Source: Pseudorhodobacter sp. MZDSW-24AT
GTDB lineage: Bacteria > Pseudomonadota > Alphaproteobacteria > Rhodobacterales > Rhodobacteraceae
DNA: 64,000 nt
NCBI RefSeq assembly: GCF_002794355.1
Contig: NZ_PGOI01000008.1
Span: 62,001 to 126,000 of the forward strand
Direction: 5' to 3'
The notes below the pieces were generated by a model. That model had not been told where the DNA came from. It made no database searches and saw only the letters and a list, made by a program, of their open reading frames with translations. Positions 1 to 64,000 of this stretch are shown here, in pieces. Made by a program: the position numbers and the translations under genes. The stretch's first letter is position 1; each line of letters opens with the position of its first letter.

Positions 1-1310
1 GCCGCCGTGAAGAAGATCGCCAGCAGAACCCCGGAAGAGCCACCCATCGTCTGGCTCAGCTCGGTTCCGATGGCGCGGAAAAGCTGCGTGGTATCGGCCA
101 GCGGCATCTGGTCGAGCCCCGCCGCCAAGGCCCGGGCCGCCCCCGCCAGAGTCGATCCGGTGTCCCCGTCGCCGGATTTGGCATCGAGCGCGTTCAGATC
201 GGCCTCTGCCGCTGTCAGCGCGGCGCAGCAGCGCGCAATCAGCGCCGCACGCGCCGGATGCGCCGAAGGCTCGGGGCGGATCGGCGTCAGCCCGTCGGGC
301 AAGGGACGCAACCCTACCGGGCCAAAGCGCTGAAACCCCGGCCAAGCCGCCGGGGCGGCAGGGGCCGCAAGCGCCTGCTCTTGCGCGGGCGTCACAGGCA
401 AAAGCGAGACCGAAAACCCGTGCATGTCGAGCGAGGTCATCATGGGCGCAGGCCCAATGATCCATTTCACCCGCGCGCCCAAGGCCGACCGGCCCAGTTC
501 TTCGGCCAGCACGCTCATCTCCAGCGGGGTGGTGCCGCCAAGGTTGTTCAGCAGGGCGACGTGATCGGTGTTGTCGGTGTGCGGCAAAAGACGCTCGGCC
601 ACCATGGCCATCGCGGCGCGCGCCCCCGTGAAATCCACCTGTTCAACCCCGGCTTCGCCGTGAATGCCAAGGCCAAGTTCCGCCTTGCCCGCCCCGATGC
701 GGTCCTCCTTGGGGCTTCCGGGCACGGTGCAGGTGTCCAGCGACATGCCAATCGACACCGCGCCGCGGATCACCGCCTGTGCGGCGCTGGCGATGCTGTC
801 GAGATCGGCCCCGGCCTCGGCCATGGCGCCCGCGATCTTGTGGACAAACAGCGTGCCCGCCACGCCGCGCGCCTGCGGCAGATCGGGCAAGGCGATGTCG
901 TCATCGACAATCACCATGGCAACCTTCAGCCCGAAGGCGCGCGCGCGCTCGGCCGCAAGGCCAAAGTTCAGCCGATCCCCGGTGTAATTCTTGACGATGA
1001 GCAGGCAGCCGGCCTTGCCGGTGACAGCGAGAATCCCCGCCAGCACCGCATCGACCGAAGGGCTGGCAAAGACATCGCCACAGACAGCGGCGGTGAGCAT
1101 GCCGCGCCCGACGAAACCCGCATGGCTTGGCTCATGCCCCGAGCCGCCGCCCGAGACCAGCGCGACCTTGCTCCGGTCCCAATCAGCGCGCAGCACCACC
1201 TTGATATGCGGAAAGCCATCCAGCCGCACCAGCGCCCCGCCAGAGGCGCGCAGCACCCCGTCGATGGCTTCGGTGATCAGCCTGTCCTTGCCATTCATGA
1301 ACTGTTTCAT
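1..1310 (-). CDS. Dihydroxyacetone-type kinase (fused DhaK-DhaL), 3' end beyond window
   Basis: ATP-dependent kinase of the dihydroxyacetone kinase family, phosphorylating a triose or tetrose ketose in the cytoplasm. The visible 436 residues contain the DhaK domain (GGGSGHEPSHAGFVGRGM near residue 55; GIHGE carrying the substrate-binding histidine near residue 200) and then the start of a DhaL domain with the metal-binding DGDTG motif, so both domains sit in one polypeptide. The start ATG at 1310-1308 overlaps the TGA of the upstream ABC ATPase (ATGA), which makes it the last visible gene of the transporter operon. The kinase would trap the sugar the transporter imports. Related kinases act on erythrulose as well as dihydroxyacetone, so the substrate is not settled by sequence. 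The gene continues past position 1. Confidence 0.93.
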   Translation of the reverse strand, partial: MKQFMNGKDRLITEAIDGVLRASGGALVRLDGFPHIKVVLRADWDRSKVALVSGGGSGHEPSHAGFVGRGMLTAAVCGDVFASPSVDAVLAGILAVTGKAGCLLIVKNYTGDRLNFGLAAERARAFGLKVAMVIVDDDIALPDLPQARGVAGTLFVHKIAGAMAEAGADLDSIASAAQAVIRGAVSIGMSLDTCTVPGSPKEDRIGAGKAELGLGIHGEAGVEQVDFTGARAAMAMVAERLLPHTDNTDHVALLNNLGGTTPLEMSVLAEELGRSALGARVKWIIGPAPMMTSLDMHGFSVSLLPVTPAQEQALAAPAAPAAWPGFQRFGPVGLRPLPDGLTPIRPEPSAHPARAALIARCCAALTAAEADLNALDAKSGDGDTGSTLAGAARALAAGLDQMPLADTTQLFRAIGTELSQTMGGSSGVLLAIFFTA

Positions 1311-2317
1311 GGGCCTGCTCCTGAAATCCGGTTGCCGTCGGCATCGAACCAGAGGGGGTTTTGCGGACGGATGGCGATGCTGTCCCCGGCGGCGAGCGTG
1401 GTATGCGCCTCGGCGAGGGTGACAATCTCATGCGGGCCAAAGCCCAGATGCAGCCGGGTCTGATCGCCCAGACGCTCTACCCGGCGCACCGTGGCGGGCT
1501 GGCCTTCGCCTTGCACGATATGCTCGGGGCGCAGGCCCATCTGCACCGCCCGCTCAGGCGCGCCGGGCCCGAAGCTCGCGGCTGGCAACAAGGTGATGCG
1601 CGGCTGGCCCAGACGGCTGGCGACATAGGCACTGACCGGGTCTTCGTAAATGTCGCGCGGTGTCCCGAATTGCACCAGCCGCCCGCGGTCCAGCACGCCC
1701 ACATGGGTGGCCATGGTCATCGCCTCGATCTGGTCATGCGTGACATAAAGGAAGGTCGCGCCAAGCTCGGCATGGATGCGCTTCAACTCCACCCGCAGAT
1801 CGGCGCGGAGTTTCGCATCCAGACTGCTCAGCGGCTCGTCCATCAGATAGATGCGCGGATTGCGCACCAAGGCACGCCCGATCGACACCCGCTGCATCTC
1901 GCCCCCCGAAAGCGCAGTGGCCTTGTTGTCCAGCTTGTGCGCGATGCGCAAGCTGGCCGCCACCGCCTGCACCCGGGCGGCAATCTGCGGCTCGGGCAGG
2001 TTGATGACAGGGCTGCGCAAAGGAAAGGCAAGGTTGTCGCGCACCGACAGATGCGGATAAAGCGAGTATTGCTGGAACACCATCGCCACATCGCGCTGCG
2101 CCGGCGTGTCATGCCGCACCGAGGCCCCGCCGATGGCGATGTCGCCCGCATCCGGACGCTCCAGCCCCGCAATCAGGCGCAGCAGCGTGGTCTTGCCCGC
2201 GCCCGTCGGGCCCAGAAGCACGACAAAGGCGCCGTCCGGAATGGTGAGCGAGACATCCTGCACCGCGCGGGTGGCGCCAAAGGCCTTGCTGACCCCGCGG
2301 AGCACCACCTCAGCCAT
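1307..2317 (-). CDS. ABC transporter ATP-binding protein (MalK/UgpC type), first of a pair
   Basis: Nucleotide-binding subunit of a carbohydrate/polyol importer of the CUT1 class, 336 residues. Visible motifs are Walker A (GPTGAGKTTLL), the Q-loop (VFQQYSLYPHLSV), the signature LSGGEMQRV, Walker B (IYLMDEPLSSLD) and the H-loop (VTHDQ), followed by a MalK-like C-terminal regulatory domain. The ATG at 2317 is preferred because it gives an 8-base overlap (ATGGCTGA) with the end of the neighbouring ATPase; a longer reading from 2368 adds 17 unconserved residues. Its own stop overlaps the kinase start. Two different ATPases in one operon suggest a heterodimer, as in the rhizobial glycerol transporter GlpST. 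That parallel is an inference from gene content. Confidence 0.92.
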   Translation of the reverse strand: MAEVVLRGVSKAFGATRAVQDVSLTIPDGAFVVLLGPTGAGKTTLLRLIAGLERPDAGDIAIGGASVRHDTPAQRDVAMVFQQYSLYPHLSVRDNLAFPLRSPVINLPEPQIAARVQAVAASLRIAHKLDNKATALSGGEMQRVSIGRALVRNPRIYLMDEPLSSLDAKLRADLRVELKRIHAELGATFLYVTHDQIEAMTMATHVGVLDRGRLVQFGTPRDIYEDPVSAYVASRLGQPRITLLPAASFGPGAPERAVQMGLRPEHIVQGEGQPATVRRVERLGDQTRLHLGFGPHEIVTLAEAHTTLAAGDSIAIRPQNPLWFDADGNRISGAGP

Positions 2318-3407
2318 GGTGCACCCCCCGGTTTGCCGCCGTGCGCAAGGCCCGGCCCGACGCGGCATCGAACAAGGCCAGCGTTTCGGCGCGGAACGAC
2401 AGGCCGACGGTCTCGCCGCTGCGCACCCCCTGCCCCGAGGGCGCGCGGGCCTTCACCCTGCCATGCGGGCAATCGAGCGTGATGATCTGCGTGGTGCCCA
2501 GATATTCGCTGGCCAGAATGCGCCCGCGATAGGGCGCGCTGTCCGACAAGGTCACATGCTCGGGCCGCACCCCCAGCACCAGATCGCGCGGGCTGGCGGC
2601 TTCTTGCACCTCGGGCAAGGCAAGGCGCACGCCGCCCAGATCCACCTCCGTCTCCCCTGCCTGCACGGCCCCGTGAAAGGCCAGAAAGTTCATCGCCGGA
2701 CTGCCGATGAAATCGGCGACAAAGAGGCTGGCGGGATGATCGTAGATCTGTTGCGGGGTGCCGAATTGCTCGACCACGCCATGGTTCATCACCACGATCT
2801 TGTCACCCATCTGCATCGCCTCCAACTGGTCATGGGTGACATAAACCGTGGTGGCCCGCATCCGGTCGTGCAAGGCGCGCAACTCCTCGGCCATATGTTC
2901 GCGGAATTCGGCATCCAGCGCCCCCAAGGGTTCATCCATCATGAAGGCTTTCGGATTGCGCACGATGGCGCGGCCCAAGGCCACCCGCTGGCGGTCCCCC
3001 CCTGACAGCCCGCCCACCGACTTGTCCAGAATGTCGCTGATCCCCAAGATCCGCGCGACCTCGGCCACCTTGGCCTGCACCTGCGCCCGCGGCAGGCCTT
3101 GGCTGACCAACGGATAGCTGATGTTGCGCCGCACCGTCATATGCGGATAAAGCGCGAACATCTGGAACACCATGGCAATGTCGCGCTGCGACGCGGGGCG
3201 CTGCGACACATCCTCTCCATCGATCAGGATCTCGCCGCTGGTCGGCAATTCCAGCCCGGCAATCATTCGCAAGGTGGTGGTCTTGCCACAGCCCGAGGGG
3301 CCCAGAAGCATGAAGAACTCGCCATCCGCGATGGTGAAGGACGACCCCTGCACCGCCGTGAAGGCCCCGAACTCCTTGCGCAGATTGCGGATCACGATCT
3401 CGGCCAC
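2310..3407 (-). CDS. ABC transporter ATP-binding protein (MalK/UgpC type), second of a pair
   Basis: Second nucleotide-binding subunit of the same importer, 365 residues. It has Walker A (GPSGCGKTTTLRM), the Q-loop (VFQMFALYPHMTV), signature LSGGDRQRVALGRA, Walker B (AFMMDEPLGALD) and H-loop (VTHDQ), with a TOBE-type C-terminal region. Translation appears to begin at a GTG (3407), four bases after the DUF2160 stop and behind a CGGAG ribosome-binding sequence. The signature deviates slightly from canonical LSGGQ, as does that of its partner (LSGGEMQ). The pair most resembles the two ATPases of glycerol-type ABC systems, which fits the DUF2160 gene next door. Confidence 0.92.
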   Translation of the reverse strand: MAEIVIRNLRKEFGAFTAVQGSSFTIADGEFFMLLGPSGCGKTTTLRMIAGLELPTSGEILIDGEDVSQRPASQRDIAMVFQMFALYPHMTVRRNISYPLVSQGLPRAQVQAKVAEVARILGISDILDKSVGGLSGGDRQRVALGRAIVRNPKAFMMDEPLGALDAEFREHMAEELRALHDRMRATTVYVTHDQLEAMQMGDKIVVMNHGVVEQFGTPQQIYDHPASLFVADFIGSPAMNFLAFHGAVQAGETEVDLGGVRLALPEVQEAASPRDLVLGVRPEHVTLSDSAPYRGRILASEYLGTTQIITLDCPHGRVKARAPSGQGVRSGETVGLSFRAETLALFDAASGRALRTAANRGVHHG

Positions 3408-3411
3408 GGGC

Positions 3412-3597
3412 TCACTCCGGGAAATGGCTGGTGATGATGAACATCACGGTGCCCACCAGCGTCACGAGGAAACTGTAGGTAAAGGCCCAGAGAAAGAACG
3501 GCTGCATCAGCATCACCACCCCCAGACCGATCAGCACCGTCGCCAGCGCCTCCCATGGCCCGCGCCGAAAGCGCAGCAATCCGCTCAGAAATGACAT
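3412..3597 (-). CDS. DUF2160 small membrane protein of the ABC transporter
   Basis: A 61-residue protein with two hydrophobic segments (about residues 17-35 and 38-56), resembling the DUF2160 proteins encoded with glycerol-type ABC transporters (GlpU in rhizobia). The start ATG has a strong GGGGGG ribosome-binding sequence. It lies between a permease and the two ATPases in an otherwise overlapping operon and is separated from the permease by a 22-bp perfect stem-loop. Its molecular role is unknown; location in the inner membrane with the permeases is inferred from hydrophobicity and context. Confidence 0.8.
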   Translation of the reverse strand: MSFLSGLLRFRRGPWEALATVLIGLGVVMLMQPFFLWAFTYSFLVTLVGTVMFIITSHFPE

Positions 3598-3621
3598 GCC
3601 ACCCCCCTGTCACTTGTTTCC

Positions 3622-3679
3622 AAATATCCCCGCCGGAGGCTCCTGCCGCTGGCTGCGGGAGCCTCCGGCGGGGATATTT
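3622..3679. repeat. Perfect 22-bp inverted repeat inside the ABC operon
   Basis: The arms 3622-3643 and 3658-3679 are exact reverse complements around a 14-base loop. The arm contains AATATCCCCGCCGGAGGCTC and shares its core with elements at 58.14 and 62.03 kb. On the minus strand the hairpin lies between the second permease stop and the DUF2160 start. It could terminate part of the transcripts or protect the 3' end of the upstream mRNA, giving more binding protein and permease than ATPase. Confidence 0.9.
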
Positions 3680-3742
3680 TTGAACAGATGAACCGTGCCG
3701 CCGCATCAGGACTTGGGCGGGATTTTTCGCAGAAAAATCGTG

Positions 3743-4684
3743 TCATTTGCGCACCGCGCCAAAGGTGATGCCGCGCAACAGGTGCTTGCGCAACAGAATG
3801 GTGAAGATCATCACCGGCAACAGGAACAGTGTCGCGCCAGCGGCGACCGCGGGCCAATCCTGACCGCCGACGCCGATGATGGTGGGGATGAAGGGCGGTG
3901 CGGTCTGGGCATTGCCGCTCGTGAGCAGCACCGCGAAAGCGTATTCGTTCCAGGCGAAGATCAGGCAGAAGATCGCGGTGCTGGCGATGCCGGTGGCCGC
4001 CTGCGGCAGCACCACCTTGCGGAAGGCCTGAAAGCGTGTGTAGCCATCGATCAGCGCGGCCTCTTCATATTCGCGCGGGATCTCGTCGATGAAGCCCTTC
4101 AGGAGCCAGACCGCGAGGGAAATGTTGACCGCCGTATAAAGCAGGATCATCCCCAGATGCGTGTCCGAGAGACCCAGTTCGCGATACATGAGGTAGATCG
4201 GGATCGCCACCGCGATGGGGGGCATCATCCGCGTGGACAGGATGAAGAACAACAGGTCATCCTTCAGCGGCACCCGAAAGCGCGAAAAGGCATAGGCCGC
4301 CAGCGTGCCCAGAAAGATCGACAAAAACGTCGAGCCAAAGCCGATGATCACCGAATTCAGGAAGCGCTCGCCAAAGCGGCTTTGTCCGGCGATCACGGTG
4401 CCGCTTTGCCGCACGATCCTGTCATACCATGTCTCGGGCGGCGGCAGGGCGGCGAATTGCTCGGCCCCGATGCGGGTGCGGGTGGTGAACAGGTTCACAT
4501 AGCCTTCAAGGCTTGGCGCGAACACCACCTTGGGCGGGTAGCTGATGCTGTCGGGGCCGGATTTGAAGCCGGTGGAGATGATCCACAACAGCGGCAACAG
4601 CGTGATGAGGGCATAGACCGCCACCAGCACAGCCGCGATGGATTTTGAAAGGCGGGTCGGTTCGGTGACGGAGTGAGCGCTCAT
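3743..4684 (-). CDS. ABC transporter permease (MalG type)
   Basis: Inner-membrane permease of the carbohydrate importer, 313 residues, with six predicted membrane segments beginning near residue 15 (IAAVLVAVYALITLLPLLWI). The ATPase-contact EAA loop is visible as EYEEAALIDGYTRFQAFRKV near residue 220. The ATG at 4684 is chosen because it overlaps the preceding permease stop (ATGA) and follows GAAGGAAAG; upstream in-frame sequence is shadow of the neighbouring gene. Family and operon position identify it as the second of two permeases. Substrate is not determined. Confidence 0.92.
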   Translation of the reverse strand: MSAHSVTEPTRLSKSIAAVLVAVYALITLLPLLWIISTGFKSGPDSISYPPKVVFAPSLEGYVNLFTTRTRIGAEQFAALPPPETWYDRIVRQSGTVIAGQSRFGERFLNSVIIGFGSTFLSIFLGTLAAYAFSRFRVPLKDDLLFFILSTRMMPPIAVAIPIYLMYRELGLSDTHLGMILLYTAVNISLAVWLLKGFIDEIPREYEEAALIDGYTRFQAFRKVVLPQAATGIASTAIFCLIFAWNEYAFAVLLTSGNAQTAPPFIPTIIGVGGQDWPAVAAGATLFLLPVMIFTILLRKHLLRGITFGAVRK

Positions 4685-5628
4685 CTTTCCTTCACCTTGT
4701 TCAGGGCTTTGACATAGATGCTCGCCAATCCGAAGACGGTCACGAACAGAATGATGGCATAGGCCGAGGAATAGCCGGTCCGCCATTTCTCGAAGGCCTC
4801 GCGCTTGAGGTCGATCGAGGCCAGCAGCGTTTCATTGCCCGGCCCCCCGCCCGTCAGCAGCACCACCATGTCGAACATCTTGAAATTCTCGATGCCGCGG
4901 AACAGCACGGCCAGCATCAGGAACGGCAGCACCATCGGCACCGTCAGCGTCCAGAACTGCCGCCATTTGCTGGCGCGGTCCACCTCGGCGGCTTCATAGA
5001 TGTAATCCGGGATCGAGCGCAGCCCGGCCAGACAGATCAGCATCACGAAAGGTGTCCACATCCAGGTGTCGACGATGATGATCGACCATTTCGCAAGCCC
5101 CCCCGGCCCCAGCATGGAAAAGGAACTGGCAGGTGTGCCGGTGAGCAACTCGACCATGTAATTGAACAGGCCGATCTGGGGTTGATAGAGGAAGGTCCAG
5201 AAGTTGCCCACCACCGCCGGAGACAACATCATCGGCAGCACGATCAGCGTGGTCAAAAGGTCATTGCCCTTGAACTTTCGGTTGATGAGCCAAGCGAGGG
5301 CAAAGCCAAGGATCACCTGCAAGGTGATGGTCCAGAACAGGAAATGCGCCGTGGTCTGCATGTTGGACCAGATCGCCTCGCTGGTCAGGATGCGTTCGTA
5401 ATTGCGCAGGCCCACCCATTCCACCTCGCGCCCCGGGCGGTTGGCGGCGTAATTGGTGAAAGACAGCCGGACCGTCCAGATCAGCGGAAAGATGTTGATC
5501 GCCAGAAGCAGAAAGATGGTGGGCGCCACGAACAGCCAAGCGATGGCCCGGTCGGACAGGCCGCGCAGGCGGCGGGCCAGCGGCGGCGGCGTGGCGCGCG
5601 CCACACGGAGGATCGGCGTATCGGTCAT
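4681..5628 (-). CDS. ABC transporter permease (MalF/UgpA type)
   Basis: Inner-membrane permease of 315 residues, first permease of the operon. A basic cytoplasmic N-terminus precedes a hydrophobic segment (AWLFVAPTIFLLLAINIFPL), several further helices, and an EAA loop (YIYEAAEVDRASKWRQFWTL) that docks an ATPase. The start at 5628 (MTDTPIL) lies 66 bases after the binding-protein gene; an extension to 5682 would add an unconserved arginine-rich stretch. The stop overlaps the next permease start, indicating translational coupling. Confidence 0.92.
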   Translation of the reverse strand: MTDTPILRVARATPPPLARRLRGLSDRAIAWLFVAPTIFLLLAINIFPLIWTVRLSFTNYAANRPGREVEWVGLRNYERILTSEAIWSNMQTTAHFLFWTITLQVILGFALAWLINRKFKGNDLLTTLIVLPMMLSPAVVGNFWTFLYQPQIGLFNYMVELLTGTPASSFSMLGPGGLAKWSIIIVDTWMWTPFVMLICLAGLRSIPDYIYEAAEVDRASKWRQFWTLTVPMVLPFLMLAVLFRGIENFKMFDMVVLLTGGGPGNETLLASIDLKREAFEKWRTGYSSAYAIILFVTVFGLASIYVKALNKVKER

Positions 5629-5694
5629 GGCAGGCGCCTTGCAAGCGTGACGGGGGTGGGTGCGCCGATGGCCCCGGCGCACCCGGAAGGCAGC

Positions 5695-7011
5695 TTACAG
5701 TTTGCCTTCGTCTTCAAACACTTCCGTCCAGTCGGCGATCAGTCCGTCCAGCGCCTCTTGCGCGGTGCCCTGATCGGCCACCACGTAATTGTGCAGCCGG
5801 TCCTGCATCGCGAGCAAAAGCGAGGCATAGGCCGGTTCCTGCCAGAAATCCTGCACGCCGTTCATCGCTTCGAGGAAGTCGCCCGCGAAGGGGGCCGAGG
5901 TCACGAAGTTCGGGTCTTCCAGCACCGAGCGGTGGCAGGAATAGCCGCCCATCGACCACCATTTGGCCTGCACATCGGGCTGCGCGAACCATTTGATATA
6001 GGACAGCGCGCCCTCGACATTGTCGGAATAGCTGACGACCGAAATCCCCTGCCCGCCCAGCGTGCTGGCGGCCACGTTCTGGCCCGGGTTCACGAAAAAG
6101 TCGATCTTGTCGCCGCCCACATTCGGATCGGCGGCAAGGCCGGGGAAGAAGGCGAACCAGTTCATCGCCATCGCCACCTGCCCCGATTTGAACGCATCCA
6201 GCGACTGTTCCATATAGGCGTTGTCATAGCCGGGCGGGGTCGCGGTCTTGTAGAGTTCCTTGTAGAATTCCAGCGCCTCGACCGCGGCCGGAGAGTTCAC
6301 CGCCCCTTCCATGTCATAGCTGCCGGGGGTGTTTTCATATTTGAACCCCCAGGCATAAAGCGCGCCGGTGGCCCCCATGGTGATGCCTTCCGACCCGCGT
6401 TCGGTAAAGATGGATGCGCCATAGACGGTTTGCCCGTCGATCTCGCGGCCTTGGAAGAATTGCGCGATCTGCAAAAGCTCTTTCTGGCTTTGCGGCTCAC
6501 GCAGGTCGGCGCCGGTGGCTTCCTTATAGGCCGCCTTGATGTCATCGCGTTCAAACCAGTCCTTGCGGTAGAACCAGCCATTCGCATCCCCCATGGCGGG
6601 CAGCGCATAGTAATTCGGCTCGCCCTTGGGCCAAGTGGAATAGGCGTAGACGGTGGCGGGGGCGAAATCATCCATGCTGATGGATTCCGCGGCGAAGAAA
6701 TCGTTCAGCTTGATGTAATGGCCATTCTCGGCGCCGCTGCCGATCCACTGGCTGTCGCCGATCAGCAGGTCGCACAGCTGCCCGCCCGAGTTCAGCTCGT
6801 TCAGCATCCGGTCGGCGAAATTGGGCCATGGCACGAATTCGAAATTCATCTTGATGCCGGACTGTGCCTCGAAATCCTTGGACAGTTCGACCAGCGCGTT
6901 GGCCGGGTCCCATGCGGCCCAGCACAGTGTCAGTTCATTGGATTGGGACGAGGCGACGCTTGCGGACAACACAGCGCCGACCGCGGTTGCGGTCAAAAGT
7001 CTTGCCTTCAT
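5695..7011 (-). CDS. ABC transporter extracellular solute-binding protein
   Basis: Periplasmic receptor of the importer, 438 residues, family 1 solute-binding fold. A Sec signal peptide is visible (MKARLLTATAVGAVLSASVA, cleavage after SSQ-like sequence), followed by the mature domain with LTLCWAAWDPANALVELSKD. The ATG at 7011 is preceded by GGGAGGAAAC; the upstream in-frame region overlaps the promoter and is not coding. It is the first gene after a 176-base promoter region containing a LacI-type palindrome. Together with the kinase and DUF2160 protein it points to a polyol or short ketose ligand such as glycerol, dihydroxyacetone or a tetrose; the sequence does not say which. Confidence 0.92.
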   Translation of the reverse strand: MKARLLTATAVGAVLSASVASSQSNELTLCWAAWDPANALVELSKDFEAQSGIKMNFEFVPWPNFADRMLNELNSGGQLCDLLIGDSQWIGSGAENGHYIKLNDFFAAESISMDDFAPATVYAYSTWPKGEPNYYALPAMGDANGWFYRKDWFERDDIKAAYKEATGADLREPQSQKELLQIAQFFQGREIDGQTVYGASIFTERGSEGITMGATGALYAWGFKYENTPGSYDMEGAVNSPAAVEALEFYKELYKTATPPGYDNAYMEQSLDAFKSGQVAMAMNWFAFFPGLAADPNVGGDKIDFFVNPGQNVAASTLGGQGISVVSYSDNVEGALSYIKWFAQPDVQAKWWSMGGYSCHRSVLEDPNFVTSAPFAGDFLEAMNGVQDFWQEPAYASLLLAMQDRLHNYVVADQGTAQEALDGLIADWTEVFEDEGKL

Positions 7012-7119
7012 TGGTGTTTCCTCCCTGAGTGCAAACGCGCAAGGGCGCCCCTCCTCTGGCCGCCGATGTGATTGCTGCGCTTGACGATAGGACTGGAAAA
7101 ACGGCCTGTCCATCGTTTT

Positions 7120-7128
7120 TGAGGTACG
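7120..7128. promoter_or_regulatory. TGAGGTACG motif shared by two promoter regions
   Basis: TGAGGTACG, within a wider match ccatcgt...tgaggtacg...atca, lies upstream of the binding-protein gene and again at 8250-8258 just upstream of the LacI gene. A shared site upstream of both the regulator and its presumed target suggests an operator or activator site. It is not a family consensus I recognise. Confidence 0.4.
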
Positions 7129-7153
7129 CACATCATTTGCGGTTTCGCGCCGG

Positions 7154-7169
7154 GTCAAACCGCTTTGAC
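7154..7169. promoter_or_regulatory. Candidate LacI-family operator before the transporter operon
   Basis: GTCAAACCGCTTTGAC (reverse strand GTCAAAGCGGTTTGAC) is an inverted repeat matching at the outer six bases of each half, with the central CG typical of LacI-family operators. It lies between the lacI-like stop and the binding-protein start, where a repressor of the operon would bind. Confidence 0.55.
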
Positions 7170-7187
7170 GCCGCGTAAGGCGAGGTT

Positions 7188-8225
7188 TCACGACGCGTGA
7201 GGCAGGTTTTCGCGCAGGATGATTTCCAGCCGCAACCGTTCTTGCGATTCGTTGATCGGCTGTTGCAGGGCCTTGGCCTGCAACACGCGCAATGTGCTGC
7301 GCGCAATGTGGCCCACGTTTTGCGCGATCACCGCATCCATCCAACCGGCTTGCAACGCGGCTTTGGTGTGCGGTGTCAGCTCATGCCCGATGGTCACCAC
7401 TTGGCCCAAAAGGCCCAGTTCCGAAAGCACCTGCGCCAGCGCGCGGTGGCCGCTGCCCAGAAGATAGATGCCCCCCACCGGGCCGCTGCTGGCCAGCGAC
7501 AGGCGCATCACCTCTCGCAGGGTTTCGGGGGCACCATGGGTTTCCAGCGTTTGGCCCACCTCGATGCCGGGGAAATCGCGCTGCATCACCGCATCAAATC
7601 CACGGCGGCGCTCGATGCTGTCGCGCAACAGCATGGATTGCGCGATCACCATCACCCTTGGGGTTCTTGCGCCCAGAAACCGGCCCATCAGCATGGCGGC
7701 GGTGCGCCCGGCGGCATGGCTGTCGATGCCGACGTAATGGGCGGCGGCGGAATGGGGCAGGTCTGACACCATCGCCACCACCGGCACCCCGGCAGCGTGC
7801 AGGCCGCGCAGGGCATCCCGCAAGACGGGGGTTTCGGGCGCCATGAGCGCCACGCCCGAAATGCCACCCGCCGCCAGATCGGCCAGCGTCGCGGCCAGCA
7901 GGTGCATATCCGATGCCGGGTAACGGCGCAGGTCCACCTGCATCCGGGCCGAGCTGGCAAGGGCCGCGGCCTCTTCCAACGCGTCTTGCAGGGTTTGCAC
8001 GAACTGGCTTTCGGTATCGGGCAGCAGGATCGCCACCCGCGTGCTGCGGCCACGCGCCAGATTGGCTGCCGCCATGTCGCGCACATAGCCCAGCCGGGCC
8101 ACCGCCTCTTGCACCGCCGCGACCGTCTTGGCGCGCACCCCGGGGCGCGCGTTCAGCACGCGGTCGACCGTGGCAAGGCTGACCCCGGCTTCGCGCGCAA
8201 TGTCTGTGACGGTTGGCCTGCCCAT
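7188..8225 (-). CDS. LacI-family transcriptional regulator
   Basis: Sugar-responsive DNA-binding regulator, 345 residues from the chosen start. The N-terminal helix-turn-helix is clear (TVTDIAREAGVSLATVDRVL) with the hinge region after it, followed by a periplasmic-binding-protein-like ligand domain (VAILLPDTESQFVQTLQDAL onward). The ATG at 8225 gives the usual short lead into the helix-turn-helix; an ATG at 8237 would add four residues, and neither has a convincing ribosome-binding site. It lies between glycerate kinase and the transporter operon on the same strand, so it probably controls the transporter and possibly itself through the two shared promoter motifs. Confidence 0.92.
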   Translation of the reverse strand: MGRPTVTDIAREAGVSLATVDRVLNARPGVRAKTVAAVQEAVARLGYVRDMAAANLARGRSTRVAILLPDTESQFVQTLQDALEEAAALASSARMQVDLRRYPASDMHLLAATLADLAAGGISGVALMAPETPVLRDALRGLHAAGVPVVAMVSDLPHSAAAHYVGIDSHAAGRTAAMLMGRFLGARTPRVMVIAQSMLLRDSIERRRGFDAVMQRDFPGIEVGQTLETHGAPETLREVMRLSLASSGPVGGIYLLGSGHRALAQVLSELGLLGQVVTIGHELTPHTKAALQAGWMDAVIAQNVGHIARSTLRVLQAKALQQPINESQERLRLEIILRENLPHAS

Positions 8226-8273
8226 GGACCATGGCATAGCGCCATCGTCTGAGGTACGTCAATCAGCTATGGG

Positions 8274-9539
8274 TCAGGCCGGAGGCAGGATCAGCACGGC
8301 GCGGAAATCATTGACATTGGTCAAGGTTGGTCCGGTAACTACCTGCCCGCCAATGCCAGCAAAAAAGCTGTGCGCATCGTTGCGGGCCAGCGCTTGGGCG
8401 GCGTCGAGCCCGGCCGCTTGCGCCTGCGCCAAGGTGGACGGAGAGATCAGCGCCCCCGCCACCTCGGCCGCGCCATCCACGCCATCGGTGTCGCAGGCGA
8501 TGGCATGGATGCTGGGCGCGCCCTGCAAGGCCAAGGCCAGCGCCAGCGCAAATTCGGCATTCGGGCCGCCGATGCCATCGCCCCGACGGGTGACGGTCAG
8601 CTCGCCCCCCGACAGAAGCAGCACCGGCGCGTCGCCCGGGCGCAGCGTCTCGCGCAAAGCCAGCGCTTCTTGCGCTTGCGCTTGCGCCACGTCGCGCGCC
8701 TCTCCTTCCAGCGCATCGCCCAGCATCTGCACGCGGCAGCCCGCGGCGCGCGCAATCTCGGCGGCGGCGGTCAGCGACTGGATCGGCGCGGCATAGATGT
8801 GGTTCGTCACCCGCGCCAGCCGCGCATCCCCGGGAGGCACCACGCCCGACCCAGCCCGCAAGCACGCGCGCACCGAGGCGGGCACGTCGATCTGCCATTG
8901 GTCCAGCACGGCCAGCGCATCGGCGGGGGTGCTGGCATCGCCCACCGTGGGGCCCGAGCCGATGAAGGCCGGGTCATCCCCGGGCACGTCCGAGATCAGC
9001 AACACCTGCATCCGCGCCGGATGGGCGGCGGCGGCAAGCTGGCCGCCCTTCACCCGGCTGAGGTGTTTGCGCACCGTGTTCATCCGGTCGATCGGCGCGC
9101 CAGAGGCCAGAAGCGCCGCGTTCACCGCCTGCTTTTCGGCCAGCGTCACCCCTTCGACCGGGGCCACGAGCAGCGCCGAAGCCCCGCCGGAAATGAGCGC
9201 GAGAACGAAATCCCCCTCGCCCAACCCCTCTAGCAAGGCAAGCAGCCGCGCGGTGGCCGCCAGCCCTGCGGCATCGGGCACCGGATGCGCGGCCTCGACA
9301 ATCTCGATGCCTTGGCAGGGTCGGCCATAGCCATAGCGGGTCAGCACCAGCCCTTCGCAGGGGCCCCACGCCGCCTCTACCGCTTCGGCCATGCGCGCGC
9401 TGGCCTTGCCTGCGCCCACCACCACCACCCGGCCTGCGGGGCGGGGCGGCAAGTGCCCGGCCAACGAGCGCATCGGGTCGGCCACCTCGACCGCACGATC
9501 GAACAGGGCGCGCAAGAACGGGGCGGGATCGGCAAGCAT
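8274..9539 (-). CDS. Glycerate 2-kinase (GckA/TtuD type, MOFRL family)
   Basis: Cytoplasmic kinase of 421 residues converting D-glycerate to 2-phosphoglycerate. The N-terminal DUF4147 domain shows VVVGAGKASARM near residue 40, LISGGASALL near 115, NTVRKHLSRVKGGQLA near 155 and LISDVPGDD near 185. The C-terminal MOFRL domain has LLLSGGELTVTRRGDGIGGPNAE and an aspartate-rich TDGVDG. Older annotations call such proteins hydroxypyruvate reductase TtuD, but the sequence is of the kinase family. It is followed 37-48 bases later by the LacI gene. With the dihydroxyacetone-type kinase it suggests three-carbon intermediates entering lower glycolysis. Confidence 0.93.
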   Translation of the reverse strand: MLADPAPFLRALFDRAVEVADPMRSLAGHLPPRPAGRVVVVGAGKASARMAEAVEAAWGPCEGLVLTRYGYGRPCQGIEIVEAAHPVPDAAGLAATARLLALLEGLGEGDFVLALISGGASALLVAPVEGVTLAEKQAVNAALLASGAPIDRMNTVRKHLSRVKGGQLAAAAHPARMQVLLISDVPGDDPAFIGSGPTVGDASTPADALAVLDQWQIDVPASVRACLRAGSGVVPPGDARLARVTNHIYAAPIQSLTAAAEIARAAGCRVQMLGDALEGEARDVAQAQAQEALALRETLRPGDAPVLLLSGGELTVTRRGDGIGGPNAEFALALALALQGAPSIHAIACDTDGVDGAAEVAGALISPSTLAQAQAAGLDAAQALARNDAHSFFAGIGGQVVTGPTLTNVNDFRAVLILPPA

Positions 9540-9573
9540 GGTCGGGCCTCACATCTGGGTGCCCGTCTGTATA

Positions 9574-9628
9574 GGGCGGGCTTGCGCGCCCGATCAATGG
9601 TGCATCGGGCCGGCTTGCACGCCCGATC
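9574..9628. repeat. Two imperfect 22-bp direct repeats upstream of glycerate kinase
   Basis: Copies at 9574-9595 and 9607-9628 match at 20 of 22 positions (GGCTTGCRCGCCCGATC core), 33 bp start to start. They lie 35-90 bp before the glycerate kinase start. They could be tandem regulator sites; no family consensus is recognised. Confidence 0.6.
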
Positions 9629-9643
9629 CTTGCTTTGTGCAGG

Positions 9644-9937
9644 CTAACACCGCAGCCGAGCGCGCATTTCGCCGCTGTCGCCCTTGAGCGACGACTCGAT
9701 CACCTGGCAGCCCGTGACCTCGGGGATCAGGGCAAGCATGGTGTCGCGGATGGCCTGATGCTCGCCCCGGCGGGCATAGCCCAGCCGGATCACCTCAACC
9801 GCGTTGCCTTTGTGAAACAGGGTGTAACTGCGCCCGTCGCGCTGCACATCGTGGCGGGTGGCGCCAAAGAATTGCGGCGCAGGCTGCGCGCCACAGGCGG
9901 CGAGGAAAAAGAGGAGGAGGAGGAGAACTCTACGCAT
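9644..9937 (-). CDS. Small lipoprotein of unknown function
   Basis: A 97-residue protein with a short basic start, a leucine-rich hydrophobic stretch and a lipobox (FFLAAC) that predicts lipidation at Cys14 or so and membrane anchoring. The remainder is mixed charge with no family I recognise. A GTG at 9943 could add two residues; the ATG at 9937 gives a normal lipoprotein signal. It is separated from glycerate kinase by the 22-bp direct repeats and is divergent to the entericidin-like gene. Confidence 0.65.
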   Translation of the reverse strand: MRRVLLLLLFFLAACGAQPAPQFFGATRHDVQRDGRSYTLFHKGNAVEVIRLGYARRGEHQAIRDTMLALIPEVTGCQVIESSLKGDSGEMRARLRC

Positions 9938-10107
9938 CCACACAGCATGGCAGAGGATCGGTTAACAAAGTGTGAATCGCCAAAGGCGAAACAAGCCATC
10001 CGCAGGCCGCAAGGCTGGGCAAGCCGCCTTTTGCCGATGCCACGCGCCACAGGGAACCCGGCACCGCCTTGCGCGTTGACGCGTGACATCACCAAGAGGA
10101 TATCCAG

Positions 10108-10248
10108 ATGAACATCCGACTGACCCTTCTGCCGCTGCTTGCCGCCATGACCCTGACCGCCTGCGGCACCGTTGCGGGCGCGGGCCGCGACCTGCAGGTT
10201 GCGGGTGCCGCAATCACGCAAGAAGCGCGCACGGCCGCAGCCAACTGA
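10108..10248 (+). CDS. Entericidin-like small lipoprotein
   Basis: A 46-residue gene. The product begins MNIRLTLLPLLAAMTLTACG, a compact lipoprotein signal with lipobox LTAC, followed by GTVAGAGRDLQVAGAAI, the glycine/alanine-rich pattern of the entericidin EcnA/EcnB family. Entericidins are small membrane lipoproteins described in E. coli as a toxin-antidote pair; no partner gene is seen here, so a stress-related envelope role is only inferred. AAGAGG precedes the start at good spacing and an intrinsic terminator follows 23 bases after the stop, marking a single-gene unit. Confidence 0.82.
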   Translation: MNIRLTLLPLLAAMTLTACGTVAGAGRDLQVAGAAITQEARTAAAN

Positions 10249-10270
10249 GCGGATGCGTTTTGGCGCGACA

Positions 10271-10295
10271 AGGCGGGGCTGGGCCCCGCCTTTTT
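10271..10295 (+). terminator. Intrinsic terminator after the entericidin-like gene
   Basis: AGGCGGGGCTGGGCCCCGCC forms a strong GC stem of about 8-9 bp with a very short loop, followed directly by TTTTT on the plus strand. Confidence 0.9.
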
Positions 10296-10395
10296 GCGTT
10301 TCCCCCCGCCCCGCGCGGCTTTGGCCCATGCGGGAACCTCCTGCCCTTGGGCGCGTTGCTCTTGCAGTCAAGAACGGGACCGCGCAGGGGGCGAT

Positions 10396-10911
10396 ATGCA
10401 GATCAGCTTGAACATCAACGGCGAGGATCACAAGGTCGACGTCGACCTGCGCCGATCGCTTCTGGATGTGCTGCGGCACGATTTGGCGCTGACAGGCACC
10501 AAAAAAGGCTGTGACCATGGCCAATGTGGCGCCTGCACCATCTTGCTGGACGGTCGGCGCATCAATTCCTGCCTGTCGCTTGCGGTGATGCATGACGGCG
10601 CGACCATCACCACCATCGAAGGCATCGGCACGGCCGAAGATCTGCACCCCCTGCAACGCGCCTTTGTGGCGCAGGATGGCTATCAATGCGGATATTGCAC
10701 GCCCGGGCAGATCATGAGCGCGCTGGCGATGCTGACCGAAGCCGAAGAAGGCTGGCCGTCCTACATCAGCGAGTCGCTGGAGGCCGAGCCCGACCTCACC
10801 GATGACGAAATCGCCGAGCGCATGTCGGGCAACCTGTGCCGCTGCTCGGCCTACCCGCGCATCCGTCAGTCGATTGCCGAGGCACGCGCACAGATGAGGG
10901 CGGCAAAATGA
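10396..10911 (+). CDS. paoA: Aldehyde oxidoreductase, [2Fe-2S] subunit (PaoA/XdhC-like)
   Basis: Iron-sulfur subunit of a molybdenum hydroxylase, 171 residues, passing electrons from the molybdenum site to FAD. The plant-type ferredoxin cluster site is C-D-H-G-Q-C-G-A-C (about residues 38-46) plus a later Cys; the second cluster site has CGYC (about 99) and CRC (about 140). E. coli PaoA carries a Tat signal, whereas this protein begins directly [18 protein letters not shown], so a cytoplasmic enzyme is expected. The ATG at 10396 follows CAGGGGGC. Its stop overlaps the FAD subunit start by ATGA, and the three subunit genes are all coupled this way. Confidence 0.9.
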
Positions 10912-11885
10912 AACTGTTCGATTATCACAAGGCCACAGGCCTGTCAGACGCGCAGACCAAGACCGCCGCCGGGGCAACCCTGATCGCAGGCGGCACCAAC
11001 CTTTTGGACCTGATGAAGCTGGAGATCCAAACCCCCGAGGTTTTGGTCGACATCAACCCGCTGGGAGAGGACGAGATCGCCGAGCAGGATGGCGGCTTGC
11101 GGGTGGGGGCCTTGGTGCGCAACGCGGCACTGGCGGCGCATCCGCTGGTGCGGCAACGCTATCCGGTGCTGTCGCGGGCATTGCTGTCGGGCGCCAGCGG
11201 CCAGATCCGCAACAAGGCCACCACCGCAGGCAACCTGCTGCAACGCACCCGCTGCGCCTATTTCTATGACACCGCAAGTGCTTGCAACAAACGCGCACCC
11301 GGCAGTGGCTGCGACGCGCTGGAAGGGCGCAACCGCATGAACGCCATTCTGGGCGTGTCCGAGCACTGCATCGCGGCGCATCCGTCGGATATGGCGGTGG
11401 CCATGGTCGCGCTGGACGCCGAGGTTGCTGTGGAAGGGCCAGAGGGGGCGCGCCGGATCGCGCTGGAAGACCTTTATCGCTTGCCACAGGACCGCCCCGA
11501 TCAAGAGACCACCCTGCATCCGGGCGAGGTGATCACCGCCGTGATCCTGCCCCCGCCGCCCAAAGGCCGGCAGACCTATCTCAAGGTGCGCGACCGCGCC
11601 TCCTATGCCTTTGCGCTGGCGTCGGTGGCGGGGATCGTTTCGGTCGACAACGGGCGCATCACGGCCGCTGCGCTGGCCTTTGGCGGGATCGGTGCAAAGC
11701 CTTGGCGCAACCGCGCGGCAGAGGCCGCTTTGCTGGGCCAAGCCGTCGGCCCCCAAGCTGCAGAAGCCGCCGCCGATGTGCTGCTGGCCGATGCGGTCTG
11801 CCATGGCGACAATGCCTTCAAATCGGCGCTCACACGGCGCCTGATCCACCGCGCCTTGCGCGAATTGACCGGGGAGACCGCATGA
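10908..11885 (+). CDS. paoB: Aldehyde oxidoreductase, FAD/[4Fe-4S] subunit (PaoB-like)
   Basis: Flavin subunit of the molybdenum hydroxylase, 325 residues. The FAD-binding loop is [15 protein letters not shown] near residue 25, with [20 protein letters not shown] near 105. Directly after it comes the cysteine-rich insertion that separates PaoB-type subunits from ordinary XDH flavin subunits ([15 protein letters not shown] and GSGC, about residues 120-142), which binds a [4Fe-4S] cluster in E. coli PaoB. The ATG at 10908 overlaps the stop of the 2Fe-2S subunit; longer in-frame sequence upstream is that gene's shadow. Its end overlaps the large subunit start. Confidence 0.9.
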
Positions 11886-14110
11886 TGGCCAAGGATCAGG
11901 CGACGATGGATGTAACGCTGACGATGGATACGGCCCAGCCCCGGCGGCTTGACCAGATGGTGCAAGGCGTGCTGGGCGGGGCGATGGCGCGCCCCGAAGG
12001 CCCGCTCAAGGTGCGGGGGGCCGCGACCTATGCGGCGGAACATGCCGTGGCGGATCTGGCCGAGGGTGTGCTGGTGCGCGCCACCATCACCAAGGGGAAG
12101 GTCAAGGCCATCGACGAAGCCGCCGCCTTGAAGCTACCGGGTGTGATTGCGGTGCTCACAGGCGGCCCCTTGCTGCGCAATCCTGCGCAGGGTCAGGCCA
12201 GCGAAGCGCCCGAGCAGGTGCTCCCCGAGGTGCATTATTTCGGCCAGCCCATCGCGGTGGTGGTGGCCGACAGTTTTGAAAACGCCCGCCACGCCGCACA
12301 GACCCTTCGGGTCACCTATACCGAGGCCAAGGCCGAGGTGGACCCGGAAACCGCCAGCACGGTGGAACGGCCAAAGAAAAGCCAAATCGAGACCGGCGAT
12401 TTCGACGCGGGCTTTCAGGCGGGCGCGCATCAGATCGACGCGCTGTACCACACCGAGCCGCATACCTCCGCCGCGATGGAGCCTCATGCCTCGATCGCGC
12501 GCTGGGACCAAGGGCGGCTGGAGCTTTGGGGATCGTATCAGATGCTCAAGCACAATGTGGCCGAACTGGCCGATGCCATGGGCCTGCCGGAAAGCAAGGT
12601 GCGGATCCATGCGCCCTATGTGGGCGGCGGCTTTGGCGGAAAGCTGGGGATCGCCCCCGAAGCGGTGGCGGCGGCCCATGCCGCGCGCGAGATCGGGCGT
12701 CCGGTGCGGGTGGTGATGGCACGCCAGCAGGTGTTCGACATGACCTTGCGGCGGACCGAAACCGCCCAGCGGCTGCGGCTGGCCTGTGACGCGACAGGCA
12801 AGATCACGGCGCTGGCGCATGAGGACCGGGTGTCGAACCTGCCGGGGGAGAGCTATTCCGAACCGGTCGCGCAAGGCACGCATTTCCTCTATGGCGGCGC
12901 GGATCGCCGCTTTACCCATGAGGTCGCGCGGGTGCATCGGCCCGCCGCAGGTTCTGTCCGCGCCCCGGGCGAAGCGGTGGGCATGATCGCGCTGGAATGC
13001 GCGGTGGACGAGCTGGCCGAGGCCGCCGGGATCGATCCGGTGGAACTGCGACTACGCAACCTGCCCAAGACCGCCCCCAAGGGCGACCTGCCGTTTTCCG
13101 AAAATGCCTTGGGGCGGTGTTTGAAGGAAGGCGCCGCGCGCTTTGGCTGGGACAAGCGCGGCACGACGGCAAGCCGCCGTGATGGCGACTGGTGGGTGGG
13201 TCTGGGCGTGGCCGCCGCCGTGCGCACCAATGTGCTGGAGGAATCCATCGCGCGGGTCACCTTAGAGCCCGATGGCAGCGCCACGGTGGCCACCGACATG
13301 ACCGATATCGGGACCGGCACCTATGCGATCTTGTCGCAAATCGCGGCGGAAATGCTGGGACTGCGGCCCGATCAGGTGACGGTGAAACTGGGCGACTCGG
13401 ATCTGCCGAAATCTTCGGGTTCGGGCGGCAGCTTTGGCGCACAATCCTGCGGTTCGGCGGTGTTTCTGGCCTGCCAAGGCTTGCGGGCAGCGCTGGCCAA
13501 GCGCCTTGGCACCACCGAAGAAGAGCTGACCCTGAAAGACGGCACCGCCACAAGCGGCAATCGCCGGGTGCCTTTGGCAGATGTGCTGGACTCTGGCCTG
13601 AGCGCCACCGGTCACATCAAACCCGGTGACACCGAAGACGACTTTGCCATCGCAGGCTACGGCGCGCATTTCGCCGAAGTGCGCGTGCATGCCTTCACCG
13701 GCGAGGTGCGGGTGGCACGGATGCTTGGCATCTTCTCGATCGGGCGGGTGCTGAACCGTCTGACCGCCGAAAGCCAGTGCCATGGCGGCATGATCTGGGG
13801 CATCGGTTCGGCCCTGTCGGAAGAGCTTCAGCACGATCGCCGCGATGGGCGCATCGTGAACCACGACTTGGCAGGCTATCATGTGCCCTGCCATCTGGAT
13901 GTGCCGCAACTGGATGCGGTGCTGCTGGAAGACACCCGCGACGATCAGGCCAACCCGATTCAGGCCAAGGGCATCGGCGAATTGGGCATCTCTGGTGCGG
14001 CGGCGGCCATCGGCAACGCGATCTTCAACGCCTGTGGCGTGCGTGTGCGCGACTTCCCGGCCACGCCCGACAAGATCTTCCCGCACCTGCCCTTTGACGA
14101 TTGGGGCTGA
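11882..14110 (+). CDS. paoC: Aldehyde oxidoreductase, molybdopterin-binding subunit (PaoC-like)
   Basis: Catalytic subunit of 742 residues, oxidising aldehydes (family function) at a molybdopterin cytosine dinucleotide centre. Visible family motifs include PHASIARW near residue 200, [10 protein letters not shown] near 250, [13 protein letters not shown] near 360 and [18 protein letters not shown] near 515, with the C-terminal [20 protein letters not shown] containing the catalytic-region glutamate. The ATG at 11882 overlaps the flavin subunit TGA; the long open frame upstream belongs to another reading. PaoC in E. coli is about the same size (732). No PaoD-like insertion chaperone follows within the window. 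Confidence 0.9.
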
Positions 14111-14169
14111 GCCTCTGGCGAGGCTCAACGTCAGGGGCGCCGTGGCCACAGGCCCGGCGCCCTTGGCTC

Positions 14170-14463
14170 TCAGGCCGCCTCGATCACCCAATCCAACCCG
14201 GTGAAACCTTCGCGGAATGCAAAATTCACCAGATGGCTGTCGATGACATAGCGGGCTTGGATCAGGCTCTTGGCATCCTCGGCCACGATCCGCACGCTCA
14301 GCCCTTCGGCATCGGCGGTCAAGGTGGCCGGGCCGGGCTGCAAAGCCACGGTGCCCGTGGTTTCATCAAAGGTGACATCCGTCTTGTGCGAGAAGTGCTT
14401 GCACAGCTGCTGGAGGTATTTCGAGCCGTGTTCGGTTGGGTAACGCGCGGTTGTGATCAGCAT
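14170..14463 (-). CDS. DUF2218 family protein
   Basis: A 97-residue soluble protein of the DUF2218 family (start MLITTARYPTEHGSKYLQQL; end FAFREGFTGLDWVIEA). The family has no assigned biochemical role but is often found with iron and siderophore transport genes, as here, where it is divergent from a siderophore uptake operon with 123 bases between the two starts. It shares that intergenic region and therefore possibly iron-responsive control. No Fur-type box is recognisable by eye. It converges on the aldehyde oxidoreductase large subunit with a short gap. Confidence 0.82.
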   Translation of the reverse strand: MLITTARYPTEHGSKYLQQLCKHFSHKTDVTFDETTGTVALQPGPATLTADAEGLSVRIVAEDAKSLIQARYVIDSHLVNFAFREGFTGLDWVIEAA

Positions 14464-14586
14464 ATCCTAATTCCTTACTGTTTTACATGGAATATCCACT
14501 GGACCCGGTGGCGGCAAGCCGCTAATCAGCGCGGCACCGCGTGAAGCCAGATCTCCAGCCACACGCAAGCCTGAATGGAGACTGTC

Positions 14587-15480
14587 ATGCTGCATGTGCT
14601 TGGCCGCGCGGCCACTGTGCTGTGCCTTGCCACCCTGCCCGCTTGGGCCGATGAGATCACGATTTCCACCGCCACCGGAGAGTCCACCGTTCCCGCCAAC
14701 CCAGCCACGATCGCCGTGCTGGACATTGCGGCCATCGACACGCTCGCCGCCTTGGGCGTGGTGCCGCAAGGCGTGCCAGACAAGCTCTATGTGCCTTATC
14801 TGCAAGATCTTGCCGGACAGGCCACGGTGGTGGGCACCCTGTTCGAGCCGGATCTGGAGGCTTTGGCCACGCTTGCCCCCGATCTGATCATCGCGGGCGG
14901 ACGGTCCTCGACGCAGGTGGAGCCGCTGTCGCAACTGGCCCCCACGGTGGACATGACGATCTGGGAAGATGTGGTGGGCGAAGGCCGCGCGCGCATCGCC
15001 ACCTACGGCTCCCTGTTCGACAAGGCTGACACCGCCGCCGAGCTGACCGCCAGCCTTGATGCCAAGCTGGCCGAGACCAAGGCTGCCGCCGCCGGCAAGG
15101 GCAAGGCGTTGATCGTGCAGGCCAATGGCCCCAAGATTTCCGCCTATGGCGCAGGCTCGCGCTTTGGCTGGATCCACAGCGCGCTGGGCCTGCCGGAAGC
15201 GCATGAAAAGCTGAACCCCGACACGCATGGCGATTCCGTATCGTTCGAGTTCATCGCCGAGGTGAACCCCGACTGGATCATCGTGATCGACCGCGCAGCG
15301 GCGATTGGCGAACAGGCCAGCGCCTCGGACACGCTGAACAACCCCTTGGTTGCGGGCACCACGGCGGGGCAAAAGGGGCAGATCGTCTACCTGTCCTCGA
15401 CGCCCATCTACATTGCGGGCGGCGGCTATACCTCGATGATGACCACGCTGGATGAACTGCTGACCGCTTTCGTCCGGTGA
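14587..15480 (+). CDS. Siderophore ABC transporter substrate-binding protein (FatB/CeuE/YclQ type)
   Basis: Periplasmic receptor for an iron-siderophore complex, 297 residues. A Sec signal (LGRAATVLCLATLPAWA) is followed by the FecB/FatB fold, with IAVLDIAAIDTLAALGVVP near residue 43 as in the CeuE/YclQ branch that binds catecholate siderophores. The ATG at 14587 is preferred over that at 14575 because ATGGAG then serves as ribosome-binding sequence. The last codon overlaps the GTG of the first permease. Operon context (two FecCD permeases, ATPase, TonB receptor) supports the role; the actual siderophore is unknown. Confidence 0.9.
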   Translation: MLHVLGRAATVLCLATLPAWADEITISTATGESTVPANPATIAVLDIAAIDTLAALGVVPQGVPDKLYVPYLQDLAGQATVVGTLFEPDLEALATLAPDLIIAGGRSSTQVEPLSQLAPTVDMTIWEDVVGEGRARIATYGSLFDKADTAAELTASLDAKLAETKAAAAGKGKALIVQANGPKISAYGAGSRFGWIHSALGLPEAHEKLNPDTHGDSVSFEFIAEVNPDWIIVIDRAAAIGEQASASDTLNNPLVAGTTAGQKGQIVYLSSTPIYIAGGGYTSMMTTLDELLTAFVR

Positions 15481-16409
15481 ACCGCCCCGCCCTTCTTCTG
15501 GCGCTGCTGCTTGTCCCGCTGGCCGGGGCAAGCCTTGGCGTGGGTGTCGCCAGCCTGTCGGGAGACGGGCTGGTGTTCTGGGTGTCGCGCCTGCCGCGCA
15601 CGCTGGCGGTGATGCTGACCGGGGCGGCGCTGGCAGTGGCGGGGGTGGTGATGCAGCAACTGGTGCGCAACCGCTTTGTCGAGCCGGGCACCACGGGCAC
15701 GGGCGAGGCGGCGGCGCTGGGGCTGCTGACCGTCACGCTGATTGCGCCGGGGGCGGCGCTGTGGGTGAAGATGCTGGCGGCGACGGCGGCAGGCCTCCTT
15801 GGCACCGCCGCCTTTCTGGCCCTCATCCGCCGCCTGCCGCCGCAAGAGGTGCTCTTGGTGCCGATTGCGGGGCTGGTCTGGTCGGGCGTGCTGGGGGCGA
15901 TGGTGCTGCACATCGGCTGGCAGACCGATCTTTTGCAACTGGTCGGCATCTGGCTGATGACAGGTGAGTTTTCCGGCGTGATCGCGGGCCGCTATGAGCT
16001 GTTGTGGCTGGCCGGACTGGCCGCCGCGCTGGCGATCTTTGCCGCCGACCGCTTTGCGATCCTGGGCCTTGGCGACGGGGTGGCGCGCGGGCTGGGGCTG
16101 AACCCCAGATCCGTGATGCGTCTGGGAATGGTCGTGGTGGCGCTGGTGACGGCGCTGGTGATGGCCACGGTGGGCATGGTGCCCTTCATCGGCTTGGTGG
16201 TGCCCAATATCGTCAGCCGCGTGATGGGCGACAATCTGCGGGCGAGCCTGCCCGTCACCGCCTTGGGCGGGGCGGCGCTGTTGCTGGCTTGCGATATTCT
16301 GGGGCGGCTGGTGATCCATCCTTATGAGATCCCGGTCAGTGCGGTGCTGGGGGTGTGCGGGTCTGCGCTGTTCCTGTGGCTGTTGTGGCGGGCGCCGCGC
16401 CATGGCTAG
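15477..16409 (+). CDS. Siderophore ABC transporter permease (FecCD family), first
   Basis: Inner-membrane permease of 310 residues with the multiple-helix FecCD architecture. Diagnostic segments include RLPRTLAVMLTGAALAVAGV near residue 38, VRNRFVEPGTTGTGEAAALG near 61 and VGMVPFIGLVVPNIVSRVMG near 225. Translation starts at GTG 15477, overlapping the binding-protein stop (GTGA). It overlaps the second permease by eight bases. Family members form the channel half of siderophore, heme or cobalamin importers; the FatB-type receptor favours siderophore. Confidence 0.92.
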   Translation: MNRPALLLALLLVPLAGASLGVGVASLSGDGLVFWVSRLPRTLAVMLTGAALAVAGVVMQQLVRNRFVEPGTTGTGEAAALGLLTVTLIAPGAALWVKMLAATAAGLLGTAAFLALIRRLPPQEVLLVPIAGLVWSGVLGAMVLHIGWQTDLLQLVGIWLMTGEFSGVIAGRYELLWLAGLAAALAIFAADRFAILGLGDGVARGLGLNPRSVMRLGMVVVALVTALVMATVGMVPFIGLVVPNIVSRVMGDNLRASLPVTALGGAALLLACDILGRLVIHPYEIPVSAVLGVCGSALFLWLLWRAPRHG

Positions 16410-17340
16410 ATACGTTTTGCTGGGCCTTGCCCTTCTCGCCTCGGCGGCGGTGTATCTGCTGCCCAACCTTGGCGCGAAATGGGAATTCGTGCTGGCCTTG
16501 CGCGCCACAAGGCTCGCGGGGCTGGTGCTGGTGGGTATCGCCATCGCGGTGGCCACGGTGCTGTTCCAGACGGTGGCGCGCAACCGCATTCTGACGCCGC
16601 AGATCATGGGGCTGGATGCGCTGTTCATCTTTCTGCAAACCGCGCTGGTGGCGGGCTTGGGGCCGATCGGCTTTGCCGCCCTGTCCAGCCAAGCCCGCTT
16701 TGGCCTTGAGGTGGCGCTGCTGATCGGGGCGGCGCTGCTGCTTTTCGGCACCCTGCTGGGCCGGGGGGCGCAGGATGTGCCGCGCATGATCCTGACGGGG
16801 GTGATCCTGGGCGTGCTCTTCCGCTCGCTTTCGGGGTTTCTCGCGCGGGTGATGGACCCGAACGCCTTTGTCATCGTGCAGGCCGAAGTGGCGGCGAGCT
16901 TTTCGCGGGTCAATGCCGGGCTGCTCCCCGTGGCGGCGCTGGCCACGCTGGCGGTGGTGGGCCTTGCGCTGTGGCTGGCACCTCGGCTCGATGTGCTGGC
17001 GCTGGGGCGCCCGGCGGCGGTGTCGTTGGGCCTTGCGCATGACCGTCTGGTGCTCATCGTGCTGGCGCTGGTCGCGGTGCTGGTGGCGGTGGCCACCGCG
17101 CTGGTGGGGCCGCTGTCTTTCCTTGGGCTGCTGGTGGCAGCCCTGGCGCGGCCCTTTGCGGGCACCGACCGCCATTTGCCGGTGCTGATCAGCGCGATGA
17201 TGCTGGCGGCCTTGATGCTGGTGGCGGGGCAAACGCTGTTTGAACGCGCGCTCGGCCAGCAATCCACCCTGCCCGCCGTGGTGGAATTCGCGGGCGGGCT
17301 GGTCTTCCTGTTCCTTCTGTTGCGAGGCCGCATCCGATGA
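16402..17340 (+). CDS. Siderophore ABC transporter permease (FecCD family), second
   Basis: Second inner-membrane permease, 312 residues. FecCD features are RATRLAGLVLVGIAIAVATV near residue 34, the VARNRILTPQIMGLDALFIF region near 60 and LVGPLSFLGLLVAALARPFA near 235. The ATG at 16402 overlaps the end of the first permease (ATGGCTAG), and its stop overlaps the ATPase start (ATGA). Two non-identical permeases match the CeuBC/YclNO arrangement. Confidence 0.92.
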   Translation: MARYVLLGLALLASAAVYLLPNLGAKWEFVLALRATRLAGLVLVGIAIAVATVLFQTVARNRILTPQIMGLDALFIFLQTALVAGLGPIGFAALSSQARFGLEVALLIGAALLLFGTLLGRGAQDVPRMILTGVILGVLFRSLSGFLARVMDPNAFVIVQAEVAASFSRVNAGLLPVAALATLAVVGLALWLAPRLDVLALGRPAAVSLGLAHDRLVLIVLALVAVLVAVATALVGPLSFLGLLVAALARPFAGTDRHLPVLISAMMLAALMLVAGQTLFERALGQQSTLPAVVEFAGGLVFLFLLLRGRIR

Positions 17341-18092
17341 TCAAAGTCACTGACCTGAGCCACCGGATCGGCCCTGCGCCGATCTTATCCGATGTGTCGC
17401 TGTCGCTGCCTGCGGGCAAGATCACCGCGCTGATCGGGCCGAATGGCGCGGGAAAGTCTACCCTTTTGTCGCTGATCGCGCGGCTGACGCCGCTGCAACA
17501 CGGGCAGATCACCGTGGCCGGGCTGGATGTGGCGCGAACCCCCAGCGCGGCTTTGGCCAAGGTCATGGCGATCCTTCCCCAGAATGCCAGCGTTCACAGC
17601 CGCCTGCGGGTGCGCGATCTGGTGGCCTTCGGGCGCTGGCCGCATCACCAAGGCCGCCCCGGCCCCGAAGACCGGGCGATGGTCGCTGCCGCCATCACCC
17701 GCATGGGGCTGGACGCCTTGGCCGACCGCTTTCTCGATGCGCTGTCGGGCGGTCAGCGCCAGCGCGCGCATCTGGCGATGGCCTTCGCGCAAGGCACCGA
17801 ATGGCTGCTTTTGGATGAACCGCTGGCCGCGCTTGACATGGCGCATGCCCGGCGCCTGATGCAGGAACTGGCGGCCTTGCGCGACGCGGGCAAAAGCGTG
17901 GTTCTGGTGCTGCACGAGGTGAACTATGCCGCCGCTTGGGCCGATCATGTGGTCGCCATGCAAAACGGGCGCATCGTGGCCGAAGGCCCGCCCGCAGAGG
18001 TGTTTACCCCCGCGGTGCTGGAGCCACTTTATGACATGCCGCTTCGGGTGGAAACCTATGCGGGCAGGCCGCTGGTTCTGAACCACCTTTAG
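17337..18092 (+). CDS. Siderophore ABC transporter ATP-binding protein (FepC type)
   Basis: Nucleotide-binding subunit, 251 residues. Walker A is LIGPNGAGKSTLLSLI near residue 32, the signature LSGGQRQRAHLAMAFAQG near 135, Walker B WLLLDEPLAALDMAH near 157 and the switch histidine lies in VVLVLHEVNYA near 188. It completes a binding protein-permease-permease-ATPase cassette in which every junction overlaps. A TonB-dependent receptor gene follows after about 100 bases, providing the outer-membrane step. Confidence 0.93.
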   Translation: MIKVTDLSHRIGPAPILSDVSLSLPAGKITALIGPNGAGKSTLLSLIARLTPLQHGQITVAGLDVARTPSAALAKVMAILPQNASVHSRLRVRDLVAFGRWPHHQGRPGPEDRAMVAAAITRMGLDALADRFLDALSGGQRQRAHLAMAFAQGTEWLLLDEPLAALDMAHARRLMQELAALRDAGKSVVLVLHEVNYAAAWADHVVAMQNGRIVAEGPPAEVFTPAVLEPLYDMPLRVETYAGRPLVLNHL

Positions 18093-18194
18093 CCCGCGCG
18101 CCCCACGGGGCAATTGCATTCTGGTGGCCGCCCTGCTACTGCCCCCCGCAGCAAGGTGCGCCCCAGCCAAAAACCCCATTCGAAAAGGTTCATC

Positions 18195-20171
18195 ATGGCC
18201 GGGCATTTTGCACGGACGCCGCTGCGCGTCATTCTTTCCACTTTGCTTGCGGGAACCGCGCTCCCTTCGGTGGCGCTGGCGCAAGACGAACCCACCTTTC
18301 TGGGCCGATTGGTCCTGAACCCGGCTTTCGCGCGTGCCGAAGACCCGGACGGCAATGCCGCCGACCGCGCCAACAGCCAATATGTCGCCGAGGCCGAGCT
18401 TGACCGCGCCCGCATGGGCGATCTGAAGGATCTGTTTGCCGGGATCGCGTCTGTTTCGGTTGGCGGGGCGATTCCGGTGGCGCAAAAGATTTTTGTCAAC
18501 GGCGTCGACATGCTGAACCTTGCGGTCACCGTGGATGGCGTCAGCCAGAACAACCGCCTGTTCCACCACGTCTCGGCCAATGCCTTTGACCCCGGCCTCA
18601 TGAAATCGGTGCGCGTCGACGCAGGCTCGGCCCCGGCGGATGCCGGGCCGCATGCGATGGCGGGCGCGGTGGTGATGGAAACCGTCGATGCCGCTGACAT
18701 CTTGGCCGAAGGGCAGACGATCGGTGGCAATGCGCGCCTGTCCTATGGCGACAATGGCCGCACGCTGGGCCGCTCGCTCACCCTTGCCGGGCGTGAGGGC
18801 GGCTTTGAATGGCTGGCCTATGGCAAGCGTGCCACGGGCCGGGATTACAAGACCGGCGCGGGCCAGACCGTGCAAGGCAGCGCCGCCGACCTGACCACGA
18901 GCCTGCTGAAACTGGCACATGAAGGCGAAGGCGGCCACCGGCTGGAATTCTCGGCCCAGCGCATGGAAGATGACGCGCTGCGCCCCTACCGCGCCAATTT
19001 CATCACCGATGGCCGCCCCTTCCCGCTGCGCCGCTATGATACGGTGCGCAGCACCTATGCGCTGTCCTATGAAAACACCGCCGCCGAGGGGCTTTGGGAC
19101 CCCAAGATCGTCATCGGTTTTTCCGATGTGCAACTGGGGGTCGATCAGCCGCTCGACTCGTCACTGGGCGTCAGCCGGGGCGACAATTCCACCCTGTCGG
19201 GCAAGGTGGAAAACCGCTTTGCCGTGGCGATGGGCACCGTTACCGCCGGTGTGGATTTCTACGACCGCGAAAGCATCTACACCGACCTTGCAGAAAGCGG
19301 GCTGAGCGAATCCTCCCGCAATGTGGGCATCTATGCCCAAGCGCGGCTGGACCCGACCGACGCGCTGTCGCTGTCCTTTGGTCTGCGCTACGATCATCAG
19401 GAGTTCACCGGCACCAATGGCTTTACCGGCAGCTATGCGGGCGCCAGTGGCAACCTGTCGCTGTCTTATGCCGTGAATGACCAGCTCACCTTGCGCGGCG
19501 GTCTGTCTTCGGTGTTTGGCGGGCTGACGATCGAAGACAATTTCATCTACAACCGCGCATGGGATTACAGCGGGCTGCGCGCGTCACGGGCCACCAACTA
19601 CACCTTGGGCGCCGATTACGCCTTGGGCGATCTGGACCTGACGGGCGAGCTGTTCCTGACCCGCATCGATGATGCGCGCCTGTCCAGCTTCCGCGCCAAT
19701 GCCAATGGCGATGCCGAAAGCCGGGGCTTCAACCTTGGGCTGGGCTATGGCTGGGATCAGGGCTATCTGCGCGCCAGCTATTCGCAAAGCAAGGTCAAGG
19801 TGAACGGCGCAAGCGGCAGCAGCTTTGGCGCGCTGGATCTGGGCGCGCCCTTGGGCGGCGTCTTCGCGATCGAGGCGCAGCACACCCCCGATGGCAGCGC
19901 CTTTACCTTTGGGGGCAGCATTCAGGCCGCCACCCGCTACCGCGACGTGGCCGCCGATGCCAGCCGCCAGATCCCGGGCTATGCGGTGCTGAACCTGTTC
20001 AGCGAATACGCCTCTCCAACGGTCGAAGGGCTGGTGCTGCGGGCCGAGGTGCTGAACGTCTTTGACAAGACCTATGCCGACCGCGCCACCTATGGCGCCG
20101 ATTTCGCCGAGATCGAGCCCTTCTATGAACCGGGCCGCAGCGTGCAACTGACCGCCGCGGTCAAGTTCTGA
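18195..20171 (+). CDS. TonB-dependent outer-membrane siderophore receptor
   Basis: Outer-membrane beta-barrel of 658 residues that would import the ferric siderophore. A signal peptide ends near LPSVALAQ; a plug domain follows (DLKDLFAGIASVSVGGAI near residue 80 and VTVDGVSQNNRLFHH near 115), then a barrel rich in alternating aromatic strands ending in a terminal Phe (LTAAVKF), typical of BamA-assembled barrels. The ATG at 18195 follows AAAAGG; upstream in-frame sequence lacks signal character. The Ton box is not obvious. The barrel and plug could also fit a heme receptor, but the adjacent FatB-type transporter makes siderophore more likely. Confidence 0.9.
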   Translation: MAGHFARTPLRVILSTLLAGTALPSVALAQDEPTFLGRLVLNPAFARAEDPDGNAADRANSQYVAEAELDRARMGDLKDLFAGIASVSVGGAIPVAQKIFVNGVDMLNLAVTVDGVSQNNRLFHHVSANAFDPGLMKSVRVDAGSAPADAGPHAMAGAVVMETVDAADILAEGQTIGGNARLSYGDNGRTLGRSLTLAGREGGFEWLAYGKRATGRDYKTGAGQTVQGSAADLTTSLLKLAHEGEGGHRLEFSAQRMEDDALRPYRANFITDGRPFPLRRYDTVRSTYALSYENTAAEGLWDPKIVIGFSDVQLGVDQPLDSSLGVSRGDNSTLSGKVENRFAVAMGTVTAGVDFYDRESIYTDLAESGLSESSRNVGIYAQARLDPTDALSLSFGLRYDHQEFTGTNGFTGSYAGASGNLSLSYAVNDQLTLRGGLSSVFGGLTIEDNFIYNRAWDYSGLRASRATNYTLGADYALGDLDLTGELFLTRIDDARLSSFRANANGDAESRGFNLGLGYGWDQGYLRASYSQSKVKVNGASGSSFGALDLGAPLGGVFAIEAQHTPDGSAFTFGGSIQAATRYRDVAADASRQIPGYAVLNLFSEYASPTVEGLVLRAEVLNVFDKTYADRATYGADFAEIEPFYEPGRSVQLTAAVKF

Positions 20172-20179
20172 TGCCACAG

Positions 20180-20213
20180 CCTTGAGGGCGCGGCCCTGCC
20201 CGCGCCCTCAAGG
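20180..20213 (+). terminator. Stem-loop after the TonB receptor gene
   Basis: The arms CCTTGAGGGCGCG (20180-20192) and CGCGCCCTCAAGG (20201-20213) are exact complements with an eight-base loop, nine bases after the receptor stop. There is no T-run, so it may act as an mRNA 3' end or Rho-assisted terminator. Confidence 0.6.
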
Positions 20214-20426
20214 CCATCCAACCTGGCCCCGCGCCCGCGCCTTCGCCAGTGACAACCAAAGGCAGGGGGGATGCACCTTGGCTTTGCGGCACACCGGCCT
20301 AGCTCTCGGGCATGTGCCATCCTTGCGCCCCCCATGCCCTTCTCGCGCCGCCTGCGCGCGCTCCCAAGCCCCCGAAAACTGGGCACGGTTCGTGCCTTGC
20401 CGTGCAGGCTGACACCGGAGCCTTCG

Positions 20427-21836
20427 ATGCGGCAGGATGACAACCGCCCCGCCGCCGCCGTGCCGACAGGCCGGGTGGGGCGGCTGTTTCAATTCGGCGG
20501 CATCGCCGCCGGGGTGGCGGGCAGCGTCGCGCTGGGCGGGATGCGGGCCTTGGCGCAAGGACAGCGCCCCGACCCCGCACAGCTGTTGCTGACCCCGGCG
20601 AATATGCAAAGGCTGACCAACCGCCTCTCCCATTTGCGGGGGGCCGCGCTGAAGCTGGGGCAGATGCTGTCGATGGACAGCGGCCTGGTCCTGCCCGATG
20701 AGCTGACAGCCATCTTGGCCCGCATGCGCGATGATGCCCGCCACATGCCGCCCAAGCAGTTGCAAAGCGTGCTGGATGCCGAATGGGGGGCTGGCTGGCG
20801 CGGGCGGTTTGCCCGCTTCGATGTCCGCCCTTTCGCGGCGGCATCCATCGGACAGGTCCACCGCGCCATCGCCCGGGATGGCCGCGATCTGGCGATCAAG
20901 GTGCAATATCCGGGCGTGCGCGCCAGCATCGACAGCGATGTGGACAATATGGCCACGCTGTTGCGCCTCCCCGGGGTCTTGCCGCGCGGCATGGACCTTG
21001 CGCCGCTTCTGACCGAGGCCAAGCGCCAATTGCATGCCGAGGCGGATTACACCGCCGAGGCCGCCCATCTGCGCCACTTCGGGGCGCTGCTGGCCGGGTC
21101 TGCGTGCTTTGTGCTGCCCGCACTCCACGAAGACCTGAGCACATCGCAGGTTCTGGCGATGGACTATCTGGACAGCGCGCCGCTCGACAGTCTGGTTTCG
21201 GCCCCGCAAGACAGGCGCGACCGGGTGGCGGCGGCGCTGATCGAATTGGTCCTGCAAGAGCTTTTCGTTTTCGGCAGGATGCAGACAGACCCAAATCTGG
21301 CCAATTACCGCGTCGACCCGGTGAGCGGCCGCATCGTGCTGCTGGATTTCGGCGCGGTGCAACCCATCGCCCCAACGCTTGCGGCTGATTTCCGCGCCCT
21401 CGCCCGGGTCGCGCTGGACGGCGGCGCCGAGCAGACCCGCGCCGCGATGCTGCGCATCGGCTACTTCGGGCTTGAGACAGCCCCGCATCATCAGGCCCTG
21501 ATCCAGTCGATGTTCGAAATGGCGATGACGCCGATCCGGCAGCACAGCGCCTTTGATTTCGGCCAAAGCGATCTTCTGGAACGGTTGCGCGCTATGGGGA
21601 TGGCCATCGGCAGCGACCGCGAGCTTGCGCATGTGCCACCGGCGGCCACCCTGTTTTTGCACCGCAAGATCGGCGGCATGTATCTGATGGCGGCCAAACT
21701 GCGCGCGCGCGTCGCCCTGCGCCCGATGGTGGAACGCCACTGCACCGTAAAGGACGGTGGAAAGGCGGACGCAAACCCCGTCGCCCACCCGCCTCCGGCG
21801 CAAGCCCAGCCCATACGTGCGTCAGACGGTGCCTGA
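20427..21836 (+). CDS. ABC1/COQ8-like atypical kinase (UbiB/AarF superfamily)
   Basis: Protein kinase-like ATPase of 469 residues; family members support ubiquinone biosynthesis at the membrane. The KxGQ-type signature is AALKLGQMLSMDSG (about residues 72-85), the nucleotide lysine lies in LAIKVQYPGVRAS, and the catalytic loop reads TDPNLANYRVD with the metal aspartate in IVLLDFGAVQ. TDPNxxN rather than DxHPGN is the form seen in COQ8/ADCK proteins. The ATG at 20427 is supported by CCGGAG seven bases away; upstream ATGs at 20334 and 20271 are less likely. Its 3' end overlaps the convergent dgkA gene by 15 bases. Confidence 0.85.
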   Translation: MRQDDNRPAAAVPTGRVGRLFQFGGIAAGVAGSVALGGMRALAQGQRPDPAQLLLTPANMQRLTNRLSHLRGAALKLGQMLSMDSGLVLPDELTAILARMRDDARHMPPKQLQSVLDAEWGAGWRGRFARFDVRPFAAASIGQVHRAIARDGRDLAIKVQYPGVRASIDSDVDNMATLLRLPGVLPRGMDLAPLLTEAKRQLHAEADYTAEAAHLRHFGALLAGSACFVLPALHEDLSTSQVLAMDYLDSAPLDSLVSAPQDRRDRVAAALIELVLQELFVFGRMQTDPNLANYRVDPVSGRIVLLDFGAVQPIAPTLAADFRALARVALDGGAEQTRAAMLRIGYFGLETAPHHQALIQSMFEMAMTPIRQHSAFDFGQSDLLERLRAMGMAIGSDRELAHVPPAATLFLHRKIGGMYLMAAKLRARVALRPMVERHCTVKDGGKADANPVAHPPPAQAQPIRASDGA

Positions 21837-22217
21837 CACGACTGCCGCGACAAAGCCGCCCGTGACCATCAGCAAAAGGCCCACCGCGAACGACCCAAGG
21901 TCCTTGGCATCCCGCGCCATCGTCGACCATTCGGGCGAAATGCGGTCGGTCAAGACTTCGATGGCGGTGTTCAGCGCCTCGACAGACAGCACCAGCGCGA
22001 ACAGCGCCGCCGTCACCAGCCAGTGCCAAGGCGCTGCGCCGCTGAGCAGAAACAGCCCCCCGGTGAGCGCGAGCCCCAGCACCTCCAGCCGCGCCGCCGT
22101 CTCCTGCCAAAGCCTGCGCGCGCCTGCCATCGAATAGCCCGCCGCATCCACGATGTGCAAGAGGCCTTTCCGTGGCGCGATCACCTTTGCCCGGGGCTGA
22201 TTTTTGCGCGGCATCAT
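21822..22217 (-). CDS. dgkA: Diacylglycerol kinase
   Basis: Small integral-membrane kinase (131 residues) phosphorylating diacylglycerol to phosphatidate. The conserved DgkA core is visible: a GLLHIVDAAGYSMAGARRLW amphipathic start, LFALVLSVEALNTAIEVLTD in the second helix with the catalytic glutamate, and DAKDLGSFAVGLL leading the third. The ATG at 22217 overlaps the stop of eptA (ATGA). EptA transfers phosphoethanolamine from phosphatidylethanolamine, releasing diacylglycerol, which DgkA recycles; the gene pairing makes biochemical sense. A start at 22238 is possible but less coupled. Confidence 0.92.
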   Translation of the reverse strand: MMPRKNQPRAKVIAPRKGLLHIVDAAGYSMAGARRLWQETAARLEVLGLALTGGLFLLSGAAPWHWLVTAALFALVLSVEALNTAIEVLTDRISPEWSTMARDAKDLGSFAVGLLLMVTGGFVAAVVSGTV

Positions 22218-23872
22218 CCCAGCCTCCCCGCGCGGCACGGCCCCGCCAGATCCAGCGCGGGGTCGCGGACTTCGGTGACGATGTCCAAGATCCCAAGCAC
22301 GCTGTGAAACAGATTGTCATGGCTGACAGGATGGCGTCGCGCCGCGCGCAGACAGGCGGCATCCAAGCCAAGGCTCCGGGCAAAACCGGGCGCAAGCCAC
22401 CAAAGCATGGGCACCTTGGTCTGCACCTCGGGCGCCATGAACTTTGGCGCCGCATGCAGATACAGCCCGTCCTCTCCCAAGGATTCGCCATGATCCGACA
22501 GGTAGACCAGTCCCGAGAGCACCCTGTCCGAGGCCGCCAAAAGATCGATCGCCTGCGACAGCACATGATCCGTCTCCAGAATTGTGTTGTCATAGGTGTT
22601 GACGATCTGCTCGGTCGTGCAGGCGGCAAAGTCGGCCGTCTGGCAGTCGGGCAAAAAGCCCGCGCGCGTGGCGGGATACCGCAGGTGATAGGCCGGGCCA
22701 TGACTGCCGATCATGTGCAGCACCAGCACCGTGTTTTGGGTGATTGTGGCCAGCCTGTCGCGGATCAGCGGCAAAAACACCTCATCCGTGCATTCATCCC
22801 GGCAGGCCTCGGGCGCCCGTGTGGCCTCCACCTGTGCCCAGCCCAGCCGCTGCGCGATCTTCTGATCGCCCGTGTTGTTGTCATGCCATTCCACCGCCAG
22901 ACCGGCATGGCCAAGCACATCCAGCAGGTTCTCTTGGCCCAAGGCTCTCGCGCGGGAATAATCGGCGGCGGTCAGACGCGAGAACATGCACGGCAGCGAC
23001 ACGGCGGTTGACGTGCCGCAGGCGGTGACATCGGTGAAGTTGATCACATCGCGCCGCGCAAGACCGGGCGTGGTGTTGCGCCCATAGCCATTGAGCCCCC
23101 AATTCTGCGCCCGCGCGGTTTCTCCGGCAAAGATGACCAGCAACACCGGCTTTTGCGCCGCCCCAAGAAAGGCGCCGGGCTTGGCATCGGTGCCCAGCGG
23201 GGCGGCAACAGGGTCCGCGCTTTTCCACTGCTCGCGCCCATAGCGCACCACCGCTGCCAGCGTCGCCCCCGGCTGATAGGCGGCCATCAGATCATGGCGT
23301 TCGCGCAAGGCCGCAGAGAAGGCCTTGTAATCGGAAAACAGCGCCCCGGCCATCAGCGCAAAGCACAGCGTGACACCCACAGGCCAGCGCCAGAGGGGAT
23401 GCCATCCCCCCACCCGCCGCAGCTTGGGCCAAAACACCAGCGCCGCCGGAACAAGGCCCGTCCCCCCGATCCAAAGCACCGCCGGGCGCGTGATCAGATG
23501 CTGCGATTCCGCGACGGTGGTTTCCACCACATTGCGCACCATGTCGCGGTCAATCAGCACGCCATAGCTTTGCTCGAAATACTGCGCGCTGGCCGCAATC
23601 AGGATCAGCACCGCCGCCACCGGGCGCTGCAGACGCCACGGCCCCAAAAGCTCCAGCAGCAACAGCGTCAGCCCGAAGACCGCCACGGCAAACAGCACCC
23701 GGTCCAGCCATGATGCCGCAAAGACCTCGGCCATGCGCTGCCAGAACCCTGTGTTCAGCACCGCCAACAGATAGGCGGCCACGGTCAGGTTCAACAGCGT
23801 GGGGGTAAGGGTGGGGCGCGGCACCGCCACAGGTGGCAAGCCGCGACGGGAGGGCAGGTTCAGATCAGACAT
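22214..23872 (-). CDS. eptA: Lipid A phosphoethanolamine transferase (EptA/MCR family)
   Basis: Inner-membrane enzyme of 552 residues that adds phosphoethanolamine to lipid A and lowers envelope binding of cationic antimicrobial peptides. The N-terminal third holds about five membrane helices (residues 28-165). The periplasmic sulfatase-fold domain follows, with the metal-binding FAGETARAQNWGLNGYG near residue 252, the nucleophile threonine in VTACGTSTAVSLPCMF near 285, and histidine ligands in LHMIGSHGP near 390 and YLSDHGESLG near 465. It is divergent from a two-component system that is its probable regulator. MCR colistin-resistance proteins belong to this family, but here it is chromosomal and likely intrinsic. 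Confidence 0.92.
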   Translation of the reverse strand: MSDLNLPSRRGLPPVAVPRPTLTPTLLNLTVAAYLLAVLNTGFWQRMAEVFAASWLDRVLFAVAVFGLTLLLLELLGPWRLQRPVAAVLILIAASAQYFEQSYGVLIDRDMVRNVVETTVAESQHLITRPAVLWIGGTGLVPAALVFWPKLRRVGGWHPLWRWPVGVTLCFALMAGALFSDYKAFSAALRERHDLMAAYQPGATLAAVVRYGREQWKSADPVAAPLGTDAKPGAFLGAAQKPVLLVIFAGETARAQNWGLNGYGRNTTPGLARRDVINFTDVTACGTSTAVSLPCMFSRLTAADYSRARALGQENLLDVLGHAGLAVEWHDNNTGDQKIAQRLGWAQVEATRAPEACRDECTDEVFLPLIRDRLATITQNTVLVLHMIGSHGPAYHLRYPATRAGFLPDCQTADFAACTTEQIVNTYDNTILETDHVLSQAIDLLAASDRVLSGLVYLSDHGESLGEDGLYLHAAPKFMAPEVQTKVPMLWWLAPGFARSLGLDAACLRAARRHPVSHDNLFHSVLGILDIVTEVRDPALDLAGPCRAGRLG

Positions 23873-24056
23873 GACGCACTTTCTGGGCTGGGGTCAGGCA
23901 GGGTTCCGCATCAACCGGGCCTGTCGGAACTGGCCCTCACGGGCGCCTCCGGCATGGTCTTGGGTCAGGGCGTTGCCTGCGTCATCCGCCCTGAACCTTG
24001 CGCCAGCCTTGCACTTCGCCCTCGCCAGAGCGGCAAAGGCCGCATAGAACGAAAAG

Positions 24057-24710
24057 ATGCGCCTCCTGCTTGTCGAAGACACCGCCGACCTCGCCCAGAC
24101 GGTCCTGCGTTTTCTCAGGGCCGAGGGCCATACGGTGGACCATGCCCCCGATGCCACCACCGCCGAAGAGGCGATGGCCACCACCGCTTATGCCTGCGTC
24201 ATCCTTGATCTTGGCCTGCCGGATCGCTCGGGGCTCGAGGTGCTGCGGGCGCGCAGGTGGGCGGCAGACCGGACGCCGGTTCTGATCGCCACCGCGCGCG
24301 ACCAGATCAGCGACAGGATCGCGGGGCTGGATGCAAGGGCGGATGACTATGTTGTCAAACCCTTTGATCTGCGCGAATTGTCCGCCCGCATCCGCGCCCA
24401 TGCGCGGCGTGGGCAAGGCCTGCCGGAAACACGGCTCGCCCTTGCAGGGCTGGAAGTCGACCGCGCGGCGGCCCGCCTGTGGCAGGCGGGACAAGAGATC
24501 CGCCTGACGGCGCGGGAATGGGCGGTGTTCGACGCGCTTTTGGGCGCGCGCGGGCGCGTGGTGCCAAAGGCAAGGCTGGAAGAGGTTCTCAGCGGCTTCG
24601 ACGCCCTGATCGAAGGCAATGCGGTCGAGGTTTATGTCTCGCGCCTGCGCTCCAAGCTGGGGCATGGCGTGATCGAAACCCGCCGCGGCCTTGGCTATGT
24701 CCTGCCATGA
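24057..24710 (+). CDS. OmpR-family response regulator (PmrA/QseB-like)
   Basis: Transcription factor of 217 residues. The receiver domain has the acidic pair early (LLVEDTADLAQTV), phosphoacceptor Asp51 in CVILDLGLPDRSGLEVL, and the lysine in DDYVVKPFDLREL near 101. The C-terminal winged helix includes LTAREWAVFDALL and GLGYVLP at the end. Its stop overlaps the histidine kinase start by ATGA. The divergent placement against eptA-dgkA, 184 bases apart, suggests it activates those genes, as PmrA- or CarR-type regulators do elsewhere. The signal sensed is unknown. Confidence 0.92.
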   Translation: MRLLLVEDTADLAQTVLRFLRAEGHTVDHAPDATTAEEAMATTAYACVILDLGLPDRSGLEVLRARRWAADRTPVLIATARDQISDRIAGLDARADDYVVKPFDLRELSARIRAHARRGQGLPETRLALAGLEVDRAAARLWQAGQEIRLTAREWAVFDALLGARGRVVPKARLEEVLSGFDALIEGNAVEVYVSRLRSKLGHGVIETRRGLGYVLP

Positions 24711-25957
24711 GCCGCCCTTGGTCCTTGCGGCGGCGGCTGACGGTGCGTGTGATGGCGCTGGTCTTGGGCGGCTGGCTTGCCACCGTGGCGCTCGCCGCCG
24801 TGGTTCTGCGGCACGAAATGAACGAGATGTTCGACACAGAGCTCAGCGCCCTTGTCGAAACCACCGTCCTGCTGCTGGACAGCGCGCCATCAGGCACCAT
24901 CCCGCGCGCGCTGGGGATTGAGACGACAGATGGCGAGCGGGTCTTGCGCCTGCTTGCCCCCGACCGGGTCGCGGCGGCGGCGCCTTGGCCCGCGCTGACC
25001 CGCGACGGGCTGCACGATGCGCCGGGCTGGCGCATCCTGCGCCAGACCACCGAGGGCACGGTGATCGAGGCCGCCCATGCCACCACATGGCGGCGCGAAG
25101 AAATGCTGGAGGTCGCTGCAGCCTTTCTGTTCCTTGCCCTGCCGCTGATCGCCCTTTTGCTCTGGGGCCTGCGCGGGATCGTGGCGGGCGCCACCGCCCC
25201 GGTCGCACGGCTTGCGCAAGCGGTGGCCGCGCGCGCGCCCGATGATGGCGCGCCCTCGGGTGTCACCGACACGCCGCAAGAGATGCAGCCTCTGGTGCAG
25301 GCCCTTGATGCCTATCTCGCGCGCATTTCCGATCTGCGCCAGTCCGAGCGCGCCTTCATCGCCAATGCCGCGCATGAGCTTCGCACGCCGCTGGCCACGA
25401 TGCGCAACCGCTTGACGCTGTCGTCAGATGCACAGGCGCAGGCCGCGATCTCAACGCTCGATGCCCTGACCCGGCGGGTGGAGCGGCTTTTGCAACTGTC
25501 GCGGCTGGAGGCCGGTCTTGGCCTTGGTCGGGGGCCTGCCGATCTGCTCCAGATCCTGCGCCTGTTGCGCGATGACCTCGGCCCCGGCGCGCGTGATCTG
25601 ATCTGGCTGGATGATGGCGATCTTGACGCGCTTCCGGTGGCCGCCGATCCGGATGCGCTGGCCATCCTCTTGCGCAATCTGATCGAGAATGCGCTGGACC
25701 ATGGCAGCGGCACCGTGCGGATCACGCTTGGCCACGCTGGCGATCTTGTCCTTGAAAACCCGGCTGATCACCCGCGCCTGCCCGCAAACCGCCACAGCCC
25801 CGGCACCGTGTCGCGCAGCGCCCTGTCGCGCGGTGCGGGGCTGGGCCTGACGATCATCCGCGATCTGGCGGCCGCGATGCAGGTGCCTCTGGTCGAGACG
25901 GTGGCACCAGACCGCGTGGTTTTCACCTTGAAATTCAAGCCCGTGCCGGGCGGATAA
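24707..25957 (+). CDS. Sensor histidine kinase partner of the eptA-linked regulator
   Basis: Membrane sensor of 416 residues from the ATG at 24707. Two membrane segments (about residues 12-32 and 128-150) flank a short periplasmic domain of roughly 95 residues. A HAMP-like linker precedes the phosphoacceptor box ERAFIANAAHELRTPLATMR near residue 222, and the ATPase domain contains LRNLIENALDHG (N box) and GAGLGLTIIRDLAAAM (G box). PmrB/QseC-like by architecture. Longer readings upstream are shadow of the regulator. Confidence 0.92.
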   Translation: MSRPWSLRRRLTVRVMALVLGGWLATVALAAVVLRHEMNEMFDTELSALVETTVLLLDSAPSGTIPRALGIETTDGERVLRLLAPDRVAAAAPWPALTRDGLHDAPGWRILRQTTEGTVIEAAHATTWRREEMLEVAAAFLFLALPLIALLLWGLRGIVAGATAPVARLAQAVAARAPDDGAPSGVTDTPQEMQPLVQALDAYLARISDLRQSERAFIANAAHELRTPLATMRNRLTLSSDAQAQAAISTLDALTRRVERLLQLSRLEAGLGLGRGPADLLQILRLLRDDLGPGARDLIWLDDGDLDALPVAADPDALAILLRNLIENALDHGSGTVRITLGHAGDLVLENPADHPRLPANRHSPGTVSRSALSRGAGLGLTIIRDLAAAMQVPLVETVAPDRVVFTLKFKPVPGG

Positions 25958-26025
25958 GGTCAGCCCCTGCGCCATCCTCTCCGTTTCCCCGCGACAGCCC
26001 AGCCCCCCCATCAGGAGCACCGCCC

Positions 26026-26733
26026 ATGAGCCTTCCCTACACCTCCGCACATGAGGAATTGCATTACGTCGACCGCGCGGGATGGCTTCGTGCGGCGGTG
26101 CTGGGCGCCAATGACGGGATTGTCTCGGTCTCGTCGCTGATTGTCGGCGTCGCCGCCGCCGACCCAAGCCCTTCGGCGGTTCTGGTCGCCGGAGCGGCCG
26201 GGCTGGCCGCTGGCGCCATGTCCATGGCCGCAGGGGAATATGTCTCGGTCAGTTCGCAATCCGATGTCGAACGTGCCGACATCGCGCGCGAACGGCAGGC
26301 GCTGCTCGACACCCCCGAAGCCGAAGAGGCAGAGCTTGCCTCCATCTACGAAGCGCGCGGCTTGTCGCCTGCGACAGCGGCGCTTGTGGCGCGGGAACTC
26401 ACGTCAAAAGACGCGCTGGCCGCCCATACGCGCGATGAATTGGGCCTGTCCGAGGTGCACAGCGCCAACCCGCTGCAAGCGGCCTTGGCCTCGGGGCTGA
26501 CCTTCACATTGGCCGCCGCCGTGCCACTGGCCGCCGCTGTTCTGGCGCCCACCGCCCACATCATCCCTGTCGTCGTCGGCACCACTCTGCTGAGCCTTGC
26601 CGCGCTTGGCGCGATCGGTGCCATGGCGGGCGGCGCGCCGAAACTCCCCGCCACGGCCCGCGTGCTTTTCTGGGGCGCCGCCGCCATGGCCATCACCGCC
26701 GGTGTCGGCTGGATCTTCGGCGTCAGCGTCTGA
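26026..26733 (+). CDS. VIT1/CCC1-family iron/manganese transporter
   Basis: Inner-membrane protein of 235 residues. An N-terminal segment HEELHYVDRAGWLRAAVLGA leads into NDGIVSVSSLIVGVAAAD, the signature first helix of VIT/CCC1 transporters, then GAMSMAAGEYVSVSSQSDVE, a metal-binding cytoplasmic region, and three C-terminal helices. The family moves Fe2+ or Mn2+ out of the cytoplasm; direction and metal here are inferred. It is the last chromosomal gene before the transposon. No ferritin-like or rubrerythrin N-terminal domain is fused to it. Confidence 0.9.
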   Translation: MSLPYTSAHEELHYVDRAGWLRAAVLGANDGIVSVSSLIVGVAAADPSPSAVLVAGAAGLAAGAMSMAAGEYVSVSSQSDVERADIARERQALLDTPEAEEAELASIYEARGLSPATAALVARELTSKDALAAHTRDELGLSEVHSANPLQAALASGLTFTLAAAVPLAAAVLAPTAHIIPVVVGTTLLSLAALGAIGAMAGGAPKLPATARVLFWGAAAMAITAGVGWIFGVSV

Positions 26734-26974
26734 TCCGCAGGCGGCACCAAGCCGAACACACAGCGCAGCGCGTGGCCTTCACCAAGACGCGTCCGACCTG
26801 CGCCAAGGCCCTTCCCGTCCTGCGCCCCCCAACCTTTTGACAGCTGTGGCCCCATCAAAGGGCCACCCGCTGCCCCCGGATCAGAAGCGCAGCAAAGCTG
26901 TGAAAGATCGGGCCGGTGCGCACAGCCCCCACCCAGCCTCTCTGCGCGAACCCGCCTGTGTCAGGCGAAACGAA
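26734..26974. other. Chromosomal flank between the VIT gene and the transposon
   Basis: About 240 bases with no credible gene. It holds two small hairpins: GTGGCCC...GGGCCAC at 26846-26866 and GCCTGTGTCAGGC at 26954-26966. The second may be what remains of the native 3' terminator of the NDUFS4-like gene now lying 24 kb away across the insertion. Confidence 0.5.
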
Positions 26975-27086
26975 TGTAAGTCGGGGCATAGTTACTGCCA
27001 ACGTCGCAATATTATTCAATAAAATCAATGCGACATTTGTCTTGGGTGCAAAGGTTTTTGCTACTCGGGGCAAAGGTTTGACAGGC
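26975..27086. repeat. Left transposon end with three spaced TnsB-type sites
   Basis: Site L1 is 26975-26999 (TGTAAGTCGGGGCATAGTTA...), L2 about 27041-27061 (TTGGGTGCAAAGGTTTTTGC) and L3 about 27064-27086 (CTCGGGGCAAAGGTTTGACA). All are in the same orientation with a shared GGGGCAAAGGTTT core. The 40-base gap between L1 and L2 resembles the spaced left end of Tn7, and contains an additional inverted pair GTCGCA...TGCGAC. Confidence 0.8.
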
Positions 27087-27097
27087 GCCAAAGGAAT

Positions 27098-27125
27098 GCA
27101 AAAAGGGTCCGCAATTGCGGACCCT
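27098..27125 (-). terminator. Intrinsic terminator of the tns operon
   Basis: A perfect 22-bp palindrome at 27104-27125 (AGGGTCCGCA/TTGCGGACCCT arms) is followed on the minus strand by TTTTTGC. It lies 35 bases after the tniQ stop and just inside the left transposon end, so it would prevent tns transcripts leaving the element. Confidence 0.9.
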
Positions 27126-27160
27126 GTGCGATGGTCGAATCTTTGAGTGCGAGCAGTGGG

Positions 27161-28663
27161 CTACGGACTGTCCCTGTCGCCGGTTGCCTTTTGCCGATAT
27201 CCTAGGACGTCCGTCACCAGAACCCGAATTGCATCCAGCCGGGGATCCGGACGCGCACGCAATCCTGTAATCTTTCCTGACAGCACCGCTGCGATCAATT
27301 CGTCCGTTGTCCCACCATGGCGTTGGCACGCTTCACCGACCGAGAGAGACAGCTTGCGCTGTTCATCATTCACCATTGGCAGGGCGTCGATCTTGGCAAG
27401 AAGATCATCCAGAACGCGCCTTGCGAAAATCACTCCGCGGACCGCACCGGGAGCATCTGCCGGGATGATGGCAGGCAAGATGCCGGCGCCATAAAGGGCC
27501 TGGGTTTGGTTCTGGGTGCCGCCGATGTATTCTGGAACCTTGGCCAAGGGGATCGCATCCTCGTAATCCGTCACCAATTGCTCGACATCCTTGACCGGAA
27601 AAACAAGGCGTCCACTTTCGGCGTCTGTTGCTCCTTCTGGCACTAGGCCCAGCTTCTGCATCAGCCGCGACATGCGGCGTCGATCAACCTTCAGGGTAAG
27701 AGCCAAACTTTTCACGGAATGCAGGCGCCGTTCTGTCACCACCTCGCCAAGCAGCCTTTCACCTTGCATATATGCATCGTGGTCCAGGATGTGTTCACGA
27801 AGAATCGTGCGGATCTGCCCCGGAGCAATGAGCTGCGAACGGCGGTCGATCCAGTCATAGAGCATTCCATACATCGCGAAAGGACCTGCCTGAACTGCCG
27901 AAGCGAGAGCTTTTCGCCTGATGTCACTCAATGCCGCATAAACCGCATCATGGCCTTGTTCATAGATGCGAAAACCAGTTTCAAGGGCAGCACTTCGTTC
28001 AAGTCGTGTCAGTTTCCCCGGGCGGATATCCTGACCATGATCAAGAACCATGCCGAGATGCTCTGAGGCGTTCAGCACCTGTTCGATGCTTTGGCCCTCG
28101 AGCCAACCGGCGGCTTGCGCCATGCCCAGGCGAGCATGTAACCATGTGACATGTCGGCCAACATTGACACTGACCGCCGACATTTCGGCGAGTTCGCGGC
28201 CTCCGGCCTGATCTACGGCATCCTGGATATTCTCTGTCCCCTCTTGGGAAACTTCCACCAGGGTAGATGCATGCTTCAGGCAGATCACAATTGACCCAAA
28301 GCACCAGCCAAGTCGGTGACGCCATTCTTCGGGCGGGCCATCTTCTTGCAAGCAGTGCGGGCAGAACTGTCGAACACGCGATGCCAGACCAGTGCGGGAG
28401 TAGTCTTCCCCGCGAAATACATTGTGACGGGATAGCGCTCGCACCGTGCCTGCCAGAAGAGCTTTCGGATCCTCCCCCACCGCCGCCGCGAATGTCGCAA
28501 TATCCTCGGTGTGACCCGCCGCGAAGCGTGAAGGCTTCAACCCGCAATCTGCAAGCAGGCGACCGGCAGGCTGTCCGGTGTGCAGCATGGAGAGGCGAGT
28601 TGCATAAGACTGCACCGTTTCCGTCGGATCGTAAGGCACATGGGGAGTAAGCATCTTGACCAT
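27161..28663 (-). CDS. tniQ: TniQ/TnsD-family target-selection protein
   Basis: Target-site selector of a Tn7-like transposon, 500 residues. The N-terminal TniQ domain begins TPHVPYDPTETVQSYATRLS and carries a zinc-binding CPHCL pair near residue 105, with further Cys/His spacing (GWCFGSIVICLKH). The C-terminal half contains helix-turn-helix-like regions (LTLKVDRRRMSRLMQKLGLV near 320), consistent with sequence-specific binding of an attachment site as in TnsD. The ATG at 28663 forms a TGATG junction with tnsC; a GTG one codon upstream is possible. TnsD of Tn7 is about 508 residues, very close in length. The terminator follows 36 bases after its stop. Confidence 0.9.
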   Translation of the reverse strand: MVKMLTPHVPYDPTETVQSYATRLSMLHTGQPAGRLLADCGLKPSRFAAGHTEDIATFAAAVGEDPKALLAGTVRALSRHNVFRGEDYSRTGLASRVRQFCPHCLQEDGPPEEWRHRLGWCFGSIVICLKHASTLVEVSQEGTENIQDAVDQAGGRELAEMSAVSVNVGRHVTWLHARLGMAQAAGWLEGQSIEQVLNASEHLGMVLDHGQDIRPGKLTRLERSAALETGFRIYEQGHDAVYAALSDIRRKALASAVQAGPFAMYGMLYDWIDRRSQLIAPGQIRTILREHILDHDAYMQGERLLGEVVTERRLHSVKSLALTLKVDRRRMSRLMQKLGLVPEGATDAESGRLVFPVKDVEQLVTDYEDAIPLAKVPEYIGGTQNQTQALYGAGILPAIIPADAPGAVRGVIFARRVLDDLLAKIDALPMVNDEQRKLSLSVGEACQRHGGTTDELIAAVLSGKITGLRARPDPRLDAIRVLVTDVLGYRQKATGDRDSP

Positions 28664-29658
28664 CACCCGCGGTGTTCGAGAAGTTTGCGAAGATCCGGCC
28701 AGGCGCCAGAGTCAAACGGGGTTGGCTCGCCATCCATACCGCCCTGCAAAAGCCAGGTTCGCCGTGCGTCATCAAGCGTCACCGCAGATCTGCCATTGAC
28801 CAAGGCCCGGCGGATCGTTGCCTTCGCGAAGGCGATGGATCGGCCCAAACCTGCCTTCTGCGAAAAAACAATGCGTTCGGCAAAGAACGGATCGTCGGGA
28901 GGCAAAAGGTCAAGCTTGTTGCAACAAACCTCGATGAACCGCCTCAGGCGTTGCATGTCGGCCCCACCGACCAGAACACGCTGCAGGCGCTGACGCAAAC
29001 GGTAGCGCCTAAACGTCTCCGGATCAGACGCAATGCGGTCTTCCAGCTGCGGCACGCCGGACAGAATGACAGCGACTGCCCCCTCCCCCTGCAGCAAGTT
29101 CTTAAGCGCCTGTAGAGCACCCGCACTGTCGCGGCCGGTCCCGCCCCGCAAAAGGTGGTGGCCTTCATCGATCCAGAGGAGTGCCACACCGAGTAGCTTG
29201 AGGCGATGACGGACGATCCACCAAGCTTCATGCGCCTTGGTGCGCTCGGACAGCCGCGTGTAACCAGTTTTGACCAGGATGTCAGACGCAAGGCTCTTGA
29301 TAGTTGCCTCTGGTGCAACGGTGATATGGATGTAATTTCCCGAGGTCCCATCCGTCATCAATGCCAAGGACGGCACCGCCGATAGATTGCGCTCAATCAT
29401 TACCGACTTCCCATCTCCAGAGTCGCCGATCACCTGCATACCGAGCGTTTCGCCGTTCAGAGGATCTCTCACGGCAAGCGGCAAAAGGCTGCCATCGGCG
29501 CCGACTTGCAGGATTTCAGTAAGGAATTCCTGAAAATCGTCATCGCGGGCGTTCTTGAGATAGCGCGCGATCAACCAATCAGTGCGCCCCTTCAAGTCTT
29601 GGGCCGCGGGTGGATCGGCAACGGCGGTGAGTGTATTGAGTTCGGTCATTGGCATCAT
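28663..29658 (-). CDS. tnsC: TnsC/TniB AAA+ transposition regulator
   Basis: AAA+ ATPase of 331 residues that links target recognition to the transposase by forming filaments on DNA. Walker A reads VIGDSGDGKSVMIERN near residue 75 and Walker B LLWIDEGHHLLRGG near 155, followed by sensor sequence VILSGVPQLEDRI. Length and motifs are closer to TniB than to the 555-residue TnsC of Tn7. Its start overlaps the tnsB stop (ATGATG) and its end abuts tniQ, so all four genes appear translationally coupled. Confidence 0.92.
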   Translation of the reverse strand: MMPMTELNTLTAVADPPAAQDLKGRTDWLIARYLKNARDDDFQEFLTEILQVGADGSLLPLAVRDPLNGETLGMQVIGDSGDGKSVMIERNLSAVPSLALMTDGTSGNYIHITVAPEATIKSLASDILVKTGYTRLSERTKAHEAWWIVRHRLKLLGVALLWIDEGHHLLRGGTGRDSAGALQALKNLLQGEGAVAVILSGVPQLEDRIASDPETFRRYRLRQRLQRVLVGGADMQRLRRFIEVCCNKLDLLPPDDPFFAERIVFSQKAGLGRSIAFAKATIRRALVNGRSAVTLDDARRTWLLQGGMDGEPTPFDSGAWPDLRKLLEHRG

Positions 29659-31859
29659 TCCATGAGGTCCTCGTCATTTTCGGCGGACGCCGCACTGGCT
29701 GATCGCGCATTTGGCGCGGAGAGCATCAAAGGGGAAGAAGAAGAGGCGGCGATGTCGTCGGCACTAGGCAGCTCCACGATGTCTTCCAAAAGACCGAGAG
29801 GCTCGGATGCGTCAAAGGAACGCTCAGCAGTCGACATGAACCGCAGAAAATCTGCCTCATAGCGGTCGTAGGTCGCGTCATTGACGATGATGGGAAGTAG
29901 GCCACGAAGCGCCTTGTTCCGATAGGCTGCGACATCAAGCTCTGACACGGCGCGAGCCATGACCCTTTCAGAGCGGTCCCGTTCTCCCGCCAAATTGAAG
30001 CGAACCATCATAAGATCGTCGAAAGACTTCCCGACCCACTCTGGGTCTGATGCGGTGACATTCATCCACCGGTCCGGTGCGACCTTGACCGAAATTGTGC
30101 CAATATCGTGCGGCCACCAAGCCACCTCCAACACCTTTGGTTGCAATGGAGGAGCAAGGAAGATGCGTGCCAACTCGTCCGTCTGATACCGAATGTTCAT
30201 CATTGTGATACCGCCGGGTCCAAGAGTGCGATGACGACGAATACCAAACACCCGCCGCATTTCTTCACGCGACACGCCCTGCAATTGCGAGACCACCTGT
30301 GATTGCGCCCAAGCTTCGGCAGGCGTCCGGTTCAATAGTCCGGGATGCTTTTTGTTGTGGTAGAAGTCGACAATCCAACGGACGAGCCACTGCAGAAACT
30401 CATCGAGATCCAATGAAGCGCGAGCAGCTGGATCATTCTCACCCCTCTGAACCACGTTACTGAAAGTGCGACCCGAAAACCGCTGCGCAAAGCCAGAATG
30501 GATGGTCCTAAAAAGGCGTTCGATGAAAGGCCTGAGCCAAGGCATCTTCGCGGGAGCGCCAAGATTGGTGATGCCAAGGTCCGCGAGAAGTGCATAGGTT
30601 TCTTCGGTTAAATAGTTAGGCCCCCGATCCATCACGATCATTTCGGGCCGGCCATGCATGTTCCAACGTTCATGTGCGCCGACCGCATCTGAGATCGGCG
30701 CTTTATCTAAGAAAATCATTTCCACTGTATCGCGGAGTAAAGCCCTAGTATCGCCGGCAGAAATCTTCATTCCGACAATGCAGCGCGTGTGGACATCGAT
30801 AGCCGCAGACATCGTGACGCGCCTTGGCGTGCCATCGAGGCCAAGCATCGCGCGTTCCTCAGGACGGAGCCAGTCCCACACGCCGACGGCGTTCAGCAAG
30901 ACCATCAGATCGAATGTGTAGTCGTCGATCTCTACCCGGGCGAGCGCACGCTCTGCTTGGACTCCCACGCCGAGGGCGTGCATGTCACGATATGCCACCT
31001 TTAGCCCGCGCGTCCGAATGGCGTGATCGAGAGGTGCCATCGCCTTGATGGTTGCGTTTATGTAGTCATATCTGGGGGTGTTCAAAAAAGGTCCAGGTGG
31101 GTTTGATCGCGATGCATTTTCGTTGTGAACATTGAAAACTGCTCGCACGCTCGAGACGATCGACGCAATGGAGCAGCGTTCCTGGTCCAGACGCTGGTTG
31201 ATAACCGACTGAGCAAGTTCGCGCTCGGCATCGCTATAACGGCGGTCACGGTTGCCTGAGGTATGGTAGCGGTCAAAAAGTGCGTTTTGTCCACCATTCT
31301 GATACTGGGAATACCAAGTATAGATGTTGGCTGCCGATTTCGGCGGGCTGGACTGTGTGCCGATGTTTATCACCGCACCGCCACGCTTGCCGGCAGCCCC
31401 AGCCTTTTGCACAAGAAATCGGTTATAGTATATCGTTCCGAGAGCCAGGATGCGGTCAACGTTCGCACGGAAACCAGCGCGACTTTCTGCGACCACACCT
31501 TCTGAAATCAGCTGTTGGGCCGCTTCGACATAAGCGAGGCGGAACCTCATACGCCCTACCTCAGCTTCGGTGCGATGGCTTCGATCTCGCGAACCATCGC
31601 AGGCTGCTGCAGATGGACGCCGGACTATGGTCAAGCGCCCGTGCATATCGTAGCGACAGAAATCGTCATTCGAAATCGTGTCGGATATAGCGTGCAGGAT
31701 TTCGCCAGTTTCAGGGTCAACCTGCTCCTCCCACAACACCAGACAGGAAGTGCTGCGCAACTGCACCACCTTGCCACGGCGATTATTCAGCTCGAAAGTC
31801 GTGCCCTCCTCGACCGGGACCTGAGCCAATACTGAAAAGCTTCGGGTGTCCCGTTTCAT
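29655..31859 (-). CDS. tnsB: TnsB/TniA DDE transposase
   Basis: Transposase of 734 residues responsible for 3'-end cutting and strand transfer. The RNase H-fold catalytic core has Asp in ALARVEIDDYTFDLMVLL near residue 285, Asp in MIVMDRGPNYLTEETYALL near 395, and Glu in PWLRPFIERLFRTI near 430, i.e. an intact DDE triad. N-terminal DNA-binding domains (residues 100-260) should recognise the terminal repeats, and a beta-barrel plus short acidic C-terminal tail (ending SAASAENDEDLME) follows, the tail being the usual TnsC contact. The ATG at 31859 overlaps the tnsA stop. Confidence 0.93.
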   Translation of the reverse strand: MKRDTRSFSVLAQVPVEEGTTFELNNRRGKVVQLRSTSCLVLWEEQVDPETGEILHAISDTISNDDFCRYDMHGRLTIVRRPSAAACDGSRDRSHRTEAEVGRMRFRLAYVEAAQQLISEGVVAESRAGFRANVDRILALGTIYYNRFLVQKAGAAGKRGGAVINIGTQSSPPKSAANIYTWYSQYQNGGQNALFDRYHTSGNRDRRYSDAERELAQSVINQRLDQERCSIASIVSSVRAVFNVHNENASRSNPPGPFLNTPRYDYINATIKAMAPLDHAIRTRGLKVAYRDMHALGVGVQAERALARVEIDDYTFDLMVLLNAVGVWDWLRPEERAMLGLDGTPRRVTMSAAIDVHTRCIVGMKISAGDTRALLRDTVEMIFLDKAPISDAVGAHERWNMHGRPEMIVMDRGPNYLTEETYALLADLGITNLGAPAKMPWLRPFIERLFRTIHSGFAQRFSGRTFSNVVQRGENDPAARASLDLDEFLQWLVRWIVDFYHNKKHPGLLNRTPAEAWAQSQVVSQLQGVSREEMRRVFGIRRHRTLGPGGITMMNIRYQTDELARIFLAPPLQPKVLEVAWWPHDIGTISVKVAPDRWMNVTASDPEWVGKSFDDLMMVRFNLAGERDRSERVMARAVSELDVAAYRNKALRGLLPIIVNDATYDRYEADFLRFMSTAERSFDASEPLGLLEDIVELPSADDIAASSSSPLMLSAPNARSASAASAENDEDLME

Positions 31860-32545
31860 TGGCAAACGACCATATCGTTGGCCGCGACCAACGCGGACAG
31901 CGCGATCCGTTCCTTACGCAACAGCTTCAACCCTTGGCCATGAATGGCGCGTGCGACACCGAAAAGCGTCACACCGGCACTACGGCCTTCGGTCAGAAGA
32001 TGTTCTACCGTAACCGGTCCAGGAAGCTTCTTTCGAATCTCGCGAATGGCTTCGTCCTCGCAGAAGACAGGGCGCCGCGCTGCATGGAACAGCTTCGCAT
32101 TGAACAGATCCACCGGGTTGATATTTTGCTCCGTAACGATGGCCAACTTGTCGATCACGGCAGGGACAGCTGCTTGTGCAACTGCCTGCATTTCAGCGCG
32201 AAACTCTGGCTTCTTGGCGATGTGAGAAGGCTTGACGGCAATCCCGATGCGCAAGCCATTTCGAAACGTGGCGCGGTAGTCGAGATAATGGTGACCGATG
32301 TCACCATTCGCCTTACGAAACGCAACCGGTGCCAACTGCTCCTGTAGGTCTACGAAACCCGGGAGATAAACCGTGCAGATTGCCGTTGTGAACTCGAGGA
32401 AGCTCGCAAAACCAACCCGCTGTGGCTTTTCGATGCCAAATACGAATTCACCTACGAAGTGGCCCTGCGAAGACTTTGGAATTGGAAGCACGGCTCGGCT
32501 CTTGGCCGGCTCAGGCAGGTAATAGGTGGCAGCCACTGGCTTCAT
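31856..32545 (-). CDS. tnsA: TnsA-like transposon endonuclease
   Basis: Endonuclease expected to cut the 5' ends so that the element moves by cut-and-paste; 229 residues against 273 in Tn7 TnsA. The restriction-like fold is suggested by Glu in VGFASFLEFTTAICTVYL near residue 45, Asp in GHHYLDYRATF near 80, and Lys in GIAVKPSHI near 96. A helical C-terminal region (VTVEHLLTEG) follows, as in TnsA. The ATG at 32545 is preceded by GGAG at eight bases; the frame is open further upstream but without a ribosome-binding site. A divergent family member, so the call rests on motif spacing plus coupling to tnsB. Confidence 0.82.
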   Translation of the reverse strand: MKPVAATYYLPEPAKSRAVLPIPKSSQGHFVGEFVFGIEKPQRVGFASFLEFTTAICTVYLPGFVDLQEQLAPVAFRKANGDIGHHYLDYRATFRNGLRIGIAVKPSHIAKKPEFRAEMQAVAQAAVPAVIDKLAIVTEQNINPVDLFNAKLFHAARRPVFCEDEAIREIRKKLPGPVTVEHLLTEGRSAGVTLFGVARAIHGQGLKLLRKERIALSALVAANDMVVCQ

Positions 32546-32961
32546 CAGAAGTCTCCGTTCGACAATAGGGCGCCAGCCCTGCCCCGGACACCGGTGCAGG
32601 CTGAAGCTGTGGAAAGTCGAGAAAACCGCTTGCACTCTTCTGACGAGAGCTCACCTTAAAGGCAGATCATACGGGTTCGCCCGACACCTTTTGCCCGGCC
32701 TTGCGCCGGGCTTTTCTTTGGTGATCGTGGTTTGTGTGGAAGTTTCCTTCTGATGCTTTCCGATGCCCTAAGGATTCCGAGTCACCGCGAAAATCGAAAC
32801 CCCAAAAATTCCTCTATCCACAGGTAAGATGCCGACTGCCCGATCTCTCAAGTGCATGTTTACGAAAAACTATTTCGCATACTCAGGCGCGTCTGGGGGC
32901 CCTATCAAAGCAAATACCTTGCCAAAGGCAGCATTGCGGTAGCGAAGATGCACCATTGATT
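32546..32961. other. Intergenic region upstream of tnsA
   Basis: About 415 bases with no convincing gene, containing the tnsA promoter region and, on the plus strand, two consecutive hairpins with a T-rich tail (listed separately). A TTTCGCA sequence near 32872 recurs in the AT-rich region at 34.5-34.9 kb. Confidence 0.5.
32672..32719 (+). terminator. Orphan plus-strand terminator-like structure beside tnsA
   Basis: CGGGTTCGCCCG (32672-32683) is followed by GCCCGGC-CTTGC-GCCGGGC (32693-32711) and TTTTCTTT. This is an intrinsic terminator shape for rightward transcription, yet no plus-strand protein gene lies upstream. It may end a small RNA divergent to tnsA, or be a relic of an earlier gene. 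Confidence 0.55.
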
Positions 32962-34080
32962 TCAATGCCAGCGCGGAAGTGATTCCAGCACCAACGCATG
33001 ATCGAGACGCCGTGTCACTGTGCGTAAATTCGGGACCACCCCCCGCGAGATCGCGGATGCCAGCGCGTGGTTCACCGCATCGATCGACATCTCTTGAAGC
33101 CCGCGCCGCCGTCCCTCCCGGTCGGCGAACGCCTGCAACTGCGCCAACGTTAGATTTTGGAGACGCACCACTGTGCATCTATTGATCAGTGGGTCAGGGA
33201 GGACGTTCATGTCGTTTGACGTCAACACCCAGCCGATCCAGCTCATGTCGAACGGCAAGCGCAAAGTAGGGCAGTTCCAAGACGCTGCGCTAGATTTTTC
33301 CAGAAACGGCAAAAGCGCCTCGGCAAGCCCAAATGACGCATCCTTTGACGATCTGGCGGTGCCCGCTTTGTCAATCTCGTCGATGACGAAGATCGGATTT
33401 GCGCCCTTGGTTCTCAGGATCAGATCAAGCGGTCGGCCGATTATGCTGCCACTCCAGCCTATCTGTAGTCCCGTGATTCCGAAAGATGCCTGCTCGCCCG
33501 TCGCATCAAAGACTATACCTTCCACGCCTAGGAGCCGCGCAAGAGCGCGGGCCCAACTCGATTTCCCGATTCCTGGCGGTCCATCAAGCAGCAAGGGCTC
33601 AAGGCGGAAGCCGATCTCCCCCGAGACAACCGACCGACGCATTGCATTCCAAACGGCGGTCGTGGCTTCCGCCATCCAGGGGAAATCGGCATGCAGAGAC
33701 GCCGCAAGTTCGTCAGCCTTGTCTGGCGTGGCTATGCCAGCGACGGTTGCCCCGCGACTAAGCTGCTCAACCCGGGCCAAATCCTCCTTTGATAGATGCG
33801 CGAGACGGCTGTTTCGCGCATGATACGCCGCGATACGCTCGGCCCAAGTCCGGATGCGCCGTCGAACGCTCGCTGGCACGTCGCTGCTTACAGCGGGAGA
33901 GTCCCAGCCCGACAATGGATCTGTGCCCGTGCATGCCTGACGCGGCGCCAAAGTGTCGGTGACCGACCGAGATCGGAGCTTCTGCCAGTGCGCGATCAGC
34001 CGATCAAAGATGGCTGCTTCCTTCATGGCGGGATCAGGAAATGGGACAAGGACGAACGGGATACGTGATGCTTTGGTCAT
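32962..34080 (-). CDS. AAA+ ATPase of unknown role, transposon cargo
   Basis: A 372-residue protein. The C-terminal two thirds form an AAA+ module resembling the Lon/MoxR type: Walker A LLLDGPPGIGKSSWARAL near residue 165, Walker B NPIFVIDEIDKAGTA near 230, sensor-1 WVLTSNDMNVL near 280 and an arginine finger in PLINRCTVV. The N-terminal part is helical and unrecognised; no protease domain is present. Start choice is uncertain: ATG 34080 lacks a good ribosome-binding site, ATG 34113 has GAGG too close. It runs in the same direction as tnsA, 417 bases upstream, so a role in transposition or host takeover cannot be excluded; a defence role is equally possible. Confidence 0.75.
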   Translation of the reverse strand: MTKASRIPFVLVPFPDPAMKEAAIFDRLIAHWQKLRSRSVTDTLAPRQACTGTDPLSGWDSPAVSSDVPASVRRRIRTWAERIAAYHARNSRLAHLSKEDLARVEQLSRGATVAGIATPDKADELAASLHADFPWMAEATTAVWNAMRRSVVSGEIGFRLEPLLLDGPPGIGKSSWARALARLLGVEGIVFDATGEQASFGITGLQIGWSGSIIGRPLDLILRTKGANPIFVIDEIDKAGTARSSKDASFGLAEALLPFLEKSSAASWNCPTLRLPFDMSWIGWVLTSNDMNVLPDPLINRCTVVRLQNLTLAQLQAFADREGRRRGLQEMSIDAVNHALASAISRGVVPNLRTVTRRLDHALVLESLPRWH

Positions 34081-34113
34081 ACCGGATGCAAGAAGCTGAC
34101 GCCCGAAGCGCAT

Positions 34114-35739
34114 GCCTCGGACGGGGTTATGGATAACGTGGTCGCGTTAAGAATCGAGCGCGGGTTCGGCGCGGTAACAATCACGCGGAACCAATAAGAT
34201 CAAGAAAAATTACCTGTGAGACGACGGATTCCCTTATTTTACGAAAATCGATATAAATATACTGCCCTTCACCCTGTGCGAAAAACCATAGATCCAACAT
34301 TATTCGCAATGCTCATATTTTATGAGATATGTAAACTTCAGACATTGAATTGGGTCGAGATAGAGCGTTGCACCCGATTACTAAGGTGGTGTCGTTCCCA
34401 TATTGCTCTGATTCCACCGCTGAAAATACCAGTTGGCTATCCGTGCTTGTCAGGCCTCTGCGGGTCTTTGGCCTATTCTATGGCAAGGGTCTGAAGTCAG
34501 AAAATCGCACACAGCATCAGTATTCAATTCTCACAGGTCTACAGCGGATGAACATTTTTTCGCATCGCTCCCCTGATACCGCAAATTCTCTTTAAAGGCA
34601 GGCCTGCGAATCCCTGTTTTGAGGCGGAGAAGAGCGACGGAATGCCGCCGCCAGCCTCGGCTTCATCACCCGATGCAAGTCAGTAAGAAAAACCAGTGGA
34701 AGCATTGCAGATAAGATCGTAGCGGATGGCCTCATGGATCAAATTAACAAGTCCTAGACCGTTGGGCGGAGGCGATAGACAAGCTTTCGATGTGCGCCTC
34801 AAGCCTGGGAAGGCGCCTGCAAAACGGACAAGCAATTGCATCAACACCTAGGATCAACCATGCGAAAAAACTTTGCGAAATATTTTTTTCGCATTTTCAA
34901 GCAATAACAATATGTTAAATTACGATATGTTTGCATTCCGCGCAGACCTAGGCTATCATTCTTGCGCGCAAAAGCCAGACCCAAACCAGCTACGTGCCCG
35001 AGCTCTCGGTGTATGCCGTTTGCACATCTTGTATAGCCTACCAATAACCGAGTGATTGCTTCACGCGCAAATACCTGTATGCCGCATTATAGGATCGTCA
35101 TGTCTACGTTCTTTGCTACACATTGCCCTTGCGTATCGCATGACGCAACTGCTTATCCAGTTGACCACCGCGTCTTGTTTCGTCAGCCTTTGTCCTTTGC
35201 CTGTGCCCTTTGTCTGGATGTATGGAAAAGTCACTTTGATGCGCAAGCTTGTTGGAAGTCAAAATGACCGATCTAAAGATCCTGATATCGTCCGCTGAAG
35301 AAAATGAGTGGGTTTGACATGCTTTTACGGCAGCAATCCCTGGTCCTGATAGAGTCGAGCTTGCGTCAGCCCCATTTTTCAAGGCTTGGTAGATCTGCCA
35401 TTACAGTCAGACTTTATTCTTATTTGGCGTGGTGGAATCATATCCGAAGTTTGATAGTGCTGTTATTTCCTCCTCACCGCTTATTACACTTTCTGAGGAT
35501 TTGACTTGGGCACGCACGGTCTCTCGCTTTTATGAGCTCGGCTCATATTTGAAGGCTAATAGAGAGGTGGAGCGCCTGGAGAGCCCCATCTCGAAACACT
35601 ATGGTTGGCCCACACTTGAGATAGGGGATGCGCGCGATCTGCTATCTATTATGGCGTCGCGTTTTCGACGAACCATCAATTAATTTGAGTGAATGCAAAA
35701 TATGCTTTTAAATCCTTACCAAAACCAAAAGGTCTGATC
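34114..35739. other. AT-rich region without a convincing gene
   Basis: Around 1.6 kb markedly richer in A+T than the backbone. Short open frames exist (for example 34216-34494 and 35429-35683 on the plus strand) but none has both a plausible start site and recognisable content. The segment at 34861-34893 contains two TGCGAAA copies and an inverted TTTCGCA around a T7 run, and TTTCGCA recurs near 34557. It may be regulatory DNA for the flanking genes or decayed cargo. Confidence 0.5.
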
Positions 35740-36558
35740 ATGCATGTTCTGGTTACCGCTGACCTCCATCTTGACACTTGGCAACACGCTGCGCGGGACC
35801 CCTTTTCGTCGGCCTTGCCGGCCTTGGGCGCGATTGACGTTTTGATCGTGGCGGGAGACCTTGCCGACAATCCGATCCGAAACTGGCCAATGGCGCTCTC
35901 TCGACTGTCCATGCTCATGGATCCAAGCAAAATCTACATCTTGCCCGGAAACCACGACTACTATCACTTCAACGTCTCTGGAGATGAACGGCTCCAAGGG
36001 ATGGTCGAGTCAGCAGGTATGAACTGGGCCCAAAAGGCTGTAGTAGAGATCGACGGCGTGCGTTTCTTATGCGCGACACTCTGGACTGATTTCCGCCTCT
36101 CAGGCGATGAGGCTGCCGCAAAGCATGCTGCAGGGCGTGCGATGAATGATTACCAACTCATCACGCAAACCGCAGCAGGTGACCGGCTTTTGCCACAGCA
36201 CACCGCTGCCATCCATGTCGATCATCTGGTTTGGCTGACCGCAGAGATTGCTCGGCCGTCTAGCGGTCGCACGATTATCATCACCCATCACGGGCCGAGC
36301 CCTTCTGCCAGCGGACCTATTGATCAGATTACACCAGCGTTTGTTTCAAACCTCGATGACTGGATCCTACATCACAAGCCCGATTGTTGGCTGTTCGGCC
36401 ACACCCATCGACGCCTGACTGGTAAGGTTGGCTCGACCCCGATCATCAATGTCAGCCTCGGCTATCCAAGCGAAGTTCCCGACGGTGATGTCGCTGACAT
36501 CTTATTGCGAGGACGGCTCGACACCCGGGCAACGCAGCTGTTGAACAATGCGCCATAA
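35740..36558 (+). CDS. Calcineurin-like metallophosphoesterase, first of a tandem pair
   Basis: A 272-residue predicted phosphoesterase with the full two-metal site in order: DLHLD at residues 8-12, GDLAD near 40, GNHD near 72, THH near 184 and FGHTH near 220. The substrate could be a phosphoester, nucleotide or nucleic acid; no extra domain narrows it. No signal peptide, so cytoplasmic. The ATG at 35740 follows AAAGG. The next gene, 59 bases on, encodes a clearly related protein, indicating a local duplication. Within the transposon it may belong to a defence or nucleotide-signalling module, which is inference only. Confidence 0.85.
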   Translation: MHVLVTADLHLDTWQHAARDPFSSALPALGAIDVLIVAGDLADNPIRNWPMALSRLSMLMDPSKIYILPGNHDYYHFNVSGDERLQGMVESAGMNWAQKAVVEIDGVRFLCATLWTDFRLSGDEAAAKHAAGRAMNDYQLITQTAAGDRLLPQHTAAIHVDHLVWLTAEIARPSSGRTIIITHHGPSPSASGPIDQITPAFVSNLDDWILHHKPDCWLFGHTHRRLTGKVGSTPIINVSLGYPSEVPDGDVADILLRGRLDTRATQLLNNAP

Positions 36559-36617
36559 CCAAAAATGAGGTCTGCCTGCCATTGCCAGCCATCCTCATTC
36601 TCAAGGAACCCATTGCA

Positions 36618-37424
36618 ATGCCCATTCTGGTCATCGCCGATCTTCATCTCGACATGTGGCTTCACGCCGGGCGTGATCCCCTCATTGCCCTATCGCCGAA
36701 CCTGCTGAGCGCACTGGACGGGTTGATCATCGCCGGTGACCTTGCCAACAAGCCTAAAGTCCGTTGGCCGCACATGATCCGACACCTTGTGCAGCATGTT
36801 CCAGCGGAGCGGATCCATGTGCTCCCAGGCAATCATGACTTTTATGATTTCATCTTGGACGGCGAAGATCGGCTGGCGGAGATCTGCGCCGCTGAAGGTG
36901 CAAACTTTGCTCAAAAATCATCGATAATCATCGGCGATACCCGCGTGTTGTCCTGCACTCTCTGGACCGACTTTGCGCTGCACGGCGACCCCGTCCGCGC
37001 GATGATGGTCGCGCAGCGCGACATGAACGACTATCGATACATCCGATCCGACGGTGCAGGGTTCAAGCGGATCAGGCCGTCAGATACCTCTTTTCTACAC
37101 GCAGACCACCAGACTTGGTTGGAGGGGCAGCTTTCTACGCCCTTTCCCGGCAGAACCGTCGTGGTAACTCACCATTGCCCCCACCCTGACCTCATCGGTG
37201 AGCGCCGCGGCGACTTGGATGCCGCCTATGGCTCCAACCTCTTGCCTATGATCGAAAGATTTCAGCCCGATTTGTGGCTGTTCGGACATACGCACTGGCG
37301 CGTTGAAGCGATAGTTGGTCGGACACTGGTGAAGAACGTTTCATTGGCCTATCCAGGCCAAGTCCCGGTTGAAGAAGAGGAAGGCATCCTCCTGCGTGGC
37401 CTGTTAACCGAGGTCACGGCGTGA
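36618..37424 (+). CDS. Calcineurin-like metallophosphoesterase, second of a tandem pair
   Basis: A 268-residue paralogue of the preceding protein, sharing the whole metal-binding series: DLHLDMW at the N-terminus, GDLAN, LPGNHDFYDF, VVTHHCP and FGHTHWR. Both also share NDY and LWTDF segments between metals, so they form one subfamily rather than two independent acquisitions. The ATG at 36618 follows AAGGAACCC; an upstream ATG at 36582 would add 12 residues. A pair of retained paralogues could form a heterodimer or act on different substrates. Confidence 0.85.
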   Translation: MPILVIADLHLDMWLHAGRDPLIALSPNLLSALDGLIIAGDLANKPKVRWPHMIRHLVQHVPAERIHVLPGNHDFYDFILDGEDRLAEICAAEGANFAQKSSIIIGDTRVLSCTLWTDFALHGDPVRAMMVAQRDMNDYRYIRSDGAGFKRIRPSDTSFLHADHQTWLEGQLSTPFPGRTVVVTHHCPHPDLIGERRGDLDAAYGSNLLPMIERFQPDLWLFGHTHWRVEAIVGRTLVKNVSLAYPGQVPVEEEEGILLRGLLTEVTA

Positions 37425-37751
37425 AACGGCTCTTCGTTGATCAAAACTTTTGAGCAGGACCTTCTTTGTCGGCTGGGTGAGGCTGCTCAAGTTGTCTGCG
37501 CCACACCGAAGGTTTGGTCATCTTCCCAGACAACCACAACAGCCGTGACAACCGTGATCGCAACGACGCTCGCGGCCCAAAGTAGACCTTCACCTTCAAG
37601 ATCGGACACCGCATGCAGCTTCGCCGAAGCGGACATCTGGGCGCAAACGCAGCATTCGCGACCCATACAGCTTGCACTGCATGGACCTTCTTCACGGAAA
37701 TGATAAGAAAGACTCGAGACCAGTTCGAGTAGAGCTATTCAGGGCAACGAC
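37425..37751. other. Gap between metallophosphoesterase and DUF4238 genes
   Basis: About 325 bases. Short open frames on both strands show no homology or ribosome-binding support that I can recognise. It ends with ATTCAGGGCAACGAC, which supplies the ribosome-binding site for the DUF4238 gene. Confidence 0.45.
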
Positions 37752-38747
37752 TTGTCGAATGTGAAGCGCCAACACTACGTTCCACAGTTCTTGCTAAGAG
37801 GATTTGCGGACGACGACGAAAAGTTAAGTGTTTTTACGCGCGGCGAGGGGCTGTCGTTTCGGGCCTCCCCGAAGGATGTCGCATGTCAGCGCTACTATAA
37901 TGCAGCCAAGCTCGAATCTGGCGAAATTGATACTCAGACCATTGAGAGGGAATTAAGTCAAATTGAAGATTCAGGATCATCTGCGATTCGTGCGTTGCTA
38001 TCTGGAGCTAAACCCACGGCCGAACAACGTGAAGCTTTTGCATTATTCCTGACGTCGCAGGATTTTCGTTCACCGCGGCGAAGGCAAGAATATGCTGATA
38101 TGCTGCTTGGCATCGAACATCATAAGTTCGGCAGAGATACGGTAAAATCTGTAGAAAGCTTCGTTCTTGCAGTTACTCAAGCATCAGAACGAAGTGACGA
38201 GCTTGATGTCACAAAGCTATCGGACAAGAGCGAACTGAGAGTAGAGGCAGACGGGACAATCTCGATGAGCATCGAGGCTACCATTTGGTCTTTATCAGCC
38301 GCCAAGCATTTTGCTCCTGTAGTATCGGAAATGAACTGGCACCTCTTCCGCGCGCCGCGAGGTAAAAGCTTTATTACCTCCGATAGCCCTGTGCAGTTAT
38401 ATGAGAGTCCGGAGACACTCGAAAAATTCAACGGGCCGGCATACTGGCGGCAGGGTAGCTACATTTCTTTCCCTTTGACCTCTGACGCATGTTTCCTGGC
38501 AAGTCATCGGAGCAGGTCCAACGGAGTAACACTGCCTCCACATTTTTCAGTTAGGGAGGCAAAAAGTTCCGATGTTCACTTCTTTAATCAACTGCAACTG
38601 GCCGGGTGCTTGAACCAGATATACGCCACCTCGGATTATTCTTGGCTACACAAGAAATGCGCTGACCTTCCGAAGCGCAAAAGCAACCTAAGCTTTATGC
38701 CCGTGAACGCAGATGGGAGCCGTATTTCTGTCGTTGCCAAGCGCTGA
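37752..38747 (+). CDS. DUF4238 family protein
   Basis: A 331-residue protein recognised from its N-terminal signature KRQHYVPQFLLRGFADDD and the middle SFITSDSPVQLYESPE segment, both typical of DUF4238. The family has no established activity, though the strongly conserved HYVPQF and ITSDSP motifs suggest an enzyme; members are common in mobile and defence-rich regions. Translation probably starts at TTG 37752, seven bases after AGGG; GTG 37761 is the alternative. No membrane segment or signal peptide. Confidence 0.75.
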   Translation: MSNVKRQHYVPQFLLRGFADDDEKLSVFTRGEGLSFRASPKDVACQRYYNAAKLESGEIDTQTIERELSQIEDSGSSAIRALLSGAKPTAEQREAFALFLTSQDFRSPRRRQEYADMLLGIEHHKFGRDTVKSVESFVLAVTQASERSDELDVTKLSDKSELRVEADGTISMSIEATIWSLSAAKHFAPVVSEMNWHLFRAPRGKSFITSDSPVQLYESPETLEKFNGPAYWRQGSYISFPLTSDACFLASHRSRSNGVTLPPHFSVREAKSSDVHFFNQLQLAGCLNQIYATSDYSWLHKKCADLPKRKSNLSFMPVNADGSRISVVAKR

Positions 38748-39100
38748 AACAGCAACATACTCCCATCTCGCGCCTGAGGGCAGGCGAACGCCCGTGAAGA
38801 GACCTGAGCATGTTTTACTCAATCGGCGAAAAGGGTTCCGGCCGCCGAATGTGCCGGATTCGCCTGGAGCTTCGCGCGTTATGGGATTGCTCAATCAGCT
38901 GGGCTCTGTTGCAACAGAGCCATGGCGAGCAGGTCGTCGCGGCCGAGGGCCTCTTTGGTGGCGATTGCCATCGGGCTTGGCTGATCGCGGTCAAAGCCAT
39001 GGTTGGTGATCGATTTGGGCTGGTCGAGGACGAGACTGGGGACTATGCGCCGCGGGTCTGCGTGGTCTAAGAAGGCGCGAGATTTTGACGGAGGCTATTG
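38748..39100. other. Gap containing a perfect 20-bp palindrome
   Basis: About 350 bases without a supported gene. An open frame of 86 codons (38810-39070) runs straight through the palindrome at 38902-38921 and has no recognisable content. GC content rises here relative to both neighbours, suggesting a patch of different origin. Confidence 0.45.
38902..38921. repeat. Perfect palindrome resembling insertion-sequence termini
   Basis: GGCTCTGTTGCAACAGAGCC is a complete 20-bp palindrome. GGCTCTGTTGCAA is also the typical start of several IS6- and IS5-family terminal repeats, so this looks like two such termini fused head to tail, as after excision or deletion of an insertion sequence. No transposase gene is present beside it. 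Confidence 0.6.
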
Positions 39101-39874
39101 ATGTTTGAGGGTTTCATCGCGTGGTTAACCGAGGCGAATGGAAGGCTGTCGTTCTTCGTCGTCCCAGTAGAAAAGGCGGATGAGGGCTTCCCCTGGACTG
39201 AAGCGATCGCCGCGGGTTTGGCCACTATCGGCTCGGCAGTTGTGGCGCTTCTTGTCTTATACCTGACAATCAGGGTGGAGAATAAGAGACGCCACGATGA
39301 TGAACTCAAGGCGGAGGCCGCTGGAGCGATGAATGCCTACAGTAAGATTTCTCGGTATGCCAATAATATACTGGCAGTAAAGAATGCCATTGATCAGCAA
39401 TACGCCGATATAAGGCGAGAGGGCGATGAGCTGGAGAACCCCTCGCAAGTCGTGGGGCCGATCCCGGGAAGGTTTGTTGAGCCCGAACGTCTAAAACCCG
39501 ATGAGTTCAGGTTCCTGTTGACCAAAGAGAATTTCCTCATTGTCGGGGAAATCGAAGACCTCGAGGCGTCATGCGTCCTCATGATGAGCCTGGTGGAAGA
39601 GTATTCGAAGATGCATCTGGATACGCAGAAATGGCTGGATGATATGCCGCATGCAGACCGGAAAATTGAAGGTATGATCGCCTCTGACATGATCCCGACT
39701 GCAATGAAGGGTCGCCTGGATCGCCGTGTTGCTCAGATGAACATTCTGATCGTAAATGTTATCCGCATTGCCGAGCAGCAGGATCCGTCACCGAAGCAGG
39801 TAATGGAGCACTTTATTGCGGCCGCTGTTGCGTCACCTTTCGGTAAGTATTTCCCAAAAATGGAGCTGGCTTAA
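39101..39874 (+). CDS. Single-pass membrane protein of unknown function
   Basis: A 257-residue protein with one strong membrane helix at about residues 36-58 (AAGLATIGSAVVALLVLYLT), a charged linker and a mostly alpha-helical cytoplasmic region likely to form coiled coils (residues 62-105 and 155-200). The ATG at 39101 has GGAGG six bases upstream. No family recognised. It stands alone between two gaps in the cargo region. One-helix proteins with cytoplasmic effector-like domains occur in abortive-infection systems, but no catalytic motif is visible here. Confidence 0.65.
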   Translation: MFEGFIAWLTEANGRLSFFVVPVEKADEGFPWTEAIAAGLATIGSAVVALLVLYLTIRVENKRRHDDELKAEAAGAMNAYSKISRYANNILAVKNAIDQQYADIRREGDELENPSQVVGPIPGRFVEPERLKPDEFRFLLTKENFLIVGEIEDLEASCVLMMSLVEEYSKMHLDTQKWLDDMPHADRKIEGMIASDMIPTAMKGRLDRRVAQMNILIVNVIRIAEQQDPSPKQVMEHFIAAAVASPFGKYFPKMELA

Positions 39875-40525
39875 TCTGGGTGTGGAGATTGGTGTCTTCG
39901 CCACCCGACACCGCACCATTACCCGACCGTCATCCTCAGGATCGACGATGTCGAAGTTACGGCCGTCGATAACGACTTGCGCGCTATGCAGGTCATTTTC
40001 AGGGTCCGTTAGACCGGCAGCAACAAGCTGAGCTCGGCGGAAAGTCGAGATGCGCAAAGGGCATCCAGGCCACGTTGCACGGTCCTATCCGAGGGTGAAG
40101 AGGCGGCCGTTGTGGCGTCCGGACGCCAGACACTCCTCCCATTATCCGCCTGTCTTAAAGCGCATTAGCTCTCGATGCGTCTCGATACGCGCGGCGCGAA
40201 TGGTGGCTTCCTTGTTTTATGCGTTCACCACGCTGCATTGCCGCATGACCGGATTCCGCCCTTCGCGAAGATGGAGACGCGTTCGGCCCACACCGAACCT
40301 TCAAGGGCAGCGGGCTGGACGACCGCTCTAGACACATAGTGGTCCCTCGCCGTGTCGGTCGTGGCCGACAAGTTCATGCATCCAGCCAGTCGAGCCGTGC
40401 GCACAGTGCGCTGTGGGCCGACCCTCAGTTGCCTACCGCTTTTCGGAATGGCATTGTCGAGGAAAGGCACCACAGCAGCCAGCTGGAACAGCCTTGATAG
40501 TTTGGCGCACAAAGGTTGAAGAATT
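39875..40525. other. 650-base gap without a supported gene
   Basis: Open frames occur on the minus strand at 39833-40057 and 40225-40584, but both lack a ribosome-binding site and overlap neighbouring genes. The translated content resembles decayed reading frames. No terminator-like hairpin with a T-run was seen. Confidence 0.4.
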
Positions 40526-41683
40526 TTGGATCTATTTATTCCACAGCTATCCGAAAAAAGGCTCCATCCAAGCTTTTGCATCATCTGTTCAGATCCTGCC
40601 TACGCAAAGGTCAAACCTATCATACAAAATTGGGGAGCTGGCCTCCTGGAGCGCCGGGGGGAGGGTAAAAAGTTTCTGAAAGAGTTTCAATCCACATTCA
40701 ATTCGTCGATGTGGGAGCTTTACCTCAATAGAGCGTTCCTCGACATGGGATGCGTCGTCGATTTCGACAAGCCTTCACCGGATTTCTTCGTGCAAGGGCC
40801 CGGAAACTATGAATTCAACGTGGAAGCTGTAGTATCTGACGATCCGAAGCAAGAGAAGCAGGAGGAACCATTCAATCACGCGGCGTTCAGAAAGCGTGGC
40901 GCGCTCAAGCTAGCTGGAAAAATCAGGGACAAGTTGCAAATTTTTCGAGGATCGAATGGAAAGAAATACCCATATTCCTCGATGAGCCATGTGCGCGATC
41001 GCCCGTTCGTAATTGCGATTGCTCCCTTCGACAACGAGCTTTCACTAACACAGAATAATGAGATCATCAACATGGTCCTTTTTGGCTTGACACCTCCGAT
41101 GTTAGAAGGACCTGAACGAGGAAGGCAAGGTAAGATAAGGTCGATCCTAAAGCCTTCTGGGGCGAAAGTTGAAATGGGAATATTCACGAACGATTCGCAC
41201 AAAGAAATAAGTGCGGTATTCTTTTCCACGACCGGAACCTTCGGAAAGGCCGTCGTTGAAAGCCAGATTGACAGGATTGTCCGTTCGACCCGCTATCGAG
41301 TGATTGAAAAAAGTAGAATTGGACCCGAATCGCAAGAATCGAGTATCGGGACAGAACGGATTAAATCCGCTGGGCTGGACTACTTACTCAGGCAGCGCGA
41401 AGAGGGAGCAGATCAGATCGGGGGCGCAGATATTCATATCCAGCATTCGTCGCTTCATCGTGAAACTCATCTGGACGGGCTTCAGGTCTACTTCAATCCA
41501 TACGCAGAAGTGCCTTTTAATAAAAATTTTCCATGGCCCACAGAGGTCGCTCTCAATTACTTCGACACCGAAACAGCGGCTCACATTCAAGCGCATCCTG
41601 ACGGTGCGCTCGTTTCAAGACAGATTTATGCCCCAGATCCCGCGCACCTCATCTCTTTACTCAGAAACTACGGGTTTGTTTGA
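40526..41683 (+). CDS. Unknown protein with a possible nuclease-like core
   Basis: A 385-residue soluble protein, starting at TTG 40526 by the open frame. The stretch FNSSMWELYLNRAFLDMGC (about residues 55-73), then SPDFFVQGPG near 85 and FNVEAVVSD near 98, follows the E...PD...xVE pattern of PD-(D/E)xK-like folds, although the usual lysine after the last acidic residue is replaced by alanine. Activity is therefore doubtful and may require a displaced residue. The rest is unrecognised and ends in LISLLRNYGFV. It is free-standing, about 300 bases from the next gene. Confidence 0.65.
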   Translation: MDLFIPQLSEKRLHPSFCIICSDPAYAKVKPIIQNWGAGLLERRGEGKKFLKEFQSTFNSSMWELYLNRAFLDMGCVVDFDKPSPDFFVQGPGNYEFNVEAVVSDDPKQEKQEEPFNHAAFRKRGALKLAGKIRDKLQIFRGSNGKKYPYSSMSHVRDRPFVIAIAPFDNELSLTQNNEIINMVLFGLTPPMLEGPERGRQGKIRSILKPSGAKVEMGIFTNDSHKEISAVFFSTTGTFGKAVVESQIDRIVRSTRYRVIEKSRIGPESQESSIGTERIKSAGLDYLLRQREEGADQIGGADIHIQHSSLHRETHLDGLQVYFNPYAEVPFNKNFPWPTEVALNYFDTETAAHIQAHPDGALVSRQIYAPDPAHLISLLRNYGFV

Positions 41684-41973
41684 TCGTTCTTTGCTTTCTC
41701 AGGTTTCCAGACAGATGCCGTGTCCTGACATTGGATTCCGCGCCAGGGTAGATCGGTTGAACACGGCCCAGAACGGACATGTTTGGCCGCTGCAATGAGT
41801 GACGGCTTCCGATCGTTGTTTACCGGATGCAGCGGTTGGCATGAATGGCCCTTTTTGATAATTTTCCTCGGGTCCGCAGGATGTCGATCTCTAGAACTTG
41901 GTCGGGCATCCCTTGGTGCGAGCGGACCGACCGTCGATAACGGCCGCGCGTCATAAACCAGCCCGGCAATTTT
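41684..41973. other. Gap between two cargo genes
   Basis: About 290 bases between the unknown protein and the convergent HExxH locus. No gene, T-tailed hairpin or repeat is evident by eye. Confidence 0.4.
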
Positions 41974-43625
41974 TCACGACGGCAAAATCGTGAAGTCGTC
42001 GGGTGAAATGCCATAAACGCTTGCGAAAATTCTATCCGCCCATCCCTTGATCTCTTCCGTCGCGCCATCAGGACGCAGCCAACGGAAGTCATAGGAGAAT
42101 GGGCCGGGGCGCGTGATCCATTGATATGTAAAGTCATAGAGCGCGTGCCCATTGTAGAACTTTTGGAACCGGTCCATGACTGCCGCCTCATTAAGGCTTG
42201 TGCGCAGCACCGGAACGATGGTCGCGTCATCCGCGCGATCGATGAACATCGGCGATTGTCGGGAGAAAAGCCCTGTAAAGTCTTCGCTTGTGCGGAGACC
42301 GGCCATGTGCGCTCCCGGCCAACACAACATGTGCGGGAAGAGTGCCTTGTCTCTTGCGAATGAAGCAAATTGCCCGAAAAGAACCTGAAGGGGCTGGTTT
42401 GTCGCTTCGGCTCGCCCTGCATCATGATCGGCAAGACATGCGGCGAAGGCGGGGCCGTTCTCTACCCACCGGTTAATTTCCCGCACAATGGCTAACGGCG
42501 TGCGCGTCTTGAGAGCCTCGCAGAGCTTCGTGCTCACATCTACATATTCGCTTGCGCTGTATTGTGTGATTGCGGTCCGCATCTCGGGGAACTGAAGTCT
42601 CAGAATTGTAGACAGGTAGATGAACCGCATGCCTGGATCGACATCGGTTATAAAGAACCGCGGGTCATGAATTGGAAAAGGAAAAGTCTCGGCCGGATTG
42701 ATAGCTATGTCGCAAACGAGCAAAAAAAGAGCAACTGTCGGGTGGTCGATGGTGTCAGGGCGCGCGAACTCAGTTCGCTTGAGAAAGTCCTCAAACGCGG
42801 CAATGTAGACCGGCGCCATCATCCCAAGGCGCTCGGCATCGTCCCATTCGAATGCCCCGCCCGTGGCGAAGTGCAGATACTGCAATTGTGCGAACCGTGC
42901 CTGACCCTCGAAGATATGGTAAGCGCCGATCGGTGACAGCTCAATTGGTGAGCCGCAGTAGAAGCCGGGTTCTTTTTCTTCCCGGAGCTTTGTTAATTCC
43001 GACTGCCAAGCGCGCGGATCGGGCATGAACTCATGGTTCCTGTCAAACAGGCTGGAGAGGGCCACTACGCCGTTGCTAAGCGCGATGCTGTAGCAATGCG
43101 CCAGGCTTTCGAACATTGGATTATGAACAATTCCAGTAGCGCGCTCCGGATTGTGGCGAGATACCTGTAGGCATTTATATCGAACTGATTATTAATAATG
43201 ATGTTCGCCGTTGCGCTTGGGGAAGCCATATCACGGGATCCAGGATTTTCCTCCACCCAGCGGCGAATGGACTTAACTGGCCCCACCTGCTCCAGAAATC
43301 GCCGAAGATGTGTGAGATTTGCGTGGGTCTGCGTCGGATAGCTCAAGCTCAACATAAAGCCGCAGGTGCTGCCGATATGCTGCCACCAGTGGATGGTTTC
43401 GTGCAGATAGGTTGAGAATGCTTGGATCTGATCGCGCGTCGATTCTGAGGTAATTGCAATGCCTTGGGGTAGGCTTGCGATCAGGTCATGGACCTGAGGT
43501 GAGAGCCGAATTACAAATCGCTGACCATCATATAGGCCGTGCGCGTCCAGCACCGCGTTGAATCGGGTTTGAGGTATAAGATCTCCGAGGCTCGTATCGA
43601 GGAGTAGGGGATTGAAATCTCGCAT
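41974..43625 (-). pseudogene. Frameshifted HExxH metallopeptidase-like gene
   Basis: Two overlapping frames appear to be one gene. The first (43625 to 43065) begins MRDFNPLLLDTSLGDLIPQT and carries a zinc-peptidase motif YLHETIHWWQHIG near residue 93. The second (43116 to 41974) continues with FESLAHCYSIALSNGVVALS, rich in aromatic residues and ending DDFTILPS. Just before the second frame's ATG the out-of-frame sequence reads IVHNP, so loss of one A in GGAA(A)TTG near 43125 would explain the shift; restoring it gives about 550 residues. A true two-gene overlap or a sequencing error remains possible. No signal peptide; no family recognised beyond HExxH. Confidence 0.6.
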
Positions 43626-44011
43626 TTAAATGTTCCACGCTTGTTACGTATGTTCAATAATAGACCGAGGGTGGTCGGACAGTCTTGGATGCGAAGTTTA
43701 GCGAACCTCTGCTTTCTCCCCTTCTTCTCGGGCCGCTCGCGACAGCCGCAGAAGTCGAGTTCCCGCTGAGATCTGCAACGAAGTTCGGATATCAGACCTT
43801 GCTGCAAATCGCAGCGAATGTCCGCATCCCGCCCCTTGCGACGATCCAGGCCATAATCGACGTGTTCGGCCCTTAGCCGCCGATCAGGATGACTACTGCA
43901 CCGCGTTGCGGCCTCCCAAAACAGGTCATTCAAGAATACTGTGGTTTTTTTGGGCTTAGATTTTCAATTATGCGAGCTAAGCAGTAAGCGGTGTTTTGAC
44001 GCCACGGGGCG
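43626..44011. other. Gap before the type I restriction locus
   Basis: About 385 bases. Frames at 43685-43876 (plus) and 43511-43933 (minus) lack start signals, and their content looks like decayed coding sequence. The stretch near 43940-43985 is AT-rich. Confidence 0.4.
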
Positions 44012-44281
44012 TTAGCTTTTGCGGAATGGGATGACGTTGTCACCGCGCATGAATGCGATTGCGCCTTCAGCCTCGATGGCTTGGATCGCCGTATTGCGAG
44101 CATCTTTGTCGGACGTGAACTGGTCATCCCAGACGTGGCTGGTTCCTTCGTGGTCGACCACTTCGAGCGTCCAGGTCTTGTCCTGTTCGAGGCGATAGAT
44201 TTCGATGGAGAAGGGGAAGACATCGATGATGACGTGCTGGCTCTTTCCGAACGTGACCAGATTTGGTTCGTCTTCGATCAT
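44012..44281 (-). CDS. Small unknown protein divergent from hsdM
   Basis: An 89-residue protein from the ATG at 44281 (MIEDEPNLVTFGKSQHVIID). It is acidic, with EIYRLEQDKTWTLEVVDHEG in the middle and FMRGDNVIPFRKS at the end, and no membrane segment or signal. GGAG lies eight bases before this start; an ATG at 44314 would add 11 residues. It is divergent from hsdM with about 200 bases between. No family is recognised. It could be a controller or accessory of the restriction system, but no helix-turn-helix is evident. Confidence 0.6.
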   Translation of the reverse strand: MIEDEPNLVTFGKSQHVIIDVFPFSIEIYRLEQDKTWTLEVVDHEGTSHVWDDQFTSDKDARNTAIQAIEAEGAIAFMRGDNVIPFRKS

Positions 44282-44483
44282 CGGCGGCGCTCCGGGGATA
44301 CCCGCTCTTGCCAAGCATATTCAGTCGCTTCGCGATCAGTTTAACAACAGGATCGCGACAAACCACAGCAAGTTCAGCATGCAAAGGCTTGAAACAACCC
44401 GCGAAACAAGCCTCTTTGGCTGGCTTTCCGTTGCCACCAACGGCTATAGCTTGGCAATACCGCAAGAATGTAGGGGGCGCTCT

Positions 44484-46580
44484 GTGGAGCAGATCAACAA
44501 CATCGAAAAACGCCTCTGGGGTTCGGCTGATACCCTCCGCGCCAACTCGAACTTCGCCAGCAACGAATACTTCATGCCCGTCATGGGTCTGATCTTCCTG
44601 CGCCACGCTTATTCCCGATTCCTGAAAGTGCGGGACGAGATCATTCCCACGCTGCCCAGCCGGGGCGGTGTGGTCCGAGACCTAACCAAGGAAGACTTCT
44701 CCCGCCGCGGCTCCATCTATCTGCGCCCCGAAGCCCAGTTCGACATGCTGGTCAGCCTGCCCGAAGGGCAGAGCGCAGCGACCGCCCTGATCGCCGCGAT
44801 GGAAAGCATCGAAGGCGACTACGAGACACTCAAGGGCCTGCTGCCCAAGCAGGAATACGCGGAACTGGACGACGAGGTCCTGCGCCAGGTCCTGCGCATC
44901 TTCAATGACCCGGCGCTGCAACGGGCTGATGGCGACGTCTTCGGTCGCATCTACGAATACTTCTTGACCCAATTTGCCGACCAGAAGGCGCACGACAACG
45001 GCGAGTTCTTCACCCCCGTCAGCATCGTCGAAACCATCGTCAACGTCATCGAACCCACCCGCGGCAAGGTGATCGACCCCGCTTGCGGATCGGGCGGCAT
45101 GTTCGTTCAATCGGCGCATTTCGTGGAAATGCAGAAGGCCAACCCGAACGAACGCCTGACCTTCTACGGGATGGAAAAGAACCCCACGACCATCCGGCTG
45201 GCCAAAATGAACCTCGCCGTCCACGGGCTGGAGGGCGATATTCAGAAGGCGATCAGCTACTACGAGGACCCCCACAAGGACCACGGCCCCTTCGACTACG
45301 TCATGGCCAACCCGCCCTTCAACGTCGACGAGATCGACGCCGAAAAGATGAAGGATGACAAGCGCCTGTCCTTCGGCCTGCCGGGTGTCAACAAGGGCGG
45401 CAAGGTGTCGAACGGCAACTACATCTGGATGTCGTTCTTCCATTCCTACCTGTCGCCGCGCGGGCGGGCGGGGATCGTGATGTCCTCGCAGGCATCATCC
45501 GCGGGCGGGAAAGAGGCGGATGTCCGTCAGGCGCTGGTCAAGACCGGCGATGTCGACATCATGATCGCGATCCGGGGCAACTTCTTCTACACCCGCACCG
45601 TGCCGTGCGAGCTGTGGTTCTTCGACAAGGCTAAGCCCGACCATATGCGCGACAAGGTGCTGATGCTGGATGCGCGGCATGTGTTCCGGAAGGTCACGCG
45701 CAAGGTCTATGACTTCTCGCCCGAACAGATGCGCAACCTGACGGCCATCACCTGGCTTTATCGCGGGCAGACCGACCGCTTCACCGCCCTTGTGCAGGAC
45801 TATCTGGAAACGGCGCGGGCTGAGGCTGAGGGGGCGGATTTCACCGACCTTCTGGCGGCTGTTGATGCTTGCGCGGCCTTCTTCGCGACGCATCTGGACG
45901 ATGCCACCGTGACCGAGGCCGCCCAGCGACTGCGCGCGGATTGTGACGCCTTCGCGATGGCGGCGGCAGACCTGATCGCGGCCCCGGCCGAAATCGGCGC
46001 GCTGAATGCGCGGCTGTCGGTGATGCAGCCGGTGGGCGACAAGGCCAAGGCGCTGATCAAGGAAATCGACGCGGCCGCAAAGCTGCTGCAAAAGGCGCAA
46101 GAGGCGCTGGTGGCCAAGAGCGAGCGGCAGATCGAGGCGCAGACGAGCGACGCCGCCGCCAAGCGCGTGACGGCAGACGTGCGGAAAGTGGCGGCTGAGG
46201 GGAAAAAGCTGCTGGCGGCGGTGGCGGATGCGCGGGTAGCGTTGACGGGCGATCCTGCGGTGCAACTGGTGGTGACGGGCAGCCTGAAACGGTTCCGCTA
46301 TTTTGAAGGTCAGGCGCATTGGCTGCTGTCGCGCTTCCCCGATGGCGTGCTGCGCGATGTGCAGGGGCTGGTCAAGCTGGTGGATCACGCGGAACTGGCC
46401 GCCAATGATTATAGCCTGACGCCAGGGCGCTATGTGGGTGTCGCGCCGGAGGTCGACGATGACGAGTTCGATTTCAAAGAGGCGTTGCGCGAGATTCATC
46501 TGGAACTGGACGGGCTGAACCTTGAGGCGGCAGAACTGGCCGATGTGATCGCGAAGAACTTTGAAGAGTTGCTCGGATGA
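44484..46580 (+). CDS. hsdM: Type I restriction-modification methyltransferase subunit
   Basis: N6-adenine methyltransferase subunit of 698 residues. The GTG at 44484 is chosen: AGGGGG lies seven bases before it and the protein then begins EQINNIEKRLWGSADTLRAN, the usual HsdM opening. S-adenosylmethionine motif I is VIDPACGSGGMF near residue 200, and the catalytic NPPF motif is YVMANPPFNVDE near 277. The last 200 residues form a long helical extension beyond the common 500-residue core. Its stop overlaps hsdS (ATGA). GC content jumps to host-like values at this gene, unlike the AT-richer cargo before it, which suggests a separate acquisition. Confidence 0.95.
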   Translation: MEQINNIEKRLWGSADTLRANSNFASNEYFMPVMGLIFLRHAYSRFLKVRDEIIPTLPSRGGVVRDLTKEDFSRRGSIYLRPEAQFDMLVSLPEGQSAATALIAAMESIEGDYETLKGLLPKQEYAELDDEVLRQVLRIFNDPALQRADGDVFGRIYEYFLTQFADQKAHDNGEFFTPVSIVETIVNVIEPTRGKVIDPACGSGGMFVQSAHFVEMQKANPNERLTFYGMEKNPTTIRLAKMNLAVHGLEGDIQKAISYYEDPHKDHGPFDYVMANPPFNVDEIDAEKMKDDKRLSFGLPGVNKGGKVSNGNYIWMSFFHSYLSPRGRAGIVMSSQASSAGGKEADVRQALVKTGDVDIMIAIRGNFFYTRTVPCELWFFDKAKPDHMRDKVLMLDARHVFRKVTRKVYDFSPEQMRNLTAITWLYRGQTDRFTALVQDYLETARAEAEGADFTDLLAAVDACAAFFATHLDDATVTEAAQRLRADCDAFAMAAADLIAAPAEIGALNARLSVMQPVGDKAKALIKEIDAAAKLLQKAQEALVAKSERQIEAQTSDAAAKRVTADVRKVAAEGKKLLAAVADARVALTGDPAVQLVVTGSLKRFRYFEGQAHWLLSRFPDGVLRDVQGLVKLVDHAELAANDYSLTPGRYVGVAPEVDDDEFDFKEALREIHLELDGLNLEAAELADVIAKNFEELLG

Positions 46581-47785
46581 GTTGGCCAACCTATGCGCTT
46601 GACGAATTGGGTGTTGTCTCAAGAGGACGGTCGCGCCACCGCCCACGCGATGCGCAACACCTTTACGGTGGTCCGTTTCCCTTCGTGCAGACCGGTGACG
46701 TAAAGGCCGCGCCCCTCTACCTCACCAGCTATTCGCAAACCTACAGCGAGGCTGGACTGGCGCAAAGCAAACTGTGGCCAGCCGGAACTCTCTGCATAAC
46801 CATTGCTGCGAACATCGCGGAAACTTGCATCTTGGGTATAGATGCCTGTTTTCCTGACAGTATTATCGGTTTCGTCGCTGATCCCGGTAAGGCGGATACG
46901 ACCTTCATCAAGTATCAATTTGACGCCGTGATGCGGGAAAAGATGAAGCGGGTTAGCCAAGGTGTCGCGCAGGACAACCTGTCTCAAGAAAAGCTTCTAT
47001 CGTTTCGTTTCCCTGTCCCCGACCTCCTCACCCAACAGCGCATCGCGGGGATACTCTCGGCCTATGACGACCTGATCGAGAACAACCGGCGGCGGATCGG
47101 GTTGTTGGAGCAGGCGGCGCGGCTGCTTTCCCGCGAATGGTTCGTCCACCTCCGCTTTCCTGGCCACGAGACGGCAAAGATCGTCGACGGCCTGCCGGAG
47201 GGGTGGGAGCGCATGCCCGCATCCGAAGCGATGCATATCAACCCTCGGACGACTTGGAAGGCTTCGGAATCGAAGCTGATCACAATGGTGCCGATGGGGG
47301 CCCTCTCGACTTCAGGTATGAACTGCGACCCTTCCCTGTTTGAGCGGCGCGAACAACCGGCGGGCGTCAAGTTCATGAATGGTGACACGCTGTTCGCTCG
47401 GATTACACCGTGTCTTGAGAATGGAAAGACCAGCTATGTGAATTTCCTGCAGGAGGGCGAAGTCGCCTGCGGCTCGACGGAGTTTGTCGTTTTCAGGGAA
47501 CGTCGCATCAGTCGCTTCATGGCATATCTGCTCGCGAGAGAAGAAGGTTTCCGAAAGAACGCAATTTCAAGCATGGTCGGTTCATCCGGTCGTCAGCGCG
47601 TTCAACCAAGCTGTTTCGACAAATATCTTGTCCCGGTCCCGCCAAAGCCAGTCGTCGAGGATTTTGATCGGGTAGTTGAGCCGATGTTTCGAGAGATCGA
47701 ACACATCGACAAATCCATTGGCAAACTCACCCGCGCCCGCGACCTGCTCCTCCCACGCCTGATGGATGGACGCATTCCCGTTTAA
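46577..47785 (+). CDS. hsdS: Type I restriction-modification specificity subunit
   Basis: DNA-recognition subunit of 402 residues determining which bipartite site is bound. Two target-recognition domains are separated by helical spacers: the first from residue 1 to about 155, then QQRIAGILSAYDDLIENNRR, the second from about 205 to 355, then the C-terminal spacer ending RDLLLPRLMDGRIPV. The first domain spacer and the C-terminal spacer are the conserved parts. Base composition is less regular than in hsdM and hsdR, as expected for domains exchanged between strains. It lies 15 bases before hsdR. Confidence 0.93.
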   Translation: MSWPTYALDELGVVSRGRSRHRPRDAQHLYGGPFPFVQTGDVKAAPLYLTSYSQTYSEAGLAQSKLWPAGTLCITIAANIAETCILGIDACFPDSIIGFVADPGKADTTFIKYQFDAVMREKMKRVSQGVAQDNLSQEKLLSFRFPVPDLLTQQRIAGILSAYDDLIENNRRRIGLLEQAARLLSREWFVHLRFPGHETAKIVDGLPEGWERMPASEAMHINPRTTWKASESKLITMVPMGALSTSGMNCDPSLFERREQPAGVKFMNGDTLFARITPCLENGKTSYVNFLQEGEVACGSTEFVVFRERRISRFMAYLLAREEGFRKNAISSMVGSSGRQRVQPSCFDKYLVPVPPKPVVEDFDRVVEPMFREIEHIDKSIGKLTRARDLLLPRLMDGRIPV

Positions 47786-47800
47786 GTGTAGTCTTTGCCC

Positions 47801-50800
47801 ATGAACGATTTCACCGAAGATCAGCTTGTCCAGAAAACCATGGCCGACTACCTCGCCACCCAGCACGGCTGGCGCGTGGTCATGGCCTGGAACAAGGAGG
47901 TCTTCGGAGCCGAAGGCACGCTGGGCCGCAAGTCCGACAAGGACGTGGTGCTGACGCGGTATCTGTCCGAGGCGCTGTTGCGGCTGAACCCCGGCCTGCC
48001 CGACATGGCCTATGAGGCGGCTTTGCGCGAGATCACCGACATCTTCGGCTCTCAATCCCTGCTGCACATCAATCAGGACAAATACGGCCTGATCCGCGAC
48101 GGCGTGCGGGTGAAGTTCCGGGCGAGCGGCGAACAGCGCAGCGAACGGCTGCGGGTGTTCGATTTCGACGTGCCGGAAAACAACGACTTCCTCGCCGTGC
48201 GCGAGCTGTGGGTGCGCGGCTATGCCCATCGCCGCCGCGCCGATATCGTGGGGTTCGTCAACGGCCTGCCGCTGATGTTCTGCGAGCTGAAGCGCCCTGA
48301 CAAGGATCTGAAACGCGCCTATGCCGAGAACCTGTCGGACTACAAGGACACGGTCCCGCACCTGTTCCACTTCAACGCCTTTGTCATCCTGGGCAATGGC
48401 GAGCTGGCCAAGATGGGGTCGATCAGCGCGGATTACGACCATTTCTCCGACTGGCTGAAGCTGGACGAGCGTGACCGCCGCGACGAGCTGCTGCCGATGG
48501 AGGCGCTGCTGCGCGTCGTCTTCGACAAGCGGCGGTTCATGGACCTGTTCGAAAATTTCATCCTGTTCGCCGACACCGCGAACGGCCCGGTGAAGATCCT
48601 CGCCAAGAACCACCAGTTCCTAGGCGTGAACCGCGCGGTCGATGCCGTGGCGAACCGCCGTGCGCTGGACGGCAAGCTGGGCGTGTTCTGGCATACGCAG
48701 GGGTCGGGCAAGTCCTTTTCCATGGCGCTGTTCACGCAAAAGGTGCATCGGCGGCTGGGTGGCGATTTCACCTTTCTGGTGCTGACCGACCGGACCGATC
48801 TGGACAACCAGATCTACAAGACCTTCGCCAGCGTGGGCCTTGCCAACAACGACAGGGACCCCTGCCGCGCCGGATCGGCGCAGGAGTTGCGCGATCTGCT
48901 GGGCCAGCAGAAGAAGGTGATCTTCGGGATGATCCAGAAGTTCACCGATGATCAGGCGAAGGCGGGCATCTATTCCGACCGCGACAACATCATCGTGGTG
49001 ACCGACGAAGCGCACCGGTCGCAATACGGCACGCTGGCGCTGAACATGCGCAAGGCGCTGCCCAACGCCGCATTTATCGGTTTCACGGGCACGCCGCTGT
49101 TTTCAAATGATGAGGTCACGAAGAAGGTATTTGGCGCCTACCTTTCGACCTATGATTTCCAGGACGCCATCGAGGACGGGGCGACCCTGCCGCTCTACTA
49201 CGACGCACGCGGCGACAAGCTGCGTCTGTCAGGCGACGGACTGAACGAAAAGCTGGCCGCTGCCATCGCCGATGCCGAAATCGACGACCCGGATGTGGCC
49301 GCCAAGCTGTCGGATGACCTGAAGCGCGAATACCACATCGTCACGGCCGAGCCACGCCTGCGCCATATCGCGAAGGATTTCGCGTGGCATTTTGCGGCGA
49401 ACTGGGAGAGCGGCAAAGCGATGTTCGTCGCCATCGACAAGGTCACGGCCGTCCGTATGTATGATTTCATCTCGGAAGCCTGGACCGCCCGGATCGCGGA
49501 ACTGGAGAAGGATCTGGTTCATGTGTCCGACGACCAGGAACGCGTGATCCGCACCCAGCAGATCGAATGGATGCGGAAGACCGAGATGGCCGTCGTCGTG
49601 AGCGACGAGCAGGGCGAGGTTCAGAAGTTCAGGAACTGGGGCCTCGATATCATCCCGCACCGCAAGCGGATGAAGGATGGCTTCACGGTCAAGGAAGTGG
49701 TCGGCGGTCGGGAGGTCGAAAAGCGGCTCGATGTGGAAACCGCGTTCAAGCGCGATGACCACCCGTTCCGGATCGTGATCGTCTGCGCGATGTGGCTGAC
49801 CGGCTTCGACGTGCCGTCGCTTTCGACGCTCTATCTCGACAAGCCGCTACAAGCCCACACGCTGATGCAGGCCATCGCCCGCGCCAACCGGGTCAAAGAA
49901 GGTAAGAATAATGGCCTGATCGTCGACTATTGCGGGATCCTGAAGAACCTGCGCAAGGCGCTGGCAACGTTCGCGGGCCACACCGGAGGCAGTGGTCCGA
50001 TGGGCGGTGACGAGGGTGAGCCAACCGTTGATCCTTTGAACCCGGAAGAGGCGCTTCTTGCTGAGCTCGCAGAGGCCATCCAGATCGTGCGCGAAGGCCT
50101 GCGGGCGGATGGCTTCGGCCTCGAACGACTGCACGTGGAAGATGGCTTCAAGAAGCTGACGGCGCTTAGGGATGCCAAGGAACTCATCAACGCGAATGAC
50201 GAGTCCCGGAAGCGGTTCGAAATCGCGGCACGGGCGGTGTTTCGCAAATACAAGTCCTGCCTGACCTTTGCGAAGGTCGAGATTTTCAAATCCGACTATC
50301 AGGCAATCAACTACGTCTACAGTTCGCTCCAAGACGACAAGGCGGCCGCTGATACATCAGCCATCATCCAGAAGCTGAACGCACTCGTGGCGGAGGCCAT
50401 CGACATCCGGCCTGACAGCGAGGGCGACCGAGTCTTTGACATCTCAAAGGTTAATTTCGAACTCCTGCGAAAGGAGTTTGCCAAAAACGAACGCCCGGCC
50501 AGTGACGTGCAAGATCTCCGGACCGTTCTTCAGGAACGGCTGGCAAAGATGCTGGCGGCCAACCCAACTTTGACTGACTTCCAGGACCGTTTCGACAAGA
50601 TCGTGGCGGAATACAACAAGGAAAAGGACAAGAACACGATCGAAGCCACCTTCGAAGCGCTGATGAGGATCGCCGCCGATTTGGAAGATGAGGCGCAAAG
50701 CCATGTGGCACTTGGCCTGACATTAGAACAAAAGCCCGTTTTCGACCTTCTGATGCAGGATGACCTATCAAAAGAAGAGATCCGGCAGATCAAGTCAGTA

Positions 50801-51043
50801 TCGGTCGAAATTTTGAAGGCGATACAAAGGCGCATGGAGGACGTGCAAGACCTCTTTGAAAAGCAGAGCACCCGCGACGGGCTTCGCCAAGAGATCTACG
50901 ACCTGCTTTACGATGACCGCACAGGTCTGCCCGCATCAAAGTATGGCGAAGATACGCTTTTCGAAAAGACGGACGCCATCTTCCAACACTTCATGCACCA
51001 ATTTGATTATCGCACAGACGCTGGTTCACATCCCCGCCCTTGA
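47801..51043 (+). CDS. hsdR: Type I restriction endonuclease subunit
   Basis: Motor and nuclease subunit, 1080 residues. The N-terminal nuclease domain has Asp in HRRRADIVGFVNG and Glu-Lys in MFCELKRPD (about residues 145-170). The superfamily 2 translocase follows with Walker A FWHTQGSGKSFSMAL near 305, DEAH-box VVTDEAHRSQYG near 400, motif III FIGFTGTPLF near 425 and the C-terminal RecA-like domain with TGFDVPSLSTLYLDKPL near 670. A helical region mediates assembly. The whole gene is intact. Type I systems restrict incoming DNA lacking the HsdS-directed methylation, so this is the clearest defence function carried by the transposon. Confidence 0.95.
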   Translation: MNDFTEDQLVQKTMADYLATQHGWRVVMAWNKEVFGAEGTLGRKSDKDVVLTRYLSEALLRLNPGLPDMAYEAALREITDIFGSQSLLHINQDKYGLIRDGVRVKFRASGEQRSERLRVFDFDVPENNDFLAVRELWVRGYAHRRRADIVGFVNGLPLMFCELKRPDKDLKRAYAENLSDYKDTVPHLFHFNAFVILGNGELAKMGSISADYDHFSDWLKLDERDRRDELLPMEALLRVVFDKRRFMDLFENFILFADTANGPVKILAKNHQFLGVNRAVDAVANRRALDGKLGVFWHTQGSGKSFSMALFTQKVHRRLGGDFTFLVLTDRTDLDNQIYKTFASVGLANNDRDPCRAGSAQELRDLLGQQKKVIFGMIQKFTDDQAKAGIYSDRDNIIVVTDEAHRSQYGTLALNMRKALPNAAFIGFTGTPLFSNDEVTKKVFGAYLSTYDFQDAIEDGATLPLYYDARGDKLRLSGDGLNEKLAAAIADAEIDDPDVAAKLSDDLKREYHIVTAEPRLRHIAKDFAWHFAANWESGKAMFVAIDKVTAVRMYDFISEAWTARIAELEKDLVHVSDDQERVIRTQQIEWMRKTEMAVVVSDEQGEVQKFRNWGLDIIPHRKRMKDGFTVKEVVGGREVEKRLDVETAFKRDDHPFRIVIVCAMWLTGFDVPSLSTLYLDKPLQAHTLMQAIARANRVKEGKNNGLIVDYCGILKNLRKALATFAGHTGGSGPMGGDEGEPTVDPLNPEEALLAELAEAIQIVREGLRADGFGLERLHVEDGFKKLTALRDAKELINANDESRKRFEIAARAVFRKYKSCLTFAKVEIFKSDYQAINYVYSSLQDDKAAADTSAIIQKLNALVAEAIDIRPDSEGDRVFDISKVNFELLRKEFAKNERPASDVQDLRTVLQERLAKMLAANPTLTDFQDRFDKIVAEYNKEKDKNTIEATFEALMRIAADLEDEAQSHVALGLTLEQKPVFDLLMQDDLSKEEIRQIKSVSVEILKAIQRRMEDVQDLFEKQSTRDGLRQEIYDLLYDDRTGLPASKYGEDTLFEKTDAIFQHFMHQFDYRTDAGSHPRP

Positions 51044-51260
51044 TGAGAGCGGCAGATTTCCTTGCCTTTAACTTATGAAGCACCCGAGTGGCAGGTCTTG
51101 ACCGATCTGGGTTTTGTGATCTCGCTCTGGAGGCTTTCAGCAGCCATCAACTGATAAACGTCCGCATGGCGACCGAAGTGTCGGCCAGCTACTTTCGTTG
51201 CCCACAGACCCTCTCCTACAAATTGCGGAACAAGGGCGCACATCAAAAATTCAACCACTT
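51044..51260. other. Gap between hsdR and the right transposon end
   Basis: About 215 bases after the hsdR stop with no gene and no evident terminator. It leads directly into the three right-end repeats. Confidence 0.45.
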
Positions 51261-51326
51261 ACAAAACCTTTGCCCCGAACCGGAAAAACCTTGCCCCAAA
51301 CGGCAGCAACTATGCCCCGATTTATA
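51261..51326. repeat. Right transposon end with three contiguous TnsB-type sites
   Basis: Site R3 is 51261-51280 (ACAAAACCTTTGCCCCGAAC), R2 51281-51300 (CGGAAAAACCTTGCCCCAAA) and R1 51301-51326 (CGGCAGCAACTATGCCCCGA then TTTATA). They are inverted relative to the left-end copies and packed head to tail every 20 bases. Tn7 likewise has a compact right end next to its target gene, so this end is taken as the right end. Confidence 0.82.
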
Positions 51327-51330
51327 AAGC

Positions 51331-51642
51331 TTAATGTGTCCAGACGCCCCGGCGGTCGGTGGCGAAGTTTTCGCCGTAGCCACGGGCACGGATCAACGGC
51401 TTGCGCGCCTTGGGAAGCTGCACGTCGTAAGGAATGCCCTTGGCCTGCGCATAGGCCTCTGCCGCTTCCAAGGTGTCAAAGCGCAGGCGCACCTGTGCTT
51501 GCGTGTCAGCCGAAGAGGTCCAGCCCATCAACGGGTCCACTTCCCGCGCCGAGGCGGGCGCGAAATCCAGCACCCAGCCCTTGGTCTTGGCGGTGCCCGA
51601 TTGCATTGCGGTTTTGGCGGGCTGATAGATGCGGGCGCGCAT
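51331..51642 (-). CDS. NDUFS4-like ETC complex I accessory subunit
   Basis: A 103-residue protein of the ETC complex I (NDUFS4-like) family, an accessory subunit of NADH:ubiquinone oxidoreductase in alphaproteobacteria and mitochondria. The opening [20 protein letters not shown], the central [12 protein letters not shown] and the [20 protein letters not shown] segment are typical. The ATG at 51642 has GGAGG six bases before it. The transposon right end begins four bases past its TAA, leaving the coding sequence intact. That placement copies the Tn7-glmS arrangement. Any native terminator would now be on the far side of the element. Confidence 0.87.
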
Positions 51643-52004
51643 GGGAAACCTCCTGAACAGACAGGGACCATATGCCGGAAAACCGGGGGGGGACGCAAGC
51701 GCGAAGGCGCACCCCGCCCCGCTCTGCTGTAAAGCACACGTCGCTGCCGGCTGACCACGGGGTGTGGGTGGGGTGTGGTGCGATCAACCGACAGCTTCGT
51801 TTGCTGCTTGCCCCTCCACAGTGCCAAAGCGCCGCGCGCATTTCAACTCAAAGCGACAAGTTTTCAGCGTGTTTTCGCTAAAATTGAGTTTCAGATCTTA
51901 ACCCTGTCGCAAGGAGGGTGAATGTTCTGGGCCGCCCCCTTTAACGGGAACAAAAACGGAATACATTAACGCACGCCGCGACTCGACGGGATCGAAAGGA
52001 CGCC
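51643..52004. other. Divergent promoter region between the NDUFS4-like gene and uvrB
   Basis: About 360 bases with no gene. It contains the promoters for both genes and a candidate LexA box at 51948-51962. AT content rises around 51860-51905. Confidence 0.5.
51948..51962 (+). promoter_or_regulatory. Candidate LexA (SOS) box before uvrB
   Basis: GAACAAAAACGGAAT fits the alphaproteobacterial direct-repeat SOS box GAAC-N7-GAAC (equivalently GTTC-N7-GTTC) except for the last base. It ends 42 bases before the uvrB start, a position suitable for repression of a DNA-repair gene. Confidence 0.55.
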
Positions 52005-54185
52005 ATGCCCCATAACAACGTGAACGCCCTGACCGAACGCCCTGATGTGCTGACCCGGCCCAAGCTGGAAGGCGGACGGCGCTTTGTGATGTCGACCCCG
52101 TTTCAAGCGGCAGGGGACCAGCCGACGGCGATTGCCGAACTCTCGGCCGGTGTGCTGGCAGGGGAGCACAATCAGGTGCTCTTGGGGGCCACCGGCACCG
52201 GCAAGACCTTTACCATGGCCAAGGTCATCGAAGAAACGCAACGCCCGGCCATCATTCTCGCTCCCAACAAAACGCTGGCCGCGCAATTGTATGGCGAATT
52301 CAAAGGATTCTTTCCGGACAACGCGGTGGAATACTTCGTGTCCTATTACGATTACTACCAGCCCGAAGCCTATGTCGCCCGCTCGGACACCTATATCGAG
52401 AAGGAAAGCCAGATCAACGAACAGATCGACCGCATGCGCCACTCGGCCACGCGGGCGCTGCTGGAGCGGGACGATGTGATCATCGTCGCTTCGGTGTCGT
52501 GCATCTACGGCATCGGCTCGGTCGAGACCTATTCTGCGATGACGCAAGATCTGGTGGTCGGGCAAAGCTATGACCAGCGCAAGGTGATGGCCGAACTGGT
52601 CGCGCAGCAATATCGGCGCAATGATCAGGCCTTTCAGCGCGGCAGTTTCCGCGTGCGCGGCGATTCGCTCGAAGTCTGGCCCGCCCACCTCGACGACCGC
52701 GCTTGGCGCTTCAGCTTTTTCGGCGAAGAGTTGGAAGGGATTGTGGAATTCGATCCGCTGTCAGGCGCCAAGACCGACACGTTCAAACAGATCCGCATCT
52801 ATGCCAACAGCCATTATGTGACGCCGCGGCCCACGATGCAGCAGGCGATCTTGGGCATCAAGAAAGAGCTGCGCCAGCGGCTGGACCAGCTGGTGAACGA
52901 AGGCAAGCTGCTGGAGGCGCAGCGGCTGGAACAGCGCACCAATTTCGATCTGGAAATGCTGGAGGCGACCGGGGTTTGCAACGGGATCGAGAACTATTCG
53001 CGCTATCTCACGGGGCGCGCGCCCGGCGAGCCGCCGCCGACGCTGTTTGAGTTCATCCCTGACAATGCCATTGTTTTTGCAGATGAATCTCACGTTTCGG
53101 TGCCGCAGATCGGCGGCATGTACAAAGGCGACTATCGGCGCAAATTCACGCTGGCCGAACACGGGTTCCGCCTGCCTTCCTGCATGGACAACCGGCCTCT
53201 GAAGTTTGAAGAATGGGATGCGATGCGCCCGCAATCGGTGTTCGTCTCCGCCACCCCCGCCGCTTGGGAGATGGATCAGGCGGGGGGCGTCTTCACCGAA
53301 CAGGTCATTCGTCCCACCGGGCTGATCGACCCGGTGGTGGAAATCCGCCCCGTCGAGATGCAGGTGGATGACCTGCTGGACGAGATCCGCAAGGTGGCCG
53401 CCCAAGGCCTGCGGGTCTTGGTCACCACGCTGACCAAGCGCATGGCCGAGGATCTGACCGAGTATTTCCACGAACAAGGAATCCGTATCCGCTATATGCA
53501 TTCGGACATCGACACCATCGAACGCATTGAAATCCTTCGGGATTTGCGGCTTGGTGCTTTTGATGTTCTGGTGGGCATCAACCTGTTGCGCGAAGGCCTG
53601 GACATTCCCGAATGCGGGCTGGTGGCGATTCTGGACGCGGATAAGGAAGGGTTCTTGCGCTCGGAAACCTCGCTCATCCAAACCATCGGGCGCGCCGCGC
53701 GCAATGCCGAAGGCCGGGTCATCATGTATGCCGACCGGGTGACCGGCAGTATGGAGCGGGCCTTGCGGGAAACCAACCGCCGCCGTGAAAAGCAGATCGC
53801 CTATAACCTCGAGCATGGCATCACCCCGCAGACGGTGAAGAAAAACGTCGAGGATGTGCTGCAAGGGCTGTGGCAGGGCGATACCGACATGTCGCGCGTG
53901 ACCGCCAAGGTCGACAAGCCGATGATCGGCCAGAACCTTGCCGCCCATCTGGATGCGCTGCGCCTGCAGATGCGCAAGGCCGCCGAGAACCTTGAGTTCG
54001 AGGAGGCCGCGCGCCTGCGCGATGAGGTGAAGCGGCTGGAGGCGGTGGAGTTGACCGTGGCCGATGACCCGCTGGCGCGCCAGTCCGCAGTGGAAGAGGC
54101 GGTGGACGAGGCGCAGAAGATGGCTGGCCGCAGCACCGCCGGCCGCCCCGGTCAGCGTGGCGGGGTGAAACGCCGCAAGCGTTAA
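52005..54185 (+). CDS. uvrB: Excinuclease ABC subunit B
   Basis: Damage-verification helicase of nucleotide excision repair, 726 residues. Walker A is [16 protein letters not shown] near residue 58, the beta-hairpin region contains [18 protein letters not shown] near 108, the DEAD-like motif [19 protein letters not shown] near 360, helicase motif [14 protein letters not shown] near 525 and RxARN sequence [10 protein letters not shown]. The C-terminal UVR domain (residues 640-680, [20 protein letters not shown]) binds UvrC. The ATG at 52005 follows AAAGGA. Its last three bases overlap the convergent downstream gene. Confidence 0.97.
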
Positions 54186-54754
54186 CCCGTGTCCAGCCAC
54201 AACTGCCCGTTGCGATAGCCGCCCCGCCGCACATGGCCGGGCTGCCCCACTTCGGGAAAATCGGCCTGCAAGTCACGAAAGCGGTCGTTGCTGAGCACGG
54301 TGGCGCCCAGATGGCGCGCCGTGCGCAGGATCACTGGATCGGCGGGCTCGCCCTTGGGCACCACCAGCACCTGATCATCGGGCAACCCCAGCGCGCGGGC
54401 CAAGGGACCATCATCCAGATAGCGGCCCGCCAGTTTGTAACCCGCATTGGCATCGAAAATCACGCCGGGCTGATAGCCCTGATCGCGCAAGCGGCGCACC
54501 ACCGCTTGCACCGTCTCCAACCGGGGCGTGTCGCCGTTCCAATGCATGATGTTGGACCCATCCACCACGATGGGCCGCAGCCCCCCACGTGGCGCCTGGC
54601 GTGTTTCCCGCCGGGGCAGCAGCAGCGCAACCAGCGCCGCCACGGCCGCGAGCAAGGCAAGCAACACCGGCGCCGACTCATGGCGCCCCGTCAGGCCATA
54701 GCCCACCAAGGCCGCCAACACCGACATTCCGAACAGGACAAAAGGCATTCTCAT
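54182..54754 (-). CDS. Membrane-anchored NYN/PIN-type ribonuclease-like protein
   Basis: A 190-residue protein. Two hydrophobic helices (about residues 3-21 and 28-46) anchor it, then [15 protein letters not shown] begins an NYN/Zc3h12a-like PIN domain. Acidic residues of the presumed metal site are Asp in VVDGSNIM, Asp in [10 protein letters not shown] and the pair in [10 protein letters not shown], the normal arrangement for this RNase superfamily. Expected to cleave RNA at the inner face of the membrane, but no target can be inferred. It converges on uvrB, sharing a few bases at the stops. It appears complete. Confidence 0.8.
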
Positions 54755-54894
54755 GACAGCAGCCTAACCCCGCGCGCCCCGCGGCACCAAGGCGGAAATG
54801 CAGCGGATTTTAGGCATCGGCTCTTGGAACAGCGGGCAATATTCATTACCCCTTAAAACAGATGCCCTTTCATGGCCCCAAGGCAGGACCACGC

Positions 54895-55104
54895 GTGCTC
54901 AAGAAATTCATCGACCCGAACCACCCGTTCTTTGCCAATGCGCTGGTGCGCTGGCTTTCCGCCGCGCTGCCGGTGCTTTGGGCGGGGTTCGAATTCATCA
55001 ATGGCAGCCCCGGCTGGGGGCTGGCCTTCGCCGCGCTCGGCGCGCTTGCGTTCTGGGTGCTGATCGTCCGTGGGCCGGACAAACCCGCCGACCGTCAGGA
55101 TTAG
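54895..55104 (+). CDS. Small two-helix membrane protein
   Basis: A 69-residue protein from GTG 54895, preceded by GCAGGAC at suitable spacing; an ATG at 54862 would add 11 less plausible residues. A charged start (LKKFIDPNHPFFANALVR) is followed by two hydrophobic segments (WLSAALPVLWAGFEFI and WGLAFAALGALAFWVLIV). The family is widespread in Rhodobacteraceae as a hypothetical protein, to my recollection, with no known role. It is tail to tail with the ParA-like gene. Confidence 0.6.
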   Translation: MLKKFIDPNHPFFANALVRWLSAALPVLWAGFEFINGSPGWGLAFAALGALAFWVLIVRGPDKPADRQD

Positions 55105-55136
55105 GCGCCGCCGGGACCACAACGCCCGAAGGGCCG

Positions 55137-55763
55137 TCAGCCCTCCAGCCGCGTCAGAACCTCGCGCGCCAATGCGGCGATCTCTGTGGCGGCCGGGCTG
55201 CGGCCGGCTTCGGCCACGCCAAGCCCCTGCCCCATCGTCTCGGCATAGGCGACCCGCTGGCCCAGACGCGCGGCCGCCACCTCGGCCAAATCGCCCGCCG
55301 CCGTGGCGACCTCTTCGCCCAGCCGCGTGCCCGCCTTGCAGCGGTTCAGCACGATCAGCGTGGGCCGGCGTTCCCGCGCGGCCAGATCCAGCACCCCATC
55401 GGTGGCCCACAAATCCACATGGCTCGCCGCGACCGGGATCAGCACCAGTGCGGCCTCACGCAAGGCAGGCCGCAGATCGGCGTCGATCTTGGGCGGCGTG
55501 TCGATGATCACGATGTCATGGGTTTTGCGCAGCTTTTCACATTCATAGCCCACGCCCCAAGCACTGGCGGTTGACAGATCCATCCCCGGGTCACCCAACC
55601 GATCCCGCCGCGCCATGAACCAGCGGCCCAAGGAACCCTGCGGATCGGTGTCGAGCAAAGCGACGCTCACCCCCTGCCGCACGAGTTCGACCGCCAGATT
55701 GACCGAAAGCGTGGTCTTGCCCGACCCACCCTTCTGCTGCGCGACCGTGATGACCTGCCCCAT
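55137..55763 (-). CDS. ParA-family ATPase
   Basis: Deviant-Walker ATPase of 208 residues, of the ParA/MinD superfamily. The N-terminal QQKGGSGKTTLSVNLAVEL carries the signature-lysine P-loop (KGGSGKTT), switch I is LLDTDPQGSLGRWF and switch II VIIDTPPKIDADL. No ParB-like partner or centromere-type repeats are adjacent, so this is an orphan of the type that positions protein or chemosensory cargo rather than a chromosome-segregation pair. The ATG at 55763 follows GGGAGGGCG. A longer start at 55853 would add an unconserved tail. Confidence 0.85.
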   Translation of the reverse strand: MGQVITVAQQKGGSGKTTLSVNLAVELVRQGVSVALLDTDPQGSLGRWFMARRDRLGDPGMDLSTASAWGVGYECEKLRKTHDIVIIDTPPKIDADLRPALREAALVLIPVAASHVDLWATDGVLDLAARERRPTLIVLNRCKAGTRLGEEVATAAGDLAEVAAARLGQRVAYAETMGQGLGVAEAGRSPAATEIAALAREVLTRLEG

Positions 55764-55839
55764 GACGCCCTCCCGTTGCTGCGCTGCAGCATAGGGTGAT
55801 TCGCGGGGGAGGGATAGGGGGCTAAAGGTCATGCCAACT

Positions 55840-56542
55840 CTAGTGGCGCGCATCTTTCTTGATGATTAGGTCCAATTCAGAATAGCTATAATTAATTAGG
55901 TCTAGTGTATAGGCAGCCATATAAACTGGGACTTTGTTTATTTCAACAAATCTTGGAGTAACAGGAATCTTTACAATTGAACCGCTGCGATCAGGAACGT
56001 CCCCAAGTCTCAAGTATGGCTCGACCTCTTCCGCATGTGAGAAATATCCAGTTGCCTGAACAATATCACCCTTATTCACCTCGAATATCCCCGAAGCGGG
56101 GATAGCTTTCCCTACTTCAAAAATATGACAATTTTCCAAAGATATGTGCGAATCAAGATGAACTTCTCCAAAAAAAGTCCGCAAGAGGACCTTTCATCAA
56201 AGTGTAATTTGGAAGGCTCTGGTATCCGGGCCTAGCATGAGTATCTCTATTTCGTGAGTGCATCAGGTAATTTATAATGCCACCACACCGCGAGCTTCTC
56301 CAATATTTAACTCGACAAAATGTTCCTACCGCAGGCCCTTTCACGTTTTTCGCAAAACCCTCGAATTTTCCAAAGTATCGATCTTGCGCGACCAAAAAAT
56401 CTCGCCAAAACCTACGAAATTTCTCCGTACCAAAAGCTCCAGTAAGGTCATTGAATATATCGCCACAGTCCTCGGCATCGACTCGCAAAATCTCGGCGAA
56501 ATCAGCTAAAGATGTGGCGGTTGAATATTCACTCACCCCCAA
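55840..56542 (-). pseudogene. Unknown AT-rich gene broken at a T7 homopolymer
   Basis: Two frames form one gene. The first (56542 to 56153) starts [20 protein letters not shown] and ends out of frame after PLADFFWRSSS. The second (56184 to 55840) continues EVHLDSHISLENCHIFEVGK and ends LDLIIKKDARH. They meet at a run of seven T on the minus strand (56170-56176); six T would give PLADFFGEVHLD and a single protein of about 230 residues. AT-rich codons contrast with both neighbours, so it is probably acquired. Family unknown. It could be a true pseudogene, a phase-variable or slippage-expressed gene, or a sequencing artefact. Confidence 0.6.
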
Positions 56543-57438
56543 ATGCCCTCAAACTCCCGCCATTCCCCCTTGCTCATCCCGCTGTCTTCCTGCGTCACCA
56601 CCTCTCCGGCCAGACGCCGTTTCAGAACGGCGATGGCCTTCGCGCTCAGCGTCACCCCTCCCATCCGGTAATCCTCGAAAGCGGCAAAGGCCAAAGGCAC
56701 CCAGTCCTTCACGCAGGCCGCGATGGCCTCGGCATAGACGCGGATTTCGTATTGCGCATGGGCGTCGGCGCGCAGGCGCAGGAAGTGAAACAGGTTGTGC
56801 AGGTCGGTTTTCCAGTACCACTGGGTATAGGTGTTCATCGGCAGGTTCATCCGCGCGAGTTCCCGCGCAAGTCCCTGCTGGCCCTCTTGGCTCAGCATCT
56901 GCTCATAGCTGTCAAAGGCCTGGCCCGCGTCGCGCTTGAGCACTTCGAGCACCCGGGCGGCCTCGGCCCCTTGCAGCACCGCGCCGCGCCCCTGATTGTT
57001 GACCGTGCTTTGCGCGGCCAGCTGCTCGGGCGCGGGGATGTAGAATTCGCGGTCCAGAATGGAGTAGCGGGCCGAGTATTCGTTCACATTGGCGGTGCGG
57101 TGGCGAATCCACTGGCGGGCGACAAAGACCGGCAGCTTCACATGCAGCTTGATCTCGCACATCTCGAAGGGGGTGGAATGCCAGTGCCGCATCAGATAGC
57201 GGATCAGCCCTTCGTCATTCGAGACATGTTTGGTGCCCGCGCCGTAACTCACCCGCGCGGCCTGCACGATGGCGGCATCGTCGCCCATATAGTCGATCAC
57301 CCGGATGAAGCCGTGATCCAGCACCTCCTGCGCGCGGTAGAGATGCGCCTCCATCCCCTCGGACACGGCGCGCAAGGTGGGGCGCGGGGTGCTGCGGGCA
57401 GCCTCGATTTCGGCGATCTGGTCAGGGGAAAGCGGCAT
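56533..57438 (-). CDS. thyX: Flavin-dependent thymidylate synthase
   Basis: FAD- and NADPH-dependent enzyme converting dUMP to dTMP using methylenetetrahydrofolate, 301 residues. The ThyX signature RHRxxSxNExSxRY appears as [14 protein letters not shown] near residue 120; other conserved parts are [20 protein letters not shown] near 65 and [20 protein letters not shown] near 225. The ATG at 57438 gives a typical length; the frame is open upstream but overlaps the divergent glyoxalase gene. Its 3' end overlaps the start of the AT-rich broken gene by 10 bases, an unusual contact suggesting that gene was inserted there. Confidence 0.95.
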
Positions 57439-57607
57439 GAGAGGGGGCCTTTCGAATCCGGTCACGTCCGGCAGGTAAACACCATTTGCGGGCATAATCC
57501 TAGATGCGCAGGACTTTGCCGCATGACCCAGAGCATTTCTGCCCCGCACCCTCGCCTTTCCCGCCCAGCACGCTAAGATGCCCGTCCAACCGATAGGAGA
57601 CTGACAG

Positions 57608-58036
57608 ATGGCATTGAAATATCTGCACACCATGGTCCGCGTTCTGGACCTTGAGGCCTCGATGGCCTTCTACCGCCTCTTGGGGCTGGAAGAAACCAAG
57701 CGGCATGACAGCGAAAAGGGCCGCTTCTCGCTGATTTTCATGGCCCCTCCCGGTCAGCCGGAGTGCCCGGTCGAGCTGACCTACAACTGGGATGGCGATG
57801 ACGGCCTGCCCTCGGACAGCCGCCATTTTGGCCATCTGGCCTATGAGGTCGACAACATCTACGACACCTGCGCTCATCTGCAGGCCAATGGCGTGGTGAT
57901 CAACCGCCCGCCGCGCGATGGCCGCATGGCCTTTGTCCGCAGCCCCGACAATGTCTCGATCGAGCTGTTGCAAAAGGGCGAAGCCCTTGCCCCGGCCGAA
58001 CCTTGGGCCAGCATGGAAAACACCGGTCACTGGTAA
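57608..58036 (+). CDS. gloA: Glyoxalase I (lactoylglutathione lyase)
   Basis: VOC-fold metalloenzyme of 142 residues, detoxifying methylglyoxal as its glutathione hemithioacetal. The two beta-alpha-beta-beta-beta modules supply the metal ligands: His in [19 protein letters not shown], Glu in [10 protein letters not shown], His in [20 protein letters not shown] and Glu in [13 protein letters not shown]. Length matches the E. coli enzyme (135). TAGGAGACTGAC precedes the ATG. A 13-bp stem-loop follows 16 bases after the stop. Confidence 0.92.
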
Positions 58037-58052
58037 CAGCCGCGCGCCAAGC

Positions 58053-58083
58053 CTTACACCGGGGCGCCCTGCCCCGGTGTAAG
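58053..58083 (+). terminator. Stem-loop after gloA
   Basis: CTTACACCGGGGC and GCCCCGGTGTAAG pair perfectly over 13 bp around a five-base loop, 16 bases past the gloA stop. Only an A-rich stretch follows, so termination may be Rho-assisted or the hairpin may serve mRNA stability. Confidence 0.7.
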
Positions 58084-58089
58084 AAAGAT

Positions 58090-58170
58090 GAGTATTTGGA
58101 AAAGGTGCAAATCCAACAGCCGCTGGATTTGCACCTTTCTTAAATACTCCCGCCGGAGGCGCCTGTCGGG
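58090..58170. repeat. Palindromic intergenic repeat element between gloA and soxG
   Basis: The inner arms AAAGGTGCAAATCCA (58101-58115) and TGGATTTGCACCTTT (58124-58138) are exact complements, enclosed by outer arms GAGTATTT and AAATACTC. The right side continues into CCCGCCGGAGGCGCCTGTCG, matching the core of the elements at 3.6 and 62.0 kb. It separates two convergent genes and could serve as a bidirectional terminator. Confidence 0.75.
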
Positions 58171-58185
58171 TCCGCCGCGCTGCGT

Positions 58186-58722
58186 TTAGAAGCTGCGCGC
58201 CGCCACCTTCACCATCGCCTCCTCGATCTCATGCCACGCCGTGCGCGCCATGGACCGAAAGGTCATCAGCGTGAAGCTGTCCGCGCCTTCCGCGATCAGG
58301 ACCAAAGGCATATGGCCGAGGCCCGTGCGAAACACCTGCCCGCGCGCCGTGCCGCGCAGATCCAGCGGCACCAGACGCGCCAGCACCTCGACTGTCGGGG
58401 GGCCGGTCAGCGTCAGCGTGACCCAGGCATCAGACTGATCGGTCACCGCGGCCAAGCCGTTCAGAGCCGCGAGCCGCTCGGGCGCGGCGCCGCCGATCAG
58501 GAAAGCCAGATCGCGTCCGGCCCAGACCAGACGCGCCGCGCCACCCTCGCTCACAGTGTTGGGCGCGGGAAAGGCCAGTCCCAGCTCTGCGCCCACCGCC
58601 GCCGCCTGTCCCGGAAAGGGCGCAAGCGCGGTGATGGTCAGGGCCGCCGCTTCGGCCAGCGTGCATCCGGCATGGGTCACAGCCACCGCCCCCAGCGCGG
58701 GCTTTGCAATCAGGTCAGGCAC
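58186..58722 (-). CDS. soxG: Sarcosine oxidase gamma subunit
   Basis: Gamma subunit (178 residues) of heterotetrameric sarcosine oxidase, a structural subunit helping assemble the folate-binding region. Recognisable from LARLVPLDLRGTARGQVFRTGLGHMPL-type sequence near residue 110-140 and the position of the gene after soxA. GTG at 58722 overlaps the soxA stop by eight bases (GTGCCTGA). The gamma subunits are weakly conserved, so the call leans on gene order. It is the last gene of the unit and faces the palindromic element. Confidence 0.85.
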   Translation of the reverse strand: MPDLIAKPALGAVAVTHAGCTLAEAAALTITALAPFPGQAAAVGAELGLAFPAPNTVSEGGAARLVWAGRDLAFLIGGAAPERLAALNGLAAVTDQSDAWVTLTLTGPPTVEVLARLVPLDLRGTARGQVFRTGLGHMPLVLIAEGADSFTLMTFRSMARTAWHEIEEAMVKVAARSF

Positions 58723-61633
58723 GCAGCTTCTCCCCTTTCGGATCGTGGAACACCGGGCTGGTCACCGTGCACAGCACATCCACCCCGCGCAAGCGGTCCA
58801 CCAGCCGCACCGTCTCGCCATGCCGCGCGCGGCCATTCGCAAGAAAGCCAAGGGCCAGATGGCTGTGCAGCGTTGGCGAATAGCCCACCGAGGTCACATA
58901 GCCTGCCGAGGTTTCCCGCCCCAGATCCACGCCTTGCGCAAAAAGATGCGCGCCCGCCGTGATCACGTCATCGCTCAGCGGCTTCAGCCCCACCATCTGC
59001 GCCCGCGCGGCCCCCTGCATCCCCGGCCGCATCGCCGCCGCCTTGCCGATACAGTCCTTTTTGCCGCTGACCATCTTTTCCATGCCGATGTCAAAGGCCG
59101 TCACGCGGCCATGAATCTCGGCATGGGTGATGAACCCTTTCTCGATCCTGAGCACGTTCAGCGCTTCCATCCCATAGGGTCCGCCGCCCATCGTCTCGGC
59201 CCGCGCCACAAGATCGCGGAACAGGGCCTCGCCAAAGCGGGTGGGCACCGCCAGCTCATAGCCTTCCTCGCCCGAGAAGGAGATGCGGAAGAGCCGCCCC
59301 GCCACCCCCTGCACCGTCACCGGCGCACAGCCCATGAAGCCAAGCTCTGGCGCCCGGCCCAAGGCGCTGGCCACCAGCGCCCGCGCCTGTGGCCCTGCAA
59401 TCGCGAATTGCGCCCAAGCCTCGGTGACCGAGACAAAGCGCAGCTGCCACCCGGCGCAAAACGCCTGGTGCACGAAGTCCAGATGCCGCATCACCAGCCC
59501 CGCCGCGGCGGTGGTGGTGGTGATCAGCCAGTGCTGCGCGCCCAGTCGCGCACAGGTGCCATCGTCCAGCACATGGCCATCTTCACGCAGCATCAGCCCA
59601 TAGCGCACCTTGCCCACCGGCAGGGTCGACATCGTGTTGCTGTAGACGAAATCCAGAAAGCGCGCCGCATCCGGGCCTTGCACGTCGATCTTGCCAAGGG
59701 TGGAGACATCGCTCACCCCCACCGTCTCGCGCACCATGCGCACCTCGCGGTCGCAAGCCTCGCGCCAGGTGGTCTCCTGCGGCTTGGGGAAATAGCTCGG
59801 CCGATACCACAGCCCCGCCTCGACCATCGGCGCCGCGCGGTCGCGGCTGGCCTGATCACTGGTCAGGAACCGTTGCGGCGCAAAGCCTGCCCCGCGCCCG
59901 CCTGCCCCCATCGCGGCAATCGACACCGGCGTATAGGGCGGGCGGAAGGTGGTGGTCCCGGTTTCGGGAATGCCGCGCCCGGTGGCATCGGCCAGCACTG
60001 CCAGCGCCGCCACATTCGAGCTTTTGCCCTGATCGGGGGCCATGCCTTGGGTGGTGTAGCGCTTCATATGCTCGACGCTGCGAAAGCCTTCCTGCGCCGC
60101 CAGCGTCACATCCTTGACCGTCACATCATTGGCGAAATCAAGCCAAGCGCGGCCCTTGCCCGGCACCGTCCACAAGGGCGCGATGCGATAGGGCGCGTCT
60201 TCCGCCCGTGGCAGATCGAGCGCGCCCCCGTCGCGGCCCAGCGCGGCCAGGCTCTCGCGCGCGGCTTCGGCGCCCGAGGCGAGGCAGGCATGGGTGGAAA
60301 AGCTCCCCGCCGCGGCCCCCGCCACCCGCATCCCGGGCACCGCGCCTTCCATCGGCACGAAAGCCGCAAGCTCGTCGGACCAGCGCGGGCGGCCATTGCG
60401 ATGGCAGGTCAGATGCACCGCCGGGTTCCAGCCGCCCGAAACGCCAAGGCAGTCCACCTCCAGCGCATGCACGCGGCCCTCATGGGCAAAGCTGAGGCTG
60501 TGCAGTCCCATGCGGCCGCGCGCGCGCAGCACGGTCGCGCCCTTGTGGACGGGGATGCCCGGCTCATCGGGGGCGTCGGGCCGCGAGTCGAGGATCGCCA
60601 CCACCTCGACCCCGGCGGCCTTCAGGCTGCGGGCGGTGGCGCGCACGGACCCGTTGTTGGCAAACAGCGCCACCCGCTTGCCGGGGCTCACGCCATAGCG
60701 GTTCAGATAGGTGGCAAGGCTCCCGGCCAGCATCACCCCGGGGCGGTCATTGTCCTGAAAGGCGATGCCGCGCTCCAGCGCACCCGCCGCCAGAATGCTG
60801 CGCTTGGCCACGATGCGCCAGAAGCATTCGCGCGGCAGGTTCGGGCGCGGGCTGCGGTGCAGGCCCACGCGCTCCAGCGCGCCATAGGTGCCGTCGTCAT
60901 AGGCACCGGTCACGGTGGTTCGCGGCATCAGGCGCAGGTTGGGCAGGCTCGCAAGCTCGGCCAGCACCGCCGCCGTCCAATCGGCGGCGGGCATGCCGTC
61001 GATCTGGCCCTCATCCGACAACAGCCGCCCGCCCATCTCGGCGGACTCGTCGCACAGGATCACATCCGCGCCCGCCCGCGCCGCCACCAGCGCCGCCATG
61101 AGTCCGGCGGGCCCGGCGCCGATCACCAAAAGGTCGCAATGCGCCCAGGCCTTTTCATAGACGCCTTCGTCATGCTTGCCCGACAGGCGGCCAAGCCCTG
61201 CGGCGCGGCGGATCAAGGGCTCATAAATGCCTTCCCAGAACCGGCGCGGCCACATGAAGGTCTTGTAATAGAACCCGGCGGACAAGAACGGCGCGGCAAG
61301 GTCGTTCACCTCCAGAAGATCGAGGCTCAGGCTGGGCCAGCGGTTCTGGCTGCGCGCGACCAGGCCTTCAAACAGCTCCTGCACCGTCGCTCGGGTGTTG
61401 GGGGTCTGGTTGGCAGGCCCCACAACCTCGACCAGCGCATTGGGCTCTTCCGACCCTGCCGTCAGGATTCCGCGCGGGCGGTGATACTTGAAACTGCGCC
61501 CCACCACCCGCACGTCATTGGCGATCAAGGCCGAGGCCAGCGTATCGCCGCGATAGCCGGCGTAAGGACGGCCATCAAAGGTGAATGTCACCGGCCGCGT
61601 GCGGTCGATGCGCCCCTTGCCGTCAATCCTCAT
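58715..61633 (-). CDS. soxA: Sarcosine oxidase alpha subunit
   Basis: Large subunit of 972 residues. The N-terminal part contains a 2Fe-2S-like ferredoxin fold remnant (VTFTFDGRPYAGYRGDTLAS), the NAD-binding Rossmann motif VIGAGPAGLMAALVAARAGA near 170 and a second nucleotide site. The C-terminal 380 residues are an aminomethyltransferase-like (GcvT-type) domain that binds tetrahydrofolate and captures the methyl group as methylenetetrahydrofolate (EGYELAVPTRFGEALFRDLV near 800). The ATG at 61633 overlaps soxD (ATGA). Length agrees with characterised alpha subunits (about 965). Confidence 0.95.
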   Translation of the reverse strand: MRIDGKGRIDRTRPVTFTFDGRPYAGYRGDTLASALIANDVRVVGRSFKYHRPRGILTAGSEEPNALVEVVGPANQTPNTRATVQELFEGLVARSQNRWPSLSLDLLEVNDLAAPFLSAGFYYKTFMWPRRFWEGIYEPLIRRAAGLGRLSGKHDEGVYEKAWAHCDLLVIGAGPAGLMAALVAARAGADVILCDESAEMGGRLLSDEGQIDGMPAADWTAAVLAELASLPNLRLMPRTTVTGAYDDGTYGALERVGLHRSPRPNLPRECFWRIVAKRSILAAGALERGIAFQDNDRPGVMLAGSLATYLNRYGVSPGKRVALFANNGSVRATARSLKAAGVEVVAILDSRPDAPDEPGIPVHKGATVLRARGRMGLHSLSFAHEGRVHALEVDCLGVSGGWNPAVHLTCHRNGRPRWSDELAAFVPMEGAVPGMRVAGAAAGSFSTHACLASGAEAARESLAALGRDGGALDLPRAEDAPYRIAPLWTVPGKGRAWLDFANDVTVKDVTLAAQEGFRSVEHMKRYTTQGMAPDQGKSSNVAALAVLADATGRGIPETGTTTFRPPYTPVSIAAMGAGGRGAGFAPQRFLTSDQASRDRAAPMVEAGLWYRPSYFPKPQETTWREACDREVRMVRETVGVSDVSTLGKIDVQGPDAARFLDFVYSNTMSTLPVGKVRYGLMLREDGHVLDDGTCARLGAQHWLITTTTAAAGLVMRHLDFVHQAFCAGWQLRFVSVTEAWAQFAIAGPQARALVASALGRAPELGFMGCAPVTVQGVAGRLFRISFSGEEGYELAVPTRFGEALFRDLVARAETMGGGPYGMEALNVLRIEKGFITHAEIHGRVTAFDIGMEKMVSGKKDCIGKAAAMRPGMQGAARAQMVGLKPLSDDVITAGAHLFAQGVDLGRETSAGYVTSVGYSPTLHSHLALGFLANGRARHGETVRLVDRLRGVDVLCTVTSPVFHDPKGEKLRA

Positions 61634-61908
61634 CGTGCCTCCTCCGCCGCATCCGCAGCGGACACCGCGTCAACCGCCAAGATCTCATGCGTCACCGTAT
61701 TGCGTGTCACCTTGAGCCAAGACCCACAGCCCTGTTCGTGATACCACAGGTCCTGCGTGACCCCGGCAGGGTTGTCGCGCAGATGCAGATACTCATCCCA
61801 TGCCTCGGGGGGCGCGTCTGCCGCCGGGCGGTCCAGATAGACCGCGGCCCCGTAGTAATAGAACTCGCGCCGGTCGCGCGGGCCGCAGAGCGGGCAGGTC
61901 AGGCGCAT
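61630..61908 (-). CDS. soxD: Sarcosine oxidase delta subunit
   Basis: Zinc-binding delta subunit of 92 residues. The N-terminal CPLCGPRDRREFYYYGAA supplies two cysteines and the later QDLWYHEQGCGSWLKVTRN a histidine and a cysteine, the zinc site of known structures. It is coupled to soxA by overlapping start and stop. It lies 180 bases after soxB, the gap being filled by a palindromic element, so the sox genes form soxB and soxDAG groups rather than one tight cluster. Confidence 0.93.
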   Translation of the reverse strand: MRLTCPLCGPRDRREFYYYGAAVYLDRPAADAPPEAWDEYLHLRDNPAGVTQDLWYHEQGCGSWLKVTRNTVTHEILAVDAVSAADAAEEAR

Positions 61909-61975
61909 CTTGAAAAGCCTTTCGCTGTGTCAAAGGGCGCAAGGGGCGCTGCCCCTCGGCCTGCGGCCTCACCCC

Positions 61976-62049
61976 GGGATATTTGGACCAAGATAAAGGC
62001 ATGACGTGCTTTTATCTTGGCAAAAATATCCCCGCCGGAGGCTCCCGCA
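61976..62049. repeat. Palindromic intergenic repeat between soxB and soxD
   Basis: The inner arms CCAAGATAAA (61988-61997) and TTTATCTTGG (62011-62020) and outer arms GGGATATTT (61976-61984) and AAATATCCC (62024-62032) are exact complements. The right flank CCGCCGGAGGCTCCCGC matches the 3.6-kb inverted repeat and the 58.1-kb element. It lies within the sox transcription unit. Confidence 0.8.
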
Positions 62050-62088
62050 GGTGGCGCAAATCTGAGAGGGGACAAGACCATCGCGCCC

Positions 62089-63339
62089 TCAATGCAGGTT
62101 GTGTTGGCTGCCGGTGCCTTCTTCGTCCAGAAGATGCCCCGTCGCAAAGCGGTCGAGCCGGAACCGCGCGGCGACCGGATGGCTTTCGCCCGTCGCCATC
62201 AGATGCGCCATGCACCAGCCGCTGGCGGGCACCGCCTTGAAGCCGCCATAGTTCCAGCCCGCGTCGACAAACAGCCCGGCCACCGGCGTGCGGTCAATGA
62301 TGGGTGAGCCGTCTGGCGTCATGTCCATGATCCCGCCCCAAGAGCGCAGCACCCGGGCGCGGCCGATCATTGGCATCAAGGTCATGCCGGCTTCCATCAC
62401 ATGTTCCACCATCGGCAGGTTGCCGCGCGCGGCGTAGCTTGCGTAGAAATCGAGATCCCCCCCGAACACCAGCCCGCCCTTGTCGGACTGGCTGATGTAG
62501 AAATGCCCCATGCCAAAGCTGATCACATGGTCGATCACCGGTTTCAGCCCTTCGGTCACGAAGGCCTGCAGCACATGCGACTCGATCGGGAGCCGCAGCC
62601 CGGCCATCGCCGCCACCTGACTGGAACGGCCCGCCACCACCATCCCCACCTTGCGCGCGCGGATCGCCCCGCGCGTGGTCTGCACGCCGGTCACCCGCCC
62701 GTCGACCACATCTATTCCCGTCACCTCGCAATTCTGGATCAGGTCCACCCCGCGCCGGTCCGCCGCCCGCGCATAGCCCCAAGCCACCGCATCATGCCGC
62801 GCCGTGCCCCCGCGCGGGTGCAACAGCCCGCCATAGATCGGGAACCGCGTGTTGTCATAATCCAGATAGGGCAGCAGCTCGCGCACCCCCTCGCGGTCCA
62901 GCAGCACCGCATCATCGCCTTGATTGATCATCGCATTGCCGCGCCGGGCAAAGGCATCGCGCTGGCCATCGGAATGGAACAGGTTGATCAGACCGCGCTG
63001 GCTGTGCATCACGTTGTAGTTCAGCTCGGCCTCCAGCCCTTCCCACAGTTTCAGACTGTGTGAATAGAACTCGGAATTGCCCGGCAAGAAGTAATTCGCC
63101 CGCACGATCGTGGTGTTGCGCCCGATATTGCCCGAGCCCAGATAGCCTTTTTCCAGCACCGCGATATTGGTCAGCCCGTGGTTCTTCGCCAGATAATAGG
63201 CCGTCGCCAGCCCATGCCCGCCGCCGCCGATGATGACGGCGTCATAAGCGGCCTTGGGCGCCGGATCGCGCCACGCAGGCGCCCACCCGGTGTTGCCCCG
63301 CAGCCCCTGAGCCAAGACCTTCCAGCCGGAATAGCGCAT
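62089..63339 (-). CDS. soxB: Sarcosine oxidase beta subunit
   Basis: Catalytic subunit of 416 residues, demethylating sarcosine to glycine with release of hydrogen peroxide. FAD-binding Rossmann motif AVIIGGGGHGLATAYYLAK near residue 34; the GGTARHDAVAWGYARAAD segment near 178 carries the histidine that covalently binds FMN in characterised enzymes; the C-terminal WGGIMDMTPDGSPIIDRTP and GWNYGGFKAVPASGW close the active site. The ATG at 63339 follows GGAAGG; a longer frame from 63375 is not needed. First gene of the sox group. Confidence 0.95.
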   Translation of the reverse strand: MRYSGWKVLAQGLRGNTGWAPAWRDPAPKAAYDAVIIGGGGHGLATAYYLAKNHGLTNIAVLEKGYLGSGNIGRNTTIVRANYFLPGNSEFYSHSLKLWEGLEAELNYNVMHSQRGLINLFHSDGQRDAFARRGNAMINQGDDAVLLDREGVRELLPYLDYDNTRFPIYGGLLHPRGGTARHDAVAWGYARAADRRGVDLIQNCEVTGIDVVDGRVTGVQTTRGAIRARKVGMVVAGRSSQVAAMAGLRLPIESHVLQAFVTEGLKPVIDHVISFGMGHFYISQSDKGGLVFGGDLDFYASYAARGNLPMVEHVMEAGMTLMPMIGRARVLRSWGGIMDMTPDGSPIIDRTPVAGLFVDAGWNYGGFKAVPASGWCMAHLMATGESHPVAARFRLDRFATGHLLDEEGTGSQHNLH

Positions 63340-63420
63340 CGCAGACCTTCCCCACCCCCGTGCCTCTGACGGCACTTAAACCGGGTCCGCGGCAGATAAT
63401 CAAGGATCAAGCGCCCGACC

Positions 63421-63458
63421 TTGGCCATCCGCGACACGCGCATGTCGCAGATGGCCAA
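63421..63458 (-). terminator. Stem-loop between the dehydrogenase gene and soxB
   Basis: The arms TTGGCCATC and GATGGCCAA, with inner GCGACA and TGTCGC, make a 15-bp stem with one mismatch and a six-base loop. It begins seven bases past the dehydrogenase stop. No T-run follows, so it is likely an mRNA 3' end structure or Rho-assisted terminator. Confidence 0.65.
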
Positions 63459-63464
63459 AGCGCT

Positions 63465-64000
<536 letters not shown>

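Follow-up and report, generated by a model that had tools for sequence, protein, structure and literature searches.

A Tn7-like element with type I restriction cargo beside an NDUS4-family gene, a probable attachment site in Rhodobacterales

A block of transposition and restriction genes next to an NDUS4-family gene of Pseudorhodobacter sp. MZDSW-24AT raises the question of whether it is a transposon that selects this gene as its target, and in what state the present copy is. The window, i.e. the whole 64,000-nucleotide stretch of DNA that was analysed, holds at 26975-51326 a Tn7-like element of about 24 kb with the genes tnsA-tnsB-tnsC-tniQ and hsdMSR cargo; core genes, ends and hsdMSR family matches upheld the sequence-only reading that had proposed such an element. 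Our answer, which we regard as very likely, is that of a Tn7-like transposon of a Rhodobacterales-centred lineage, probably of the cut-and-paste kind, whose TnsD-like TniQ would home to the 3′ end of NDUS4, with hsdMSR and defence genes as passengers, in a copy that has probably been rearranged. The sequence features behind this are the tnsABC-tniQ core, the spaced and compact ends with TnsB-type sites, the NDUS4 junction shared with relatives, and 5-bp duplications in several relatives; from positions we infer its homing and movement.

The matching 25-bp termini reported earlier agree at 22 of 25 positions (TGTAAGTCGGGGCATAGTTACTGCC at 26975 on the plus strand, TATAAATCGGGGCATAGTTGCTGCC at 51326 on the minus strand), against a background of one opposite-strand match of comparable quality for 400 random 25-mers of the window. 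No further copies of the termini occur in the 3.86-Mb draft genome at ≤3 mismatches; the repeats are thus single-copy, and the wide occurrence elsewhere in the genome that had been named as refuting the reading was not seen. Homology with two relatives, G009 and G002, begins at 26975, and homology with element-free relatives begins at 51326-51350, so that comparison with relatives supports both boundaries. GC content is 0.558 within the element, 0.659 in the left flank and 0.637 in the right flank, and the same ends enclose differing middle cargo, 57 kb in G009 vs 24 kb in the window. That chance alone has brought ordinary chromosomal genes, the restriction operon and the tns genes, next to each other, for which no direct evidence was found, is next to impossible against these borders, the GC step and the identical ends around different cargo, and the boundary comparison already refutes it. 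The suggested check for an empty site, with 26974 joined directly to 51327, found none among the relatives covered.

The four core genes lie on the minus strand and are open, with full-length alignment to relatives, and the overlaps described earlier were confirmed as 10, 4 and 4 bp in the order tnsA-tnsB-tnsC-tniQ. The TnsD-like tniQ (27161..28666, 501 aa) carries an N-terminal TniQ domain (Pfam TniQ, 1.1e-16), tnsC (28663..29658, 331 aa) encodes an AAA+ protein of the TniB family (Pfam TniB 1.1e-14, AAA_22 2.3e-11), and the tnsB transposase (29655..31865, 736 aa) matched in phmmer the I-F3 TnsB chains at 1e-25 and Tn7 TnsB 7pik at 1.7e-7. TnsB residues D314/D413/E449, which we take to be the DDE triad, are invariant in 6/6 aligned sequences. 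The tnsA-like endonuclease gene (31856..32635, possibly starting at an ATG near 32545) was assigned by operon position and by E51/D89/K105, invariant in 5/5 homologues. The claim of intact catalytic motifs agrees with these invariant residues, but the window TnsA has no Pfam match, and a TnsA N domain match, sub-threshold, was obtained in 2/3 relatives tested. For TnsB, Pfam gave rve and Mu-transpos_C below cut-off and NCBIfam gave IS481/IS3/IS630 models only, all below cut-off; TniQ, TnsC and TnsA had no NCBIfam match. Upstream of tnsA on the same strand lies an AAA+ ATPase gene with a Lon-like AAA module (32962..34113; Pfam AAA 7.7e-13, NCBIfam lon AAA region), which is found in the same position in G009 (89%), as a 42% relative in Leisingera (L213), and as fragments in G002.

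The C-terminal half of TniQ is predicted to consist of repeated strand-helix-helix, winged-helix-like units (AlphaFold, pLDDT 81.7). PDB sequence searches with TniQ and with TnsA returned no matches, and the nearest PDB folds of TniQ were the TniQ structures 6v9p/6lnd, a weak match with a best E of 1.1e-3. Since the closest solved relative of TnsB by sequence is that of type I-F3 CAST elements (Tn6677 and relatives) and the nearest solved TniQ folds are CAST TniQ, an RNA-guided element in which TniQ acts with a Cascade-like complex was considered. This reading is very improbable and was rejected: no cas family was found by Pfam in the 18 element ORFs, no direct repeat of ≥20 nt within 120 bp and no Rfam match were detected, and, unlike in type I-F3 CAST, tniQ lies within the tnsABC operon and encodes a 501-aa protein whose C-terminal half is predicted to bind DNA, as in the self-targeting TnsD proteins described in passages of PMC10293859. 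Restriction systems are, according to a part of PMC6360697, frequent cargo of Vibrio I-F3 CAST elements too.

The left, target-distal end (26975..27125, plus strand; terminus TGTAAG) has three spaced TnsB-type sites at +9, +71 and +93, and the right, target-proximal end (51240..51326, minus strand; terminus TATAAATC) has three compact ones at +9, +30 and +51. At ≤2 mismatches the whole window contains 16 such sites, six of them in the two 150-bp ends. The right terminus reads TGTAAATC in 8/8 compared relatives, so that it opens with TGT there, as does the left terminus, vs TAT in the window copy. The terminator proposed for the tns operon is present as a 9-bp stem with a T tail at 27104-27125 (minus strand), 3′ of tniQ; the scan found one site of this type vs a shuffle mean of 0.5, a count that by itself is not above chance.

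The sequence-only reading had not recognised the arrangement with its outward-running operon, which is usual in this lineage: in 29/37 related loci tried, only 169-297 bp separate the distal end from the tniQ match. The direction is as in Tn7. This search covered 37 of 41 named loci, after L204, L217, L218 and L219 were dropped as tniQ fragments, and a left end, defined as the best match to a loose motif within 700 bp, was found in 29. A number of the named loci coincide with contigs of the numbered genomes (e.g. L190 is G358 and L194 is G298), and no tnsABC genes were recognised in the fetched flank of L190, L206 and L211.

Tn7 of E. coli, at attTn7 downstream of glmS, resembles the element in combining tnsA-B-C with a TniQ/TnsD selector, in a right end that adjoins a conserved gene left intact, and in the 5-bp duplications seen in relatives of the window element. 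The target is glmS in Tn7 vs NDUS4 here, and Tn7 inserts about 25 bp past the glmS stop codon, whereas the window lineage inserts 3-7 bp past that of NDUS4. In Tn7 the cargo lies on the left-end side of the tns genes, whereas here it occupies the stretch from the right end to tnsA; no tnsE was found among the 18 element ORFs scanned with Pfam. A further likeness is that each end carries several TnsB sites, closely packed beside the target and spaced out at the far end; part of these Tn7 features is described in PMC11406308. The operon direction is equal as well, the right end lying upstream of the tns genes by the convention in PMC11406308, and here adjoining the target gene. Table 1 of that paper pairs one lineage with one conserved att gene in Tn6230 (yhiN), Tn6022 (comM) and Tn7017 (parE), among other Tn7-like elements, and none of the att genes given in the parts of PMC11406308 concerned is NDUS4.

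The NDUS4-family gene (complex I Fe-S protein 4 family; 51331..51642, minus strand; Pfam NDUS4 4e-35) has its stop codon 4 bp from the right end. Element-type ends 3-7 bp past the NDUS4 stop were found in 19/345 family genomes, vs 1/345 for a reversed control pattern, and all 19 matches lay at this distance with a pattern that allowed 0-12 bp. Insertion past this conserved gene thus keeps a set distance, and also a set orientation in all but one of the checkable cases. The junction was present in 7/9 genomes with a close tniQ vs 12/335 others (p=1.6e-8, Fisher, with related genomes and hence draws that are not independent). The close clade comprised nine genomes besides the window's own at E≤1e-70, a cut-off chosen after a gap had been noticed, with the next-best genomes at 1e-45 or weaker and a second copy in G359 at 3e-56. 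The junction also occurs without a close tniQ, since 9/19 junction genomes had no TniQ match at E≤1e-30 and 3/19 had weaker ones (3/20 of the weaker-tniQ genomes); these junctions may be remnants, or the site may be used by other selectors. Two close-tniQ genomes, G243 and G249, are without the junction pattern, and at the G243 locus one end has the sequence TGTAGC and so would escape the pattern. NDUS4 was on the right-end side in 9/10 cases having NDUS4 and tniQ on one contig (the window, G009, G298, G226, G358, L203, L206, L208 and L211), the exception being L215 with NDUS4 at the left end. Within the genus, NDUS4 was strongly found in 13/16 genomes, and an element end adjoins it in 6/13. 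A tRNA target was rejected, as the window has no tRNA. NDUS4 was not found as a Tn7 attachment site in the titles, abstracts and passages searched, and the main text of Benler et al. 2021 (PMC8649781) contains neither 'NADH' nor 'ETC complex'.

The window copy itself has no 5-bp target duplication (ACGAA vs AAGCT). Perfect duplications flank 4/10 other mapped elements (G009 CCGTG, G298 CGACG, L203 GATCA, L206 AGCCT), and four bases are shared in G358 (4/5) and, as 4 bp offset by one position, in G226, L211 and G006, the ends of G006 lying on different contigs with their pairing assumed. None was found in L208, or in G002, whose ends are on different contigs. Because a duplication belongs to one insertion, its absence weakens the notion of a complete and recently moved element and leaves the family assignment as it was. 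The earlier description as 'complete' therefore stands only in part: ends, core genes and cargo are present, whereas the copy has no target duplication, its right terminus has changed to TAT, and a gene at 41974-43625 looks split.

A comparison with 30 NDUS4 loci, including that of the window, yielded no counterpart of the left flank at 25000-26974, and where the left-flank genes have copies in the genus, NDUS4 did not turn up. The gene after NDUS4 in G014, which is free of the element, is a GNAT gene; in the window genome the homologue of this GNAT gene is 51.7 kb away from NDUS4. In same-genus G006 an element left end lies 14 bases past the stop of an entericidin gene equivalent to window 10108-10248, and so window 10297-26974 (16.7 kb) represents extra DNA here. 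The flank was rejected as a part of the element, as pieces of it are elsewhere in relatives and element homology begins at 26975. The missing duplication, the TAT terminus and the 16.7 kb of other DNA before the relative's flank together make it probable that, after landing, the window copy underwent rearrangement on its distal side, and the mobility of this copy is uncertain.

In a stronger form, this copy would be a hybrid or remnant, no longer mobile but fixed as an island, in which the ends come from two insertions in a recombined head-to-tail stack or the DNA beyond the left end was replaced. We rate this as nearly, not quite, an even chance. The unmatched ACGAA and AAGCT, the TAT terminus, the extra DNA implied by G006, and the commonness of stacks (12/29 loci, with a 2.2-kb remnant in the G002 stack) all point that way; yet none of the four core genes is interrupted, each aligning in full with relatives, the cargo modules at left and right are the same pair as around the G009 element with its perfect duplication, and non-TGT ends occur in some Tn7-like elements according to a section of PMC11406308. 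L208 likewise has no matching duplication, despite NDUS4, tnsB-tnsC-tniQ (partly split) and both ends within about 6 kb.

The full hsdMSR operon of the earlier reading was borne out, all on the plus strand, with family matches covering most of each protein: hsdM (44205..46580, its true start probably further inside this ORF; N6_Mtase 5.4e-76, HsdM_N 5.3e-12, PADLOC MTase_I 1.2e-249), hsdS (46577..47785; Methylase_S 4.2e-21, Specificity_I 1.6e-87) and hsdR (47795..51043; SWI2_SNF2 2.6e-71, HSDR_N 1.7e-40, REase_I 8.9e-168). The type I restriction-modification set, known here from its genes, is accordingly all present. Between the window and G009, HsdM is 94% and HsdR 96% identical, while HsdS differs with both variable regions replaced. 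As hsdR abuts the right end in 3/6 same-genus right ends (the window genome, G009 and G006), this pattern would also fit an addiction-like module that stabilises the element and is hence kept at the right end despite changing specificity; we consider this unlikely, because plain defence cargo accounts for the identical pattern and the 10-20 kb retrieved past the right end of the other three (G002, G004, G011) contained no hsdR. Restriction-modification is the commonest defence cargo in Table 1 of Benler et al. 2021 (PMC8649781), with 947 of 6,549 Tn7-like transposons, and by its gene content the system is ordinary cargo, the other defence-type genes being likewise passengers.

Further plus-strand cargo comprises two calcineurin-like metallophosphoesterase genes (35689..36558, Pfam 6.1e-16, present in G009 at 82% with more distant copies in L194 and L201; and 36582..37424, Pfam 1.5e-15), a DUF4238 protein gene as candidate defence cargo (37752..38747; Pfam 2.9e-42, PADLOC DUF4238-Pers 1.1e-9), an ORF without family match whose N-terminal region, judged by eye, likely includes a membrane segment (39098..39874), and a homologue of the anti-phage protein PD-T7-5 (40526..41683; PADLOC 1.6e-128). 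On the minus strand, two ORFs overlapping in different frames (43065-43625 and 41974-43116), with no family at cut-off, are probably a single broken gene. By eye, the first part of this pair has an HExxH motif.

In the proposed mechanism, the C-terminal domains of TniQ would bind the 3′ coding end of NDUS4 and TniQ would recruit TnsC, after which TnsA and TnsB would excise the element and insert it with the right end towards NDUS4. As the attachment site would be kept after insertion, later elements could enter between NDUS4 and the earlier element and give rise to head-to-tail stacks. In two elements the right-end restriction module is retained with its specificity subunit exchanged. Elements stack head to tail, because a second element end begins 3-6 bp past the distal end in 12/29 loci (control 24/20000), and in the two stacks compared the ends were closely similar. 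At the threshold of 16/25, L184, L198 and L213 fell below and were left uncounted though real-looking by eye, and L216 just reached it.

We suggest tentatively, holding it somewhat more doubtful than not, that a Rhodobacterales-centred Tn7-like lineage adopted the NDUS4 3′ end, is under little or no target-immunity restraint there, and builds ordered stacks with each newcomer inserted on the NDUS4 side of its predecessor. To the Tn7-like attachment sites found in the papers covered, the lineage adds a conserved complex I gene, with insertion only a short way past it. Frequent stacking lets target immunity, working or failing, be asked about directly in a natural Tn7-like lineage, and ordered stacking at NDUS4, if true, would make the locus a record of defence cargo arriving in succession.

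The element occupies positions 26975-51326 of the window (G000:C25:62001-126000 in the 3.86 Mb, 26-contig draft genome), with a GC percentage of 55.8 inside against 65.9 on the left and 63.7 on the right. The genes tnsA, tnsB, tnsC and tniQ, overlapping by 10, 4 and 4 bp, are located on the minus strand and run towards the left, distal end, where tniQ is followed by a terminator-like stem (27104-27125; one in the scan versus 0.5 expected from shuffles). TnsB matched type I-F3 TnsB chains (1e-25) and Tn7 TnsB (1.7e-7). TnsC and TniQ were recognised by Pfam and the window TnsA was not; in TnsA homologues, E, D and K positions were invariant, and weak TnsA matches were obtained in two of the three relatives tested. 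On the basis of core genes, end anatomy and a fixed junction, the element is a real Tn7-like transposon, as the sequence-only reading had proposed, and the boundaries named there (26975 and 51326) are correct. The tns genes do run outward, as that reading had noted, but the layout, which it did not recognise, is typical of the lineage.

The two 25-bp termini are identical at 22 positions. A check for termini common elsewhere in the genome, a pattern that had been put forward as speaking against a transposon, found no further copy in the draft genome when up to 3 mismatches were allowed. TnsB-type sites are spaced at the left terminus (+9, +71, +93) and compact at the right (+9, +30, +51). The right terminus of the window copy reads TATAAATC, and that of all eight compared relatives TGTAAATC. 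In the description of Tn7-like ends in PMC11406308, the right end is by convention the one upstream of the tns genes, and the end with overlapping TnsB sites appears nearest the attachment site; both points hold here, as the compact end adjoins NDUS4.

The NDUS4-family gene (complex I Fe-S protein family, 103 aa) has its stop codon 4 bp from the right end, and the next gene is uvrB. NDUS4 was matched strongly in 13 genomes of the genus, and in 6 of these an element end was present beside it. When 345 family genomes were scanned for the NDUS4 3′ end, stop codon, 0-12 bases and then TGTAAATC, the junction was found in 19 genomes, versus one for the reversed control, and the spacing was always 3-7 bases (3, n = 7; 4, n = 3; 5, n = 5; 6, n = 3; 7, n = 1). 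TniQ relatives at E≤1e-70 were identified in nine genomes besides the source genome, and the junction was present in seven of these versus 12 of 335 others (p = 1.6e-8, uncorrected for genome relatedness). Genomes lacking a close tniQ can also carry the junction: of the 19, nine gave no hit to TniQ at E≤1e-30, and three gave weaker ones.

Among 41 tniQ loci fetched from relatives, most belong to genera that we take to be Rhodobacterales, and one (Maritalea mobilis) is classified under Hyphomicrobiales. The retrieved flank contained NDUS4 on the right-end side in five loci, in three of which (L190, L206, L211) tnsABC were not recognised, and on the left-end side in one (L215). In total, NDUS4 was on the right-end side in nine of ten checkable cases. 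At L215 (Mangrovicoccus ximenensis, 11383-11960), the sole reversed case seen, it is the element's left end that the NDUS4 3′ end faces; tniQ matches there fall in two frames.

The sequences show the core genes, the anatomy of the ends, the fixed junction, the orientation of the elements, the duplications in relatives and the stacking. In the proposed mechanism, the 3′ coding end of NDUS4 would be bound by TniQ. The AlphaFold model of TniQ (pLDDT 81.7, 8 sequences) had TniQ structures as its best Foldseek matches (E 1.1e-3; none ≤0.001), and short Xis- and BldC-type matches in the list were all at E>1. The C-terminal half of the model consists of repeated strand-helix-helix units, and this predicted layout is the same as that with which target-binding TnsD proteins are described in PMC10293859.

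The related element of the same-genus genome G009 (C11:21667-78902, 57.2 kb) is flanked by a perfect CCGTG duplication and shares with the window a left module (tniQ, tnsC, tnsB, tnsA, the AAA gene, two metallophosphoesterases) and a right module (hsdM 94%, hsdR 96%); its middle had no match to any other window cargo protein, and its tniQ is broken across two frames. At another locus (L170, G006 C7, near 12419), tniQ homology breaks off at the equivalent of window 27696, as might result from an insertion sequence within tniQ, and the contig ends shortly after.

In the window, hsdM, hsdS and hsdR have family matches across most of their length. HsdM and HsdR are 94-96% identical between the window and G009 elements. 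In HsdS (window 46577-47785; G009 C11:74000-75350), compared by eye, the central and terminal conserved stretches are common and both variable regions differ, and therefore specificity has probably been exchanged. Together with a PD-T7-5 homologue (1.6e-128), a DUF4238 protein and two metallophosphoesterases, hsdMSR forms a likely defence set. The restriction cargo is ordinary: among the defence cargo of Tn7-like elements, restriction-modification ranks first in PMC8649781 (947 in its Table 1), and the Vibrio elements described in PMC6360697 carry, at sites that they share, differently numbered restriction systems. Metallophosphoesterases like the window tandem pair (35689-37424) also occur near tnsA in distant lineage elements (L194, L201). 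Immediately upstream of tnsA lies a Lon-like AAA+ gene (32962-34113), which recurs in Pseudotabrizicola and has a relative of 42% identity in Leisingera aquaemixtae (L213:4412-5491); it may have an accessory role in transposition or serve in defence. At 41974-43625 (minus strand), a pair of ORFs overlaps in different frames and looks like a single gene that has been broken; it has an HExxH motif and belongs to no named family.

Perfect duplications were also found at L203 (GATCA) and L206 (AGCCT), and the 17.2 kb element of Pacificibacter G298, the genome that also holds locus L194, has CGACG at both flanks. The window copy has no target duplication (ACGAA left versus AAGCT right). In the element-free G014, a GNAT gene directly follows NDUS4; its homologue in the source genome is at C25:61131-61577, ca. 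0.4 kb left of the window, which places 51.7 kb between GNAT and NDUS4. G006, G009, G011 and G001 all conserve the block from GNAT to the entericidin gene (window 10108-10248; Pfam 2.7e-5), and in G006 an element left end lies 14 bases past the entericidin stop codon, so that window 10297-26974 represents extra DNA in the source genome. The missing duplication is therefore best explained by a later left-side change or by recombination inside a former stack. The window copy is probably rearranged, and may be immobile by now. Pieces of 10297-26974 sit elsewhere in G008, G013, G014 and G001, and the region accordingly looks like a hot spot. By reading, this 16.7 kb carries genes of the molybdenum-hydroxylase type and genes for iron uptake and two-component systems; Pfam adds VIT1. 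A second GC dip (0.58) is located at 55000-58000, around a thyX-type gene (56533-57633, minus strand; Pfam Thy1).

Of the 29 loci in which a left end could be recognised, 12 had a further right end 3-6 bases past it, against 24 of 20000 randomly placed control positions, and in the two cases compared (G002 and L206) the neighbouring right ends closely resemble the element's own. A 2.2-kb remnant at L058 (G002 C87, 12528-14773), which retains the two ends of an element and pieces of the AAA gene and has no tns genes, is possibly a non-autonomous derivative within a stack. NDUS4 was not found as a landing site of Tn7-like elements in the literature searched; this landing site and the frequent head-to-tail stacking are the new points. 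For the lineage, such stacking indicates either weak immunity or a build-up of elements over long times.
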